Origin: Aphrocallistes beatrix
Taxonomy: Eukaryota; Porifera; Hexactinellida; Sceptrulophora; Aphrocallistidae
DNA: 64,000 nt
Assembly (NCBI GenBank): GCA_963281255.1
Contig: OY725488.1
Span: 9,955,524-10,019,523, forward strand
Direction of reading: 5' to 3'
Shown here: in pieces, positions 1 to 64,000 of the stretch
Layout of the letters: each line of letters starts with the position of its first letter
Position numbering within the stretch: the stretch's first letter is position 1
Position numbers and translations under genes: made by a program
The notes under the pieces: generated by a model
Seen by the model: the letters and a program-made list of their open reading frames with translations, nothing else
Databases searched by the model: none
What the model was told of the DNA's origin: nothing

Positions 1-2
1 AT

Positions 3-988
3 AAAATTCTTCTTGAACTCGATCCAGAAGAGACACAATTCCCTCAATTTTCTGAAGCGATAGAAAGAGCGAAGAAGAAAGAAAAAGACATTGATATTCC
101 TAATGTGAAGTTAACGTGGAAAGTGGATGAATTGAAAGATTGCATAAATAGAATGTGTCGTTGTGATCAACAGATTCTAGTTTATAATGAAGATACTCGG
201 TATCAACTGAAATGGAGTAAATGCGAGGAAGGAAGAGGAGACAATCAACTCTATCGTCCATGGGGTATAGCGACTAATCCTATGAATGAGAATATTTATG
301 TAGCTGACCAATGGAATCACAGAGTTCAGATTTTCTCTAGAGAAGGAGAATGGATCAGATCTGTGAAAGATGACGAAATGAAAATTCCACAAAATATTCT
401 ATTTCACAACCAATCAATTTACGTACAATGTTGTAGTGCAATTCTGAAATTGAATGATTTCACTGAGAAGAAAGAAAAGTCTAAATCTTATGATTTTCAT
501 CTCAGAGGTATCTGTACAGATAATATTCATATTTATGTCGGTAAATGGAAGGGAATGAATCTAATAGTGTTAACTCTAGATTTGATTGAAGAAAACAGAA
601 TATCTCTCAAGACTGAATTCTGTAAACAAGATACTGAAATCAGAGATATATCTCTATCTCAAGAATTGTTTTATATTTTACTATTCAATACAGAATATTT
701 CCAATTCAAGCATTTTCTAGAGAAGGCATTCTGACAAGATGTGTTGTTAAGAGAGATAGCATTAACAATACTTTTTGTTTCTGTCTAAATCAGCAACACA
801 ACATCTTAGTAGCAGACTATGGATACTCTAAAGTGAAGATATTTTCTAATGAAGGGAAGCTACTCACTCAGTTCGGTGAGAAAGGACAGTTCTCTGCATT
901 AATTGGAATCTCTTTGAGTGAATTAGGAGATATTGTCACTGTTCAGCAGAGCAATTCAAACCTATTGAAATTTTTCTCTCCTTTATGA
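3..988 (+). pseudogene. Coiled-coil/NHL propeller gene copy 1 (5' cut by window, frameshifted)
   Basis: The window opens inside the coiled coil of the first array member; the frame runs from base 3 (reading KILLELDPEE) through the propeller. Near base 695 two extra bases (GAATATTTCC where other copies have GAATTTCC) shift the frame in the blade-4 B-C loop, giving a stop at 732-734. The remaining blades 4-6 continue in another frame to TGA 986-988. Loop residues by blade (D-A/B-C): YRPWG/DQWNH, KIPQ/CCSA, FHLRG/GKWKG, KQDTE/frameshift, NNTFC/ADYGY, ALIGIS/QQSNS. The coiled coil is the B cassette. The rest of the sequence is undamaged, so inactivation looks recent. The start is outside the window. 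Confidence 0.85.
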
Positions 989-1070
989 TTGTGTTTAGTT
1001 ATCATTAACTCTCATTTTCGCCATTTTATGTTTAAATTCGTTATACTTTTTAATGATCCTAATTTAGTAT

Positions 1071-1123
1071 AAAATATTATATATATCCAATCAAGCTTGT
1101 ATCAGAACTTATTTGTCACACTG
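1071..1123. repeat. Solo end of a TA-inserting mariner-like MITE
   Basis: In other copies of this 3' flank, 'ttagtat' is followed directly by host sequence ending in 'tattttgtgat'. Here about 53 bp are inserted ending TTTGTCACACTGTA. The same insert occurs at 40898-40950. It matches the right end of the foldback element at 55484-56247 (GAACTTATTGGTCACCCTG), so it is probably a remnant of that family. Confidence 0.55.
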
Positions 1124-1223
1124 TATTTTGTGATATTTCTTATTGTTTTGAATTGTTTCCTATGATACCTTTGTTTACCACTTAATTAATTTTATAGGTT
1201 ATTGTGGTAATTTACTAAAATAC

Positions 1224-1225
<2 letters not shown>

Positions 1226-1261
<36 letters not shown>
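1226..1261. repeat. (TAA)n microsatellite, LINE 3' tail
   Basis: About twelve tandem TAA units. They sit exactly where the minus-strand LINE meets the spacer sequence 'ctaaaatactt', as expected for a simple-repeat LINE tail. Confidence 0.8.
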
Positions 1262-1262
<1 letters not shown>

Positions 1263-2893
1263 TACATTTATATAGCGCATATTCCATATTAATATGTTCA
1301 AGTGCGCTGTACAATTCAATAAAAGTAGGTGTGTGTTATGCATGTATGTGTATGTATATGTATGTATGCGTATGTATGCTTGTAAGGTATGTATATGCAT
1401 TGAAATTAATTTAAGTGGATGTGTTGTGCGCGATACGGAAAAGATGAGTTTTCAAGAGTTTTTTGAAGAGAAGAAGTGAGGGGGCATTCCGAATGCTCGG
1501 AGGCAGAAGATTCCACTCAACAGGGGCAGCTAAAGTGAATGCACGATCACCCAGAGTTTTGGAAGATTTGATAGTAGGATGCTCAAGGAGGATGGCGTTG
1601 GATGATCGTAGAGTACGATTGGATGACTTAACCTGTATGAACTGGATGATATAGTCCGGAGCAAGAGAATGGATGGCTTTGTAAGTTATGAGGAGGATTT
1701 TGAAGAGGATACGATGTTTAACAGGCAGCCAGTGGAGGTTAATAAGAAGAGGAGATGACGAAAAGGTACGAGAGACATTGTAGATAAGCCTGGCTGCACT
1801 GTTCTGGACTCGCTGGAGTCGAGCTAAGAGGGATGAGGGGCAACCATACAAGAGACTGTTACAATAATCAAGACGAGATGTGATAAGAGAATTAACAAGA
1901 GTTTCACAGACTTCCCTAGAGAGATACTTTCTAATACGCCGGATGTTATAGATGTAGTAGAAGCAGGAGGAGGCAACTTTGCTGACCTGAGTAGACATTG
2001 AGAGGGTATTGTCGAGCCAAGTTCCAAGATTCCGTACTTCTTTGGAAGAAGAGATTCTCGACTCACCAACAGAGATGCTATCAGTTTGAACCTTAGATAG
2101 TTGTTGACGAGTCCCTATTATAAGGAACTCAGTCTTGGTGTCATTGTTAAGCAACTTGTTGGTGAGGAGCCAGGAACGGATCGCGGAGATGCAAGATTGG
2201 ATGGCGGAGAAAGCAGATTCTTCAGAAGAGATGGAACCGGGTTTAAAAGAAAGATAGACCTGAGTATCGTCGGCATAGCAGTGCATGTCGGGGAGGTGGG
2301 ACCTAATGAGGTCGAATAGAGGACTAGTATAGAGGCTAAAGAGAAGCGGACCAAGACAAGAACCCTGAGGAACTCCGTGTTGGACCGGGATATTGGAGGA
2401 ATTAGAACCCTTAATCGAGACGAATTGAGTCCTACCAGAGAGGTAAGATTCAAACCAAGACAGAGAAGAGCCGCAAATGCCGAAATGAGACTGGAGACGG
2501 TTGAGTAAGATGGTATGGTCGACGGTATCGAAGGCTGAACTAAGATCAAGAAGAACCAGAAGGGATACGTGTTGGCGATTCATGCTGAGGAGGATGTCGT
2601 TTGTGACCTTCAGGAGCGCAGTCTCCGTACTGTGGTGTTTACGATAGGCAGACTGCGTCCCAGGGAAGAGATGATGTAATGTAAGATGATTCACGACCTG
2701 GATGGAAGCGGCCCTCTCAGTGATCTTAGAAATGAAAGAAAGATTGCTAAGTGGACGATAGTTAGAGAAGATGGGATCAAGATTTGGTCTTTTAAGTTTG
2801 GGCAAGATGATGGCGCGCTTCCAGGGAGAAGGAAAATGACCAGTGAAGAGGGGACCATTTACGATTTTCGTAAGGATGGGCGCTAGGATGGGT
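1226..2893 (-). mobile_element. 5'-truncated CR1/L2-type LINE with reverse transcriptase
   Basis: On the minus strand an uninterrupted ORF (stop at 1411) encodes a non-LTR reverse transcriptase. Visible motifs are SNYRPLSNLSF, FDTVDH, GVPQGSCLGPLLFSLY and the catalytic CYADD, followed by the C-terminal LHWLPVKHRILFK region usual in CR1/L2 relatives. No endonuclease domain is present, so the element is 5' truncated. The ORF continues to 2997 only because it reads into host spacer; homology to the 42257 spacer starts at about 2894. The 3' end carries a TATG-rich stretch (about 1335-1395) and ends in a (TAA)n tract at 1226-1261. Compared with paralogous spacers, the insertion replaced about 100 bp of target. 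Confidence 0.85.
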
Positions 2894-3777
2894 AATGCAG
2901 GAGTGTAGAGCTGGAGTGACGGTGTCCTAGTTAGAGTGGTGCTAGATGTCTGACAGCTGTGTAAGCGCTTCAGGAGTTTACTGTACAGCTCCATCACAGC
3001 TGTAGGATCGGTATCAGACCGATTTGGAACTAACTTTGAACTGTGCTAGCGTTTAGCCGTTTCTAATTCTTCATTCATTTGATTTGCTTAATAATGAATT
3101 GAGGGATATTCTCACTGTACAGCAGATCAGTTCCCACTGATTGGATGGATTTTCAATGAGTTAATTGTTCGCAAACCTTTGTTGAGTATCGACTCTGAAC
3201 ATAAATCATAGAACTGAGAATTAGCAAACAAAAAGTCCATTTCGCATTCCCTCACAATAATTCCAACTCTGGGAAGAAGGAGATAATAGAGCTTTAAATA
3301 ACTTAGTCCGCCAGCTTGAGACGGAAGTCAACGCCACTGCACCACCCCCTCCAGGCCTCTCAACTCCAATCTCGTCGTGTGTGTCTCGAATTTCGCTATT
3401 GTATGAGACCATATCATGAAAATATTAATTTTAATTCGATTTTAAAGGATGTTTATTTTTAAGCGTTGGTTGGTAATCTCGATTTGGTAATTTATGCATA
3501 TTATGCATATTTTAAAATTATTACATGAACTTCAGAAGTTAAAATTTGAGAGAGAATCGGCAGTTTCGAGCTAAACTTGATAATTTATATCTGCAAACGA
3601 GGAGTAAAAAATTTTAATATAATTCGAATAGTAAATGTATAGTTGAGTATATAGGAATTCTGGTTATTTTTGGATAGGAATTTAATATTATGAAAACATG
3701 GTATATTCACTACTGTTTAAGTTGAAACTTATATTCTACTGTATGGTGATATAAGTTTATGCATAGACTTATAGAAA
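2894..3777. other. Array spacer without a BOP1 fragment
   Basis: From 2894 to about 3400 the sequence matches 42257-42748 and more loosely 19420-19600 and 52140-52520. A short coding-like stretch at about 3295-3365 (reading NNLVRQLETEVNATAPPPP) recurs at 42656 and degraded at 52465, suggesting a very old captured gene piece. From 3415 it joins the common upstream spacer (TTTTAATTCGATTTTAAAGG) that elsewhere follows the BOP1 fragment. Here the BOP1 fragment is absent. Confidence 0.5.
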
Positions 3778-3867
3778 CACAATGGATAAGAACGAATAAG
3801 ATTATTCTACCACAGCTTAATTAATGTATTTAAATGAATTGAATTGTAGACTCATTAAATATACTTT

Positions 3868-3874
3868 TATTTAA
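3868..3874 (+). promoter_or_regulatory. TATA-like box of propeller gene 2
   Basis: TATTTAA lies 44 bp before the ATG within the block TTTTATTTAACTGAACTG, which is conserved upstream of nearly every array member. About 130 bp upstream (from roughly 3778, ACACAATGGATAAGAACG) is also conserved between copies. The spacing implies a 5' leader of only about 10-20 bases. Confidence 0.55.
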
Positions 3875-3911
3875 CTGAACTGTTTTTCATTGAAATATTA
3901 GCAAATCTATA

Positions 3912-5183
3912 ATGGCAACAGCAGATCCAGGATCTGGTCCTGTTAGTTTATTCGGAGTGAGTAACAAACTCCAGAATAAAGTGAACTCGTTTAGAGAAAT
4001 GATTGAAAGGAAGAAGTTGGAAGTAAGAAGAATCAGCAAAGAAATGAGAATTTTAATCGAAAAGAAAGAAGAAGCAATAATCCAAGAATTGAATGCTATT
4101 TGGGAAGAAGTGAATACTAGAATGGAGAAAAGGAAAACAGATATTCAGACTAAAATCGGAGTCCTCGATGCCAAGGCGAAAGAAATGGAGCAACTATTCA
4201 CCGAATTAAATCCAGGAAGTGGTCCACTACTTAATATTTCTGAGAAACTCAATTCAGTGAGAAGAGAAATGGACATTGATATTCCTAATGTGAAGTTAAC
4301 GTGGAGAGTGGAAGAATTGAAAGATTGTATAAATAGAATGTGTCGTTGTAATCAACAGATTCTAGTTTATAATGAAGATACTCGGTATCAACTGAAATGG
4401 AGTAAATGCAAGGAAGGAAGTGGAGACAATCAACTCTATTATCCATGGGGTATAGCGACTAATTCTATGAATGAGAATATTTATGTAGCTGACCAATTAA
4501 ATAACAGAGTTCAGATTTTCTCTAGAGAAGGAGAATGGATCAGATCTGTGAAAGATGACGAGATGAAATATCCACAAAATATTCTATTTCACAACCAATC
4601 AATTTACGTACAATGTAGCAAAGCAATTCTGAAATTGAATGAATCTACTGAGAAGAAAGAAAAGTCTAAATCTTATGATTTTAATCTCAGAGGTATCTGT
4701 ACAGATAATATTCATATTTATGTCGGTCAATGGGAGGGAATGAATCTAATAGTGTTAACTCTAGATTTGATTGAAGAAAACAGAATATCTCTCAAGACTG
4801 AATTCTGTCAACAAGATACTCAAATCAGAGATATATCTCTATCCCAAGAATTGTTTTATATTTTGCTAATCAATACAGAATTTCCAATTCAAGCATTTTC
4901 TAGAGAAGGCATTCTGACAAGATGTGTTGTTAAGAAAGATAGCATTAACAATGTTTATCGTTTCTGTCTAGATCAGCAACACAACATCTTAGTGGCAGAC
5001 TTTGGAGACTCTAAAGTGAAGATATTTTCCAATGAAGGGAAACTACTCACTCAGTTTGGTGAGAAAGGATCTGAGAAAGGACAGTTCTCTGGACTTGCTG
5101 GATTATATTTGAGTGAATTAGGAGATATTGTCACTGTCCAGCAGAGCGGTTCAAACTTATTGAAATGTTTCTCTCGTTTCTGA
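3912..5183 (+). CDS. Coiled-coil/NHL-type beta-propeller protein, copy 2 (reference copy)
   Basis: 423 codons, no introns. Residues 1-25 are an invariant tail (MATADPGSGP...). Residues 26-120 are Glu/Lys-rich heptads, a coiled coil of cassette type A (IQTKIGVLDAKAKEMEQL). Residues 143-166 probably supply the strand closing the ring. Six blades start near 178, 221, 259, 305, 348 and 395, with NHL-like hallmarks in blade 1 (PWGIAT, IYVADQLNNRVQIFSREG) and blade 5 (NILVADFGDSKVKIFSNEG). There is no signal peptide, membrane span, RING or B-box, so a cytosolic protein is likely. Known NHL propellers bind RNA or protein on the loop face; the ligand here is unknown. Loops: YYPWG/DQLNN, KYPQ/CSKA, FNLRG/GQWEG, QQDTQ/LLINTEF, NNVYR/ADFGD, GLAGLY/QQSGS. 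The start is the ATG conserved in all copies after TTAGCAAATCTATA. Confidence 0.9.
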   Translation: MATADPGSGPVSLFGVSNKLQNKVNSFREMIERKKLEVRRISKEMRILIEKKEEAIIQELNAIWEEVNTRMEKRKTDIQTKIGVLDAKAKEMEQLFTELNPGSGPLLNISEKLNSVRREMDIDIPNVKLTWRVEELKDCINRMCRCNQQILVYNEDTRYQLKWSKCKEGSGDNQLYYPWGIATNSMNENIYVADQLNNRVQIFSREGEWIRSVKDDEMKYPQNILFHNQSIYVQCSKAILKLNESTEKKEKSKSYDFNLRGICTDNIHIYVGQWEGMNLIVLTLDLIEENRISLKTEFCQQDTQIRDISLSQELFYILLINTEFPIQAFSREGILTRCVVKKDSINNVYRFCLDQQHNILVADFGDSKVKIFSNEGKLLTQFGEKGSEKGQFSGLAGLYLSELGDIVTVQQSGSNLLKCFSRF

Positions 5184-5603
5184 TACTTCTCTGAATTTTG
5201 AACTTTTTCTATTTTATGAGTGTATTTTGTTATCTATCGTATTTTCGCTGTTTTGTGTTTACTTTCGTTTATCTTTCATTTTAATGATGCTACTTCATCC
5301 ATATTTTATTTTATTTTTATTTTTCAAAACTTGTTTATTCTTCTTCGCTCTAAAATTAGTATACTAACTATTCTATTTTGTGGTATTTTTTATTGTATTG
5401 AATTGTCTCCAATGATAGCATTTCTTACTGCTCAATTAATTATATTGGTTATTGTGGTAATTTAAAATACCTTCTCAGGCGTGGAATTATCATAATTAGA
5501 TTATTTGAATTTGTTTTCAGAGTTTTGTTTATTTTCTCTTAATAAATCAGCGAATCTTTATTAGAATTTAATTATTTTTTTGAATTTCTTTTAGTACTCA
5601 TTA
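5184..5603. other. 3' flank of propeller gene 2
   Basis: Pyrimidine-rich sequence beginning TTCTCTGAATTTTGAACTTTTTC, shared with most other copies and presumably containing the 3' UTR. AATAAA occurs near 5539, but no polyadenylation site can be proven. The 81-codon frame at 5220 is low-complexity T-rich sequence and is not convincing as a gene. Confidence 0.45.
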
Positions 5604-5611
5604 CTTTGGAT

Positions 5612-6037
5612 CTAAGTTGGCTAATTCATGAAAATATGGCAAAGAATTATGAATTATTCGAATAATTCATAATTCAAGCATGAATTAGTCAATCATAAGC
5701 GAACCAGCTACTGTCAGCATTGACTGCCGCAGGATGGGAGGAATCTGCTCAAGAGTTCTACGTAGCTGCTGACACGACTCGCGCGATGGAAGAAGGAGGT
5801 CTCGGTCTGAAGTTGACTAATTCATGATTAATGAATAATTCGAATAATTTATAATTCAGGAATTATGAATTATTCGAATAATTCAGAATCCTGTAAAATG
5901 AATTATTCGAAAAGTTCATTCATATAATTTATGATATTTTCTTGGAAAAACTTTCAATTTTTAATAATTCTTCTCAGGCTTGATGAATTATTCGAATTAT
6001 TCGAAAAATTCATTAATTCGTGAATTAGTCAACTTAG
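5612..6037. mobile_element. hAT-type MITE carrying a captured coding-like segment
   Basis: Terminal inverted repeats CTAAGTTGGCTAATTCATGA and (reverse complement of the right end) CTAAGTTGACTAATTCACGA. An exact 8-bp target duplication, CTTTGGAT, is at 5604-5611 and 6038-6045. Eight-bp duplications are typical of hAT transposition. The interior holds further copies of the terminal sequence (about 5670-5693 inverted, 5811-5830 direct), so the element looks like two small MITEs bracketing 5694-5810. No transposase is present. Confidence 0.8.
5699..5812 (+). other. Captured exon-like segment inside the MITE
   Basis: This stretch is much more GC-rich than the surrounding element and is open for 38 codons (begins ANQLLSALTAAGWEESAQEF, ends GGLGLK). 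The composition looks like real protein, mostly helical. I do not recognise the parent gene. It is best explained as a host gene fragment trapped between MITE ends. Confidence 0.4.
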
Positions 6038-6129
6038 CTTTGGATATATTCAGTGAATCTGATTTAAGAATTTAGAGAATATGGCACCCTTCATGTCCAA
6101 TAGATTTGCCTCTAGCCTGCCTAGTATGA

Positions 6130-7621
6130 TGGGAAATCAGCTGTAGTGTGCTATCTATCGAGTACGCAAACACCCATCCTGATTTGTTCTATTTGTTTCC
6201 TGATCTCACTTTTTTTGAATTTCTTTCAAGTCAAATTCCATTTCTTCCATTCTTTTCTTGCTCGAATCGATTACTTAGCTCCTTGAGTGTTTTTCTACTT
6301 TGTTTCACAAATCCAGGAAGAATAATTGCATTCTTTGTGAAGGCCGCTTGAGCGATTTGTCACAAATCAACTCTCAGTTCTTGTATCCTGATCAGTTTAT
6401 GAACTTAGCAGATGACTCATTCTCAGGTCTCAATGGTCTCAATATTCTAGATCTGTTCTCCTTCCATGTCCCTAACCCTGTAGCAACCTTCTCTTCTCTC
6501 GTTAAGTTGAATCAACTAACCTATCGATATTCTGAATTGAATGATATTTCAATTCTGGGTCTGACTTCTTCGCTCTTTGGATTGTCTTCTCTGTTATTTT
6601 AAAAGACTAAAATTAATCACGTTTCAAGGAATGTATTTGTAAATTATACTAATTTGAATGAACTTGGTTTAAGGAACAATGGATTATCTACATAGAAAGA
6701 GATTGCTTTAAAGGATTGAGGAAGCTAAGATATCTCGACTTAGATTTATTTCAATTGGACGAATTTGTCTAATCGAGAATATCATTCTACTAATTACTTT
6801 ACTTCCAGATTATAATGTTTACAGAAAGATGAAGAATACATAATGCACTCAGTTTCTCAGTATGTCTGAACCTAGAGAACTGAATTGCATTCAAATTTGA
6901 TAGAATTATTAGATAATTCCATCTGAATGTAACTAATTATCTTAAGTATATCGGGGTAGTTTCAAATCTGGGATTGTTTTTTACAAGAATTCTTCTTTTC
7001 AGAATTATTTTTGAACTGAAAGTGGATATTGGGATGTAGGAATTTCTTATGATAATCTATTCAAACCAGGGCCGTAGCAAGCTCATGAAAAGTGGTACGG
7101 CCATTCTTGGTGCATCAGACCGAACGTAGCGAGCAACCATATGGGGTCTTGCGGGCTTGCCCGCCACAAATATTTTGAACCTTATAGGCTCAAATATCGA
7201 TATCAGCAGTTCTTGTCAAGCAACAATAGTTCATTTTTGTAAATATTAGTGACAAATGTTTAGATTCGCTTATTGAATACAAAATCATTAAGATGTAAGG
7301 GCCGTAAAAGTGGTGCGGCCATGGCCGTACCAGCCGTACCGGTTGCTACGGCCTTGATTCAAACATATTAAGCTCGATAATGAACGATCCTTTGTTCAAC
7401 TAACTTAAACTCTCTGAATCAGAAACTGTCAAAATATTTTATTACAAAAATGAACCGAATGAATTATCCTCTGAATGATGTTCAATACCAACACTTGTGC
7501 TTGTATATTCCAATCTCAAGTTAAGTGGATTGAGAAGGAATTAGTGTCAGCATGCTATGCACACTATGGATGTGGTAACTATATGATAGTAAAAGATTAT
7601 TGTCGTTATTCCAAATGGTAA
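6130..7621 (+). pseudogene. Decayed leucine-rich-repeat protein gene
   Basis: Two LRR stretches are readable in different frames: 6390-6600 (DDSFSGLNGLNILDL, FSSLVKLNQLTY, GLTSSLFGLSSL) and about 6660-6775 (ELGLRNNGLST, GLRKLRYLDLD). A cysteine-patterned tail at 7480-7621 (NTNTCACIFQSQVKWIEKE, then ACYAHYGCGNY and DYC) ends at TAA and resembles an LRR C-terminal cap. Frameshifts and stops separate the pieces, and a hAT MITE sits at 7067-7356. In intact relatives such proteins are usually secreted or membrane receptors. A hydrophobic stretch at 6148-6330 might be a remnant leader, but this is weak. No other copy exists in the window. Confidence 0.6.
7067..7356. mobile_element. hAT-type MITE in the LRR pseudogene
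   Basis: Ends are CAGGGCCGTAGCAAG and (right end) GTTGCTACGGCCTTG, inverted copies of each other. The 8-bp duplication ATTCAAAC is exact at 7059-7066 and 7357-7364. GC-rich near its ends, no ORF. Confidence 0.85.
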
Positions 7622-7722
7622 TTCTTAATCAAGTAACACTCCTAATGAATTGGTTTTCTAGGTCAACCTATTCATTATGTCACCTCATGCAAAATCAAAA
7701 TTTTGAAAGTTATATACATAAG

Positions 7723-8676
7723 TCAGAGAAAGAGGCGGAAATGGTGCAGCGCATTCAGAGGGCGGACTACCCTGAGAGTGAGTTCCATCCCTACCCCCTA
7801 CCATCGAGTTCTACACCTCTGAAAAGATGGAGACGCCGCTGATTGGAGCTGACGAGCCAAAGCGCAGGTTCGTTCCTTCCAAGTGGGAACACCAGAAGGT
7901 GATGAAGCTAGTGGTGGCTATCAGGAACGGTTGGATTAAACCCAGGAAAGAGTTCCAGATTGAAGAGAAGCCCTATTTCCATATTTTATGGTTGGATACT
8001 CCGGATGATAACAAGAGCAGTAAAGATATGCTGCCACACATTACAGCGCCTAAATTGCGTCTCCCGGGACACAGAGAGTCGTACCGCCCCCCACCCGAGT
8101 ACCTCCCCTCCTCAGAAGAGGAGGAGAAGTGGAACGGAAAGAGCAAGCGAGAGAGAAAGCTGGGAGAGTTTCTTCCCACCCAGTATGCCTCCATGCTAGA
8201 CATCCCCGCCTACCCCAGATCTACCAGGAGAGATTCTCTCGCTGTCTCGACCTCTACCTCTGTCCCCGGAACCTAAGCTCAAGACCAACCCTGAACTCCA
8301 GCCTAGAGATCTGCTGCCTGAGTTGCCTAAGCCTAGAGACCTGCAGCCGTTCACAACACAGGTCTCACTGAATTATGTCGGACATAAGGGGAGTGTCACG
8401 TGCGTTTCTTCACACCCTGACGGACACGTGATAGCGTCAGGGGGAGTGGACAGGAGCGTGAGGGTGTGGGAGGTTGCCACTGGGAGGTGTTTACGTCTGA
8501 TGTTGGAAGGCAGTGTGAGTGACTTTGAATTCTCTCCCACACCAGCTCACACGCTCTTGCTAGCTGGTAGCGGAGAGTCAGTGCTGATCATTACTCATAA
8601 GATAGGAAATGAAACGTTGGTGACAGAGACAGATGCTATAAATAACCTAGTAGCACAGGCTCTGATGAAGAAGCTT
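7723..8676 (+). pseudogene. BOP1-like fragment 1 (part of BOP1NT and first WD40 repeats)
   Basis: Begins mid-BOP1NT (SEKEAEMVQRIQRADYPESE) and reads through PKRRFVPSKWEHQKV, PPPEYLPSSEEEEKW and GEFLPTQYASMLDIPAYP to the WD40 part ([17 protein letters not shown]). A one-C loss in a C-run near 7797 and another at about 8214 break the frame. After HKIGNETLVTETD (8633) an internal deletion joins NLVAQALMKKL. BOP1/Erb1 is the PeBoW subunit needed for 60S ribosome assembly in the nucleolus; this piece cannot make it. It lies just upstream of propeller copy 3. Confidence 0.9.
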
Positions 8677-8917
8677 TTTATTATTTTATATTGCGTACTA
8701 ATATGGAATGATCACCAACTGTACCGTATCTATATAATATTGAAGTCTGGTATGGTCACTACTGTGTATGTTGAAAATTGATTCTACTGCATTGTGAGAA
8801 TAGTACTATGCCTAAACTAATTATAGAAACACAACGGATAAGATCGAATAAGATTATTCTACCACAGCTTAATGTATTTAAGTGAATTAAATAATGAACT
8901 CTCATTAAATATACTTC

Positions 8918-8924
8918 TATATAA
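8918..8924 (+). promoter_or_regulatory. TATA-like box of propeller copy 3
   Basis: TATATAA followed by CTGAACTG, 43 bp before the conserved ATG. Confidence 0.5.
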
Positions 8925-8960
8925 CTGAACTGTTCAAATTTGAATATTAGCAAATCTATA

Positions 8961-10222
8961 ATGGCAACAGCAGATCCAGGATCTGGTCCTGTTAGTTTAT
9001 TCGGAGTGAGTAACAAACTCCAGAGTAAAGTGAACTCGTTTAGAGAAGTGATTGAAAGGAAGAAATTGGAAGTGAGAAGAGTCAGCAAAGAAATGAGAAG
9101 TCTTATCGAAATGAAAGAAGAAGAAATAATCCGAGAATTGGATGCTATTTGGAAAGAGGTGAATACTAGAATGGAGAAAAGGAAAACTGAAACTCGAAAG
9201 AAAATACGAGAATTAGAGAGTAAGAAAAAAGAGATTGATACAATTCTTCTTGAACTCGATCCAGAAGAGACACAATTCCCTCAATTTTCTGAAGCGATAG
9301 AAAGAGCGAAGAAGAAAGAGAAAGACATTGATATTCCTAATGTGAGGTTGAAGTGGAGAGTGGATGAATTGAAAGATTGCATAAATATAATGTGTCGTTG
9401 TGATCAAAAGATTCTAGTTTATAATGAAGACACTCGGTATCAACTGAAATGGAGTAAATGCGTGGAAGGAAGAGGAGACAATCAACTCTATCGTCCATTT
9501 GGTATAGCGACTAATCCTATGAATGAGAATATTTATGTAGCTGACCAATCGAATCACAGAGTTCAGATCTTCTCTAGAGAAGGAGAATGGATCAGATCTG
9601 TGAAAGATGACGAAATGAAAATTCCACAAAATATTCTATTTCACAACCAATCAATTTACGTACAATGTTGTAGTGCAATTCTGAAATTGAATGATTTCAC
9701 TGAGAAGAAAGAAAAGTCTAAATCTTATGATTTTGGTCTCAGAGGTATCTGTACAGATAATATTCATATTTATGTCGGTCAATGGAATGGAATGAATCTA
9801 ATAGTGTTAACTCTAGATTTGATTGAAGAAAACAGAATATCTCTCAAGGCTGAATTCTGTAAACAAGATACTCAAATCAGAGATATATCTCTATCTCAAG
9901 AATTGTTTTACATTTTGCTATCCCAATTCAAGTATTTTCTAGAGAAGGCATCCTGACAAGATGTGTTGTTAAGAAAGATAGCATTAACAGTGCTTATTGT
10001 TTCTGTCTAGATCGGCAACACAACATCTTAGTATCAGACAGTGGAGACTCTAAAGTGAAGATATTTTCCAATGAAGGGAAGCTACTCACTCAGTTTGGTG
10101 CGAAAGGATCTGAGAAAGGACAGTTCTCTGGACTTGCTGGATTATCTTTGAGTGAATTAGGAGATATTGTCACTGTTCAGCAGAGCGATTCAAACCTACT
10201 GAAATGTTTCTTTCGTTTATGA
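8961..10222 (+). pseudogene. Coiled-coil/NHL propeller copy 3, one frameshift
   Basis: The conserved ATG is at 8961; an in-frame TTG at 8940 is not a credible animal start. The coiled coil is cassette B (KIRELESKKKEIDTILLEL). A 13-bp deletion near 9921 removes most of the blade-4 B-C loop and leads to a stop at 9954-9956. The frame then continues to TGA 10220-10222. Loops: YRPFG/DQSNH, KIPQ/CCSA, FGLRG/GQWNG, KQDTQ/deleted, NSAYC/SDSGD, GLAGLS/QQSDS. A truncated protein with three blades plus part of a fourth could still be made, but it could not close the ring. Confidence 0.88.
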
Positions 10223-10966
10223 TTGTTCTCTGAATTTTGAACTTTTTCTATTTTATGATTGTGTTTTGTTATCCTTTTTCCATCGTATTTTCGATGTTTT
10301 GTGTTTATTTTCGTTTATCTTTCATTCTAATGATGCTGCTTTATTGATTCAATTTCTATTTAATTAATATTTTTTTGAAAACTTGTGTTTCCTTCATCGT
10401 TCTAAAATTAGTATACTAACTATTCTATTTTGTGATAGTTTTGATTGTTTGAATTGTCTTCAATGATACTATTGTATACTACTCTTAATTAGTTTTGTCA
10501 TTGAGGTAATTTCGCTAAAATACTTCCCAGGTGTATCTCTATATCCAATATTGGTTATTCTTACGTAGTTCATGCACTGTAATACTCTGAGGCTTGTAAG
10601 CAGTATAGTATGCAGGAGTGTAGAGTTGGATTTAACGTAATAGTGGTTTCTATACAGAAGTTTTCTTTACTCACTGGATTTGCTTAATCCAAAAATTACG
10701 AGATCTCACAAGCAGATCAATTCCTATTGATTACATGCATTCTCGATTAGTTTTTTATGAATTTTGCATGATTAATTAAGCTCTACAAACTTCCAATCAA
10801 CTCAACATTTTCAACTTTTATAAATATTCGGTTATTTATTTCATAAATATTTACTCTAGCACACTACAGTTCAGTTCTCTACTTCTTTGTGACTTAGAAG
10901 TACATCTTTTGATTTATTATTGGCTGCTTTACTATCTACTTTCACGATATCCACTGTTCTCTTTCG
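10223..10966. other. 3' flank and spacer of propeller copy 3
   Basis: Standard 3' flank, followed from about 10540 by the spacer block GTTCATGCACTGTAATACTC...TGCAGGAGTGTAG, also at 19380, 26190 and 42220. No gene seen. The 26190 copy is the empty paralogue for the MITE at 10967. Confidence 0.5.
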
Positions 10967-11102
10967 CATAGGCGCCGAAGCCGGGGGGCTCGAGCCCCCC
11001 CTGGATTCGAAGATGGCCCATAGACGCAATACAAAATTTACGGTCGAGCCCCCCCTGGAACCCCGAAATTATCCTTAGATTTCAAAAAGTTCGGCGCCCC
11101 TG
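10967..11102. mobile_element. Short hAT-type MITE (136 bp)
   Basis: Ends CATAGGCGCCGAA and TTCGGCGCCCCTG are near-perfect inverted repeats. The target duplication is CTCTTTCG (10959-10966) against CTCTTTCC (11103-11110), one mismatch. The paralogous spacer at 26579-26586 has a single CTCTTTCC continuing GATGT, the empty site. The interior contains two copies of TCGAGCCCCCCCTGGA. Confidence 0.8.
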
Positions 11103-11110
11103 CTCTTTCC

Positions 11111-12570
11111 GATGTAGACTAACTATTCCCCAGATCGTAGAAAATGTGAACCTGTTCCAGTAGTCAGACGAGATTTTATATTTTAACAACCTGATGACTG
11201 AGAATGAAGAAAATAGTTGGACGAGACAGGACAGCTCATTCAAGAAGGCAGTAGGTCATTGAGATGGGACTGGGGGTTAATAAGAAGTGCTGTTCTAGAG
11301 TTTAGTAAAGCTTGCCTCCTGTGACGATGAATGAAACCATCAAACATTTCTTGGAAACGAATGCCAGTTAACTCATATAAATGCCAATTCGTATCACATA
11401 CCAACAAAAGTCACCAGAAAATCCTGCCTTTAGCTGTGTTTACAGATATCTCATCCGAAACATTTCATTTTGGTAGTTATTACGAGTTGACTGGTTTCCT
11501 TGGAAACCACTGACAGAATTTACTTTCTGAAGACTGTGTCTGTTGAAGTCATATCAATTGATATATGGTCTCTATGAGGAGATGACTGAGTCTACAAGCA
11601 AACATGCTGATAAGAGAAAAGATCGCAGTAAATATGCGGCAAGGTCCTTATCTTTGGAATTTAGTAAAAGGACACATTCCTCTGTTTCATTTACTGAAAT
11701 CAAATTGAAAACTCGGGATTCTCAATTCATCTCTTTATGGTGAGTTGTCAAGACTTCTTCTACTGTAGAAACAGTTCTGTCTAGGACGATGTGAGGAGGG
11801 AGAAGACATCACAGCAACACGATAGTCTCAGAGGAAAGAAGTCCCACAGCTTGACGTGCCACGCGAAGTACGATGTGTTGAAAAAATCAATGTGGAGAGG
11901 TGTTAGCCGAATACTTATAAAGTCTTTTTTGTACTCGAAAGTAACGTTTTGAACGTAATCTACTCACTCACTAAAGTTTAGCATATTGTCAACTGATCGA
12001 AAGTACAATTCTCTGATCTCAAATTAAAAAGAAGAATGTCAGAATGGATTCATGTTAGTGACAGGAAATTGTTGTCACATTAAAGTCATTCATTCAGGTT
12101 TATCAAAATTTATTTGAGGTCGTCATACCCACGAAAGAGTTGGAAACAGAATATTGACGGAGACTAAGAGATCGTGAGTAGAATAAGAATTATAGTTTCG
12201 GGAGAGATGACAGCGAGAACATCTATTTTACTGTTATTTTAACATAGTTTGTTACAAATGAAAGCAAATATAGTTGTTCTGAATGATATTGAATTAATTA
12301 AGTTGATTACAATTATATTGTTAGATTTATGAGGAGGTAATATCAGGAAATGGAAGTCCTAAGAACATTAAATAGCTTGTAAGCTAATGAGATAGATTTT
12401 TGAGAATTTAAATTTCTATTCTTTACTTTATCCATGGTACATTTGATACCAGGCCTTAAATAGAGAACATATCCAGTGCATTACTCAACTCAATGAACAA
12501 CATGTATAGTGGTTAAAATGTGGTTAAAATTCAAATACTCTCTATTACGTTCGCCAAATTCAACGCTGCT
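11111..12570. repeat. Spacer block duplicated at 50550-52034
   Basis: About 1.45 kb that reappears near-identically downstream of propeller copy 12. A short frame ends in a peptide conserved between both copies (ILPLAVFTDISSETFHFGS, 11430-11490 and 50890-50950). The surrounding frames are broken, so this may be a captured gene relic. Nothing else gene-like is visible. Confidence 0.6.
12406..12570. repeat. 165-bp direct repeat, first copy
   Basis: Begins AATTTAAATTTC and contains GATACCAGGCCTTAAATAGA and TTCGCCAAATTCAACGCTG. Repeated almost exactly at 12918-13082 and again at about 51870-52034. Confidence 0.8.
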
Positions 12571-12917
12571 TCCCACTTTTTTCATGGTTCAGGTTGGCAT
12601 GTTTGTGAATTAAATCCTTTCATGGAAGAGGAATACGTTCAACCTTAAGAGATACGCGTACCAAATGTCTGATTTTAGATTTCAAGACTACATCAAATGA
12701 ATTACTCAATTCAATGGACGATCTAATCAACTTAAACCACCATATATTATTCATTGCCATCATGTATAGTGGTTAAATTGGCGTATGCGACGTAAAGATA
12801 TTCGTTCTAATTCAAATTTAACTGGATGTTTGTGTTTAAACACATGCAGTGCGTGTTAATTTCGAATTCTAACTTTAACGCATATTTTTGAACTAACATC
12901 ATCAACTAACATAATCG

Positions 12918-13082
12918 AATTTAAATTTCCATTCTTTACTTTATCCATGGTACATTTGATACCAGGCCTTAAATAGAGAACATATCCAGTGCATTACTCA
13001 ACTCAATGAACAACATGTATAGTGGTTAAATGTGGTTAAAATTCAAATACTCTCTATTACGTTCGCCAAATTCAACGCTGCT
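12918..13082. repeat. 165-bp direct repeat, second copy
   Basis: 512 bp downstream of the first copy, differing by only a few bases, just before the promoter region of propeller gene 4. Probably a local tandem duplication made during array expansion. Confidence 0.8.
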
Positions 13083-13221
13083 ACCGTGTAAGTTGAAACA
13101 AACATGATGAGAAAAGTACTATGCATAGGCTTAATACAATGGATAAGAACAATTAGGAATTCTCTAGCACAGCTTAATGTATAAATGAATTGAATTATGA
13201 ATACTCATTAAAATCTACTTA

Positions 13222-13228
13222 TATATAA
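13222..13228 (+). promoter_or_regulatory. TATA-like box of propeller gene 4
   Basis: TATATAA with CTGAACTG, 43 bp before the ATG. Confidence 0.5.
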
Positions 13229-13264
13229 CTGAACTGTTTTAATTTGAATAATAGCAAATCTATA

Positions 13265-14536
13265 ATGGCAACAGCAGATCCAGGATCTGGTCCTGTTAGT
13301 TTATTCGGAGTGAGTAACAAACTCCAGAATAAAGTGAACTCGTTTAGAGAAGTGATTGAAAGGAAGAAGTTGGAAGTAAGAAGAGTCAGCAAAGAAATGA
13401 GAAGTCTTATCGAAAAGAAAGAAGAAGAAATAATACGAGAATTAGACACTATCTGGAAAGAGGTGAATACTAAAATGGAGAAGAAGAAAACTGAAACCCA
13501 GAAAGAAATCGAAGAAAAAGAAAATCTTAGAAATGAAATGGAGAAAAGACTTTGTAAACTTAATCCTTCTTCCATCCAATTCAGTCATATATCCGAAGGA
13601 ATCGATTTAGTGAGAAGAGAAATGGATATTGATATTCCTAATGTGAAGTTAACGTGGAGAGTAGATGAATTGGAAGATTGTATTAATAGAATGTGTCGTT
13701 GTGATCAACAGATTCTAGTTTATAATGAAGAAACTCTGTATCAACTGAAATGGAGTAAATGCAAGGAAGGAAGTGGAGACAATCAACTCTATTATCCATG
13801 TGGTATAGCGACTAATCCTATGAATGAGAATATTTATGTAGCTGACCGATGGAATCACAGAGTTCAGATTTTCTCTAGAGAAGGAGAATGGATCAGATCT
13901 GTGAAAGATGACGAAATGATTTATCCACAAAATATTCTATTTCACAACCAATCAATTTACGTACAATGTACTAGGACAATTCTGAAATTGAAAGATACCA
14001 CTGAGAAGAAAGAAAAGTCTAAATCTTATGATTTTAATCTCAGAGGTATCTGTACAGATAATATTCATATTTATGTCGGTCAATGGAAGGGAATGAATCT
14101 AGTAGTGTTAACTCTAGATTTGATTGAAGAAAACAGAATGTCTCTCAAGACTGAATTCTGTAAACAAGATACTGGAATCAGAGATATATCTCTATCTCAA
14201 GAATTGTTTTATATTCTGCTATTCAATACAGAATTTCCAATTCAAGCATTTTCTAGAGAAGGCATTCTGACAAGATGTGTTGTTAAGAAAGATAGCATTA
14301 ACAATGCTTATTGTTTCTGTCTAGATCAGCAACACAACATCTTAGTAGCAGACTATGGAGACTCTAAAGTGAAGATATTTTCCAATGAAGGGAAACTACT
14401 CACTCAGTTCGGTGAGAAAGGATCTGAGAAAGGACAGTTCTCTCAACTGTTTGGAATATCTTTGAGTGAATTTGGGGATATTGTCACTGTTCAACGAAGT
14501 CCTCCGAATTTATTGAATCATTTTTCCCTTTTATGA
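13265..14536 (+). CDS. Coiled-coil/NHL propeller protein, copy 4
   Basis: 423 codons from the conserved ATG; an upstream in-frame TTG at 13244 is not used. The coiled-coil segment is the third version, C (EIEEKENLRNEMEKRLCKLN, then IQFSHISEGIDLVRREM), shared only with copy 15. Loops: YYPCG/DRWNH, IYPQ/CTRT, FNLRG/GQWKG, KQDTG/LLFNTEF, NNAYC/ADYGD, QLFGIS/QRSPP. The C-terminal end is the NLLNHFSLL type, which goes with a distinct 3' flank containing the pogo-like MITE at 14713. Confidence 0.9.
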   Translation: MATADPGSGPVSLFGVSNKLQNKVNSFREVIERKKLEVRRVSKEMRSLIEKKEEEIIRELDTIWKEVNTKMEKKKTETQKEIEEKENLRNEMEKRLCKLNPSSIQFSHISEGIDLVRREMDIDIPNVKLTWRVDELEDCINRMCRCDQQILVYNEETLYQLKWSKCKEGSGDNQLYYPCGIATNPMNENIYVADRWNHRVQIFSREGEWIRSVKDDEMIYPQNILFHNQSIYVQCTRTILKLKDTTEKKEKSKSYDFNLRGICTDNIHIYVGQWKGMNLVVLTLDLIEENRMSLKTEFCKQDTGIRDISLSQELFYILLFNTEFPIQAFSREGILTRCVVKKDSINNAYCFCLDQQHNILVADYGDSKVKIFSNEGKLLTQFGEKGSEKGQFSQLFGISLSEFGDIVTVQRSPPNLLNHFSLL

Positions 14537-14712
14537 TTGCTCTCTGAATTTTGAACTTTTTTCTTTATTTTCTAATCGTGTTTTGTAATGATTATCATTT
14601 CTATTATCGTTGTTTTGTGTTTACATTCGTCTATATTACTTTCATAATTATGCTAACTCATTCGTATTTATTATTTCTTACCGTTTGATCGTTCATTGTT
14701 TTACAAGTAGTG

Positions 14713-14905
14713 CAGTAGAAGCTGGTTATAAGAACATGTTCTTATAACCAGCCTGAATTATATGGATACATGTCAGCCGTTTTCGAGTTGACTGTTCTTT
14801 TACCAGTATAGAATTTCTTATATCCGTTAGAATTCAATGGAGAGTAATAGATAAGATAATATCTGAGAAAGTAAATCGAGTTGGTGTTCTTATAAGCATC
14901 TACAG
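14713..14905. mobile_element. pogo/Tigger-like MITE with a perfect central palindrome
   Basis: Left end CAGTAGAAGCTGGTTATAAG and right end TTCTTATAAGCATCTACAG are imperfect inverted repeats; TA follows the right end. A perfect 30-bp palindrome (half-site CTGGTTATAAGAACA) occupies 14722-14751. Related elements sit at 45946 and 54784, always in the 3' flank of copies with the 'P' type last blade. Confidence 0.6.
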
Positions 14906-15039
14906 TACACTATATATAAATTCTGTGATAGTTTTGATTTCTTCTTGTCTCTTATTTATAGTATTTTCATTTGACATTTTACATATTTTCTTATTATTGT
15001 GGTAATTTGGCTGAAATCCCTTGTGCTGCATTATTACTA

Positions 15040-15585
15040 CAAGCGCGCTTCGCTTGCTTGCGCTGCGCGGCTGGCGGACACTTTGTGTCCGCCGGAAGCT
15101 CCCTTCGGTCGCCTGGAGGTGACATTGGTTAATTATAAGGGAGATATCATCTCTAAATATGTCCGTCTTAGTTTTAAAATCGATATCACTCAAAAAATCA
15201 CCAAATTTGTCAAATTTAAAATTTTTGATGCGTAATGATAACGTCATAACAAAGTGATGAGTTATCATCTTTTGATGAAAGTCGCATCATATGTGAGGTA
15301 TGTTAGTATACAGATTCTATTAAAATTTCAACCTTCTATCTCCTATAATGGCTGAGTTATGCTCGAATAACTGTGTTGCTTAACTTTTAAAAATGTGACA
15401 ATGACGTCATAATTCCATGATGAGTCGACATTTTGCTCTGAACTCAGAACTTACTGGAGCCATAGCCAAAAGACTCCCACATGCCAAAAATCAGCCTTCT
15501 GCGCCCGGCAGTTTCTTCAATCAATTCGTTACAGATATATATATATATATATATATATACAATCATCGAGTTTTAATAGTAAGGA
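15040..15585 (-). mobile_element. Helitron-like non-autonomous element, subfamily A
   Basis: Read on the minus strand it starts TCCTTACTATTAAAACTCG and ends in a GC-rich stretch, GCAAGCGAAGCGCGCTTG, preceded by hairpins (GGCGGACAC-ttt-GTGTCCGCC on the + strand). There are no inverted repeats and no target duplication. Spacers at 31800, 46375 and 55465 have the uninterrupted site ATTACTA/TATCCAC or a close variant, so insertion was precisely between A and T. This is Helitron behaviour, though the 3' end is CTTG rather than CTRR. An inner (TA)n tract is at 15535-15558. No Rep/helicase. Confidence 0.75.
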
Positions 15586-16142
15586 TATCCACTATCTATT
15601 GTACGCACTTTGTAGTGCAGCTCCTAGTATATGTGATTCCTTAAGTCATAATCGGCGTGCGACATCCGCCATACGTCCGTAGATCCGTCTACTTGCTTCC
15701 GACGGCACTGATTTAACAAATAATGTCATGGCAAGTGAGAAATCGTGAGACATGGGAAAATAGTACCCTATTACGAACAGTAAATCATGATACTCGAGAG
15801 ATCTGTTAATATCCAATGTAAATATAACCCTATAGGGTTTATTTTCAGATTATACTATTTGTTTAATTTCCCCAACCATGAGTATCTTTAATGAATTATC
15901 TTATTAGGATCTGCAAATTCTATGAGCTGCTGTGGGTAGTTCTTGTGGAAATGGGAATTCAAATTCAATAACCACGCGGCAATCTAGTATCTTATAACTT
16001 TTATCTTACAACTCACAAATGTCACCATACAATATTGATAGTTTGCAATCTGAAGATCTGCCCCCTAAGTCACGTTTTGGCAAATTTTAATCAACCATAT
16101 TTATTTGAAAATTTCCATTTATCAAAACTGTATTGTACTATC
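15586..16142. other. Spacer upstream of BOP1 fragment 2
   Basis: 15586-15700 matches the BOP1 5'-flank spacers at 31815 and 56470 (GCAGCTCCTAGTATATGTG). The remainder is AT-rich with no gene or recognisable repeat. Confidence 0.4.
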
Positions 16143-16318
16143 TCAGGGGGAGTGGACAGGAGCGTGAGGGTGTGGGAGGTTGCTACTGGGAGGTGTTTAC
16201 GTCTGATTCAGTTGGAAGACAGTGTGAGTGACTTGGAATTCTCTCCCACACCAGCTCACACGCTCTTGTTAGCTGGTAGCGGAGAGTCAGTGCTGATCAT
16301 TAATCATAAGATAGGAAA
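16143..16318 (+). pseudogene. BOP1-like fragment 2 (WD40 piece only)
   Basis: 58 codons, from [20 protein letters not shown] through SDLEFSPTPAHTLLLAGSGE to NHKIGK, in frame without BOP1NT. It ends at the same ATAAGATAGGAAA junction as fragments 3, 5, 6 and 8. Its intact short frame does not make a functional propeller. It precedes propeller gene 5. Confidence 0.85.
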
Positions 16319-17751
16319 AAATTTTTCGATATTCTATTGATCTAGTTTTCACGAGTGCGCTGCTTTCACATGAAATTTACCAATCATGTCCCGAATTTTT
16401 ATTCTATGTAGAATATGTTTTAATCTGTTCTGCCTTGCCTGCGAGATACATACATACCGACATGAGGAATAAAAGAAGCAAGACGCAGCTTCTTTTATTC
16501 CTCAAGTTGGTATGTATGTAAATTCGGTAATTCAAGGTGATTCATGTCATCTATAAAAGGGGCGTATGTGGCATGAAAATATTAGTTTTAATTCGATTTT
16601 AAAGGATGTTTATTTTTAAGCGTACATAGGTTGTTAATCTCAATTTGTAATTTATGCATATTTTAGAATTATTACATGAACTTCATAAGTTAAAATTTGA
16701 GAGAGAATCGGCAGTTTCAAGCTAAACTTGGTAATTTATCTGCAAACGAGGAGTTACAAATTTAATATCATTCAAATAGTAAATGTATATTTGAGTAGTA
16801 TATGTAGGATTTCTGGTTGCTATTATATAGGAATTTAATATAAACAAACAACATTGTATATTCATTCTATTTAAAATAGAAGTATTAAGATGCAATGAAT
16901 TGTTCCATTTGGAACAGATTAGTAATGGAACAGCAAAGCTAGCTCTTTCTGAAAAGTGTACGGTGATTGCTGCACTTGCTGTAACGTGTATGTGCTCCTG
17001 CGTCGTATCTCCCTTCAGCGTCACCTGACATTCTTTGAGAGATTTGTACAGAATTGTCAACAGATGTGTGAGCTAACCGCAATAGTAGAACCGTGTTACT
17101 TGTCTCAGATCAGTCAGTACAAAAGTATCATTTACACGCATTCTCATAAGAGCCAATCGAAAATTTCGCTTGTGTGCTTTACACGCGTAACGGCAAACTG
17201 TGAAATAGTGGATTGACTACATATTATAAAGTTTAGTTTCGAATAGAAAACTCATCAAATGATTCAAAGATATTAGTTCTTATTCTATTTTAATCGGAAG
17301 TATATATGCATGCTTTATCATTCTCGATTTGTAGCTTTACAGCCGATCTTTTGAACTATAACATGATCTTCACAAGTTTAGATTTTAGAAAGAATTGAGC
17401 AATTTCAAGCTTATATTGATAGTTTATCTGAAATTGATGCATTATATAAAATATGAAATTACCACAGCCTCGATCTAGAAATGTAACAATATTTGAATAG
17501 CATTCAACGAGCATACTTGTAGTTAAAGAAGTGTACGCTTTCTGGTTGCTATGGCAGTGGAGTTATATTTATATTACTAATATGGAATGATCACTAGCCT
17601 ATATGTTGAAACTTGGTTCTACCCCATGATGAGAATAGTACTATGCCTATGCTAATGATAGAAACACAACGATAAGATCGAATAAGAATATTCCACCACA
17701 GCACAATGTATTTAAATGAATTGAATTATGAACTTATATTAAATGTACATT
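16319..17751. other. Spacer between BOP1 fragment 2 and propeller gene 5
   Basis: 16319-16550 is the usual post-BOP1 spacer with the palindrome described separately; 16570-16830 is the common pre-promoter spacer. 16870-17216 is unique and holds an 86-codon frame (16956) reading RRISLQRHLTFFERFVQNCQ that looks protein-like but matches nothing I know. The rest (17217-17750) resembles 27970-28560. Confidence 0.4.
16447..16520. repeat. 33-bp-arm quasi-palindrome made by local inversion
   Basis: Left arm TACATACATACCGACATGAG...GAAGC (16447-16479) and right arm GCTTC...GGTATGTATGTA (16488-16520) pair with two mismatches around an 8-base loop. Other spacers (20998-21045) carry only the right arm preceded by TTCAACGCTGCGTC, so the left arm is an inverted copy that replaced original sequence. 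Confidence 0.75.
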
Positions 17752-17758
17752 TATAAAA
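17752..17758 (+). promoter_or_regulatory. TATA box of propeller gene 5
   Basis: TATAAAA, the best TATA match in the array, 44 bp before the ATG and followed by CTGAACTG. Confidence 0.55.
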
Positions 17759-17795
17759 CTGAACTGTTCTTAATTGAAATATTAGCAAATCCATA

Positions 17796-19067
17796 ATGGC
17801 AACAGCAGATCCAGGATCTGGTCCTGTTAGTTTATTCGGAGTGAGTAACAAACTCCAGAGTAAAGTGAACTCGTTTAGAGAAGTGATTGAAAGGAAGAAG
17901 TTGGAAGTAAGAAGAGTCTGCAAAGAAATCAAGAGTCTTATCGAAAAGAAAGAAGAAGAAATAATCCGAGAATTGGATGCTATTTGGGAAGAAGTGAATA
18001 CTAAAATGGAGGAGAAGAAAACTGAAACGCACAAAAAGATCATAGAATTAGAAATTAAGAAAAAAGAGATTGATAAGATCCTTCTAGAGCTCAATCAAAC
18101 TGCGACAGAATATCCCCAATTATCTGAAGCAATAGAAAAATCGAAAAGAGAAATGGACATTGATATTCCTAATGTGAAGTTAACGTGGAGAGTGGAAGAA
18201 TTGAAATATTGTATTAATAGAATGTGTCGTTGTGATCAACAGATTCTAGTTTATAATGAAGACACTCGGTATCAACTGAAATGGAGTAAATGCGAGGAAG
18301 GAAGAGGATACAATCAACTCTATTGTCCATTTGGTATAGCGACTAATCCTATGAATGAGAATATTTATGTAGCTGACCAATCGAATAACAGAGTTCAGAT
18401 TTTCTCTAGAGAAGGAGAATGGATCAGATCTGTGAAAGATGACGAAATGAAAAATCCACGAAATATTCTATTTCACAACCAATCAATTTACGTACAATGT
18501 ATTAGAGCAATTCTGAAATTGAATGAATCCACTGAAAAGAAAGAAAAGTCTAAATCTTATGATTTTTATCTCAGAGGTATCTGTACAGATAATATTCTTA
18601 TTTATGTCGGTCAATGGAAGGGAATGAATCTAATAGTGTTAACTCTAGATTTGATTGAAGAAAACAGAATATCTCTCAAAACTGAATTCTGTAAACAAGA
18701 AACTGGAATCAGAGATATATCTCTATTTCAAGGATTGTTGTACATTTTGCTATTCAATACAGAATTCCCAATTCAAGCATTTTCTAGAGAAGGCATTCTG
18801 ACAAGATGTGTTGTTAAGAAATATAGCATTAACAGTGCTTATTGTTTCTGTCTAGATCAGCAACACAACATCTTAGTAGCAGACAATGGAGACTCTAAAG
18901 TGAAGATATTTTCCAATGAAGGGAAGCTACTCACTCAGTTCGGTGTGAAAGGATTTGAGAACGGACAGTTCTCTCAACTGTCTGGAATTTTTTTGAGTGA
19001 ATTAGGAGATATTTTCACTGTTCAGCTGTTCAATTCAAACTTATTGAAATGTTTCTCTCGTTATTGA
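17796..19067 (+). CDS. Coiled-coil/NHL propeller protein, copy 5
   Basis: 423 codons. The coiled coil is a diverged B cassette (KIIELEIKKKEIDKILLELN, then TATEYPQLSEAIEKSKREM). Loops: YCPFG/DQSNN, KNPR/CIRA, FYLRG/GQWKG, KQETG/LLFNTEF, NSAYC/ADNGD, QLSGIF/QLFNS. Some scaffold positions that are otherwise constant also differ (SLFQGLLYILL in blade 4, GVKGFENGQF before blade 6, DIFTVQ in blade 6), so this is one of the more diverged copies. It carries the ordinary LLKCFSRY-type C-terminus. Confidence 0.9.
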   Translation: MATADPGSGPVSLFGVSNKLQSKVNSFREVIERKKLEVRRVCKEIKSLIEKKEEEIIRELDAIWEEVNTKMEEKKTETHKKIIELEIKKKEIDKILLELNQTATEYPQLSEAIEKSKREMDIDIPNVKLTWRVEELKYCINRMCRCDQQILVYNEDTRYQLKWSKCEEGRGYNQLYCPFGIATNPMNENIYVADQSNNRVQIFSREGEWIRSVKDDEMKNPRNILFHNQSIYVQCIRAILKLNESTEKKEKSKSYDFYLRGICTDNILIYVGQWKGMNLIVLTLDLIEENRISLKTEFCKQETGIRDISLFQGLLYILLFNTEFPIQAFSREGILTRCVVKKYSINSAYCFCLDQQHNILVADNGDSKVKIFSNEGKLLTQFGVKGFENGQFSQLSGIFLSELGDIFTVQLFNSNLLKCFSRY

Positions 19068-19704
19068 TTGTTCTCTGAATTTTGAACTTTTCCCAATTTT
19101 GTGATTGTGTTTTGTTTTCTTAACTTTCAGTTTCCTTATTTTATATTTACATTCGTTTATACTTGTACTTTCTTTAGGATGCTAATTCATTCTTTTTTTA
19201 TTGTTCTAAATTTGCTAGACTAGATATTCTATTTTGTGATAGTTTTGATTGATTTGAATCGTCTCCAATGATTCCTTTTCTTAATTAATACTCAATTAAC
19301 TTTATAGGTTATTGTGGTAATTTAGCTTACATATCTTTCCTGGCCCGAATATCTCTATATCCAATATCATTTATTTGTTCATGCACTGTAATACTCTGAG
19401 GCTTGTAAGCACTATAGTATGCAGGAGTGTAGACCTGGAGTGACGGTATCCTCGTTAGTTAGTGCAAGATGTCTGGCAGTTGATGTAAGTGCTTCAGGAG
19501 TTTCCTGCACAACTAATTCTTTCAGTAGCGTCAGTATCAGGTCGACTTAAAACTAACTTTGAACTTTGCTACGGTTTTAGCTGTTTAAAATATCATTTTT
19601 CTTCACTGCCTAGAATAACTTAATAATGAATTAAGAGTCTCTTTTTCAAACTATGTGTAGTATCTTAGATTGTAATTCAAAATGATTCCATACATCTGAG
19701 ATAA
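19068..19704. other. 3' flank of gene 5 and BOP1 5' spacer
   Basis: Standard 3' flank, then the spacer with TGCAGGAGTGTAG at about 19421, then TTCAAAATGATTCCATACATCTGAG leading into BOP1 fragment 3. No gene. Confidence 0.45.
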
Positions 19705-20867
19705 ATGGAATCAAGAAATGACAGAGACAAGCACCACAGAGTCTGGAAGAGAGTCTGTCTGACTCTGATGAAGACGGAGTTCTGAACGCCGTAGGAGACA
19801 TCCCCACAGAATGGTACAGAGACTTCCCACACATCGGCTATGACTTGGAAGGGAAGCGAGTGCTGAAGCCTGCCTCCGTGGACCAGCTGGACAAGTTCCT
19901 GGAAGGAGTGGAGGACCCCTCAGGTCTGTGGAAGAGCGTCAGAATGCCGGACCTCCCTGGCACAGACCTGCTCCTGTCAGAGAAAGAGATGGAAATGGTG
20001 CAGCACATCCAGAAGGCGGACTATCCTGACAGTGAGTTCCATCCCTACCCCCCTACCATCGAGTTCTACACCTCTGAAAAGATGGAGACGCAGCTCATTG
20101 GAGCTGACGAGCCAAAGCGCAGGTTCATTCCTTCCAAGTGGGAGCACCAGAAGGTGATGAAGCTAGTGGTGGCTATCAAGAACGTTTGGATTAAACCCAG
20201 GAAAGAGTTCCAGATTGATGAGAAGCCCTATTTCCATCTTTTATGGTCGGATACTCCGGATGATAACAAGAGCAGTAAAGATACGCTACCACACATTCCA
20301 GCGCCTAAATTGCGTCTCCCGGGACACAGAGAGTCCTACCGCCCCCCACCCGAGTACCTCCCCTCCTCAGAAGAGGAGGAGAAGTGGAACGAAAAGAGCA
20401 AGCGAGAGAGAAAGCTGGGAGAGTTCCTTCCCACCCAGTATGCCTCCATGCTAGACATCCCCGCCTACCCCAGATCTACCAGGAGAGATTCTCTCGCTGT
20501 CTCGACCTCTACCTCTGTCCCCGAGAACCTAAGCTCAAGACTAACCCTGAACTCCAGCCTAGAGATCTGCTGCCTGAGTTGCCTAAGCCTAGAGACCTGC
20601 AGCCGTTCCCAACACAGGTCTCACTGAATTATGTCGGACATAAGGGGAGTGTCACGTGCGTTTCTTCACACCCTGACGGACGCGTGATAGCGTCATGGGG
20701 AGTGGACAGGAGCGTGAGGGTGTGGGAGGTTGCTACTGGGAGGTGTTTACGTCTGATTCAGTTAAGACAGTGTGAGTGACTTGTAATTCTCTCCCACACC
20801 AGCTCACACGCTCTTGCTAGCTGGTAGCGGAGAGTCAGTGCTGATCATTAATCATAAGATAGGAAAT
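19705..20867 (+). pseudogene. BOP1-like fragment 3 (N-terminus through first WD40 repeats)
   Basis: Contains the BOP1 start region (SLEESLSDSDEDGVLNAVGD), DFPHIGYDLEGKRVLKPAS, most of BOP1NT and the WD40 start. Breaks: a frame change near the start (AGCACCACAGAG), the shared C loss in CCTACCCCAGATC (20464-20477) that shifts into STRRDSLAVS, a small deletion after RLIQL, and the common truncation at ATAAGATAGGAAAT. The 260-codon frame from 19845 ends in shifted sequence, so it is not a real protein terminus. No introns interrupt it. Confidence 0.92.
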
Positions 20868-21683
20868 TCCCTATTTTTTGAATATTCTATTGATCTTGAG
20901 ATTGTTCCGCTTTTAGTGGAAATTTACCAATCATGTCCTGAATTTTTATTCTATGTAGAATTTGTTTTAATCTGTTCTGCCTTGCCTGCGAGATTCAACG
21001 CTGCGTCTTGCTTCTTTTATTCCTCAAGTTGGTATGTATGTAAATTCAATCTTTTCATAAAGTGCAATACATTCAAACTCAAATTCTGATTTTAGATTCT
21101 AAATCTACAAATTCGAATTGATCATTATTGAACAAATATATTACATTACTCAACTCAATGAGTAATATATCACCCTGTGCCAGCTTAGGTAATTCAAGGT
21201 GATTCATGTCATCTATAAAATAGGCATATGTGGCATGAAAATATTATTTTTAATTCGATTTAACTGGATGTTTATTTTTAAGCGGAGGTTGTTAATCTCA
21301 ATTTGTTTTGTAATTTATGCATATTTTAAAATTATAACATGATATTCAGAAGTTAAAATTTGAGAGAGAATCGGCAGTTTCGAGCTAAACTTGATAATTT
21401 ATCTGCAAACGAGGAGTTACAAATTTAATATCATTCAAATAGTAAATGTATAGCTGAGTAGTATAGGAATTCTGGTTACTTTTGGATAGGAATTTAATAT
21501 TATGAAAACATGGAATATTCACTACTGTTTAAGTTGAAACATATATTCTACTGCATGGTGATAGAAGTTTATGCATAGACTTAATATAGAACACAATGGA
21601 TAAGTACGAATAAGATTATTCTACCACGTCTTAATTAATGTATTTAAATGAATTGAATTGTAGACTCTCATTAAATCTACTTT
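20868..21683. other. Post-BOP1 spacer to propeller gene 6
   Basis: Canonical spacer of the composite unit: CAATCATGTCCTGAATTTTT, then CCAGCTTAGGTAATTCAAGG, then GCGGAGGTTGTTAATCTC, then GGATAGGAATTTAATATTATG. Its paralogues are 33505-34330, 38151-38837 and 48191-49003. Confidence 0.6.
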
Positions 21684-21690
21684 TATATAA
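21684..21690 (+). promoter_or_regulatory. TATA-like box of propeller gene 6
   Basis: TATATAA with CTGAACTG, 44 bp before the ATG. Confidence 0.55.
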
Positions 21691-21727
21691 CTGAACTGTT
21701 TTTCATTGAAATATTAGCAAGACTATA

Positions 21728-23002
21728 ATGGCAACAGCAGATCCAGGATCTGGTCCTGTTAGTTTATTCGGAGTGAGTAACAAACTCCAGATTAAAGTGA
21801 ACTCGTTTAGAGAAGTGATTGAAAGGAAGAAGTTGGAAGTAAGAAGAGTCAGCAAAGAAATGAGTAGTCTTATCGAAAAGAAAGAAGAAGAAATAATCCG
21901 AGAATTGAATGCTATTTGGGAAGAAGTGTGTACTAGAATGGAGAAGACGAAAAATGATATTCAGAAGAAAATCGGAGTCCTAGAATCCAAAGCGAAAGAA
22001 ATGGAGCAACTATTCACAGAATTAAATCCAGGAAGTGGTCCACTATATGATATTTCTGAGAAACTCAACTCAGTAAAAAGAGAAATGAATATTGATATTC
22101 CCAATGTGAAGTTAACATGGAGAATGGATGAATTGAAAGATTGTATAAATAGAATGTGTCGTTGTGATCAACAGATTCTAGTTTATAATGAAGATACTCG
22201 GTATCAACTGAAATGGAGTAAATGCGAGGAAGGAAGAGGAGACAATCAACTCTATCATCCATTTGGTATAGCGACTAATCCTATGAATGAGAATATTTAT
22301 GTAGCTGACCAATGGAATCACAGAGTTCAGGTTTTCTCTAGAGAAGGAGAATGGATCAGATCTGTGAAAGATGACGAAATGAAACATCCACAAAATATTC
22401 TATTTCACAACCAATCAATTTACGTTCAATGTAATACAGCAATTCTGAAATTGAATGAATTCACTGAGAAGAAAGAAAAGTCTAAATCTTATGATTTTAT
22501 TCTCAGAGGTATCTGTACAGATAATATTCATATTTATGTCGGTCAAAGGAGAGGAATGAATCTAATAGTGTTAACTCTAGATTTGATTGAAGAAAACAGA
22601 ATATCTCTCAAGACTGAATTCTGTCAACAAGAAACTGAAATCAGAGATATATCTCTATCTCAAGAATTGTTTTACGTTTTGCTATTCAATACAGAATTTC
22701 CAATTCAAGCATTTTCTAGAGAAGGCATTCTGACAAGATGTGTTGTTAAGAAAGATAGCATTAACAGTGCTTATTGTTTCTGTCTAGATCAGCAACACAA
22801 CATCTTAGTAGCAGACTGTGGAGACTCTAAAGTGAAGATATTTTCCAATGAAGGGAAGCTACTCACTCAGTTCGGTGAGAAAGGATCTGAGAAAGGACTG
22901 TTCTCTTCTCTTACTGGAATATCTTGGAGTGAATTGGGAGATATTGTCACTGTTCTGCAGAGCAATTCAAACAATTTGAAATGTTTCTCTGTTCGTTTGT
23001 GA
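21728..23002 (+). CDS. Coiled-coil/NHL propeller protein, copy 6
   Basis: 424 codons. Cassette A-prime coiled coil (IQKKIGVLESKAKEMEQLF; SGPLYDISEKLNSVKREM). Promoter and the first 176 residues are identical or almost identical to copy 9 (34375), after which the loops diverge. Loops: YHPFG/DQWNH, KHPQ/CNTA, FILRG/GQRRG, QQETE/LLFNTEF, NSAYC/ADCGD, SLTGIS/LQSNS. Blade 6 reads GISWSELGDIVTVLQSNSNN and the protein ends KCFSVRL, one residue longer than usual. Confidence 0.9.
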   Translation: MATADPGSGPVSLFGVSNKLQIKVNSFREVIERKKLEVRRVSKEMSSLIEKKEEEIIRELNAIWEEVCTRMEKTKNDIQKKIGVLESKAKEMEQLFTELNPGSGPLYDISEKLNSVKREMNIDIPNVKLTWRMDELKDCINRMCRCDQQILVYNEDTRYQLKWSKCEEGRGDNQLYHPFGIATNPMNENIYVADQWNHRVQVFSREGEWIRSVKDDEMKHPQNILFHNQSIYVQCNTAILKLNEFTEKKEKSKSYDFILRGICTDNIHIYVGQRRGMNLIVLTLDLIEENRISLKTEFCQQETEIRDISLSQELFYVLLFNTEFPIQAFSREGILTRCVVKKDSINSAYCFCLDQQHNILVADCGDSKVKIFSNEGKLLTQFGEKGSEKGLFSSLTGISWSELGDIVTVLQSNSNNLKCFSVRL

Positions 23003-23263
23003 TTATTCACTGAATTTTGAACTTTTCTTTATTTGATGAATGTATTTTATCATCATTATCTTTCATATTTCCACTGTTTTATTTTACTTGCATTTATATT
23101 TTCATAAAGATGTTACATTATTCCTATTTTATCAATTTTTAAAACTGGTTCATCCTGAATGATTTTATAATTGATAGAATAGAGATTGGATTTAGTGATA
23201 GTTTTGATTGTTTTTAGTTGACTCAATTCATGACATTTCTTACTAATATTTGGTCTAAAATTT

Positions 23264-23342
23264 GTTAGAAATGCTTATTATGTTCCATTGTTTTAGTTAG
23301 AAATTCTTATTATGTTCCATTGTTTTAGTTAGAAATTCTTAT
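23264..23342. repeat. 32-bp tandem repeat at the BOP1 fragment 4 junction
   Basis: About two and a half units of GTTAGAAATTCTTATTATG with the following TTCCATTGTTTTA, spaced exactly 32 bp (23264, 23296, 23328). The array runs straight into BOP1 sequence at about 23345. Confidence 0.75.
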
Positions 23343-23344
23343 TC

Positions 23345-24002
23345 TCTGTCTGACTCTGATGAAGACGGAGTTCTAAACGCCGTAGGAGACATCCCCACAG
23401 AATGGTACAGAGACTTTCCACACATCGGCTATGACTTGGAAGGGAAGCGAGTGCTGAAGCCTGCCTCCGGGACCAGTTGGACAAGTTCCTGGAAGGAGTG
23501 AAGGACCCCTCAGGTCAGTGGAAGAGCGTCAGGATGCCGGACCTCCCTGGCACAGACCTGCTCCTGTCAGAGAAAGAGATGGAAATGGTGCAGCGGATTC
23601 AGAAGGCGGACTACCCTGACAGTGAGTTCCATCCCTACCATCGAGTTCTACACCTCTGAAAAGATGGAGACGCCGCTCATTGGAGCTGACGAGCCAAAGC
23701 GCAGGTTCATTCCTTCCAAGTGGGAGCACCAGAAGGTGATGGAGCTAGTGGTGGCTATCAGGAACGGTTGGATTAAACCCAGGAAAGAGTTCGAGATTGA
23801 TGAGAAGCCCTATTTCCATCTTTTATGGTCGGATACTCCGGATGATAACAAGAGCAGTAAAGATACGCTACCACACATTCCAGCGCCTAAATTGCGTCTC
23901 CCGGGACACAGAGAGTCCTACCGCCCCCCACCCGAGTACCTCCCCTCCTCAGAAGAGGGGGAGAAGTTGAACGGAAAGAGCAAACGAGAGAGAAAGCTGG
24001 GA
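23345..24002 (+). pseudogene. BOP1-like fragment 4 (most of BOP1NT)
   Basis: Starts inside SLSDSDEDGVLNAVGD and stops inside KSKRERKLG, where a deletion fuses it to spacer sequence AGCGGAGGTTGTTAATCTC. Two frame breaks are visible: a one-base loss at GGGACCAGTTGG (about 23468) and loss of the CCCCCCTAC part of the C-run near 23637. The deletion also removed the usual 0.5-kb post-BOP1 spacer, which is why propeller gene 7 follows unusually closely. Confidence 0.9.
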
Positions 24003-24409
24003 AGCGGAGGTTGTTAATCTCGATTTGATTTGTAATTTACGCATATTTTAAAATTATAACATGATCCTCAGAAGTTAAAATTTGAGAGAGATTCGGAAGT
24101 TTCGAGCTAAACTTGATAATGTATCCGCAAACGAGGAGTTAAAAATTTTAATATTATTCGAATAGTAAATGTATAGTTGAGTAGTATAGGAATTCTGGTT
24201 ACTTTTGGATAGGAATTTAATATTATGTAAAACATGGTATATTCACTACTGTTTAAGTTGAAACTTATATTCTACTGCTTGATGATAGAAGTTTTATGCA
24301 TAGACTTAATGTAGAAACACAATGGATAAGAACGAATAAGATTATTCTACCACAGCTTAATTAATGTATTTAAATGAATTGAATTGTAGACTCTCATTAA
24401 ATCTACTTT

Positions 24410-24416
24410 TATATAA
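24410..24416 (+). promoter_or_regulatory. TATA-like box of propeller gene 7
   Basis: TATATAA, 44 bp before the ATG, followed by CTGAACCG (one change from the usual CTGAACTG). Confidence 0.5.
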
Positions 24417-24453
24417 CTGAACCGTTTTTCATTGAAATAATAGCAAATCCATA

Positions 24454-25728
24454 ATGGCAACAGCAGATCCAGGATCTGGTCCTGTTAGTTTATTCGGAGT
24501 GAGTAACAAACTCCAGAGTAAAGTGAACTCGTTTAGAGAAATGATTGAAAGGAAGAAGTTGGAAGTAAGAAAAGTCAGCAAAGAAATGAGAAGTCTTATC
24601 GAAAAGAAAGAAGAAGAAATAATCCAAGAATTGGATGCTATTTGGAAAGAAGTGAATACTAGAATGGAGAAAAGGAAAACAGATATTCAGACTAAAATCG
24701 GAGTCCTCGATGCCAAGGCGAAAGAAATGGAGCAACTATTCACCGAATTAAATCCAGGAAGTGGTCCACTACTTAATATTTCTGAGAAACTCAATTCTGT
24801 AAGAAGAGAAATGAATATTGATATTCCTAATGTGAAGTTAACGTGGAGAGTTGATGAATTGAAAGATTGTATAAATAGAATGTGTCGTTGTGATCAACAG
24901 ATTCTAGTTTATAATGAAGATACTCGGTATCAACTGAAATGGAGTAAATGCGAGAAAGGAAGAGGAGACAATCAACTCAATAATCCATGGGGTATAGCGA
25001 CTAATCCTATGAATGAGAATATTTATGTAGCTGACCAATCGAATCACAGAGTTCAGATTTTCTCTAGAGAAGGAGAATGGATCAGATCTGTGAAATATGA
25101 CGAAATGAAATCTCCAGAAAATATTCTATTTCACAACCAATCAATTTACGTTCAATGTGATAGAGTAATTCTGAAATTGAATGAATCCACTGAGAAGAAA
25201 GAAAAGTCTAAATCTTATGATTTTAATCTCAGAGGTATCTGTACAGATAATATTCATATTTATGTCGGTCAATGGAAGGGAATGAATCTAATAGTGTTAA
25301 CTCTAGATTTGATTGAAGAAAACAGAATATCTCTCAAGACTGAATTCTGTAATCAAGAAACTAAAATCAGAGATATATCTCTATCTCAAGAATTGTTTTA
25401 CATTTTGCTATCTAATACAGAATTTCCAATTCAAGTATTTTCTAGAGAAGGCATTCTGACAAGATGTGTTGTTAAGAAAGATAGCATTAACTATGCTTAT
25501 TGTTTCTGTCTAGATCAGCAACACAACATCTTAGTAGCAGACTGTGGAGACTCTAAAGTGAAGATATTTTCCAATGAAGGGAAGCTACTCACTCAGTTCG
25601 GTGAGAAAGGATCTGAGAAAGGACAGTTCTCCTCATTAATTGGTATTTACTTTTTGAATGAATTAGGAGATATTGTCACTGTTCAGTGGACGAAATCAAA
25701 TGTATTGCAGTGTTTCTCTCTTTTATGA
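24454..25728 (+). CDS. Coiled-coil/NHL propeller protein, copy 7
   Basis: 424 codons, cassette A coiled coil nearly identical to copies 2 and 12. Loops: NNPWG/DQSNH, KSPE/CDRV, FNLRG/GQWKG, NQETK/LLSNTEF, NYAYC/ADCGD, SLIGIY/QWTKS. Blade 6 has one extra residue (GIYFLNELGDI). Only 2.7 kb separate it from the preceding copy, the shortest interval in the array. Confidence 0.9.
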   Translation: MATADPGSGPVSLFGVSNKLQSKVNSFREMIERKKLEVRKVSKEMRSLIEKKEEEIIQELDAIWKEVNTRMEKRKTDIQTKIGVLDAKAKEMEQLFTELNPGSGPLLNISEKLNSVRREMNIDIPNVKLTWRVDELKDCINRMCRCDQQILVYNEDTRYQLKWSKCEKGRGDNQLNNPWGIATNPMNENIYVADQSNHRVQIFSREGEWIRSVKYDEMKSPENILFHNQSIYVQCDRVILKLNESTEKKEKSKSYDFNLRGICTDNIHIYVGQWKGMNLIVLTLDLIEENRISLKTEFCNQETKIRDISLSQELFYILLSNTEFPIQVFSREGILTRCVVKKDSINYAYCFCLDQQHNILVADCGDSKVKIFSNEGKLLTQFGEKGSEKGQFSSLIGIYFLNELGDIVTVQWTKSNVLQCFSLL

Positions 25729-25959
25729 TTGTTTTCTGAATTTTGCAACTTTTCCTTATTTACGATCCTGTTTCGTTTTTATTTTCTTTCCTATTTTGGT
25801 TGTTTTGTGTTTCCCTTTATTTATCCTTTTATAACAGATCTAATTGCGTTTATTATTTCTTAATTATTACACTAAATATTGATTTTGTGATTGTTTTGAG
25901 TTGTTAGAATAGTTTAAGGTCGATATTTGAACCTCTAGGATTCGAAAACTTACTGTAAG

Positions 25960-26163
25960 GCTTTCCTCCCAGATCCTTATGAGGAGATAAGTTTCCGTAC
26001 ACACATTGTTGAGCGAACTATTTACTGTGTCATTTAGGGAATTCGCTCTAACCGTAGCATTTCTCACAAAAGAGGTGCTGGTCGTCTGCAGAAAATGACA
26101 GTTAATGATAAGAGAATAACAGCGAGTATCATTTAACTTACGCCAAGGATTTCAGTAAGGGCA
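25960..26163 (+). mobile_element. Tc1/mariner transposase relic, N-terminal part
   Basis: Readable pieces resemble the N-terminal DNA-binding region of Tc1-type transposases (SNRSISHKRGAGRLQKMTVN, DKRITASII, then LTPRISVRA after a stop). The reading stops at GGATTTCAGTAAGGGCA (26147-26163), a sequence that recurs exactly 500 bp later where the transposase resumes. Confidence 0.55.
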
Positions 26164-26646
26164 CACGTATATCCAATATCTGTTATTCGTAGTTCATGCA
26201 CTGTAATACTCTGAGACTTGTAAGCATAGTATGCTGGAGTGTAGTTCTCTAGATTTAACGCAATAGTGGTTTCTATGCAGAATTTTTCTTCATTCCTTAG
26301 ATTTTCTTAATCCAAGAATTAGAAGATATCGTCACTGTACAGCAGATCATTTCCCACTGATTACAAGAATTCTCAATTAGTTAATTGTGAATTTGCATGA
26401 TTAATATAAGCTCTACAAACTTTCAATCTCAACCTTTTTTAAATATTTGGTTATTTCTTTCGTGACTATTCTACTCTAGTCCACTGCAAAGCAGTTCTCT
26501 ACACTTTTTTGACTCATAATTATATATTTTGATTTATTATTAGCTGCTTTGTTATCTATCTTCACGATATCCACTGCTCTCTTTCCGATGTAAAGTAACC
26601 ATTCCCCAGATCGTGTAAACTTGTTCCGATAGTTAGATAGTCAGAA
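26164..26646. other. Array spacer inside the Tc1 relic
   Basis: Host-type spacer (GTTCATGCACTGTAATACTC, then GCTGGAGTGTAG, then CACGATATCCACTGCTCTC) paralogous to 10540-10960. It separates two halves of one transposase reading frame. It contains the empty site (26579-26586) for the MITE at 10967. Confidence 0.55.
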
Positions 26647-27330
26647 AGATTTCGGAAAGGGCATTAACAAAAAGATTAGAATTGAATGTGAGTAAAAGTA
26701 CTGTTTATAAGCATCTCACCAGGTCAGACTTTGTGAAAATCTCAGCAGTACGGATGCCCGCATTGACAGATCTCCAGATACAGAGAAGAATTGACTGTTG
26801 TAAGCAAATGAAAGGTTTTGTTCAGAGTATGTACAACTTTTTTACTGATGAGTGCTCCACATGGCTCGACACTAGAAAGGTTAGAGCGTGGACTAAGCGT
26901 GTACAGCAAGTGATACTCCCTCCTACCGACATCCTTCCAAGGACACATTTGGGCGGGATTTCGTTGATCCCAAAACCTCAATCAGCAGGAGTATTTCCAT
27001 ACTCTCCATAGTTGCCTGTTGGACTAGGTAAACGGGTTTTATAACGATGAATGACTTAACAGCCCACACTTCATACTGGAAAGGCAGCGAAAACCTGGAA
27101 ACAGGAATTTCTGTCCCTCCGCATCGACTAGCCTCCCAACAGTCCCGATATAGCATTCATTAAAACCCTCGGCAGTCTTGACGAGTCAACAACTCCAAAA
27201 CCATAGAACACCTGAAAAAGTACATTGAAGAGATTTGGAAATCATTTGATCCAGACTTTCTGAGGCCTTTTTGTCCATCAATGATTGCTAGAATCGAGTT
27301 AGTTTAGAAACAATGCTGATAAGATCAAAT
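26647..27330 (+). mobile_element. Tc1/mariner transposase relic, central and C-terminal parts
   Basis: Continues from the 25960 piece: LTKRLELNVSKSTVYKHLTR (helix-turn-helix), LTDLQIQRRIDCCKQMK, then FFTDECSTWLDTRKVRAWTK, corresponding to the second catalytic aspartate region, and a C-terminal IEHLKKYIEEIWKSFDPDF at 27200-27260. Stops and frame changes between pieces make it non-functional. No clear terminal repeats were found. Confidence 0.65.
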
Positions 27331-28036
27331 AGTAGAGTGCACCAATTAATCATTTCGCAATCGATTATTTAGACATTCAACAACGTTCTTATTAAAGTAA
27401 GAAATTTCTGCATGGTTATTTGCATAATTATGATGTATCAAAATTTGTGACAATAATTTCCGGACATATTGTAACTCTTTATTTCCTATCAGTGGTGGAA
27501 ATATTGCTGTATCTTCAAACGAGAAAATAGTGTTTCTCTTATTCCAAATGTTTCTCCCCAAACTCTCGAACACTTGATTTATTTGGATAATAATACGAAT
27601 TAACAATATTAAAATTAGTTTTTAATAATTTTGATACACAATATATTCTCGAATAGCAGTCGGGGCGATTAAGATTTTTATCATAATTTACCACATGAAT
27701 CAAAATAATTAATATTTCAGATATAAGAGAGTATTCAAAGCTCTAAGAGAAATGAAAAAGCATTTAGCAGCCCTTGGGGTGATGGCGATTGTACAGTAAT
27801 CAAGGCCGTATGCTCCAGGTTTGAAGTGTCAGGATGAAATCGTTCCGATGGCTACAGGTCCTGATTCGTTGTACGTCACACCATTTCACAATCTCCTATA
27901 CGTGTCCTCAGGTCAAAAGTTCGTTGTGTGTTTTGCAGGGGTATTTATAAATATATGTACTATTATATAGTAGATTAAATACATACTATGAAGTTTAGTT
28001 TCGATAAAGAACTCATCGAATGAGTCAAGGATACTT
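27331..28036 (+). other. Unassigned spacer with a coding-like remnant
   Basis: 27725-27940 reads KRVFKALREMKKHLAALGVM, one stop, then RPYAPGLKCQDEIVPMATGP and LYVTPFHNLLYVSSGQKFVV. This is protein-like over about 70 codons but I do not recognise it. 27346-27606 has a minus-strand 86-codon frame of doubtful value. The rest is AT-rich. Confidence 0.3.
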
Positions 28037-28232
28037 CAGTCAACTCCGCTTAATGGGGTCACATCGCTCAGAGGATATTTTGCCCCGATTAAGCGGAGAA
28101 CCCTATTAACCGAAAATATTTTGTATTATTTTCTATGTATTATTTTCTATGAGCTATTCCGGTCCTGCCAAAAATGGCCCAATTAAGCGGTTGACCCGAT
28201 TAAACAGTGACCCCATTAAGCGGAGTCGACTG
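28037..28232. mobile_element. pogo/Tigger-type MITE
   Basis: Terminal repeats CAGTCAACTCCGCTTAATGG and (right end, reverse complement) CAGTCGACTCCGCTTAATGG extend about 25 bp, the usual Tigger-like pattern. TA follows the right end (28233-28234); the left flank reads TACTT, so the left TA is displaced or mutated. Internal partial copies of the end (GATTAAGCGGAG, AATTAAGCGGTTGACC) are present. No ORF. Confidence 0.8.
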
Positions 28233-28704
28233 TATTTCCTAAATTAACTGAATGTAATTTTTAGTGCATGCTTTATCAGTCTCGATTTATAACTTTAGAG
28301 CCTATTTTTGGACCATAACATGATCTGCACAAGTTCAGATTCGAGGAAAATTCAGCAGTTTCAAGCTAATTTATATGAAATTGATGAGTTATGAATCTGA
28401 GATTGCTTCAGTCTAGATCTAGTAGAAAGAAAAGAAATAAAATTTGAATCGCTTTCAACTAACATGCTTGCAGCTAAAGTTGTGAAGGGATTCTAGTTGC
28501 TAAGGTAGAGGAATTTTATATTGCAAATATGGAATTATCACCAACTGTATAATATGGTGATATTTCCTCTAATGCACGATGGGAGTAGTAGTATGCATAA
28601 GCTAATTATAGAAACACAACGGATAAGATCGAATAAGAATTTATTCCAACACAGCTTAATGTATTTAAATGAATTGAATTAAGAACTTTCATTAAATCTA
28701 CTTT

Positions 28705-28711
28705 TATATAA
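28705..28711 (+). promoter_or_regulatory. TATA-like box of propeller gene 8
   Basis: TATATAA with CTGAACTG, 44 bp before the ATG. Confidence 0.55.
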
Positions 28712-28748
28712 CTGAACTGTTTTTAATTGAAATAATAGCAAATCTATA

Positions 28749-30020
28749 ATGGCAACAGCAGATCCAGGATCTGGTCCTGTTAGTTTATTCGGAGTGAGTA
28801 ACAAACTCCAGAATAAAGTGAACTCGTTTAGAGAAGTGATTGAAAGGAAGAAGTTGGAAGTGAGAAGAGTCAGCAAAGAAATGAGAAGTCTTATCGAAAA
28901 GAAAGAAGAAGAAATAATCCTAGAATTGGATGCTATTTGGGAAGAAGTGAATACTAGAATGGAAAGGAAAAAAACTGAAACTGAAAAGAAAATCGCAGTC
29001 CTCGAAGCAAAAGCGAGTGAAGTGGAAAGATTATTCAAAGAATTAAATCCATGCAGTGATACATTCTTCAATATTCCAGAAAAACTCATTTCAGTAAGAA
29101 GAGAAATGGATATTGATATTCCTACTGTGAAGTTAACGTGGAGAGTGGATGAATTGAAAGATTGTATAGATAGAATGTGTCGTTGTGATCAACAGATTCT
29201 AGTTTATAATGAAGATACTCGGTATCAACTGAAATGGAGTAAATGCGAGAAAGGAAGTGGAGACAATCAACTCAATAATCCATTGGGCATAGCGACTAAT
29301 TCTATGAATGAGAACATTTATGTAGCTGACATATGGAATCACAGAGTTCAGATTTTCTCTAGAGAAGGAGAATGGATCAGATCTGTGAAAGATGACGAAA
29401 TGGAATATCCACAAAATATTCTATTTCACAACCAATCAATTTACGTGCAATGTTGCAAAGCAATTCTGAAATTGAATGAATTCACTGAGAAGAAAGATAA
29501 GTCTAAATCTTATGATTTTTATCTCAGAGGTATCTGTACAGATAATATTCATATTTATGTCGGGAAATATAGCGGAATGAATCTAATAGTGTTAACTCTA
29601 GATTTGATTGAAGAAAACAGAATATCTCTCAAGACTGAATTCTGTGAACAAGAAACTGAAATCAGAGATATATCTCTATCTCAAGAATTGTTTTACATTT
29701 TGCTAATCAATACAGAATTTCCAATTCAAGCATTTTCTAGAGAAGGCATTCTGACAAGATGTGTTGTTAAGAAAGATAACATTAACAGTGCTTATTGTTT
29801 CTGTCTAGATCAGCAACACAACATCTTAGTAGCAGACTGTGGAGACTCTAAAGTGAAGATATTTTCCAATGAAGGGAAGCTACTCACTCTGTTCGGTGAG
29901 AAAGGATCTGAGAAAGGACAGTTCTCTTCACTAACTGGAATATCTTTGAGTGAATTAGGAGATATTGTCACTGCTCAACGAAATCCTCCGAATTTATTGA
30001 ATCGTTTTTCTCTTTTATGA
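28749..30020 (+). CDS. Coiled-coil/NHL propeller protein, copy 8
   Basis: 423 codons. The coiled coil is an A-like but distinct version (KIAVLEAKASEVERLFKELN; DTFFNIPEKLISVRREM). Loops: NNPLG/DIWNH, EYPQ/CCKA, FYLRG/GKYSG, EQETE/LLINTEF, NSAYC/ADCGD, SLTGIS/QRNPP. It ends NLLNRFSLL, the same C-terminal type as copies 4, 11 and 13 although its N-terminal half is unlike theirs. Its 3' flank is cut about 110 bp after the stop by a Helitron-like insertion. Confidence 0.9.
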   Translation: MATADPGSGPVSLFGVSNKLQNKVNSFREVIERKKLEVRRVSKEMRSLIEKKEEEIILELDAIWEEVNTRMERKKTETEKKIAVLEAKASEVERLFKELNPCSDTFFNIPEKLISVRREMDIDIPTVKLTWRVDELKDCIDRMCRCDQQILVYNEDTRYQLKWSKCEKGSGDNQLNNPLGIATNSMNENIYVADIWNHRVQIFSREGEWIRSVKDDEMEYPQNILFHNQSIYVQCCKAILKLNEFTEKKDKSKSYDFYLRGICTDNIHIYVGKYSGMNLIVLTLDLIEENRISLKTEFCEQETEIRDISLSQELFYILLINTEFPIQAFSREGILTRCVVKKDNINSAYCFCLDQQHNILVADCGDSKVKIFSNEGKLLTLFGEKGSEKGQFSSLTGISLSELGDIVTAQRNPPNLLNRFSLL

Positions 30021-30132
30021 TTGCTCTCTGAATTTCAACTTTTATCTTTATTTTCTAATGGTGTTTGTAATAATTATCCTTTCTATTATCGTTGTTTTGT
30101 GTTTACATTCGTCTATATTACTTTCATAATGA

Positions 30133-31752
30133 CAAGCACGCTTCGCTTGCTTGTGCTGCGCGGCTTGCGGACACTGCGTGTCCACAGAGTCGCCCTGCGG
30201 GCGCCTGGAGTCACTCAATCAAACATATTTTGGATTTTTTTCCTTTAAATAAATATTGTAAACAAAGGTCGACAAATAATTTCTCATATGGATCCGAAAA
30301 TATAATATTCAAAATCTACAGCACTACAAACCCCATGTCAACCGTTGGAAGCTAGATTCTAGCCCATTTTTGTAATTTGTTTACTTTATGTATCTAAGGT
30401 AAACAAAATTAAACAAATTGATCTTCAAATTTACTCGAAAAATGATATTCGAAATCTACACCCCTAAAAAACCCATGTCAACCGTTTAAAGCAAGTTTCT
30501 GGCATATTTTTGAGTTTTGCTTACTTTATGTATCTAATGTAACAAAAGTAAACAAATAATTCATTATATCGATCTGAAAATATGATATTCGAAATCTACA
30601 CCCCTAAAAACCCCATGTCAACCGTTGGAGGCTAGTTTCTAGCATATTTTTGAGATTTGTTTACTTTATGTATCTATTGTAAACAAAAGTAAACAAATAA
30701 TTCATTATATCGATCTGAAAATATGATAAACGAAATCTACACCATTAAAAACCCCATGTCAACCGTTGGAAGCTAGTTTCTAGCATATTTTTGAGATTTG
30801 TTTACTTTATGTATCTATTGTAAACAAAAATAAACAAATAATTCATTATATCGATCTGAAAATATGATAAACGAAATCTATACCATTAAAAACCCCATGT
30901 CAACCGTTGGAAGCTAGTTTCTAGCATATTTTTGAGATTTGTTTACTTTATGTATCTATTGTAAACAAAAATAAACAAATAATTCATTATATCGATCTGA
31001 AAATATGATATTCGAAATCTACACCCCTAAAAACCCCATGTCAACCGTTGGAGGCTAGTTTCTAGCATATTTTTGAGATTTGTTTACTTTATGTATCTAT
31101 TGTAAACAAAAGTAAACAAATAATTCATTATATCGATCTGAAAATATGATATTCGAAATCTACACCCCTAAAAACCCCATATCAACCTTTGGAAGCTAGT
31201 TTCTAGAATATCTTTGAGATTTGTTTACTTTATGTATCTAATGTAAACAAAAGTAAACAAATAATTTATCATATACATCTGAAAATATGATATTCGAAAT
31301 CTACACCCCTGAAAACCCCATGTGACCCGTTGGAAGCTAGTCTCTAGCATTATTTTCAAAATTAATCAAATGGTGTGAAAATATGTATATAAAGGTGTGA
31401 AAATATGCAGATAATCTTTTTTATAGCCATACACTATAATACATTTAAGATATCAAACATAAGTTGTGGCTTTGAAGTATTAATAACAATGACGATCTAT
31501 TTATTGTAGTGTCGTACTTGTACAATGATTTCTATTGTAATAGTGTAGTCATTTATTTTGTATAGAAAAGGTGCGAAAAATTGTTTTCCATTTTTTTTGC
31601 AGAGGTGTGAAAATTTCGCTTAGATCTTAGAACTTAATCGTAGATTCATCATTTGAAACCTACATGCCAATTTTCGTATCTCTACGACTTGCCAATTCTT
31701 CAATCAATTCGAACAAACAAACAAACAAATCCTAGCATTTTAATATATAAGA
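30133..31752 (-). mobile_element. Helitron-like element, subfamily B, with internal minisatellite
   Basis: On the minus strand it starts TCTTATATATTAAAATGCTA and ends GCAAGCGAAGCGTGCTTG. Host sequence reads CATAATGA before and TGTTTATT after. The uninterrupted site CATAATGATGCTAAC is seen at 45876, so insertion was between A and T without duplication. The + strand left part holds hairpins (GCGGACAC-tgc-GTGTCC; CGCCC-tgc-GGGCG). About 1.1 kb of the interior is an eight-unit tandem array. No protein domains. Confidence 0.75.
30240..31345. repeat. 140-bp tandem array (8 units) in the Helitron-like element
   Basis: The unit contains TTTGTTTACTTTATGTATCT, TCTGAAAATATGATATTCG and ACCCCATGTCAACCGTTGG. 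Markers recur at about 30658, 30798, 30938 and 31079, giving a 140-141 bp period. Neighbouring inner units are almost identical, outer units more diverged. Confidence 0.9.
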
Positions 31753-32353
31753 TGTTTATTTTGCTGAAATGTTTAATTTGACTGAAATACCTTATGCTGC
31801 ATTATCACTATATCCACTATCTGTGTCAGTGCAGCTCCTAGTATATGTGATTCCTTATGTCATGATCAGCGTGAGACATCTACCATACGTCCGTAGGTCC
31901 GTATACTCACTCCTGGAAATTCAATTAGGCCTATTATGTATCATTCATTTATAATCATCGTGGTTGTATTGCCATGGAAGCTAATGTCAAAGTGTCTTAT
32001 ACATATCTTGCTACGTATCAATTGATGGTTACACCATTTAAATAAAATTCACACAAAAAATCTCAAATAGGTAGTTATCATATGTACTTAATTTAAAATT
32101 GATCCCTACTTCAAGAAATATCCTTTTTCAAAAAGGAAATTTGGCAAGTATCGCAAAGATCTGGAGTGTTCATATCTTATCACACCATTTAGTTAGATCA
32201 CAGAGTGAGAGACCTGCCCCTCTGTTCGTTTTTCACATTTTGATTACCTCCACATTTTTTGTTTGAACATTCCTTCTATCAAAATTATATTGTAGAAATT
32301 TTGAATCAGTTTCAAATGATTCAATATACATCTGAGATATATGGAATAAAGGA
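31753..32353. other. BOP1 5'-flank spacer
   Basis: Paralogous to 46360-47073 and 56480-56952, so it represents the original 5' flank of the BOP1-like gene. Contains CTTATCACACCATTTAG at about 32177, the empty site for the MITE at 46636. No gene. Confidence 0.55.
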
Positions 32354-33504
32354 ATGACAGAGACAAGCACTCAGAGTCTGGAAGAGAGTCTGTCTGACTC
32401 TGATGAAGACGGAGTTCTGAACGCCGTGGGAGACATCCCCACAGAATGGTACAGAGACTTCCCACACATCGGCTATGACTTGGAAGGGAAGCGAGTGCTG
32501 AAGCCTGCCTCTGGGGACCAGCTGGACAAGTTCCTGGAAGGAGTGGAGGACCCCTCAGGTCTGTGGAAGAGCGTCAGAATGCCGGACCTCCCTGGCACAG
32601 ACCTGCTCCTGTCAGAGAAAGAGATGGAAATGGTGCAGCGCATTCAGAAGGCGGACTACCCTGACAGTGAGTTCCATCCCTATCCCCCTACCATCGAGTT
32701 CTACACCTCTGAAAAGATGGAGACGCCTCTCATTGGAGCTGACGAGCCAAAGCGCAGGTTCATTCCTTCCAAGTGGGAGCACCAGAAGGTGATGAAGCTA
32801 GTGGTGGCTATCAGGAACGGTTGGATTAAACCCAGGAAAGAGTTCCAGATTGATGAGAAGCCCTATTTCCATCTTTTATGGTCTGATACTCCGGATGATA
32901 ACAAAAGCAGTAAAGATACGCTGCCACACATTCCAGCTCCTAAATTGCGTCACCCAGGACACAGAGAGTCCTACCGCCCCCCACCCGAGTACCTCCCCTC
33001 CTCAGAAGAGGAGGAGAAGTGGAACGGAAAGAGCAAGCGAGAGAGAAAGCTGGGAGAGTTCCTTCCCACCCAGTATGCCTCCATGCTAGACATCCCCGCC
33101 TACCCCAGATCTACCAGGAGAGATTCTCTCGCTGTCTCGACCTCTACTTCTGTCCCCGAGAACCTAAGCTCAAGACTAACCCTGAACTCCAGCCTAGAGA
33201 TCTGCTGCCTGAGTTGCCTAAGCCTAGAGACCTGCAGCCGTTCCCAACACAGGTCTCACTGAATTATGTCGGACATAAGGGGAGTGTCACGTGCGTTTCT
33301 TCACACCCTGACGGACGCGTGATAGCGTCCGGGGGAGTGGACAGGAGCGTGAGGGTGTGGGAGGTTGCTACTGGGAGGTGTTTACGTCTGATTCAGTTGG
33401 AAGACAGTGTGAGTGACTTGGAATTCTCTCCCACAACAGCTCACACGCTCTTACTAGCTGGTAGCGGAGAGTCAGTCCTGATCATTCATCATAAGATAGG
33501 AAAT
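32354..33504 (+). pseudogene. BOP1-like fragment 5 (best-preserved BOP1NT)
   Basis: ATG at 32354 begins MTETSTQSLEESLSDSDEDG and reads BOP1NT without interruption to DIPAYP. The shared C loss at about 33110 then shifts it into STRRDSLAVS and a false end at 33262. The correct frame resumes ([55 protein letters not shown]) and is truncated at ATAAGATAGGAAAT. One base thus separates two long open parts. BOP1 needs a full WD40 propeller, so no function is expected. Confidence 0.93.
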
Positions 33505-34330
33505 TCCCTATTTTTTCGATATTCTATTGATTTTATTATCACGAGTGTCCAGCTTTTAGTGGAAATTATCCAATCATGTCCCGAATTTTCAATCTACTTA
33601 GAATATTTTTTTACTCTGTCCCGCCGTGCCCAAGAGATTCAACGCTGCGTCCTGCTTTTTTTATTCCTCAAGTTGGAGTGTGTAAATTCAATCTTTTCAT
33701 AAAGGGCAATACATTCAAACTAAAATTCTGATTTTAGATTCTAAATCTACAAATTCGAATTACGTAATCATAGTTGAACAAATATATTACATTACTCGAC
33801 TCAATGAATAATATCATCACCCTGTGCCAGCTTAGGTAATTCAAGGTGATTCATGTCATCTATAAAATGGGCATATGTGACATGAAAATATTAGTTTTAA
33901 TTCGATTTTAAAGGATGTTTATTTTTAGGCGGAGGTTGTTAATCTCAATTTGATTTGTAATCTATGAATATTTTAAAATTATAACATGATCTTCAGAAGT
34001 TAAAATTTGAAAGAGATTCGGCAGTTTCGAGTTAAACTTGATAATTTATCTGCAAATGAGGAGTTAAAAATTTTAATATTATTCGAATAGTAAATGTATA
34101 GTTGAGTAGTATAGGATTTCTGGTTATTTTTGGATAGGAATTTAATATTATGTAAAACATGGAATATTCACTACTGTTAAAGTTGAAACTTATATTCTAA
34201 CGCATGATGAGAGAAGTATGCATAGACTTAATATAGAACACAATGGATAAGTACGAATAAGATTATTCTACCACGTCTTAATTAATGTATTTAAATGAAT
34301 TGAATTGTAGACTCTCATTAAATCTACTTT
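33505..34330. other. Post-BOP1 spacer to propeller gene 9
   Basis: Canonical composite-unit spacer, closest to 38151-38830 and 20868-21683. No gene seen. Confidence 0.55.
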
Positions 34331-34337
34331 TATCTAA
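34331..34337 (+). promoter_or_regulatory. TATA-like box of propeller gene 9 (variant)
   Basis: TATCTAA at the conserved position, 44 bp before the ATG. It differs by one base from the TATATAA of its near-identical sister gene 6. Confidence 0.4.
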
Positions 34338-34374
34338 CTGAACTGTTTTTCATTGAAATATTAGCAAGACTATA

Positions 34375-35634
34375 ATGGCAACAGCAGATCCAGGATCTGG
34401 TCCTGTTAGTTTATTCGGAGTGAGTAACAAACTCCAGATTAAAGTGAACTCGTTTAGAGAAGTGATTGAAAGGAAGAAGTTGGAAGTAAGAAGAGTCAGC
34501 AAAGAAATGAGTAGTCTTATCGAAAAGAAAGAAGAAGAAATAATCCGAGAATTGAATGCTATTTGGGAAGAAGTGTGTACTAGAATGGAGAAGACGAAAA
34601 ATGATATTCAGAAGAAAATCGGAGTCCTAGAATCCAAAGCGAAAGAAATGGAGCAACTATTCACAGAATTAAATCCAGGAAGTGGTCCACTATATGATAT
34701 TTCTGAGAAACTCAACTCAGTAAAAAGAGAAATGAATATTGATATTCCCAATGTGAAGTTAACATGGAGAATGGATGAATTGAAAGATTGTATAAATAGA
34801 ATGTGTCGTTGTGATCAACAGATTCTAGTTTATAATGAAGATACTCGGTATCAACTGAAATGGAGTAAATGCGAGGAAGGAAGAGGAGACAATCAACTCT
34901 ATCGTCCATGTGGTATAGCGACTAATCCTATGAATGAGAATATTTATGTAGCTGACCAATGGAATCACAGAGTTCAGGTTTTCTCTAGAGAAGGAGAATG
35001 GATCAGATCTGTGAAAGATGACGAAATGAAACATCCACAAAATATTTTATTTTACAACCAATCAATTTACGTTCAATGCTGGACAGTAATTCTGAAATTG
35101 AATGAATTCACTGAGAAGAAAGAAAAGTCTAAATCTTATGATTTTAATCCCGCAGGTATCTGTGCAGATAATATTTATATTTATGTCGGTCAAAGGAATG
35201 GAATGAATCTAATAGTATTAACTCTAGATTTGATTGAAGAAAACAGAATATCTCTCAAGACTGAATTCTGTAAACAAGATAATGAAATCAGAGATATATC
35301 TCTATCTCAAGAATTGTTTTACGTTTTGCTATTCAATACAGAATTCCTAATTCAAGCATTTTCTAGAGAAGGCATTCTGACAAGATGTGTTGTTAAGAAA
35401 GATAGCATTAACAGTGCTTCTTGTTTCTGTCTAGATCAGCAACACAACATCTTAGTAGCAGACTATGGAGACTCTAAAGTGAAGATATTTTCCAATGAAG
35501 GGAATCTACTCACTCAGTTCGGTGAGAAAGGACAGTTCTCTGTACTAGTTGGAATATGTTCGAGTGAATTGGGAGATATTGTCACTGTTCAGCAGAGAAA
35601 TTCAAACTTATTGAAATTTTTCTCTCGTTTATAA
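34375..35634 (+). CDS. Coiled-coil/NHL propeller protein, copy 9
   Basis: 419 codons; the four residues SEKG before blade 6 are absent, as in copies 1, 11, 12 and 13. N-terminal 176 residues match copy 6 exactly, then the loops differ. Loops: YRPCG/DQWNH, KHPQ/CWTV, FNPAG/GQRNG, KQDNE/LLFNTEF, NSASC/ADYGD, VLVGIC/QQRNS. Blade 2 also shows LFYNQS for LFHNQS. Stop is TAA, where most copies use TGA. Confidence 0.9.
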   Translation: MATADPGSGPVSLFGVSNKLQIKVNSFREVIERKKLEVRRVSKEMSSLIEKKEEEIIRELNAIWEEVCTRMEKTKNDIQKKIGVLESKAKEMEQLFTELNPGSGPLYDISEKLNSVKREMNIDIPNVKLTWRMDELKDCINRMCRCDQQILVYNEDTRYQLKWSKCEEGRGDNQLYRPCGIATNPMNENIYVADQWNHRVQVFSREGEWIRSVKDDEMKHPQNILFYNQSIYVQCWTVILKLNEFTEKKEKSKSYDFNPAGICADNIYIYVGQRNGMNLIVLTLDLIEENRISLKTEFCKQDNEIRDISLSQELFYVLLFNTEFLIQAFSREGILTRCVVKKDSINSASCFCLDQQHNILVADYGDSKVKIFSNEGNLLTQFGEKGQFSVLVGICSSELGDIVTVQQRNSNLLKFFSRL

Positions 35635-36670
35635 TTGTTCTCTGAACTTTGAATTTTCCTTTATTTTCTAATTGTGTTTTGTTAGCATTTTCCTTCCTAC
35701 TTTCGTTGTCTTGTCTTTGTATTCGTTTGTCCTTTTATAACATCTTATTGAATTTATTGTTTCATAATTAGTTCACTAAATATTCGTTTTGTGATCTTTT
35801 TTATTGTTCTGAGTTTTTAGAATTGTTTATGATCGTTATTTAAGCCTCTAAGACTTTTAAGTTAGACCTCCTAAATTAGAATCTCTGGTGCCACACTGTT
35901 CTAATCACTACTAATAAACAAAATGTATAAATATACAAATAACTAAGCCTTTATTTAGGAGCGTAAGACGCTTCCTTGCAGGTGTCACTATCTTATTGGG
36001 ATTGCTAATAATGTGAATGATCTTGGGTGGAAAGCCAACGATTTGCAACTCTTAAATTCAGTCAATTCGATGTTAAGCCTCTTGAAGAATGAGATCGAAG
36101 AATCACCTTCTACGATTGAACTTGAAATTATACTTGCACTACCAATTAGCAGTACATCCTTACTATTAAAACTCTATTATATAATATTTAGCATCTCTAC
36201 TCCATTGGAGCAGTCAATTAAAATAATTATACTTCAATGCCATTAATAGATTTACCAAAATTCGCCCTAAGACCCTAAATAGAGATATACTATGATCGGA
36301 ATTTTTAAAGCGACGACAGTGAAGCTAAATTGATTTGTAAATATTTTGGGATTCGATTGATATGGATTCTAGAGAAATGATACTTGTAATTTTTATTCCT
36401 CACAAACCATACTTTGAAGACTCAAATACTACTTTTATTTGGTTATTTGCCTTCTTTGTTTCATAGTACTTGCGACCATTCTTTCACCTAATGAGAGCAC
36501 AAGAGAGTGCAATATACTACTGATATCTTCACATACAACATGTGATAATTTATTGTCACAGTTATCTGTTGTAATATTGTATCGGAAATTTGGTTTGTTT
36601 ACAAACACACCTAAATTTATATAAAGGAGTACAATTTGTGTAGATTAAGCTAGTAGATGTGTTTAACATA
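35635..36670. other. 3' flank of gene 9 and unique sequence
   Basis: To about 35840 the usual 3' flank; beyond that the sequence has no paralogue here. A 77-codon frame at 36013 (DLGWKANDLQLLNSVNSML) is possible coding but unrecognised. Confidence 0.3.
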
Positions 36671-36905
36671 CCTCTTCCATTTCAGCTCCCAAGGAGTGTT
36701 GCTTGCATTCTTTCAACATTTTCATCTTCATTTCTACTTCTTGTACACACAACTTGATTTCTTCTTTTGTCTCCATGCGCGACTGCTCTAACTCTGATTG
36801 TCGAGTCGTACTGTTAGATAGTTTGCAGGTATTACTCGTCGGTGTGCTGGAGAGAAGAGTTGTCGAGTGCTTACGACTTTCAGAAATTTCTCTTTTGTAA
36901 TGGAA
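36671..36905 (-). other. Exon-like segment with a splice donor on the minus strand
   Basis: On the minus strand about 77 codons are open, reading YKREISESRKHSTTLLSSTP and further on ELEQSRMETKEEIKLCVQEV and MKMKMLKECKQHSLGAEMEE. A consensus donor GAG/GTATGT (about 36671) then gives a stop in the intron. The end is Lys/Glu-rich and probably helical. No partner exon was found. It may be an exon of an unrelated interrupted gene or a relic of one; the family is not recognised. Confidence 0.35.
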
Positions 36906-37590
36906 GACTCACATCGATCAAGGAGCTAGTATCAGCGTTTGGAAGAAATTAACTGTTACAATCGATGTCACTCGAAAAATCACCAAATTCTGTGAAATTA
37001 AGATAATTTGAGATGACTTGTTAAAGAAATGCTTGAACATCATGAACAGTCATCTCAGTGCTGCATTACATGAATTCTAAATTGTGCATTTCAAGTATTA
37101 GTTATGTCACAACCGAATTGCCACATAGAATTGAAAAAAAAATATTCTACAGGCCAGCAGTGCTGGTGTAGTAGACTCAACAAAATATCAAAATAAAGGA
37201 TCAATCATGTATTATTATGAATAAGAACGAGATTCTGAATCGAATCCCTCGAGACCATAGATCACTTTTGAAACTCAATCTATACTGGTTACATTCCAGG
37301 ATTGGTCGTACTGATAAACGCAAAAATTCCAAAGCAAATTTACCTTCTAAAGGCTAGGATCTCTGGATTCGTTTAAATGGCACTAAACTGCTAATCTCGT
37401 TAGTGACTCTTGACGATATACGATAATATGGAATATATAATAATAGATTATAATATTTTCTATATAACTTCACTTGATGAACTCTTTTAATCAAAAAGAC
37501 TTTGTGGCAAATATCTCTAAATTGAATGATAGTGTTTCCAGTTATCTTTATATTTAAACTGATTTTATTGAAAACTGCTTAATCGGTCAT
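36906..37590. other. Unique spacer with a Helitron-A scrap
   Basis: 36950-37005 (CGATGTCACTCGAAAAATCA) resembles the interior of the Helitron-like element at 15180-15230. The remainder is AT-rich without a gene. Confidence 0.35.
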
Positions 37591-38150
37591 AAATTGCGTC
37601 TCCCGGGACACAGAGAGTCCTACCGCCCCCCACCCGAGTACCTCTCCTCCTCAGGAGAGGAGGAGAAGTGGAACGGAAAGAGCAAGCGAGAGAGAAAGCT
37701 GGGAGAGTTCCTTCCCACCCAGTATGCCTCCATGCTAGACATCCCCGCCTACCCCCAGATCTACCAGGAGAGATTCTCTCGCTGTCTCGACCTCTACCTC
37801 TGTCCCCGAGAACCTAAGCTCAAGACTAACCCTAAACTCCAGCCTAGAGATCTGCTGCCTGAGTTGCCTAAGCCTAGAGACCTGCAGCCGTTCCCAACAC
37901 AGGTCTCACTGAATTATGTCGGACATAAGGGAGTGTCACGTGCGTTTCTTCACTCCCTGACGGACGCGTGATAGCGTCAGGGGGAGTGGACAGGAGCGTG
38001 AGGGTGTGGGAGGTTGCTACTGGGAGGTGTTACGTCTGATTCTGTTGGAAGACAGTGTGAGTAGCTTATAATTCTCTCCCACACCAGCTCACACGCTCTT
38101 GCTAGCTGGTAGCGGAGTCAGTGCTGATCATTAATTATAAGATAGGAAAT
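37591..38150 (+). pseudogene. BOP1-like fragment 6, retaining the original frame at PAYPQIYQERF
   Basis: Starts KLRLPGHRESYRPPPEY. It is the only copy with five Cs in CCTACCCCCAGATC, so it reads DIPAYPQIYQERFSRCLDLY in one frame, as BOP1 should. Other lesions are present: loss of one G in the ATAAGGGAGTG stretch, a stop after the DG of LTDA, loss of one T in GAGGTGTTACG and loss of GA in AGCGGAGTCAG. It ends at the shared GATAGGAAAT junction. Confidence 0.9.
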
Positions 38151-38837
38151 TCCCGGTTTTTTCATTATTCTATTGATCTAACTTCCCCGCTTTTAGTGGA
38201 GATTATCCAATCATGTCCCAAATTTTTATTCTATGTAGAATACTTTACTCTTTTCTGCCGTGCCCGCGAGATTCAACGCTGCGTCCTACTTCTTTTATTC
38301 CTCAAGTTGGTATTATGTAATTTCAATCTTTTCATAAAGGGCAATACATTCAAACTAAAAGTCTGATTTTAGATTCTAAATCTACAAATTCGAATTACGT
38401 AATCATAGTTGAACAAATATATTACATTACTCAACTCAATGAATAATATTATCACCCTGTGCCAGCTTAGGTAATTCAAAGTGATTCATGTCATCTATAA
38501 AATGGGCGTATGTGACATGAAAATATTAGTTTTAATTCGATTTTAAAGGATGTTTATTTTTAGGCGGAGGTTGTTAATCTCAATTTGATTTGTAATTTAT
38601 GCATATTTTAAAATTATACCATGATCTTCAGAAGTTAAAATTTGAGAGAGAATCGGCAGTTTCGAGTTAAACTTGATAATTTATCTGCAAACGAGGAGTT
38701 AAAAATTTTAATATCATTCGAATAGTAAATGTATAGTTGAGTGGTATAGATTTATGGTTGCTATTATATAGGAATTTAATATTATGTAAACATGGATATT
38801 CACTACTGTTTAATTAAGTGGAAACTTGTATTCTAAT

Positions 38838-39369
38838 CAGGGTTGAAACCGAATAGTTGATTATTCGGTTTAACCAAATATTATTTGCAAGTAGTTGATA
38901 TTTGGTTTGTAACCAAATATCATTATTTGGTATTCGGTTGAGAACCAAATAATTTGGTCAACCGAATAATTTGGTCAACCGAATATTTGGTCAACCAAAT
39001 AATTTGGTCAACCGAATATTTGGTCAACCAAATAATTTGGTCAACCGAATATTTGGTCAACCGAATAATTTGGTCAACCGAATATTTGGTCAACCGAATA
39101 ATTTGGTCAAACAAATAATTTGCATGCTTTCCCAATACAATCACACGTTCTTACATGAGGTGGTCCGAACACAAATAAATCTAATAGGCTTACTTATACT
39201 TGATTATATTTTTGTATAAATATTTATATAATAGATAAAAATTTATGCAAAAAGTATTATTTGGTTCAGCAAATTATTTGGTTGCTGACCAAATATTCGG
39301 TTGACCAAATTATTCGGTTTAACCATTATTCGGTTAAAATGGTATTTGGTTGAAGCGGTTTCAACCTTG
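38838..39369. mobile_element. hAT-type MITE with internal minisatellite
   Basis: Ends CAGGGTTGAAACCGAATAG and (right end) GAAGCGGTTTCAACCTTG. The 8-bp duplication ATTCTAAT is exact at 38830-38837 and 39370-39377. The equivalent uninterrupted spacer (ATTCTAACGCATGATG, 34193) is upstream of gene 9. The interior is built of short TTTGGT/ACCAAA and TTCGGTT words in both orientations. Confidence 0.88.
38945..39118. repeat. 16-17-bp minisatellite
   Basis: About ten units of AATTTGGTCAACCGAATA and close variants, alternating CCGAAT and CCAAAT. The open frames over it on both strands are repeat artefacts. Confidence 0.88.
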
Positions 39370-39501
39370 ATTCTAATGCATAAGTTTTATGCATAGACTT
39401 AATATAGAAACACATGGATAAGAACGAATAAGATTATTCTACCATAGCTTAATTAATGTATTTAAATGAATTGAATTGTAGACTCTCATTAAATCTACTT
39501 T

Positions 39502-39508
39502 TATATAA
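39502..39508 (+). promoter_or_regulatory. TATA-like box of propeller copy 10
   Basis: TATATAA with CTGAACTG, 44 bp before the ATG. Confidence 0.45.
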
Positions 39509-39545
39509 CTGAACTGTTTTTAATTGAAATATTAGCAATTCTGTA

Positions 39546-40813
39546 ATGGCAACATCAGATCCAGGATCTGGTCCTGTTAGTTTATTCGGAGTTAGTGACA
39601 AACTCCAGAATAAAGTGAACTCGTTTAGAGAAGTGATTGAAAGGAAGAAGTTGGAAGTAAGAAAAGTCAGCAAAGAAATAAGAAGTCTAATCGCAAAGAA
39701 AGAAGAAGAAATAATCCGAGAATTGGATGCTATTTGGGAAGAAGTGTGTACTAGAATGGAGAAAAAGAAAACTGAAACTCAAAAGAAAATACGAGAATTA
39801 GAGTGTAAGAAAAAAGAAATTGATAAAATTCTTCTTGAACTCGATCTGAGACACAATTCCCTCAATTTTCTGAATCAATAGAAAGAGCGAAGAAAGAAAT
39901 GGATATTGATATTCCTAATGTGAAGTTAACGTGGAGAATGGATGAATTGAAAGATAGCATAAATAGAATGTGTCGTTGTGATCAACAGATTCTAGTTTAT
40001 AATGAAGATACTCAGTATCAACTGAAATGGAATAAATGCGAGGGAGGAAGAGGAGACAATCAACTCTATCTTCCATGGGGTGTAGCGACTAATCCTATGA
40101 ATGAGAATATTTATGTAGCTGACCAATCGAATCACAGAGTTCAAATTTTCTCTAGAGAAGGAGAATGGATCAGATCTGTGAAAGATGACGAAATGAAATC
40201 TCCACAAAATATTCTGTTTCACAACCAATCAATTTACGTTCAATGCTGGACAATAATTCTGAAATTGAATGAATCCACTGAGAAGAAAGAAAAGTCTAAA
40301 TCTTATGATTTTATTCTCAGAGGTATCTGTACAGATAATATTCATATTTATGTCGGTCAAAGGAGAGGAATGAATCTAATAGTGTTAACTCTAGATTTGA
40401 TTGAAGAAAACAGAATATCTCTCAAGACTGAATTCTGTCAACAAGATACTGAAATCAGAGATATATTTCTATCTCAAGAATTGTTTTATATTTTACTAAT
40501 CAATACAGAAATTCCAATTAAAATATTTTCTAGAGAAGGCATTCTGACAAGATGTGTTGTTAAGAAAGATAGCATTAACTGTGCTCATTGTTTCTGTCTA
40601 GATCAGCAACACAACATCTTAGTAGCAGACTATGGAGACTCTAAAGTGAAGATATTTTCCAATGAAGGGAAGCTACTCACTCAGTTCGGTGAGAAAGGAT
40701 CTGAGAAAGGACAGTTCTCTTCGCTAACTGGAATATCTTTGAGTGAATTAGGAGATATTGTCACTGTTCAGCAGAGCAATTCAAACTTATTGAAAAGTTT
40801 CTCTCCTTTATGA
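39546..40813 (+). pseudogene. Coiled-coil/NHL propeller copy 10, one frameshift
   Basis: Starts MATSDPG (others MATADPG). A net 4-bp deletion near 39853 (GATCTGAGACAC where others have GATCCAGAAGAGACAC) shifts the frame inside the B-type coiled coil and stops at 39879-39881. The propeller from 39899 on is fully open (304 codons from an internal Met). Loops: YLPWG/DQSNH, KSPQ/CWTI, FILRG/GQRRG, QQDTE/LLINTEI, NCAHC/ADYGD, SLTGIS/QQSNS. A propeller-only product by internal initiation is conceivable but unsupported. Confidence 0.88.
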
Positions 40814-40897
40814 TTGTGTCTAGTTATCATTAACTCTCATTTTTCGCTATTTTATGTTTAAATTCGTTATACATTTTTAATGATCCTAATTTAGTAT

Positions 40898-40950
40898 AAA
40901 ATATTACATATATCCAATCAAGCTTGTATCAGAACTTATTTGTCACCCTG
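40898..40950. repeat. Solo end of the TA-inserting MITE, second occurrence
   Basis: Same insertion as at 1071-1123, here ending TTTGTCACCCTG before TA. It occupies the same position in the 3' flank, so it was present before the two gene copies separated. Confidence 0.55.
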
Positions 40951-41003
40951 TATTTTGTGATATTTTTTATTGTTTTGAATTGTCTCCAATGATACCATTG
41001 TTT

Positions 41004-42062
41004 GCCTACTATATATAAGGCCTAAGAGTAACTTAACCAGGGATGCGGTAGAAGATGAATGAAGAAATAAATGAGCTGCCTTAAATCATTAACAAAGCAC
41101 AATAGAGCTTAGGAATGTATTACCACCATATATAAATATGGTGTCAAAGCACCCATATCCGTTGTTAAAATTTAGATTAGCCATCAAATGATTGCGCAAC
41201 AGGTTATATTTGGGTCAAATTTAGTGATTTTCAGAGGCCGTTTAAGGGCACTTCTAAGTGTTTTTATTATATGATTTTCGCATAGAACTGAGAAGTGAAT
41301 GTTTTAATATTAAAAATTTGGAATTTTTTATAGAATATTCTTACATTCCAGTGTTGCTATGGAAACGTGTTTTGGTCAGTTGGGGATATATCTTGAAAAC
41401 AGCGATAGCTAGACATTCAAATATAATCCCATTTGATAGCAAATAGGCTACTTCCTATTTAGCTATAATACAATTTATGTGTCTAAATTCAATGGTTTAC
41501 GAGATATTCGACAAATTACCAAATGTGACCAATATGATAAATTGTCTAATAACTCGTAAATTATTGAATTAAGACATAGAAATTGTATTATAGCTTAATA
41601 GGAAGTAGCCTATTTGCTATCAAATGGGATTAAATTTGAATTTCTAGCTATCGCTGTTTTCAAGATATAGCCCCAACTGACCAAACACGTTTCCATAGGA
41701 ACACTGGAATGTAAGAATATTCTATGAAAAAATTCCAAATTTTTCGTATTAACACATTCACTTCTCAGTTCTATGCGAAAAACTTTATAATAAAAACACT
41801 TAGAAGTGCCCTTAAACGACCTCTGAAAATCACTAAATTTGACCCAAATATAGCCTGTTGCGCAATCATTTGATGGCTAATCTAAATTTTAACAACGGAT
41901 ATGGGTGCTTTGACACCATATTTATATATGCTAGTAATACATTCCTAAGCTCTATTGTGCTTTGTTAATCATTTAAGGCAGCTCATGTATTTCTTCAACC
42001 ATCTTCTACTGCATCCCTAGTGCCAAATTCGCAAGTTACTCTGAGGCCTTATTATAGTAGGC
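41004..42062. mobile_element. Foldback element: about 1-kb near-perfect inverted repeat
   Basis: Left GCCTACTATATATAAGGCC and right GGCCTTATTATAGTAGGC are the ends of arms of roughly 500 bp that meet near 41530 with almost no loop. Matching internal blocks include GGCACTTCTAAGTG (left) against CACTTAGAAGTGCC (right) and GCGCAACAGGTTATATTTGG against its complement. A 53-bp host sequence (TTTTGTGATATTTTTTATTG... to CCATTGTTTGC) occurs on both sides, at 40954-41006 and 42067-42119. No transposase; the 62-codon frame at 41258 lies in an arm. Confidence 0.85.
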
Positions 42063-42748
42063 TATGCTTTGTGATATTTTTGATTGTTTTGAAGTGTCTC
42101 TTATGATACCATTGTTTGCTACTCTTAATTAATTTTATAGGTTATCGTGGTAATTTTACTAAAATACTTTTCCGGGGTGTGGCATTATCTCTACATCAAA
42201 TATCTGTTATTTGTAGTCCATGCACTGTAGTACTCTGAGACTTGTAAGCACTTAATATGCAGGAGTGTAGACCTGGAGTGACGGCATCCTAGTTAGAGTG
42301 GTGCTAGATGTCTGGCAGCTGGTGTAATCGCTTCAGGAGTTTACTGTACAGCTCCATCACAGCTGTAAGATCGGTATCAGACCGATTTGGAACTAACTTT
42401 GAACTGTGCTAGCTTTAGCCGTTTCTAATTCTTCATTCACTGGATTTGCTTAATAATGAATTGAGGGATATTCTCACTGTACAGCAGATCAGTTCCCACT
42501 GATTGGATGGATTTTCAATGAGTTAATTGTTCGCAGACTTTTGTTGAGTATCGACTCTGAACATAAATTATAGAACTGAGAATTAGCAAACAAAAAGTTC
42601 ATTTCGCATTCCCTCTCAATAATTCCAACTCTGGGAAGAAGGAGATAATAGAGCTTTGAATAACTTAGTCCCCCAACTTGAGACGGAAGTCAACGCCACA
42701 GCACCACCCCCCTTCCAGGCCTTTCAACTCCAATCTCGTCGTGTGCCT
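42063..42748. other. Spacer between foldback element and BOP1 fragment 7
   Basis: Paralogous to 2894-3410, including TGCAGGAGTGTAG at about 42258 and the coding-like LETEVNATAPPP piece at 42680. It gives the uninterrupted site for the LINE at 1226. Confidence 0.5.
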
Positions 42749-43093
42749 TTGCTAGCTGGTGACGGAGAGTCAGTGCTGATCATTAATCATAAGATAGGAA
42801 ATGAAACGTTGATGACAGAGACAGATGGAATGCTGAGGAGTAGGAGTGATGGATCCAACACGAGTAAAGGACCTGAGTGGTGTGAACTGTCTAGAAGCAC
42901 TGAGTGTAGCGGAGTAGAGATAGAGCTAGGTCGTGATGTGAAGCAGGTGGTCTGGCATAAGAGAGGAGACTACTTCGCTAGTGTACAGAGAGACAGGAGT
43001 CACAAGTCCGTATACATCCACCAGCTGTCGAAACGGCAATCTCAAACCCCGTTTGTCAAATCCAAAGGACAGATCGAGTGCGTTTGTTTCCAC
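42749..43093 (+). pseudogene. BOP1-like fragment 7 (middle WD40 part)
   Basis: Reads [60 protein letters not shown] and [11 protein letters not shown] in one frame. With fragment 9, it is one of two copies extending well past the HKIGNET point where most are truncated. It is fused at its 5' end to the spacer coding-like piece and at its 3' end to unrelated GC-richer DNA. Confidence 0.88.
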
Positions 43094-43430
43094 CTCACTC
43101 CCTTATATAAGGTCCAGGGAACCATTCTGGGGTGTTGAAATATTTTGTAACAGTACAAAAGCATCAATCTATGCGAATTCTATTCGAGGTCCTGGAGTCC
43201 GTTCCCGCGTGCAGAGGTGAACATCTCAGCTGTCAGGGGAACTCCCGTCGTGGTCTCTGCTACCAGACAAATGCTGTACCCGGGGATTCACCCAACTCTG
43301 CCCTCTAGAGCGTTCCGACACGATGTTGACGTCCGGGATCAGCTGACTCTGCCCAGACTTGCCTTCTTCATACGATTGGAGTTGAAAAGCGCTACTCGCG
43401 TGGTGGATGTGATGCTTTCTTAACTTTCCC
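43094..43430 (+). other. GC-richer coding-like segment of unknown origin
   Basis: No paralogue in the window. A 68-codon frame (43217) reads ISAVRGTPVVVSATRQMLYP, RAFRHDVDVRDQLTLPRLAF and LKSATRVVDVMLS before a stop. Codon composition is protein-like, but I recognise no family. It may be a fragment of another gene joined to BOP1 by rearrangement. Confidence 0.3.
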
Positions 43431-43659
43431 ATTCTATTTTAACTGGATTTCTATTTTTAGGGCATTATTTGTTCATCTTTTGTATTTTTGGCACATATCT
43501 TTTGATTTTGTGAATTCGAGTGAAATTCCGCAATTTCACGGACTTAACTTAAATTTTATCTAGAATTTAGCAGTCATCAAGAATCTGAGATTTTCCCAGC
43601 CTAGATCTAATTTAAAAAAAGAATAACATTTTATACTGCCTTCAAATAGTGTAGCTATA

Positions 43660-44255
43660 CAGGGTGTTTCAAAATCTTGGCACCTATTCTAATAGAGCCA
43701 CGAAAACTAACTTAGAAATCAAAATACACAGTGTTAGATCTCACTCCTCTCGCGATATAATAACAGTTTTCGTATTATTATGTGATGAATTACCACGAAT
43801 TACAATCATTTATCCTCGCTTATTATAAAAATTTCACTTTGTCTGATTATCTATCAATCCTATCAAAATTAATGTCGGAGATCATGGTATTTCAGTCCTC
43901 TCTAAAGCTATCGGCATGCTGGATGTTAGTGCACAGCAGAAAGATGTCGCTCACATGATTCGTGCCGGATTAGGTTCCATAGAAAAATACTGGGCTACGG
44001 CTAAACGTGATCAGTCAATGGAAACAAAGGCAAAGTCTGGGCGTCCGAAAATTCTCAATCGGTCCGCTAAAATAGTAATATCGAAATCATTCTTAGATAA
44101 TTTAGTGAGTAGTAGACCAAATCGAATTAGGAAAGTACTAGAATTGAAAGGTGATTATATTGGCAAATGAAATTCATAGTGAGTGGAATTCAGATGTCTT
44201 TTATGTAGCATATAAGTTAAAATGTTCAAGGTGCCAAGACTTTTGAAACACCCTG
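43660..44255. mobile_element. Tc1/mariner-type element with partial transposase
   Basis: Inverted ends CAGGGTGTTTCAAAATCTTG (GCACC) and, reverse-complemented from the right, CAGGGTGTTTCAAAAGTCTTG; TA on both sides (43658-43659, 44256-44257). An inner 84-codon + strand frame (43916-44170) resembles the N-terminal helix-turn-helix of a Tc1-type transposase (VAHMIRAGLGSIEKYWATAK, SGRPKILNRSAKI). The catalytic domain is missing, so it is a deletion derivative. Confidence 0.8.
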
Positions 44256-44507
44256 TAAGTGTGCCGTGTTGCTGTTTGCTATGCTCTAGGAATTTAATAT
44301 TACAGAATATGGATGTATAACTGTGTTAGTTGAAACTTTATTCTACTGCATGATGAAAGAAGTAGTATGCATAAGCCTAATATAGCAACACAATAGATAA
44401 AAACGACTAGGATTACTTATTTTAATGAATTGAATTACAATACTCTCATCAAAATATACCATTTAGAGAATTGAACTGTTTTTAATTGAAATATTAACAA
44501 ATCTATA

Positions 44508-45770
44508 ATGGCAACAGCAGATCCAGGACCTGGTCCTGTTAGTTTATTCGGAGTGAGTAACAAACTCCAGAGTAAAGTGAACTCGTTTAGAGAAGTGATT
44601 GAAAGGAAGAAGTTGGAAGTGAGAAGAGTTAGCAAAGAAATGAGAAGTCTTATCGAAACGAAAGAAGAAGAAATAATCCGAGAATTGGATGCTATTTGGG
44701 AAGAAGTGAATACTAAAATGGAGAAGAAGAAAACTGAAACTCAAAATAAAATACGAGAATTAGAGAATAAGAAAAATGAGATTGATAAAATTCTTCTAGA
44801 ACTCGATCCAGATGAGACACAATTTCCTCAATTTTCTGAAGCAATAGAAAAAGCGAAGAAGAAAGAAAAAGACATTGATATTCCTAATGTGAAGTTAACG
44901 TGGAGAGTTGATGAATTGAAAGATTGTGTAAATAGAATGTGTCGTTGTGATCAACAGATTCTAGTTTATAATGAAGATACTCGGTATCAACTGAAATGGA
45001 GTAAATGCGAGGAAAGAAGAGGAGACAATCAACTCTATTATCCATGGGGTATAGCGACTAATCCTATGAATGAGAATATTTGTGTAGCTGACCTATGGAA
45101 TAACAGAGTTCAGATTTTCTCTAGAGAAGGAGAATGGATCAGATCTGTGAAAGATGACGAAATGAAATATCCACTAAATATTCTATTTCACAACCAATCA
45201 ATTTACGTACAATGTACTAGAGCAATTCTGAAATTGAATGAATCCACTGAGAAGAAAGAAAAGTCTAAATCTTATGATAATCCTCTCAGAGGTATCTGTA
45301 CAGATAATATTCATATTTATGTCGGTCAATGGAATGGAATGAATCTAATAGTGTTAACTCTAGATTTGATTGAAGGAAACAGAATATCTCTCAAGACTGA
45401 ATTCTGCCAAGAAGATACTCAAATCAGAGATATATCTCTATCTCAAGAATTGTTTTACATTTTGCTATTCAATACAGAATTTCCAATTCAAGCATTTTCT
45501 AGAGAAGGCATTCTGACAAGATGTGTTGTTAAGAAAGATAGCATTAACTGTGCTTATTGTTTCTGTCTAGATCAGCAACACAACATCTTAGTAGCAGACT
45601 GTGGAGACTCTAAAGTGAAGATATTTTCCAATGAAGGGAAGCTACTCACTGAGATCAGTGAGAAAGGACGGTTCTCTGGATTGTTTGGAATTTCTTTGAG
45701 TGAATTAGGAGATATTGTCACTGTTCAGCGAAGTCCTCAGAATTTATTGAATCATTTTTCTATTTTATGA
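44508..45770 (+). CDS. Coiled-coil/NHL propeller protein, copy 11
   Basis: 420 codons, cassette B coiled coil (KIRELENKKNEIDKILLELD). SEKG before blade 6 is absent. Loops: YYPWG/DLWNN, KYPL/CTRA, NPLRG/GQWNG, QEDTQ/LLFNTEF, NCAYC/ADCGD, GLFGIS/QRSPQ. Blade 3 uniquely replaces DFxL by DNPL. The promoter is odd: the usual TATA position reads TAGAGAA, so expression may be weaker or start elsewhere. C-terminus is the NLLNHFSIL type with the palindromic MITE in the 3' flank. Confidence 0.9.
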   Translation: MATADPGPGPVSLFGVSNKLQSKVNSFREVIERKKLEVRRVSKEMRSLIETKEEEIIRELDAIWEEVNTKMEKKKTETQNKIRELENKKNEIDKILLELDPDETQFPQFSEAIEKAKKKEKDIDIPNVKLTWRVDELKDCVNRMCRCDQQILVYNEDTRYQLKWSKCEERRGDNQLYYPWGIATNPMNENICVADLWNNRVQIFSREGEWIRSVKDDEMKYPLNILFHNQSIYVQCTRAILKLNESTEKKEKSKSYDNPLRGICTDNIHIYVGQWNGMNLIVLTLDLIEGNRISLKTEFCQEDTQIRDISLSQELFYILLFNTEFPIQAFSREGILTRCVVKKDSINCAYCFCLDQQHNILVADCGDSKVKIFSNEGKLLTEISEKGRFSGLFGISLSELGDIVTVQRSPQNLLNHFSIL

Positions 45771-46635
45771 TTGCTCTCTGAATTTTGAACTTTTTGATTT
45801 ATTTTCTAATCGTGTTTTGTAATAATTATCCTTTCTATTATCGTTGTTTGTGTTTACATTCGTCTATATTTCTATCATAATGATGCTAACTTATTCGTAT
45901 TTCTAATTTCTAACCGTTTGATCGTTCATTGTTTTGTAAGTAGTGCTGGTTATAAGAACATGTTCTTATAACCAGCCTGAATTATATGGATAAATGTCAA
46001 CCTTTTTCGAGTTGACTGTTCTTTAACCAGTATACAATTTATTATATATTATAATTAGATAATATTATGATAAAATTTGACGAGGGGTCAAAGGTATAAA
46101 TAGAAATGACCTCACTTTCATTTTCAATTTCAGTTCACTTACAATTCAACATTCCACGGCGACATAGGGGTATATCCGTTAGAATTCAACGGAGAGTAAT
46201 AGATAAGATTAAGTATATCGAGTTGTGGTTCTTACAACCAGCATCTACAGTACACTAGATATAAATTTCTGAGATAGTTTTGATTTCTTCTTGTCCCTTA
46301 TTTCTAGTATTTTCTTTTGACATTTTACTAAATTTATTATTAAGGTAATTTGGCTGAAATACCTTGTACTGCATTATTACTATATCCACATCATTCATTT
46401 ATAATAATCGTGGTTGTATTGCCATGGAAGCTAATGTCAAAGTGTCTTATACATATCGTGCTACGTATCAATTGATGCTTACACCATTTAAATAAAATTC
46501 ACAAAGAAATCTCAAATAGGTAGTTATCATATGTACTTAATTTAAAATTGATCCCTACTTCAAGAAATATCCTTTTTCAAAAAGCAAGAAATTTGGCAAA
46601 TATCTCAAAGATCTGGAGTGTTCATATCTTATCAC
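45771..46635. other. 3' flank of gene 11 with palindrome, then BOP1 5' spacer
   Basis: A perfect 30-bp palindrome (half CTGGTTATAAGAACA) is at 45946-45975 and belongs to a pogo-like MITE whose right end is near 46252 (ACAACCAGCATCTACAG/TA). From about 46360 the sequence is the BOP1 5' spacer and shows the uninterrupted site of the Helitron at 15040. Confidence 0.55.
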
Positions 46636-46894
46636 CAGGGTTGCCGTGGGAATGATTTTTCCACGTGGGAATTCCCATGGGTTTCCCATATGGGAATTCC
46701 CATGGGTTTCCCATACGGGAATTCCCATGGGTTTCCCATACGGGAATTCCCATGGCTTTCCCAAATGTGATTGCCCTCATATGGATATTGTTTAATACAG
46801 ATTCCCATGTGGGAAACCCATGGGAATTCCCACGGGAATCTCGTGGGAATGGGATGGGAATGGGAATGGAAATTTCTTTCCCACGGCAACCCTG
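46636..46894. mobile_element. hAT-type MITE with palindromic GGGAATTCCCATGG repeats
   Basis: Ends CAGGGTTGCCGTGGGAA and TTCCCACGGCAACCCTG are perfect inverted repeats; the 8-bp duplication CTTATCAC is exact at 46628-46635 and 46895-46902. The paralogous spacer at about 32177 has a single CTTATCAC, the empty site. The interior has a roughly 27-bp repeat of ATACGGGAATTCCCATGGG, itself palindromic, about four times. Open frames across it are repeat artefacts. Confidence 0.92.
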
Positions 46895-47073
46895 CTTATC
46901 ACACCATTTAGTTATATCACAGATTGAGAGACCTGCCCCTCTGTTCGTTTTTCACATTTTGATTACCTCCACATTTTTTGTTTGAACATTCCTTCTATCA
47001 AAATTATATTGTAGAAATTTTGAAATTAGTTTCAAATAATTCAATTTACCTCTTACATAAATGGAATAAAGGA

Positions 47074-48190
47074 ATGAGAGAAAGAAGCACTCAGAGTCTG
47101 GAAGGGAGTCTGTCTGACTCTGATGAAGACGGAGTTCTAAACGCCGTTGGAGACATCCCCACAGAATGGTGCAGAGACTTCCCACACATCGGCTATGACT
47201 TGGAAGGGAAGCGAGTGCTGAAACCTGCCTCCGGGGACCAGCTGGACAAGTTCCTGGAAGGAGTGGAGGACCCCTCAGGTCTGTGGAAGAGCGTCAGAAT
47301 GCCGGACCTCCCTGGCACAGACCTGCTCCTATCAGAGAAAGAGATGGAAATGGTGCAGCGCATTCAGAAGGCGGACACATCGAGTTCTACACCTCTGAAA
47401 AGATGGAGACGCCGCTCATTGGAGCTGACGAGCCAAAGCGCAGGTTCATTCCTTCCAAGTGGGAGCACCAGAAGGTGATGAAGCTAGTGGTGGCTATCAG
47501 GAACGGTTGGATTAAACCCAGGAAAGAGTTCGAGATTGATGAGAAGCCCTATTTCCATCTTTTATGGTCGGATACTCCGGATGATAACAAGAGCAGTAAA
47601 GATACGCTGCCACACATTCCAGCGCTTAAATTGCGTCTCCCAGGACACAGAGAGTCGTACCGCCCCCCCACCCGAGTACCTCCCCTCCTCAGAAGAGGAG
47701 GAGAAGTGGAACGGAAAGAGCAAGCGAGAGATAAAGCTGGGAGAGTTCCTTCCCACCCAGTATGCCTCCATGCTAGACATCCCCGCCTACCCCAGATCTA
47801 CCAGGAGAGATTCTCTCGCTGTCTCGACCTCTACCTCTGTCCCCGAGAACCTAAGCTCAAGACTAACCCTGAACTCCAGCCTAGAGATCTGCTGCCTGAG
47901 TTGCCTAAGCCTAGAGACCTGCAGCCGTTCCCAACACAGGTCTCACTGAATTATGTCGGACATAAGGGGAGTGTCACGTGCGTTTCTTCACACCCTGACG
48001 GACGCGTGATAGCGTCAGGGGGAGTGGACAGGAGCGTGAGGGTGTGGGAGGTTGTTACTGGGAGGTGTTTACGTCTGATTCAGTTGGAAGACAGTGTGAG
48101 TGACTTGGAATTCTCCCCCACACCAGCTCTCACGCTCTTGCTAGCTGGTAGCGGAGAGTCAGTGCTGATCATTAATCATAAGATAGGAAA
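47074..48190 (+). pseudogene. BOP1-like fragment 8
   Basis: ATG at 47074 reads MRERSTQSLEGSLSDSDEDG. Lesions: an 18-base-scale deletion at GCGGACACATCGAG (about 47376) removing the YPDSEFHPYPPT region and shifting frame, one extra C in CGCCCCCCCACC (about 47662), and the shared C loss at about 47790. The two C-run changes partly compensate, giving a 311-codon hybrid frame. The last part reads [20 protein letters not shown] and ends at the common truncation point (GATAGGAAA). Confidence 0.92.
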
Positions 48191-49003
48191 CTTCCATGTT
48201 ATTTCATTATTCTATTGATCTAATTTTCAAGAGTCTCCCGCTTTTAGTGGAAATTTACCAATCATGTCCCGAATTTTTATTCTATGTAGAATACCTTTTA
48301 CTCTGTCCCGCCGTGCCCGCGAGTTTCAACGCTGTGTCCTGCTTTTTTTATTTCTCAAGTTGGTATGTATATAAATTCAATCTTTTCATAAAGGGCATTA
48401 CATTCAAACTAAAAGTCTGATTTTAGATTCTAAATCTACAAATTCGAATTAATCATTGTTGAACAAATATATTACATTACTCAACTCAATGAGTAATATT
48501 ATCACCCTGTGCCAGCTTAGGTAATTCAAGGTGATTCATGTCATCTATAAAATAGGCGTATGTGGCATGAAGATATTAGTTTTAATTCGATTTAACTGGA
48601 TGTTTATTTTTAAGCGGAGGTTGTTAATCTCAATTTGTAATTTATGCATATTTTAAAATTATAACATGATCTTCAGAAGTTAAAATTTGAGAGAGAATCG
48701 GCAGTTTCGAGCTAAACTTGATAATTTATCTGCAAATGAGGAGTAAAAAATTTTAATATAATTCAAATAGTAAATGTATAGTTGATTAGTATAGGAATTC
48801 TGGTTATTTTTGGATAGGAATTTAATATTATGTAAAACATGGTATATTCACTACTGTTAAAGTTGAAACTTATATTCTACTGCATGATGAGAGAAGTGTA
48901 TGCATAGACTTAATATAGAAACACAATGGATAAGAACGAATATTCTAGCACAGCTTAATTAATGTATTTAAATTGAATTGTAGACTCTCATTAAATCTAC
49001 TTT
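48191..49003. other. Post-BOP1 spacer to propeller gene 12
   Basis: Canonical composite-unit spacer, no gene. Confidence 0.55.
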
Positions 49004-49010
49004 TATTTAA
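49004..49010 (+). promoter_or_regulatory. TATA-like box of propeller gene 12
   Basis: TATTTAA (as in gene 2), 44 bp before the ATG; the following motif is CAGAACTG. Confidence 0.5.
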
Positions 49011-49047
49011 CAGAACTGTTTTTCATTGAAATAATAGCAAATCTATA

Positions 49048-50307
49048 ATGGCAACAGCAGATCCAGGATCTGGTCCTGCTAGTTTATTCGGAGTGAGTAA
49101 CAAACTCCAGAGTAAAGTGAACTCGTTTAGAGAAATGATTGAAAGGAAGAAGTTGGAAGTAAGAAGAGTCAGCAAAGAAATGAGAAGTCTAATCGAAAAG
49201 AAAGAAGAAGCAATAATACAAGAATTGAATGCTATTTGGGAAGAAGTGAATACTAGAATGGAGAAAAGGAAAACAGATATTCAGACTAAAATCGGAGTCC
49301 TCGATGCCAAGGCGAAAGAAATGGAGCAACTATTCACCGAATTAAATCCAGGAAGTGGTCCACTACTTAATATTTCTGAGAAACTCAATTCAGTGAGAAG
49401 AGAAATGGACATTGATATTCCTAATGTGAAGTTAACGTGGAGAGTGGATGAATTGAAAGATTGTATAAATAGAATGTGTCGTTGTAATCAACAGATTCTA
49501 GTTTATAATGAAGATACTCGGTATCAACTGAAATGGAGTAAATGCGAGAAAGGAAGAGGAGACAATCAACTCTATCGTCCATTTGGTATAGCGACTAATC
49601 CTATGAATGAGAATATGTATGTAGCTGACCAATGGAATTACAGAGTTCAGATTTTCTCTAGAGAAGGAGAATGGATCAGATCTGTGAAAGATAACGGGAT
49701 GAAACATCCACAAAGTATTCTATTTCACAACCAATCAATTTACGTACAATGTATTACAGCAATTCTGAAATTGAATGAATCCACTGAGCAGAAAGAAAAG
49801 TCTAAATCTTATGATTTTGGTCTCAGAGGTATCTGTACAGATAATATTCATATTTATGTCGGTCAATGGAAGGGAATGAATCTAATAGTGTTAACTCTAG
49901 ATTTGATTGAAGAAAACAGAATATCTCTCAAGACTGAATTCTGTAACCAGAATACTGGAATCACAGATATATCTCTATCTCAAGAATTGTTCTATATTTT
50001 GCTATTCAATACAGAATTTCCAATTCAAGCATTTTCTAGTGAAGGCATTCTGACAAGATGTGTTGTTAAGAAAGATAGCATTAACCGTGCTTATTGTTTC
50101 TGTCTAGATCAGCAACACAACATCTTAGTAGCAGACAATGGAGACTCTAAAGTGAAGATATTTTCCAATGAAGGGAAGCTACTCACTCAGTTCGGTGAGA
50201 AAGGACAGTTCTCTGTAATGTTTGGAATATCTTTGACTGAATTAGGAGATATTGTCACTGTTCAGTGGAGCAATTCAAACTTATTGAAATGTTTCTCTCG
50301 TTTCTGA
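49048..50307 (+). CDS. Coiled-coil/NHL propeller protein, copy 12
   Basis: 419 codons, SEKG absent. N-terminal tail has GSGPAS for GSGPVS, as in copy 14. Cassette A coiled coil, close to copies 2 and 7. Loops: YRPFG/DQWNY, KHPQ/CITA, FGLRG/GQWKG, NQNTG/LLFNTEF, NRAYC/ADNGD, VMFGIS/QWSNS. Small scaffold changes include KDNGMKHPQS for KDDEMKHPQN and ITDIS for IRDIS. Confidence 0.9.
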   Translation: MATADPGSGPASLFGVSNKLQSKVNSFREMIERKKLEVRRVSKEMRSLIEKKEEAIIQELNAIWEEVNTRMEKRKTDIQTKIGVLDAKAKEMEQLFTELNPGSGPLLNISEKLNSVRREMDIDIPNVKLTWRVDELKDCINRMCRCNQQILVYNEDTRYQLKWSKCEKGRGDNQLYRPFGIATNPMNENMYVADQWNYRVQIFSREGEWIRSVKDNGMKHPQSILFHNQSIYVQCITAILKLNESTEQKEKSKSYDFGLRGICTDNIHIYVGQWKGMNLIVLTLDLIEENRISLKTEFCNQNTGITDISLSQELFYILLFNTEFPIQAFSSEGILTRCVVKKDSINRAYCFCLDQQHNILVADNGDSKVKIFSNEGKLLTQFGEKGQFSVMFGISLTELGDIVTVQWSNSNLLKCFSRF

Positions 50308-50549
50308 TACTTCTCTGAATTTTGAACTTTTTCTATTTTATGATTGTGTTATCTTGTCTATCGTATTTTCGATGTTTTGTGTTTACTTTCGTTTATCTTT
50401 CTTTCTAATGATGCTACTTTATTCCATGGATTTATTTCCTTTTACTTGTTACTTACTACCTTTTTATTTTTTTTGAGGAAATAAAAGGTAGTATGTAAAT
50501 ATTCTGGATGAAGAGCACAAAAAGTAATTTCCCGGAAAAAGTAATTTTC

Positions 50550-52034
50550 CGGATGTATACTAACTATTCCCCAGATCGTAGAAAATGTGAACCTGTTCCA
50601 GTAGTCAGAAGAGATTTTATATTTTAACAACCTGATGACTGAGAATGGAGAAAATAGTTGGACGAGACAGGACAGTTCATTCAAGAAGGTAGTGTGCGTT
50701 GAGATGGAACTGGGGGCGGAAGTTAATCCTCTTCGATCCTGTTACGAGTTAATAAGAAGTGTTGTTCTGGAGTTTAGTAAAGCTTGCCTCCTGTGGCGAT
50801 GAATGAAACCATCAAACATTCCTCTGAAACGAATGCCAGTCAACTCATACAAATGCCAATTCACAACCAACTCGTACCAAGTCACCATAAAATCCTGCCT
50901 TTAGCTGTGTTTACAGATATCTCATCCGAAACATTTCATTTTGGTAGTTGTTACGAGTTAACTGGTTTCCTTGGAAACCACTGAAAGAATTTACTTTCTG
51001 AAGACTGTGTCTGGTGAAGTCATAGCAGTTAAGATATGCTCTCTATGAGGAGATGACTGAGTCTACAAGCAAACATGCTGATAAGGGAAAATATTACAGT
51101 AAATATGCAGCAAAGTCTCTTATTTTGAATATAGAAAAAGGACTCATTCCTCTGTTTGTTCTGCTGAAATCAAATTGAAAACTCGGGATTCTCAATTCAT
51201 CTCTTTATGGTGAGTTGTCAAGACTTCTTCTACTGTAGAAACAGTTCTGTCTAGGACGGTGTGAGGAGAGTGCAGACATCCAGCAACACGATAGTCTCAG
51301 AGAAAAGAAGTCCCACAGCTTGGCGAAGTACGAAATCGAAAGAAATCAATGTGGGGAGGTGTTAACCGAATACTTATAAAGTCGATTTAGTACTCGAAAG
51401 TAACGTTTTAAACGTAATCTACTCACTCATCTAAAGTTTAGCATATTGTCGACTGATCGAAGGTACAGTTCTCTGATTTCAAATTAAAAAGAAGAAGGTC
51501 AGAATGGATTGATGCTAGTGACAGGAAATTGTTGTCACATTAAAGTCATTAATTCAGGTTTGTCAATTTTTTTGAGGTCGTCATACCCACGAAAGAGTTG
51601 GAAACAGAATATTGACGGAGACTAAGAGATCGTGAGTAGAATAAGAACTAAAGTTTCGAGAGAGATGACAGCGAGAAGATCTATTTTAGTGTTATTTTAA
51701 CATAGTTTGTTACAAATGAAAGCAAATATAGTTATTCTGAATGATATTGAATTAATTAAGTTAATATGCTGTTAGATTTATGAGGAGGTAATATCAGGAA
51801 ATGGAAGTCCTAAGGACATTAAATAGCTTGAAAGCTAATGAGATATATTTTTGAGAATTTAAATTACCATTCTTTACTTTATCCATGGTACATTTGATAC
51901 CAGGCCTTAAATAGAGCAGGCAATGGCTGAACATATCCAGTGCATTACTCAACTCAATGAACAACATGTATAGTGGTTAAAATGTGGTTAAAATTCAAAT
52001 ACTCTCTATTACGCTCGCCAAATTCAACGCTGCT
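50550..52034. repeat. Spacer block paralogous to 11111-12570
   Basis: Starts GATGTATACTAACTATTCC and ends TTCGCCAAATTCAACGCTG. It includes the conserved peptide frame (ILPLAVFTDISSETFHFGS at 50890-50950) and one copy of the 165-bp repeat. The two blocks place genes 3 and 12 in related upstream units. Confidence 0.65.
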
Positions 52035-53311
52035 TCCCAATTTTTCATGGTTCATTAATATTGTTCTGACCTGAAACCGAGAGTAGATTCGATTGTCTGT
52101 TTACTCAAAACCGGGAATATCCCGTCACAGTCTCGTCCCGTCCCGGATTTAGTAACAGCGTAGGATCAGTATCAGACCGAGTTAAAACTAGCTTTAAACT
52201 GTGCTACCGTTTTATCCGTTTGTGTACAGCAGCTTTCGTCACTCCTTGGATTTGATAAAATAGAATTAAAAGATATTGTTACTGTTCGGTTGATCAATTC
52301 CCACTGATTATGAGCATTCTCAATTAGGTAATTGTTCGCAGACCTTTATTAAGTATCGACTTTGAACATAAATTATATTTCTGTGAGAATGAGCCAACAA
52401 AGGTTCATACGCATCCTCTTTCAATAATTCCAACTCCGAGAAGAAGGAGATTGATAGAGCTTTAAATAACTTAGTACCCCAACTTTATTCGGATATGGAC
52501 GTCACTGCACTACCCCTTCAGGCCTATCAATCCCATTCAAATCGATTTTCGCTGCTGTATTAGGGAATTACTTTCCATTGTATCACGGTATAGAACATTG
52601 TTCGTAATGTTATTTCGTCATGTCCCGCGAAATTCAACGCTGCCTCCCGCTTCTTTCTAGGCTCAAGCAGTCATGTGTGTAGTTGAATCTTTTGTGACCA
52701 GCAATATGCTTAAATCTATGAAATAATATAAATCTGATTTCAGATTGTTTTAAGCGGATGCGTGTTGATCTCGAATTCTAACTTTAACGCATATTTTTGA
52801 ACTAACATGATCTTCACAAATTAAGATTTGAGAGAAATTCTGCAGTTTCAAGTTTAACTTGATGGTTTAGCTCATGCATGCCAACCTGAGCCATGACAAA
52901 AGCGTGACGCAATAGAAAAGTATTATACACAGAATCAACAATGCGGAACATGACAGGGAGATTTCATGTAACAACGGGAGACAAAAGTAGTTCTGTAAAA
53001 AAGCTGAACGAAAATCTGAGATTTGCACAGCTTAAATCTAGTTGAAGGAGAGTGAATTAAATTTTGAATATCTTTATTGAATCTAAATTTGTGAAGTTGC
53101 TCGTTGCTATGGTATGCGAATATAATATTACTCAAGATAGAAATACATTATATATTCACTCCTGTGTAAGTTGAGACTTAAACATGATGAGAAAAGTACT
53201 ATGCATAGGCTTAGTACTGTAACACAATTGATAAGAACCAATAAGAATACTCTAGCACAGCTTAATGTATTTAAATGAATTGAAATATGAACTCTCATTA
53301 AAATCTAATTC
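52035..53311. other. Spacer upstream of propeller gene 13
   Basis: 52140-52520 is a degraded copy of the 2894-3410 spacer. 52620-52700 resembles the post-BOP1 spacer (TCCCGCGAAATTCAACGCTG) although no BOP1 coding sequence is present. No gene seen. Confidence 0.45.
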
Positions 53312-53318
53312 TATATAA
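53312..53318 (+). promoter_or_regulatory. TATA-like box of propeller gene 13
   Basis: TATATAA, 43 bp before the ATG, followed by CTGCACTG. Confidence 0.5.
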
Positions 53319-53354
53319 CTGCACTGTTTTAATTAGAATAATAGCAAATCTATA

Positions 53355-54617
53355 ATGGCAACAGCAGATCCAGGATCTGGTCCTGTTAGTTTATTCGGAG
53401 TGAGCAACAAACTCCAGAGTAAAGTGAACTCGTTTAGAGAAGTGATTGAAAGGAAGAAGTTGGAAGTAAGAAGAGTCAGCAAAGAAATGAGAAGTCTTAT
53501 CCAAGAGAAAGAAGAATCAATAATCCGAGAATTAGATGCTATTTGGAAAGAAGTGAATACTAGAATGGAGAAGACGAAAACTGAAACTCAAAAGAAAATA
53601 CGAGAATTAGAGAGTAAGAAAAAAGAGATTGATAAAATTCTTCTTGAACTCGATCCAGAAGAGACACAATTCCCTCAATTTTCTGAAGCGATAGAAAGAG
53701 CGAAGAAGAAAGAAAAAGACATTGATATTCCTAATGTGAAGTTGAAGTGGAGAGTTGATGAATTGAAAGATTGCATAAATAGAATGTGTCGTTGTGATCA
53801 ACAGATTCTAGTTTATAATGAAGATACTCGGTATCAACTGAAATGGAGTAAATGCGAGAAAGGAAGAGGAGACAATCAACTCTCTGGTCCATGGGGTATA
53901 GCGACTAATCCTATGAATGAGAATATTTATGTAGCTGACCAATGGAATCACAGAGTTCAGATTTTCTCTAGAGAAGGAGAATGGATCAGATCTGTGAAAG
54001 ATGACGAAATGAAAATTCCACAAAATATTCTATTTCACAACCAATCAATTTACGTACAATGTTGTAGTGCAATTCTGAAATTGAATGATTTCACTGAGAA
54101 GAAAGAAAAGTCTAAATCTTATGATTTTCATCTCAGAGGTATCTGTACAGATAATATTCATATTTATGTTGGTCAATGGAAGGGAGTGAATCTAGTAGTG
54201 TTAACTCTAGATTTGATTGAAGAAAACAGAATATCTCTCAAGACTGAATTCTGTAAACAAGATACTGAAATCAGAGATATATCTCTATCTCAAGAATTGT
54301 TTTACATTTTGCTATTCAATACAGAATTCCCAATTCAAGCATTTTCTAGAGAAGGCATTCTGACAAGATGTGTTGTTAAGAAAGATAGCATTAACAATGC
54401 TTCTTGTTTCTGTCTAGATCAGCAACACAACATCTTAGTAGCAGACTATGGAGACTCTAAAGTGAAGATATTTTCTAATGAAGGGAAACTACTCATTCAG
54501 TTCGGTGAGAAAGGACAGTTCTCTACACTGTTTGGAATATCTTTGACTAAATTAGGAGATATTATCACTGTTCAGCGAAGCCCTTTGAATTTCCTGAAGC
54601 GTTTTTCTCTTTTTTGA
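53355..54617 (+). CDS. Coiled-coil/NHL propeller protein, copy 13
   Basis: 420 codons, SEKG absent, cassette B coiled coil identical in parts to copies 1 and 3. Blades 2 and 3 match copy 1 exactly in the loops, but blade 1 entry is unique (SGPWG). Loops: SGPWG/DQWNH, KIPQ/CCSA, FHLRG/GQWKG, KQDTE/LLFNTEF, NNASC/ADYGD, TLFGIS/QRSPL. Ends NFLKRFSLF, a variant of the 'P' C-terminus, followed by the palindromic MITE flank. Confidence 0.9.
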   Translation: MATADPGSGPVSLFGVSNKLQSKVNSFREVIERKKLEVRRVSKEMRSLIQEKEESIIRELDAIWKEVNTRMEKTKTETQKKIRELESKKKEIDKILLELDPEETQFPQFSEAIERAKKKEKDIDIPNVKLKWRVDELKDCINRMCRCDQQILVYNEDTRYQLKWSKCEKGRGDNQLSGPWGIATNPMNENIYVADQWNHRVQIFSREGEWIRSVKDDEMKIPQNILFHNQSIYVQCCSAILKLNDFTEKKEKSKSYDFHLRGICTDNIHIYVGQWKGVNLVVLTLDLIEENRISLKTEFCKQDTEIRDISLSQELFYILLFNTEFPIQAFSREGILTRCVVKKDSINNASCFCLDQQHNILVADYGDSKVKIFSNEGKLLIQFGEKGQFSTLFGISLTKLGDIITVQRSPLNFLKRFSLF

Positions 54618-54783
54618 TTGGTCTCTGAATTTTGAGCTTTTTTTCTTTTATAATCGTGTTTTGCAATAATCATTCTATCCTTCCTATTATCGTTGTTTGT
54701 ATCTACATTTATAATGATGCTAGCTTATTCGTATTTTTCATTTTTCCTAAACTGTTCGATCGTTCGTTGTTTTATAATGAGTA

Positions 54784-54940
54784 CAGTGGATTCTGGTTAT
54801 AAGAACATGTTCTTATAACCAGCATATCTTATATATACTACACGTAAACCTTTTTCTAGTGGACCGTTCTTAAAACCAGCATTGAATGTCTTATATCCGT
54901 TATAAAATCAATCGAGATGAATTTATAAGATTATGTAAAT
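54784..54940. mobile_element. pogo-like MITE, left part, interrupted by Helitron-like sequence
   Basis: TA then CAGTGGATTCTGGTTATAAG with the perfect 30-bp palindrome at 54793-54822. The right end seen at 14885-14905 is missing because about 75 bp were lost where the Helitron-like element joins. Confidence 0.55.
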
Positions 54941-55384
54941 CGAATTGATTGAAGAAACTGCCATGCACAGAAAGCTGTTTTTTGGTATGTGGGAGTCTTT
55001 TGGTTATGACGCCACTAAGTTCTGACATCAGACAAAAATGTCGACTCATCATGGAATTTTGACGTCATCGTCACCTTTTTATATTTAGAAAGACTATTGC
55101 TCAGTCATTTGGGTGATAGAAGGCTGAAAGTTTAATAGAATGTGTATATTAATATACCTCAATGCAATAATATTCTTCACATGGTAGACAACTATCAAAA
55201 AATGATGACGTCATCATTACGCATTAAAATTTACAAATTGACAAATTTGATGATTTTTCGAGTGATATTGTTTTCAACAGTAAGACATACTATATATCAA
55301 TATGACCCCAGGCGCCCAAAGGGCGCCTCCGGTCGACACAATGTGTCCCCCTGCCGCGCAGCGCAAGCAAGCGAAGCGCGTTTG
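54941..55384 (+). mobile_element. Helitron-like element, subfamily A, plus-strand copy lacking its 5' end
   Basis: From GAATTGATTGAAGAAACTGCC onward it matches the reverse complement of the 15040-15585 element. The 3' end has hairpins GGCGCCC-aaa/ttt-GGGCGCC and GACACAATGTGTC and ends GCGAAGCGCGTTTG before T. The first 50 bp or so, with the TC start, are absent. Confidence 0.65.
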
Positions 55385-55483
55385 TTTTTAGTATTTTCTT
55401 TTGACATTTTACAATATTTATTAGTTATAGTGGTAATTTGGCTGAAGTACCTTGCACGGCATTATCACTATATCCACTATCTA

Positions 55484-56247
55484 CTGGGAGTTCTGTTACA
55501 AGCTTCATTGGGTATATAATTTATTATACTCAAACAGTCTTAGTTATTATGGTCTTTAGAGATTGTAATTCGAATACTATCAACGATTTGAAAAGATTTT
55601 TCGAGTCTGAGACCTAGAACTGTGTTTTGTATGGTGAGTTTGGTGAATAAAAAATGTGTCCTGGCTTGCAGCGAAAATCGCAAATCAGATCCCGCTGCTT
55701 CTGTATAAAGTGTCTTCATAATCGATGTTCCATGACGATTTAACACCAGATACCTTTCATTCACCATAGAAATATTTCACGAATTCACTGATTTCATTTT
55801 CAGACATAAGAAAAAGTTATTCATTCGCAGTTCAAATTAGATATATTTTGCAAAATTCCCTAAAATGGCACTTTTTTTTACATCACAAAAAAATCTGATC
55901 CAATTGGTCATCAAAATGCACTGATCTGAACGTCGTATATTTCTACAAATTTAGATTGTTCGAGGAAAATGTGGGAGATAATTTTTCCCAGAATTTGAAG
56001 ACTCTAGAAAGATAATTCGAAAAGCAGTGAACTCTGATTCGCGATTTTCGCTGCGTGCCAGGACACATTTTTTCTTCTCAAAACTCGGCATATTAAACAT
56101 ATTTTTAAATATTAGAATCGAAAAATCTTTTAAAATCATTGAAAGTATCCGAATTACAATCTCTAAAGATCATAATAACTAAGATTGTTTGAGTATAAGA
56201 AATTATATGTCCAATGAAGCTTGTAACAGAACTTATTGGTCACCCTG
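55484..56247. mobile_element. TA-inserting foldback MITE
   Basis: Long inverted arms: TTCTGTTACAAGCTTCATTG and TCAAACAGTCTTAGTTATTA on the left pair with the complementary sequence ending at 56247 (GGTCACCCTG). A second internal pair, TGTGTCCTGGCTTGCAGCGA (about 55656) and TCGCTGCGTGCCAGGACACA (about 56046), extends the fold. TA flanks both sides, and the spacer at 15593 (CACTATCTATTGTACG) is the empty site. The left tip is shortened relative to the right. Confidence 0.75.
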
Positions 56248-56248
56248 T

Positions 56249-56952
56249 ATTGTATGTAGTTTTCAGGGTAATACTATTATACAGCCCTCCAGATATGCGC
56301 TCCTAGTCTCAAATCATTAAATCTTTATACGCCTAAATCGATAAATACTTGTAGCATTATAATATAGGATAAATTGTGTAATAGTATTCTAAATCTTCAC
56401 GCTCCTAAACACTTTCGGGCTTAAAATCATACGCCAAAAGGAGCGTCTCGCGCTCCTAGATAATTGGATGGTAGTTTGTAGTGCAGTTCATAATTTAGGA
56501 GATGCCTTATCTCATGATCGGCGTGACATCAGCCATACCTTCATATGCTCACCTACTCGCCCCTGGAAATTATATTGAACAAATTATATATCGTCCATTT
56601 CTAATCATTGTGGTGTATTGCCATATAAGCTAATATCAGTGTATGATACATATCGTGCTATGAAGCAATTGATGCTTACGCCATTTGAATGAATATTTAC
56701 AAAAATATCTCAAATGAGTTAGTTGTCATATATCCTTAATTTTTAAACTTGAATTCAAGAAATATCCTTTTTCAAAAAGAAGGAGTGTTGGCAAGTATCA
56801 CACGATTTAGTTAGATCACAAGTCGAGAGACCTGCTCCTCTGTCACGTTTTGTCATATTTTATTATCTCTATTTTTTGTTTGAACAATACCTCTATCAAA
56901 ACTATATTGTAATATCTTAGAATCAGTTTCAGATTCCATACATCTGACATAA
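56249..56952. other. Spacer and BOP1 5' flank before fragment 9
   Basis: 56470-56952 is paralogous to 31815-32353 and 46370-47073. 56270-56460 is unique, with three GGAGCG/CGCTCC words around TAGGAGCGTAAGAC-like sequence; a similar word occurs at 35958. No gene. Confidence 0.4.
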
Positions 56953-58666
56953 ATGGAATCAATGAATGACAGAAAGAAGCACTCACAGAGTCTGGAAGAG
57001 AGTCTGTCTGACTCTGATGAAGACGGAGTTCTCAACGCCGTAGGAGACATCCCCACAGAATGGTACAGAGACTTCCCACACATCGGCTATGACTTGGAAG
57101 GGAAGCGAGTGCTGAAGCCTGCCTTCGGGGACCAGCTGGACAAGTTCCTGGAAGGAGTGGAGGACCCCTCAGGTCTGTGGAAGAGCGTTAGAATGCTGGA
57201 CCTCCCTGGCACAGACCTGCTCCTGTCAGAGAAAGAGATGGAATGGTGCAGCGCATTCAGAAGGCGGACTACCCTGACAGTGAGTTCCATCCCTACCCCC
57301 TACCATCGAGTTCTACACCTCTGAAAAGATGGAGACGCCTCTCATTGGAGCTGACGAGCCAAAGCGCAGGTTCATTCCTTCCAAGTGGGAGCACTAGAAG
57401 GTGATGAGCTAGTGGTGGCTATCAGGAACGGTTGGATTAAACCCAGGAAAGAGTTCGAGATGGAAGAGAAGCCCTATTTCCATCTTTTATGGTCGGATAC
57501 TCCGGATGATAACAAGAGCAGTAAAGATACGCTGCCACACATTCCAGCACCTAGATTGCGTCTCCCGGGACACAGAGAGTCGTACCGCCCCCCACCCGAG
57601 TACCTCCCCTCCTCAGAAGAGGAGGAGAAGTGGAACGGAAAGAGCAAGCGAGAGAGAAAGCTGGGAGAGTTCCTTCCCACCCAGTATGCCTCCATGCTAG
57701 ACATCCCCGCCTACCCCAGATCTACCAGGAGAGATTCTCTCGCTGTCTCGACCTCTACCTCTGTCCCCGAGAACCTAAGCTTAAGACTAACCCTGAACTC
57801 CAGCCTAGAGATCTGCTGCCTGAGTTGCCTAAGCCTAGAGACCTGCAGCCGTTCTCAACACAGGTCTCACTGAATTATGTCGGACATAAGGGGAGTGTCA
57901 CGTGCGTTTCTTCACATCCTGACTGACGCGTGATCGCGTCAGGAGGAGTGGACAGGAGCGTGAGGGTGTGGGAGGTTGCTACTGGGAGGTGTTTACGTCT
58001 GATTCTGTTGGAAGACAGTGTGAGTGACTTGGAATTCTCTCCCACACCAGCTCACACACTCTTGCTAGCTGGTAGCGGAGAGTCAGTGCTGATCATTAAT
58101 CATAAGATGGGAAATGAAACGTTGGTGACAGAGACTGATGGAATGCTGAGGAGTAGGAGTGATGGATCCAACACGAGTAAAGGACCTGAGTGGTGTGAAC
58201 TGTCTAGAAGCACTGAGTGTAGCGGAGTAGAGATAGAGCTAGGTCGTGATGTGAAGCAGGTGGTCTGGCATAAGAGAGGAGACTACTTCGCTATTGTACA
58301 GAGAGACAGGAGTCACAAGTCCGTATACATCCACCAGCTGTCGAAACGGCAATCTCAAACCCCGTTTGTCAAATCCAAAGGACAGATCGAGTGCGTTTGT
58401 TTCCACCCAACAGAGCCCACATTCTTCGTCTGCACTCAGCGGAGTATCCTCGTCTACAACCTAGTAGCACAGGCTCTGGTGAAGAAGCTGTCTCCACCTG
58501 TGCAATGGCTGTCCAGTGTCAGCATACACCACGGCGGTACCAACGTAATAGCAGCAGTCAGGACTGTAGAGTGATGTGGTTTGACTTGGAACTATCGACT
58601 AAGCCTTACAAAACCCTGAGACACCATAAAGGAGCTGTTCCTTCAGTGGCTTACCATTCTGTGTAG
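56953..58666 (+). pseudogene. BOP1-like fragment 9, longest copy
   Basis: Covers the start region, all of BOP1NT and roughly the first half of the WD40 domain: [31 protein letters not shown], then after a frameshift [20 protein letters not shown] and SVAYHSV. Lesions include loss of one A at GAGATGGAATGG (about 57239), a shortened C-run at 57297, a stop in GAGCACTAGAAGG (57392), the shared C loss at about 57715, TGA in CTGACTGACGCG and a shift at about 58563. About 570 codons carry no intron, so the source was either intronless or a processed copy. Confidence 0.94.
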
Positions 58667-59280
58667 TTTTAATATTTCGTTGCATCGTGAATGTATCTTT
58701 TATCCTCACTGTCATGCGAGTAAATCGAAACTTTAGCTTGTGTGCTCAGCACACTTTAAATAAGTAAATATTTTATTAAATTCATGCTACAAACTTTATT
58801 TTCTAATATAGAACTTATCAAATGATTCAAAGATATTAGTTCCAATTCAATTTTAACGATGTTTTTTTAAGTGCTTTGTTACGCGTACTCTCAACGTAAC
58901 CTTATTGCAATTTTATTACTACTAGTAATTAATATAACATAATCTTCACAAATTTTGCAAATATTTAGGGGCGGTGAGAGATTTTATTTGTACTTCACTT
59001 TTACGATTCTGGAGTATCTCACACATTCCCAACAATAAACATAATTCACTGCACCAAATATTCTTACTATTCTATTATGAACCTTGATCAAACTTTAATA
59101 GACTTAATATGGAACAACAATCACTAATTGTGGTAAGTTGAACTTGATTCTTCAGAATGATAGGAGTACTATGCTAAGCTTATTTTAAAAATACAAAGGA
59201 TAAGAACGAGTAGCATTATTCTACCACTGCTTAAATGTATTTAAATGAATTGAGTTACAAAATATCATTAAATATACTTT
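58667..59280. other. Spacer before propeller gene 14
   Basis: AT-rich, partly related to 17090-17300 (CTTGTGTGCTCAGCACAC, ATGATTCAAAGATATTAGTT). No gene or transposon end recognised. Confidence 0.35.
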
Positions 59281-59287
59281 TACAAAA
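59281..59287 (+). promoter_or_regulatory. TATA-like box of propeller gene 14
   Basis: TACAAAA followed by CTGAACTG, 52 bp before the ATG rather than 44 because AATTAAGT is inserted in the leader. Confidence 0.4.
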
Positions 59288-59332
59288 CTGAACTGCTCTT
59301 GATTGAAATAATTAAGTAATAGCAAATCTATA

Positions 59333-60613
59333 ATGGCAACAGCAGATCCAGGATCTGGTCCTGCTAGTTTATTCGGAGTGACTAACAAACTCCAGAATAA
59401 AGTGAACTCGTTTAGAGAAGTGATTGAAAGGAAGAAGTTGGAAGTAAGAAGAGTCAGCAAAGAAATGAGAAATCTTATCAAACAGAAAGAAGAAGCAATA
59501 ATCCGAGAATTGGAAAACATTTGGGAAGAAGTGAATGCTAGAATTGAGAGGAAGAAAACTGAAACTCAAAAGAAAATAAGAGAGTTAGAGCGTAAGAAGA
59601 GAGAGATTGATAAAATGATTCTTGAACTCAATCCAACCGAGACACAATTCCCTCTTCAATTTTCTGAAGCAATAGAAAGAGCGAAAAAAGAAATGGATAT
59701 TGATATTCCTAATGTGAAGTTAACGTGGAGAGTTGACGAATTGAAAGATTGTATAAATAGAATGTGTCGTTGTGATCAACAGATTCTAGTTTATAATGAA
59801 GATACTCGGTATCAACTGAAATGGAGTAAATGCGAGGAAGGAAGAGGAGACAATCAACTCAATGATCCATTTGGTATAGCGACTAATCCTATGAATGAGA
59901 ATATTTATGTAGCTGACCAATCGAATCACAGAGTTCAGATTTTCTCAAGAGAAGGAGAATGGATCAGATCTGTGAAAGATGACGAAATGGAAAATCCACT
60001 AAATATTATATTTCACAACCAATCAATTTACGTACAATGTGATAGAGCAATTCTGAAATTGAATGAATCCACTGAGAAGAAAGAAAAGTCTAAATCTTAT
60101 GATTTTTATCTCGGAAGTATCTGTACAGATAATATTCATATTTATGTCAGTCAATGGAAAGGAATGAATCTAATACTAGTAGTCTTAACTCTAGATTTGA
60201 TTGAAGAAAACAGAATATCTCTCAAAACTGAATTCTGTCAACAAGATACTCAAATCAGAGATATATCTCTATCTCAAGAATTGTTTTATATTTTGCTATC
60301 CAATACGGAATTTCCAATTCAAGTATTTTCTAGAGAAGGCATTCTGACAAGATGTGTTGTTAAGAAAGATAGCATTAACAATGCTTATTGTTTCTGTCTA
60401 GATCAGCAACACAACATCTTAGTAGCAGACGATGAAGACTCTAAAGTGAAGATATTTTCCAATGAAGGAAAGCTACTCACTCAGTTCGGTGAGAAAGGAT
60501 CTGATAAAGAACAGTTCTCTGCACTAACTGGAATATCTTTGGGTGAATTTGGAGATATCGTCACTGTTCAGCAGTGCGATTCAAACTTATTGAAAGGTTT
60601 CTCTCGTCCATGA
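59333..60613 (+). CDS. Coiled-coil/NHL propeller protein, copy 14
   Basis: 426 codons, the longest copy. The coiled coil is a variant of B (KIRELERKKREIDKMILELN; FPLQFSEAIERAKKEM). Two extra residues follow blade 3 (NLILVVLTL for NLIVLTL). Loops: NDPFG/DQSNH, ENPL/CDRA, FYLGS/SQWKG, QQDTQ/LLSNTEF, NNAYC/ADDED, ALTGIS/QQCDS. ADDED replaces the otherwise fixed Gly of blade 5. Confidence 0.9.
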   Translation: MATADPGSGPASLFGVTNKLQNKVNSFREVIERKKLEVRRVSKEMRNLIKQKEEAIIRELENIWEEVNARIERKKTETQKKIRELERKKREIDKMILELNPTETQFPLQFSEAIERAKKEMDIDIPNVKLTWRVDELKDCINRMCRCDQQILVYNEDTRYQLKWSKCEEGRGDNQLNDPFGIATNPMNENIYVADQSNHRVQIFSREGEWIRSVKDDEMENPLNIIFHNQSIYVQCDRAILKLNESTEKKEKSKSYDFYLGSICTDNIHIYVSQWKGMNLILVVLTLDLIEENRISLKTEFCQQDTQIRDISLSQELFYILLSNTEFPIQVFSREGILTRCVVKKDSINNAYCFCLDQQHNILVADDEDSKVKIFSNEGKLLTQFGEKGSDKEQFSALTGISLGEFGDIVTVQQCDSNLLKGFSRP

Positions 60614-61076
60614 TTTTTGTGAACTTTTCTATATTTTATGATTATTATCTTTATTACCATTTTCGCTGTTTTGTGTGTGCATTGTTTATTTGTTTATTCT
60701 TTGTTTACAGTATTTAGTTATTTTTCATTTTCCTTAAAGCTGATTCAATTTGTGTTATAATTAGTACATTAGATATCGATTTTGTTTTTGTGTTGATGGC
60801 TTTGAGTTGTCCTATTGATGACAATTCTTTACTAGAAAAACTTTGCCGCCTCCTCCTAGCATGATTTGGAAATCGACGCCACTGCTAAACCCACTCCAGG
60901 CCTCCCAAATTCCAATTTCGTCGTGTGTCTCATGGTTTTAGTTGCTAGATGAGACCATTACTCACTATTGCCTCACGAGTTATAATACAATTTTGCCATT
61001 TCTCACGACTTCCCTCATGATATCACACGACTCAGTTAGATTAAGTGTTGAGGAGCTTGTTCCTCTGTCACTGTTT
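60614..61076. other. 3' flank of gene 14 and shortened spacer
   Basis: Diverged 3' flank, then a short copy of the CACTGCTAAACCCACTCCAG spacer and of the BOP1 5' flank (GAGCTTGTTCCTCTGTCA) joined directly to mid-BOP1NT. Confidence 0.4.
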
Positions 61077-61414
61077 GTGATGAAGCTAGTGGTGGCTATC
61101 AGGAACGGTTGGATTAAACCCAGGAAAGAATTCGAGATTGATGAGAAGCCCTATTTCCATCTTTTATGGTCGGATACTCCGGATGATAACAAGAGCAGTA
61201 AAGATACGCTGCCACACATTCCAGCGCCTAAATTGCGTCTCCCAGGACACAGAGAGTCGTACCACCCCCCACCCGAGTACCTCCCCTCCTCAGAAGAGGA
61301 GGAGAAGTGGAACGGAAAGAGCAAGCGAGAGAGAAAGCTGGGAGAGTTCCTTCCCACCCAGTATGCCTCCATGCTAGACATCCCCGCCTACCCCAGATCT
61401 ACCAGGAGAGATTC
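61077..61414 (+). pseudogene. BOP1-like fragment 10 (end of BOP1NT)
   Basis: Reads MKLVVAIRNGWIKPRKEFEI to GEFLPTQYASMLDIPAYP with the shared C loss, then ends at ACCAGGAGAGATTC. A second scrap, NLVAQALMKKL (61527-61560), follows 110 bp later and matches the end of fragment 1, so fragments 1 and 10 come from the same ancestral unit. Confidence 0.88.
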
Positions 61415-61422
61415 GAGAGATT

Positions 61423-61466
61423 CAGCATATACAAACAAACAATAATCGAGTTTTAATAGTAATGAT
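61423..61466 (-). mobile_element. Solo 5' end of a Helitron-A element
   Basis: On the minus strand: TCATTACTATTAAAACTCGA followed by TTATTGTTTGTTTGT, matching the TC start of the 15585 element. Only about 40 bp remain, fused to the BOP1 fragment. Confidence 0.5.
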
Positions 61467-61570
61467 TGAATACAGTTATTTTGAGTCTACAATTTGATTG
61501 TTAAAAGTTATTTTATGATATAAATAACCTAGTAGCACAGGCTCTGATGAAGAAGCTTTTTATTATTTAA

Positions 61571-62620
61571 CAAGCACGCTTCGCTTGCTTGCGCTGCGCG
61601 GCTTGCGGACACTGCGTGTTCGCAGAGTCGCCCTGCGGGCGCCTGGAGTCACTCAATCTAACATATTTTGGAATTCTTTCCTTTATATAACTATTGTAAA
61701 CAAAGGTCGACAAATAATTTCTCATATGGATCTGAAAATATGATATTCGAAATCTACACCCCTGAAAACCCCATGTCAACTATTGGAAGCTAGTCTCTGG
61801 CCTATTTTGTAATTTGTTTACTTTATGTATCTATTGTAAACAAAAGTAAACATTGATCATCAAATATACTCGAAAATATGATATTCGAAATCTGCACTCC
61901 TGAAAACCCCATGTCAACCGTTTAAAGCAAGTTTATGGCATATTTTTGAGATTTGTTTACTTTATGTATCTAATGTAAACAAAAGTAAACAAATAATTTA
62001 TCACATAAATCTGAAAATATGATATTCAAAATCCACACCCCTGAAAACCCCATGATAACCGTTGAAATTCAAGTTTCTAGCATATTTTTGAGATTTTTTT
62101 ACTTTATGTATCTATTGTAAATAAAAGTAAACAAATAATTTATCATATAAATCTGAAAATATGATATTCGAAATCCACATCCCTGAAAACCCCATGTCAA
62201 CCGTTGGAAGCTAGTCTCTAGCATTGTTTTCAAAATTCATCAAATGGTGTGAAAATATGTATATAAAGGTGTGAAAATATGCACATAACCTTTTTTATTG
62301 CCATACATTATAATACATTTAAGATATCAAACTTAAGTTGTGGCTTTGAAGTATTAATAACAATGACGATCTATTGTAGTGTCGTACAATAGTTTCTATT
62401 GTGATAGTGTAGTCATTTATTTTGTATAGAAAAGGTGCGAAAAATTGTTTTCCATTTTTTTTGCAGAGATGTTAAAATTTCGCTTAGATCTTAGAACTTA
62501 ATCGTAGTCATATCATTTGACACCTACATGCCAATTTTCACACCTCTATGACTTCCCAATTCTTCAATCAATTCGGACAAAGACATTAAAAAAAAAATCC
62601 TAGCATTTTAATATATAAGA
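61571..62620 (-). mobile_element. Helitron-like element, subfamily B, second copy
   Basis: Same ends as the 30133 element (minus-strand TCTTATATATTAAAATGCTA start, GCAAGCGAAGCGTGCTTG end). The equivalent place in the sister unit is uninterrupted (TTTATTATTTTATATTGC at 8676-8693), so insertion was between A and T with no duplication. It has four internal 140-bp units instead of eight. Confidence 0.8.
61680..62215. repeat. 140-bp tandem array (4 units)
   Basis: Same unit as at 30240-31345, with ACCCCATGTCAAC-type markers at about 61769, 61909, 62048 and 62190. These units are more diverged from one another than the inner units of the eight-unit array. Confidence 0.88.
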
Positions 62621-62848
62621 TATTGCATACTAAAATGGATGATCACCAACTGTACAGTATCTATGTAATATTGAAGTATGGTATGGTCACTACTGTGTAT
62701 GTTGAAAATTGATTCTACTGCATTGTGAGAATAGTACTATGCCTAAACTAATTATAGAAACACAACGGATAAGATCGAATAAGATTATTCTACCACAGCT
62801 TAATGTATTTAAGTGAATTGAATAATGAACTCTCATTAAATCTACTTC

Positions 62849-62855
62849 TATATAA
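62849..62855 (+). promoter_or_regulatory. TATA-like box of propeller gene 15
   Basis: TATATAA with CTGAACTG, 43 bp before the ATG. Confidence 0.5.
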
Positions 62856-62891
62856 CTGAACTGTTCAAATTTGAATAATAGCAAATCTATA

Positions 62892-64000
62892 ATGGCAACA
62901 GCAGATCCAGGATCTGGTCCTGTTAGTTTATTCGGAGTGAGTAACAAACTCCAGAATAAAGTGAACTCGTTTAGAGAAGTGATTGAAAGGAAGAAGTTAG
63001 AAGTAAGAAGAGTCAGCAAAGAAATGAGAAGTCTTATCGAAAAGAAAGAAGAAGAAATAATCCGAGAATTGGATGACATTTGGAAAGAAGTAAATAATAA
63101 AATGGAGAAGAAGAAAACTGAAACTCAGAAAGAAATTGAAGAAATAGAAAACCTTAGAAAAGAAATGGAGAGAAGACTTTGTAAACTTAATCCTGCTTCC
63201 ATCCAATTCAGTCATATATCCGAAGGAATCGATTTAGTGAAAAGAGAAATGGATATTGATATTCCTAATGTGAAGTTAACGTGGAGAGTTGATGAATTGA
63301 AAGATTGTATAAATAGAATGTGTCATTGTAATCAACAGATTCTAGTTCATAATGAAGATACTCGGTATCAACTGAAATGGAGTAAATGCGAGGAAGGAAG
63401 AGGAGACAATCAACTCTATTTTCCATGGGGTATAGCGACTAATCCTATGAATGAGAATATTTATGTAGCTGACAATGGGAATGACAGAGTTCAGATTATC
63501 TCTAGAGAAGGAGAATGGATCAGATCTGTGAAAGATGACGAAATGAAATCTCCACAAAATATTCTATTTCACAACCAATCAATTTACGTACAGTGTGATA
63601 CAGCAATTCTGAAATTGAATGAATCCACTGAGAAGAAGGAAAAGTCTAAATCTTATGATTTTAGTCTCAGAGGTATCTGTACAGATAATATTCATATTTA
63701 TGTCGGCCAATGGAAGGGAATGAATCTAATAGTGTTAACTCTAGATTTGATTGAAGAAAACAGAATATCTCTCAAGACTGAATTCTGTAAACAAGATACT
63801 CAAATCAGAGATATATCTCTATCTCAAGAATTGTTTTACATTTTGCTATTCAATACAGAATTTCCAATTCAAGCATTTTCTAGAGAAGGCATTCTGACAA
63901 GATGTGTTGTTAAGAAAGATAGCATTAACAGTGCTTATTGTTTCTGTCTAGATCAGCAACACAACATCTTAGTAGCAGACTATGGAGACTCTAAAGTGAA
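62892..64000 (+). CDS. Coiled-coil/NHL propeller protein, copy 15 (3' end beyond window)
   Basis: Open from the conserved ATG to the last base (369 codons), ending inside blade 5. Cassette C coiled coil, shared with copy 4 (EMERRLCKLN, IQFSHISEGIDLVKREM). Loops: YFPWG/DNGND, KSPQ/CDTA, FSLRG/GQWKG, KQDTQ/LLFNTEF, NSAYC/ADYGD. Scaffold changes include CHCNQQILVHNED for CRCDQQILVYNED and QIISREG for QIFSREG. Upstream sequence is nearly identical to that of copy 3. Confidence 0.85.
   Translation, partial: MATADPGSGPVSLFGVSNKLQNKVNSFREVIERKKLEVRRVSKEMRSLIEKKEEEIIRELDDIWKEVNNKMEKKKTETQKEIEEIENLRKEMERRLCKLNPASIQFSHISEGIDLVKREMDIDIPNVKLTWRVDELKDCINRMCHCNQQILVHNEDTRYQLKWSKCEEGRGDNQLYFPWGIATNPMNENIYVADNGNDRVQIISREGEWIRSVKDDEMKSPQNILFHNQSIYVQCDTAILKLNESTEKKEKSKSYDFSLRGICTDNIHIYVGQWKGMNLIVLTLDLIEENRISLKTEFCKQDTQIRDISLSQELFYILLFNTEFPIQAFSREGILTRCVVKKDSINSAYCFCLDQQHNILVADYGDSKV

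What the first reader, a model, noticed from the sequence alone, without database searches (positions are those of the whole stretch)
3912..64000. Tandem propeller family diversifies one face of a fixed scaffold
Seen directly: across 15 copies the propeller scaffold is almost invariant, while changes cluster at two sites per blade. In copy-2 numbering these are 176-179 and 195-198 (blade 1), 219-222 and 236-238 (2), 258-260 and 273-275 (3), 300-304 and 320-324 (4), 347-350 and 364 (5), 394-399 and 411-414 (6). Examples: blade 1 entry YRPW, YYPW, YHPF, NNPW, SGPW, NDPF, YLPW; blade 2 CCS, CSK, CTR, CIR, CNT, CDR, CWT. Known fold: in NHL propellers the D-A and B-C loops of every blade lie on the same face, used by Brat/TRIM71-type proteins for ligand binding. 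Inference: the array encodes a repertoire of binding surfaces on one scaffold, comparable in logic to other multigene recognition families. No signal peptide suggests intracellular recognition. This is the best candidate for an undescribed system here.
Basis: partly seen in the sequence, partly recalled or inferred. Interest (0 to 1): 0.92.

Follow-up and report, generated by a model that had tools for sequence, protein, structure and literature searches.

The report
Tandem NHL propellers with diversified face
A row of fifteen closely similar gene copies, eleven of them intact, keeps one propeller-shaped protein frame but changes, under what looks like strong diversifying selection, almost only the residues on one binding face, as expected of a family of recognition proteins whose targets are unknown.

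Summary
The window looks eukaryotic and carries 15 tandem copies of a single-exon gene, a TRIM-like coiled coil followed by a six-bladed NHL propeller. Eleven ORFs are intact, one is cut by the window end, three are broken or partial. In the propeller, 24 hypervariable codons differ in 72% of pairwise comparisons, against 7.7% at the other 242. Twenty-two of the 24 lie on one side, in D-A loops, B-C loops or adjoining strand ends. A site-class test rejects no positive selection (2dlnL 265; maximum 50 in 30 null simulations that included recombination). D-A loops have dN/dS 4-5, bottom loops about 0.5. B-C loops are only about 1, because their synonymous rate is raised too. In blade 1 the sites coincide with LIN41 RNA contacts. 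Synonymous change is low over codons 151-390 (0.00-0.11) while flanks differ by 17-28%, and nearest neighbours change along the gene, which suggests concerted evolution. The coiled coil holds three old sequence types that vary independently of the face. The nearest logic in print is the fungal hnwd WD40 family. Ligand, expression, polymorphism and species are unknown; immunity is inference.

The parts
1..988 (+). copy 1, partial (cut by window start) and frame-broken near 700
   Evidence: blastn/tblastn
3912..5183 (+). copy 2, intact ORF 423 aa; reference numbering
4131..4271 (+). copy 2 codons 74-120: divergent coiled-coil segment, three main sequence types across copies
4437..4448 (+). blade 1 D-A loop / start of strand A variable site (codons 176-179)
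4494..4505 (+). blade 1 B-C loop variable site (codons 195-198)
4566..4577 (+). blade 2 D-A variable site (codons 219-222)
4617..4625 (+). blade 2 B-C variable site (codons 236-238)
4683..4691 (+). blade 3 D-A variable site (codons 258-260)
4728..4736 (+). blade 3 B-C variable site (codons 273-275; only 275 has 4 or more residue types)
4809..4823 (+). blade 4 D-A variable site (codons 300-304)
4869..4883 (+). blade 4 B-C site (codons 320-324), weakly variable
4950..4961 (+). blade 5 D-A variable site (codons 347-350)
5001..5003 (+). blade 5 B-C variable site (codon 364)
5091..5108 (+). blade 6 D-A variable site (codons 394-399)
5142..5153 (+). blade 6 B-C variable site (codons 411-414)
8961..10222 (+). 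copy 3, frame-broken near 9900
13265..14536 (+). copy 4, intact
17796..19067 (+). copy 5, intact
21728..23002 (+). copy 6, intact
24454..25728 (+). copy 7, intact; modelled protein
28749..30020 (+). copy 8, intact
34375..35634 (+). copy 9, intact; codons 1-148 identical in DNA to copy 6
39546..40813 (+). copy 10, broken by a stop near 39880
44508..45770 (+). copy 11, intact
49048..50307 (+). copy 12, intact
53355..54617 (+). copy 13, intact
59333..60613 (+). copy 14, intact
62892..64000 (+). copy 15, open frame cut by window end
3752..3911 (+). upstream block of copy 2, alignable before all 14 copies whose start lies in the window (81 to about 500 nt by pair, one pair without a blast hit), with an A+T-rich TATA-like stretch just upstream (TATATAACTGAACTG in several copies); promoter role inferred

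Best explanation
A tandem gene family encodes probably cytosolic, RING-less and B-box-less TRIM-NHL-like proteins. The N-terminal helix (13-99 in the model) probably makes a dimer. The six-bladed NHL propeller presents one face, built from D-A and B-C loops, as a binding surface. Shown by sequence and models: copies keep the scaffold and change that face under diversifying selection, and segments of different history are combined along the gene. Inferred: each copy binds a different ligand, unequal crossing-over or gene conversion homogenises the scaffold and reshuffles faces, and the coiled-coil types govern pairing with each other or with complete TRIM ligases. The most likely use is intracellular recognition of a fast-changing or non-self target, by a protein or RNA contact; the target itself is unknown.
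For: NHL propeller: Pfam E 1.5e-10 for copy 7; nearest solved relatives Thin, TRIM71, Brat, TRIM2, Mei-P26 by sequence and fold (propeller model pLDDT 74.5, pTM 0.74). Site-class selection. By structural class: D-A dN/dS 4.85 (p 1.3e-5) and 3.98 (p 7e-5) with strand assignments from two models that share input sequences; A-B plus C-D 0.49 and 0.53. Hypervariable codons: 22 of 24 on the top side (hypergeometric p 1.8e-5), 23 of 26 with the second model (p 1e-4). Codon 177: nine residues in 15 copies with the third base always T. LIN41 contacts C563, R564, R581, S582 align with 176, 177, 195, 196. Mosaic history: PHI p 0.001 for the whole CDS of 11 intact copies; coiled-coil distance and face distance uncorrelated over 12 copies (r 0.00). 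Full-length ORFs intact in 11 of 15 copies.
Against: B-C loops do not reach dN/dS above 1 as a class. Over all pairs of 12 copies the top loops together have pN/pS only 1.28, and the recent pair 6/9 has 16.2 replacement to 2.8 synonymous changes there, little above the 190:39 ratio of sites. The rate-variable (FUBAR-like) test names only 6 or 7 sites above 0.9. PHI within the propeller is weak (p 0.038) and not significant once variable codons are removed (p 0.43), so exchange within the propeller is less sure than exchange between coiled coil and propeller. No expression, polymorphism or ligand data. Nothing in the sequence names immunity. The full-length model has mean pLDDT 65. Absence of a signal peptide was judged by eye only.
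Confidence: 0.66

Rival explanations
1. The face diversifies for RNA binding: each copy recognises a different RNA (own messages, transposon or viral RNA), as LIN41 and Brat do with the same surface.
For: Variable sites align with LIN41 RNA-contact residues in blade 1, and codon 364 with K628 across blades; nearest solved relatives include RNA-binding NHL domains.
Against: LIN41 binds mainly through basic residues (passages). Here the variable set is rich in S, Q, N and its net charge runs from -2 to +5 among 11 copies, so no shared basic patch at these sites. Three LIN41 contacts (D629, R676, R770) align with residue 365, nearly invariant here.
Confidence: 0.25
2. Allorecognition: the face is highly polymorphic within the species and compares self with other, as in fungal het genes.
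For: Same geometry and evolution as the Podospora hnwd genes, some of which act in heterokaryon incompatibility.
Against: No allele data; one haplotype only.
Confidence: 0.15
3. Local hypermutation or small-tract conversion, not selection, makes these codons variable.
For: Synonymous rate is raised at the variable codons (alpha 1.75, interval 0.93-2.85, against 0.52 at the rest), chiefly in B-C loops.
Against: In D-A loops the synonymous rate is low (0.24-0.48) with replacement rate 1.2-2.3; third base fixed at codons 177, 220, 258, 347, 364; bases change in several directions, not from A only as in bacterial diversity-generating retroelements (recalled pattern).
Confidence: 0.1
4. Relaxed constraint on surface loops of decaying duplicates.
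For: Three of 15 copies are broken.
Against: Bottom-loop classes have dN/dS 0.38-0.90 and other propeller codons 0.6; variable codons change 3.4 to 5.3 times faster at replacement than at synonymous sites (chosen by residue types, so partly circular); 11 ORFs intact.
Confidence: 0.07
5. Mosaic structure is an assembly artefact of near-identical repeats.
For: Tandem copies 92-99% alike over 300 nt are hard to assemble; the assembly method is unknown.
Against: Artefact would not make third-base-fixed, replacement-rich variation confined to one face; unit flanks differ clearly.
Confidence: 0.06

Closest known systems
HET-D/HET-E (hnwd) WD40 NLR family of Podospora anserina (PMC1805685)
   Same: Beta-propeller under diversifying selection at paired sites in the loop from strand d to a of the next repeat and in the b-c turn, all on one face, with concerted evolution of the rest (passages).
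   Different: Fungal NACHT-WD40 proteins whose near-identical repeats are exchanged within and between genes; here six dissimilar NHL blades, no NACHT, and the variation lies between tandem paralogues.
Class VII TRIM-NHL proteins (TRIM2/3/32/71, Brat, Mei-P26, Thin)
   Same: Coiled coil followed by NHL propeller; same fold; same face used for RNA in Brat and LIN41 (passages).
   Different: No RING or B-box found in 4 scanned ORFs or by motif in the 64 kb; no filamin domain in the Pfam scan; tandem multigene array with face under diversifying selection.
Fish finTRIM and primate TRIM5-type B30.2 families (recalled; TRIM-evolution papers seen only as listings)
   Same: TRIM-related multigene recognition families with positively selected binding loops.
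   Different: Different recognition domain (B30.2, not NHL).
Coral tachylectin-2 (PMC2880987)
   Same: Beta-propeller protein of an early-branching animal with positive selection.
   Different: Selected sites there showed no significant clustering trend and no match to binding residues (passages); lectin, not NHL.

Membership tests
TRIM-NHL (class VII TRIM) | C-terminal six-bladed NHL propeller | tested here: met
   Pfam NHL above cut-off in 4 of 4 copies scanned; Foldseek Thin, Brat, TRIM71
TRIM-NHL (class VII TRIM) | RING finger | tested here: not met
   No Pfam hit in the 4 of 15 copies scanned; no match to a recalled motif on either strand of the 64 kb; exons outside the window or split exons not excluded
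TRIM-NHL (class VII TRIM) | B-box | tested here: not met
   As for RING
TRIM-NHL (class VII TRIM) | TRIM-type antiparallel coiled coil | tested here: inconclusive
   TRIM_CC best 26.5 bits, below its cut-off of 30, in 4 copies scanned; helix 13-99 in the model; dimer not modelled
hnwd-type diversified propeller | Positively selected sites in d-a and b-c loops on one face | tested here: met
   B-C loops met by M2a site posteriors, not by class average
hnwd-type diversified propeller | Concerted evolution of the propeller units | tested here: inconclusive
   pS 0.00-0.11 over codons 151-390 against 17-28% flank divergence; mosaic neighbours; no outgroup species to prove concerted evolution
hnwd-type diversified propeller | NACHT plus WD40 repeats | tested here: not met
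   Pfam scan of 4 copies: NHL, no NACHT or WD40 listed
LIN41/Brat-type RNA-binding NHL | Fixed basic or aromatic RNA-contact residues | tested here: not met
   Equivalent positions 176, 177, 195, 196, 364 vary (3 to 9 residue types); 6 of 14 LIN41 contacts could not be placed; net charge of the variable set -2 to +5
Immune receptor family | Induction by or binding of microbes or viruses | not testable with these tools
   No expression or binding data

The most novel reading that the evidence does not exclude
An animal-type (metazoan-like) intracellular recognition repertoire built on an NHL propeller: a tandem array in which concerted evolution keeps one scaffold while diversifying selection rewrites the top face, convergent with the fungal WD40 hnwd system. 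Independently varying coiled-coil types may decide which partner each receptor couples to.
Probability: 0.42. Interest if true: 0.9.

Novelty: new variant of a known kind. Interest (0 to 1): 0.76.

Why it matters
NHL domains are known mostly as conserved regulators of development (recalled). A tandem family that varies positions with which LIN41 touches RNA would show the domain used as a diversified receptor, and would be a second, independent case of the fungal hnwd design: fixed propeller, rewritten face, sequence exchange between copies. It makes a question testable: what do these faces bind, and do lineages without antibodies use propellers as a cytosolic repertoire? The listings of ten searches of the held library showed no such NHL family. 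Only the top 7 to 20 papers of each were seen (one search returned none), and subscription papers are mostly not held.

Tried and rejected
Whole-genome family count: no genome is held for this window. Relatives in GTDB genomes and IMG/VR: 71 and 105 stretches matched short patterns, none confirmed, so neither the family's spread nor the species could be found. Metazoan origin is my inference from TRIM-like domain content, the BOP1 gene and a LINE-like element, not a test. tRNAs and Rfam families at gathering score: none. RING or B-box exons: no match to recalled motifs. Diversity-generating retroelement: rejected, since variable bases are not confined to A sites and the RT found is an RVT_1 ORF on the other strand, LINE-like in my recall. 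VIA-align library not available. Bacterial NCBIfam hits (ScyF, LegC2/C7, LIC_12708) are far below cut-off and probably reflect NHL repeats and coiled coil.

Limits of the selection tests: written by me in Python (MG94 x HKY, fixed topology), not PAML or HyPhy. Likelihood fits used 12 of 15 copies (copy 15 incomplete); pieces of copies 1, 3 and 10 were left out of them but counted in the residue-type tallies. One search used 423 of 429 alignment columns. PHI and nearest-neighbour counts used the 11 intact copies. Recombination does inflate the null (2dlnL 7 to 50 in 30 simulations), so nominal p-values are too small by an unknown amount. Choosing codons by number of residue types and then quoting their dN/dS is circular for the replacement rate; the structural-class fits are not. 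Class boundaries followed DSSP but were typed by hand, with blade-6 ends set by judgement; strand 3D was absent from the second model and was placed as in the first. A blade-6 tree failed and ended early; the remaining tallies were rerun and blade 6 alone was not fitted. Fisher tests on minimum change counts are only marginal (p 0.031 for loops, 0.036 for sides). M2a also flags 6 coiled-coil sites with one tree and 1 with segment trees.
Full report
WHAT IS THERE. The window has no tRNA and no Rfam match, what looks like eukaryotic gene content, and no held genome. A 300-nt probe finds 15 same-strand copies spaced 2.7-6.0 kb apart. Full extents come from blastn and tblastn: 11 intact ORFs of 419-426 aa, one open ORF cut by the window end, and three broken or partial copies. 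Each protein has a helix (residues 13-99 of the model), a linker and a six-bladed propeller (copy 7 modelled). Pfam finds NHL repeats above cut-off in all 4 copies scanned (of 15) and TRIM_CC below cut-off. Solved relatives by sequence and by fold are Thin, TRIM71/LIN41, Brat, TRIM2 and Mei-P26. No RING or B-box motif matched in the 64 kb.

THE VARIABLE SITES. Twenty-four of 266 propeller codons have four or more residue types. Eleven intact copies differ at 72.3% of these and at 7.7% of the other 242; every pair of intact copies differs at 12 to 21 of the 24. Codon 177 is the clearest: Arg, Tyr, Asn, Cys, His, Gly, Asp, Phe and Leu among 15 copies, third base always T.

ONE FACE. Strand assignment from the models places the sites in loops D-A and B-C and in the adjoining ends of strands. 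One search's tally is 7 D-A, 11 B-C, 4 upper strand ends, 1 lower strand and 1 A-B codon; 22 of 24 on top gives p 1.8e-5. The second, better model gives 23 of 26 with part of the tail included, p 1e-4. The loop excess was reached by 0 of 254 rotations of the labels, the whole-side excess by 2 of 254. No atomic coordinates were available to me, so the face is assigned by topology, not measured. That D-A and B-C loops share a face is textbook propeller geometry (recalled) and is stated for WD40 in PMC1805685 (passages). For NHL, RNA is bound on the charged top surface (PMC9070667, passages). Aligning our profile to zebrafish LIN41 and using the contact list of PMC5908797 (passages), 8 of 14 contact residues could be placed. 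I set the numbering offset on R564; the other seven then carry the expected letter. C563, R564, R581, S582 fall on 176 (three residue types), 177 (nine), 195 (five) and 196 (four), and K628 on 364 (five). D629, R676, R770 fall on 365, nearly invariant here. Domains 2 to 4 of that alignment pair our blade 5 with several LIN41 blades, so blade 1 is the cleanest test.

SELECTION. Site-class models (my code, 12 of 15 copies): M1a against M2a 2dlnL 255 with one tree and 210 with four segment trees; M8a against M8 240 and 203; in M2a 10% and 7% of sites with omega 5.0 and 7.1. Thirty data sets simulated without positive selection on the mosaic trees gave 7.4-49.9, observed 265 in the same run with a coarser grid. 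Sites with M2a posterior above 0.9: 27 with one tree (9 B-C, 6 D-A, 3 upper strand, 3 C-terminal, 6 coiled coil) and 23 with segment trees (10, 8, 2, 2, 1); none in A-B, C-D or lower strands. A model with variable synonymous rates names fewer: 6 and 7. By structural class, D-A loops have dN/dS 4.85 and 3.98, bottom loops 0.49 and 0.53, coiled coil 0.46. B-C loops have 1.00 and 1.21 because synonymous change is high there (alpha 3.48, interval 1.96-5.99, in blades 1-5, against 0.92 for codons of the same blades outside the variable set). Simple pairwise counts are milder: pN/pS 1.28 for all top loops, 0.41 for bottom loops. I cannot separate multi-base changes, local mutation and escape from conversion in B-C loops. 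So the claim 'dN/dS well above 1' is firm for D-A loops and for some individual B-C codons, not for B-C loops as a class.

CONCERTED SCAFFOLD, SHUFFLED PARTS. Mean synonymous difference by 30 codons runs 0.008, 0.106, 0.416, 0.521, 0.161, then 0.00-0.11 across codons 151-390, then 0.289 at 391-420. Close flanks differ by 16.7% upstream (130 nt) and 27.9% downstream (90 nt) on average. The nearest copy often changes from window to window; PHI is 0.270 against 0.527 expected, p 0.001, for the whole CDS, p 0.038 in the propeller, and p 0.43 there without the variable codons. Copies 6 and 9 are identical over codons 1-148 yet differ by about 16 replacement and 3 synonymous changes in top loops. 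Coiled-coil types and faces are uncorrelated (Mantel r 0.00, p 0.50) and neither follows map distance. The plain reading is exchange between copies that keeps the scaffold alike while selection keeps faces different; assembly error could add to the mosaic.

COILED COIL. Residues 74-120 fall into three main types by my reading of the alignment, with deep synonymous divergence (pS 0.52) and pN/pS 0.55: old, constrained types between two better conserved stretches. I infer pairing classes; TRIM coiled coils make antiparallel dimers (PMC9732051, passages).

GENE UNITS. Upstream DNA is alignable before all 14 copies whose start is in the window, with a TATA-like stretch, so each copy probably carries its own promoter. 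Spacers hold BOP1 fragments in 10 of 14 gaps.

HOW IT PROBABLY WORKS. Shown by computation: fold, one-side variation, diversifying selection, mosaic history. Inferred: dimeric cytosolic proteins, each with its own ligand, produced by tandem duplication and exchange. Without a RING they would act as adaptors or decoys, or through partner TRIMs. I favour recognition of changing non-self targets; RNA targets and allorecognition remain open.

KNOWN OR NEW. The logic matches the Podospora hnwd genes down to the loops. It is not a member: no NACHT, no WD40. It is TRIM-NHL-like but fails the RING and B-box tests. In the listings of ten searches I saw no report of a diversified NHL family; PMC3503706 passages discuss TRIM subfamily C and degenerate TRIMs but not this. 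I rate it a new variant of a known kind.

Noticed in passing
7722-8640, 16143-16318, 19718-20879, 23345-24002, 32354-33520, 37587-38163, 42626-43099, 47074-48205, 56966-58574, 61077-61415: BOP1 (ribosome biogenesis) fragments on the same strand in 10 of 14 gaps, mostly 95-98% alike in DNA. No BOP1 ORF exceeds 311 aa, against 746 in a solved human BOP1 chain. A frame change sits at a C-run: 4 C in 6 of 7 places found, 5 C in one. Yet the BOP1NT frame shows a purifying signature (S 30, N 38, ratio 0.34, p 4e-5), while the WD frame does not clearly (S 13, N 26, ratio 0.65, p 0.20). Unexplained.
   Followed up: partly
4131-4271 and equivalents: Three main old sequence types in the coiled coil (residues 74-120) that vary independently of the propeller face.
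   Followed up: partly
1411-2997 (-) and 42246-42360 (-): Reverse transcriptase ORF (RVT_1, 528 aa; LINE-like in my recall) and a small piece of a relative.
   Followed up: no
41036-41278 / 41779-42021 and 55489-55700 / 56022-56233: Long inverted repeats (95% and 85% complementary), perhaps foldback or MITE-like elements.
   Followed up: no
B-C loops, e.g. codons 235-237, 275, 322, 324, 412 of copy 2: Raised synonymous rate in B-C loops, not in D-A loops.
   Followed up: partly
upstream 2 kb of copies 6, 9 and 12: 94-98% identity over up to 2 kb, marking recent unit-sized duplications, while copy 12 carries the coiled-coil type of copy 2.
   Followed up: partly
46665-46985: ORF with a short repeated motif (GIPMGFPYGNSHGFPIREFPWVSHTG), probably a translated minisatellite.
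   Followed up: no
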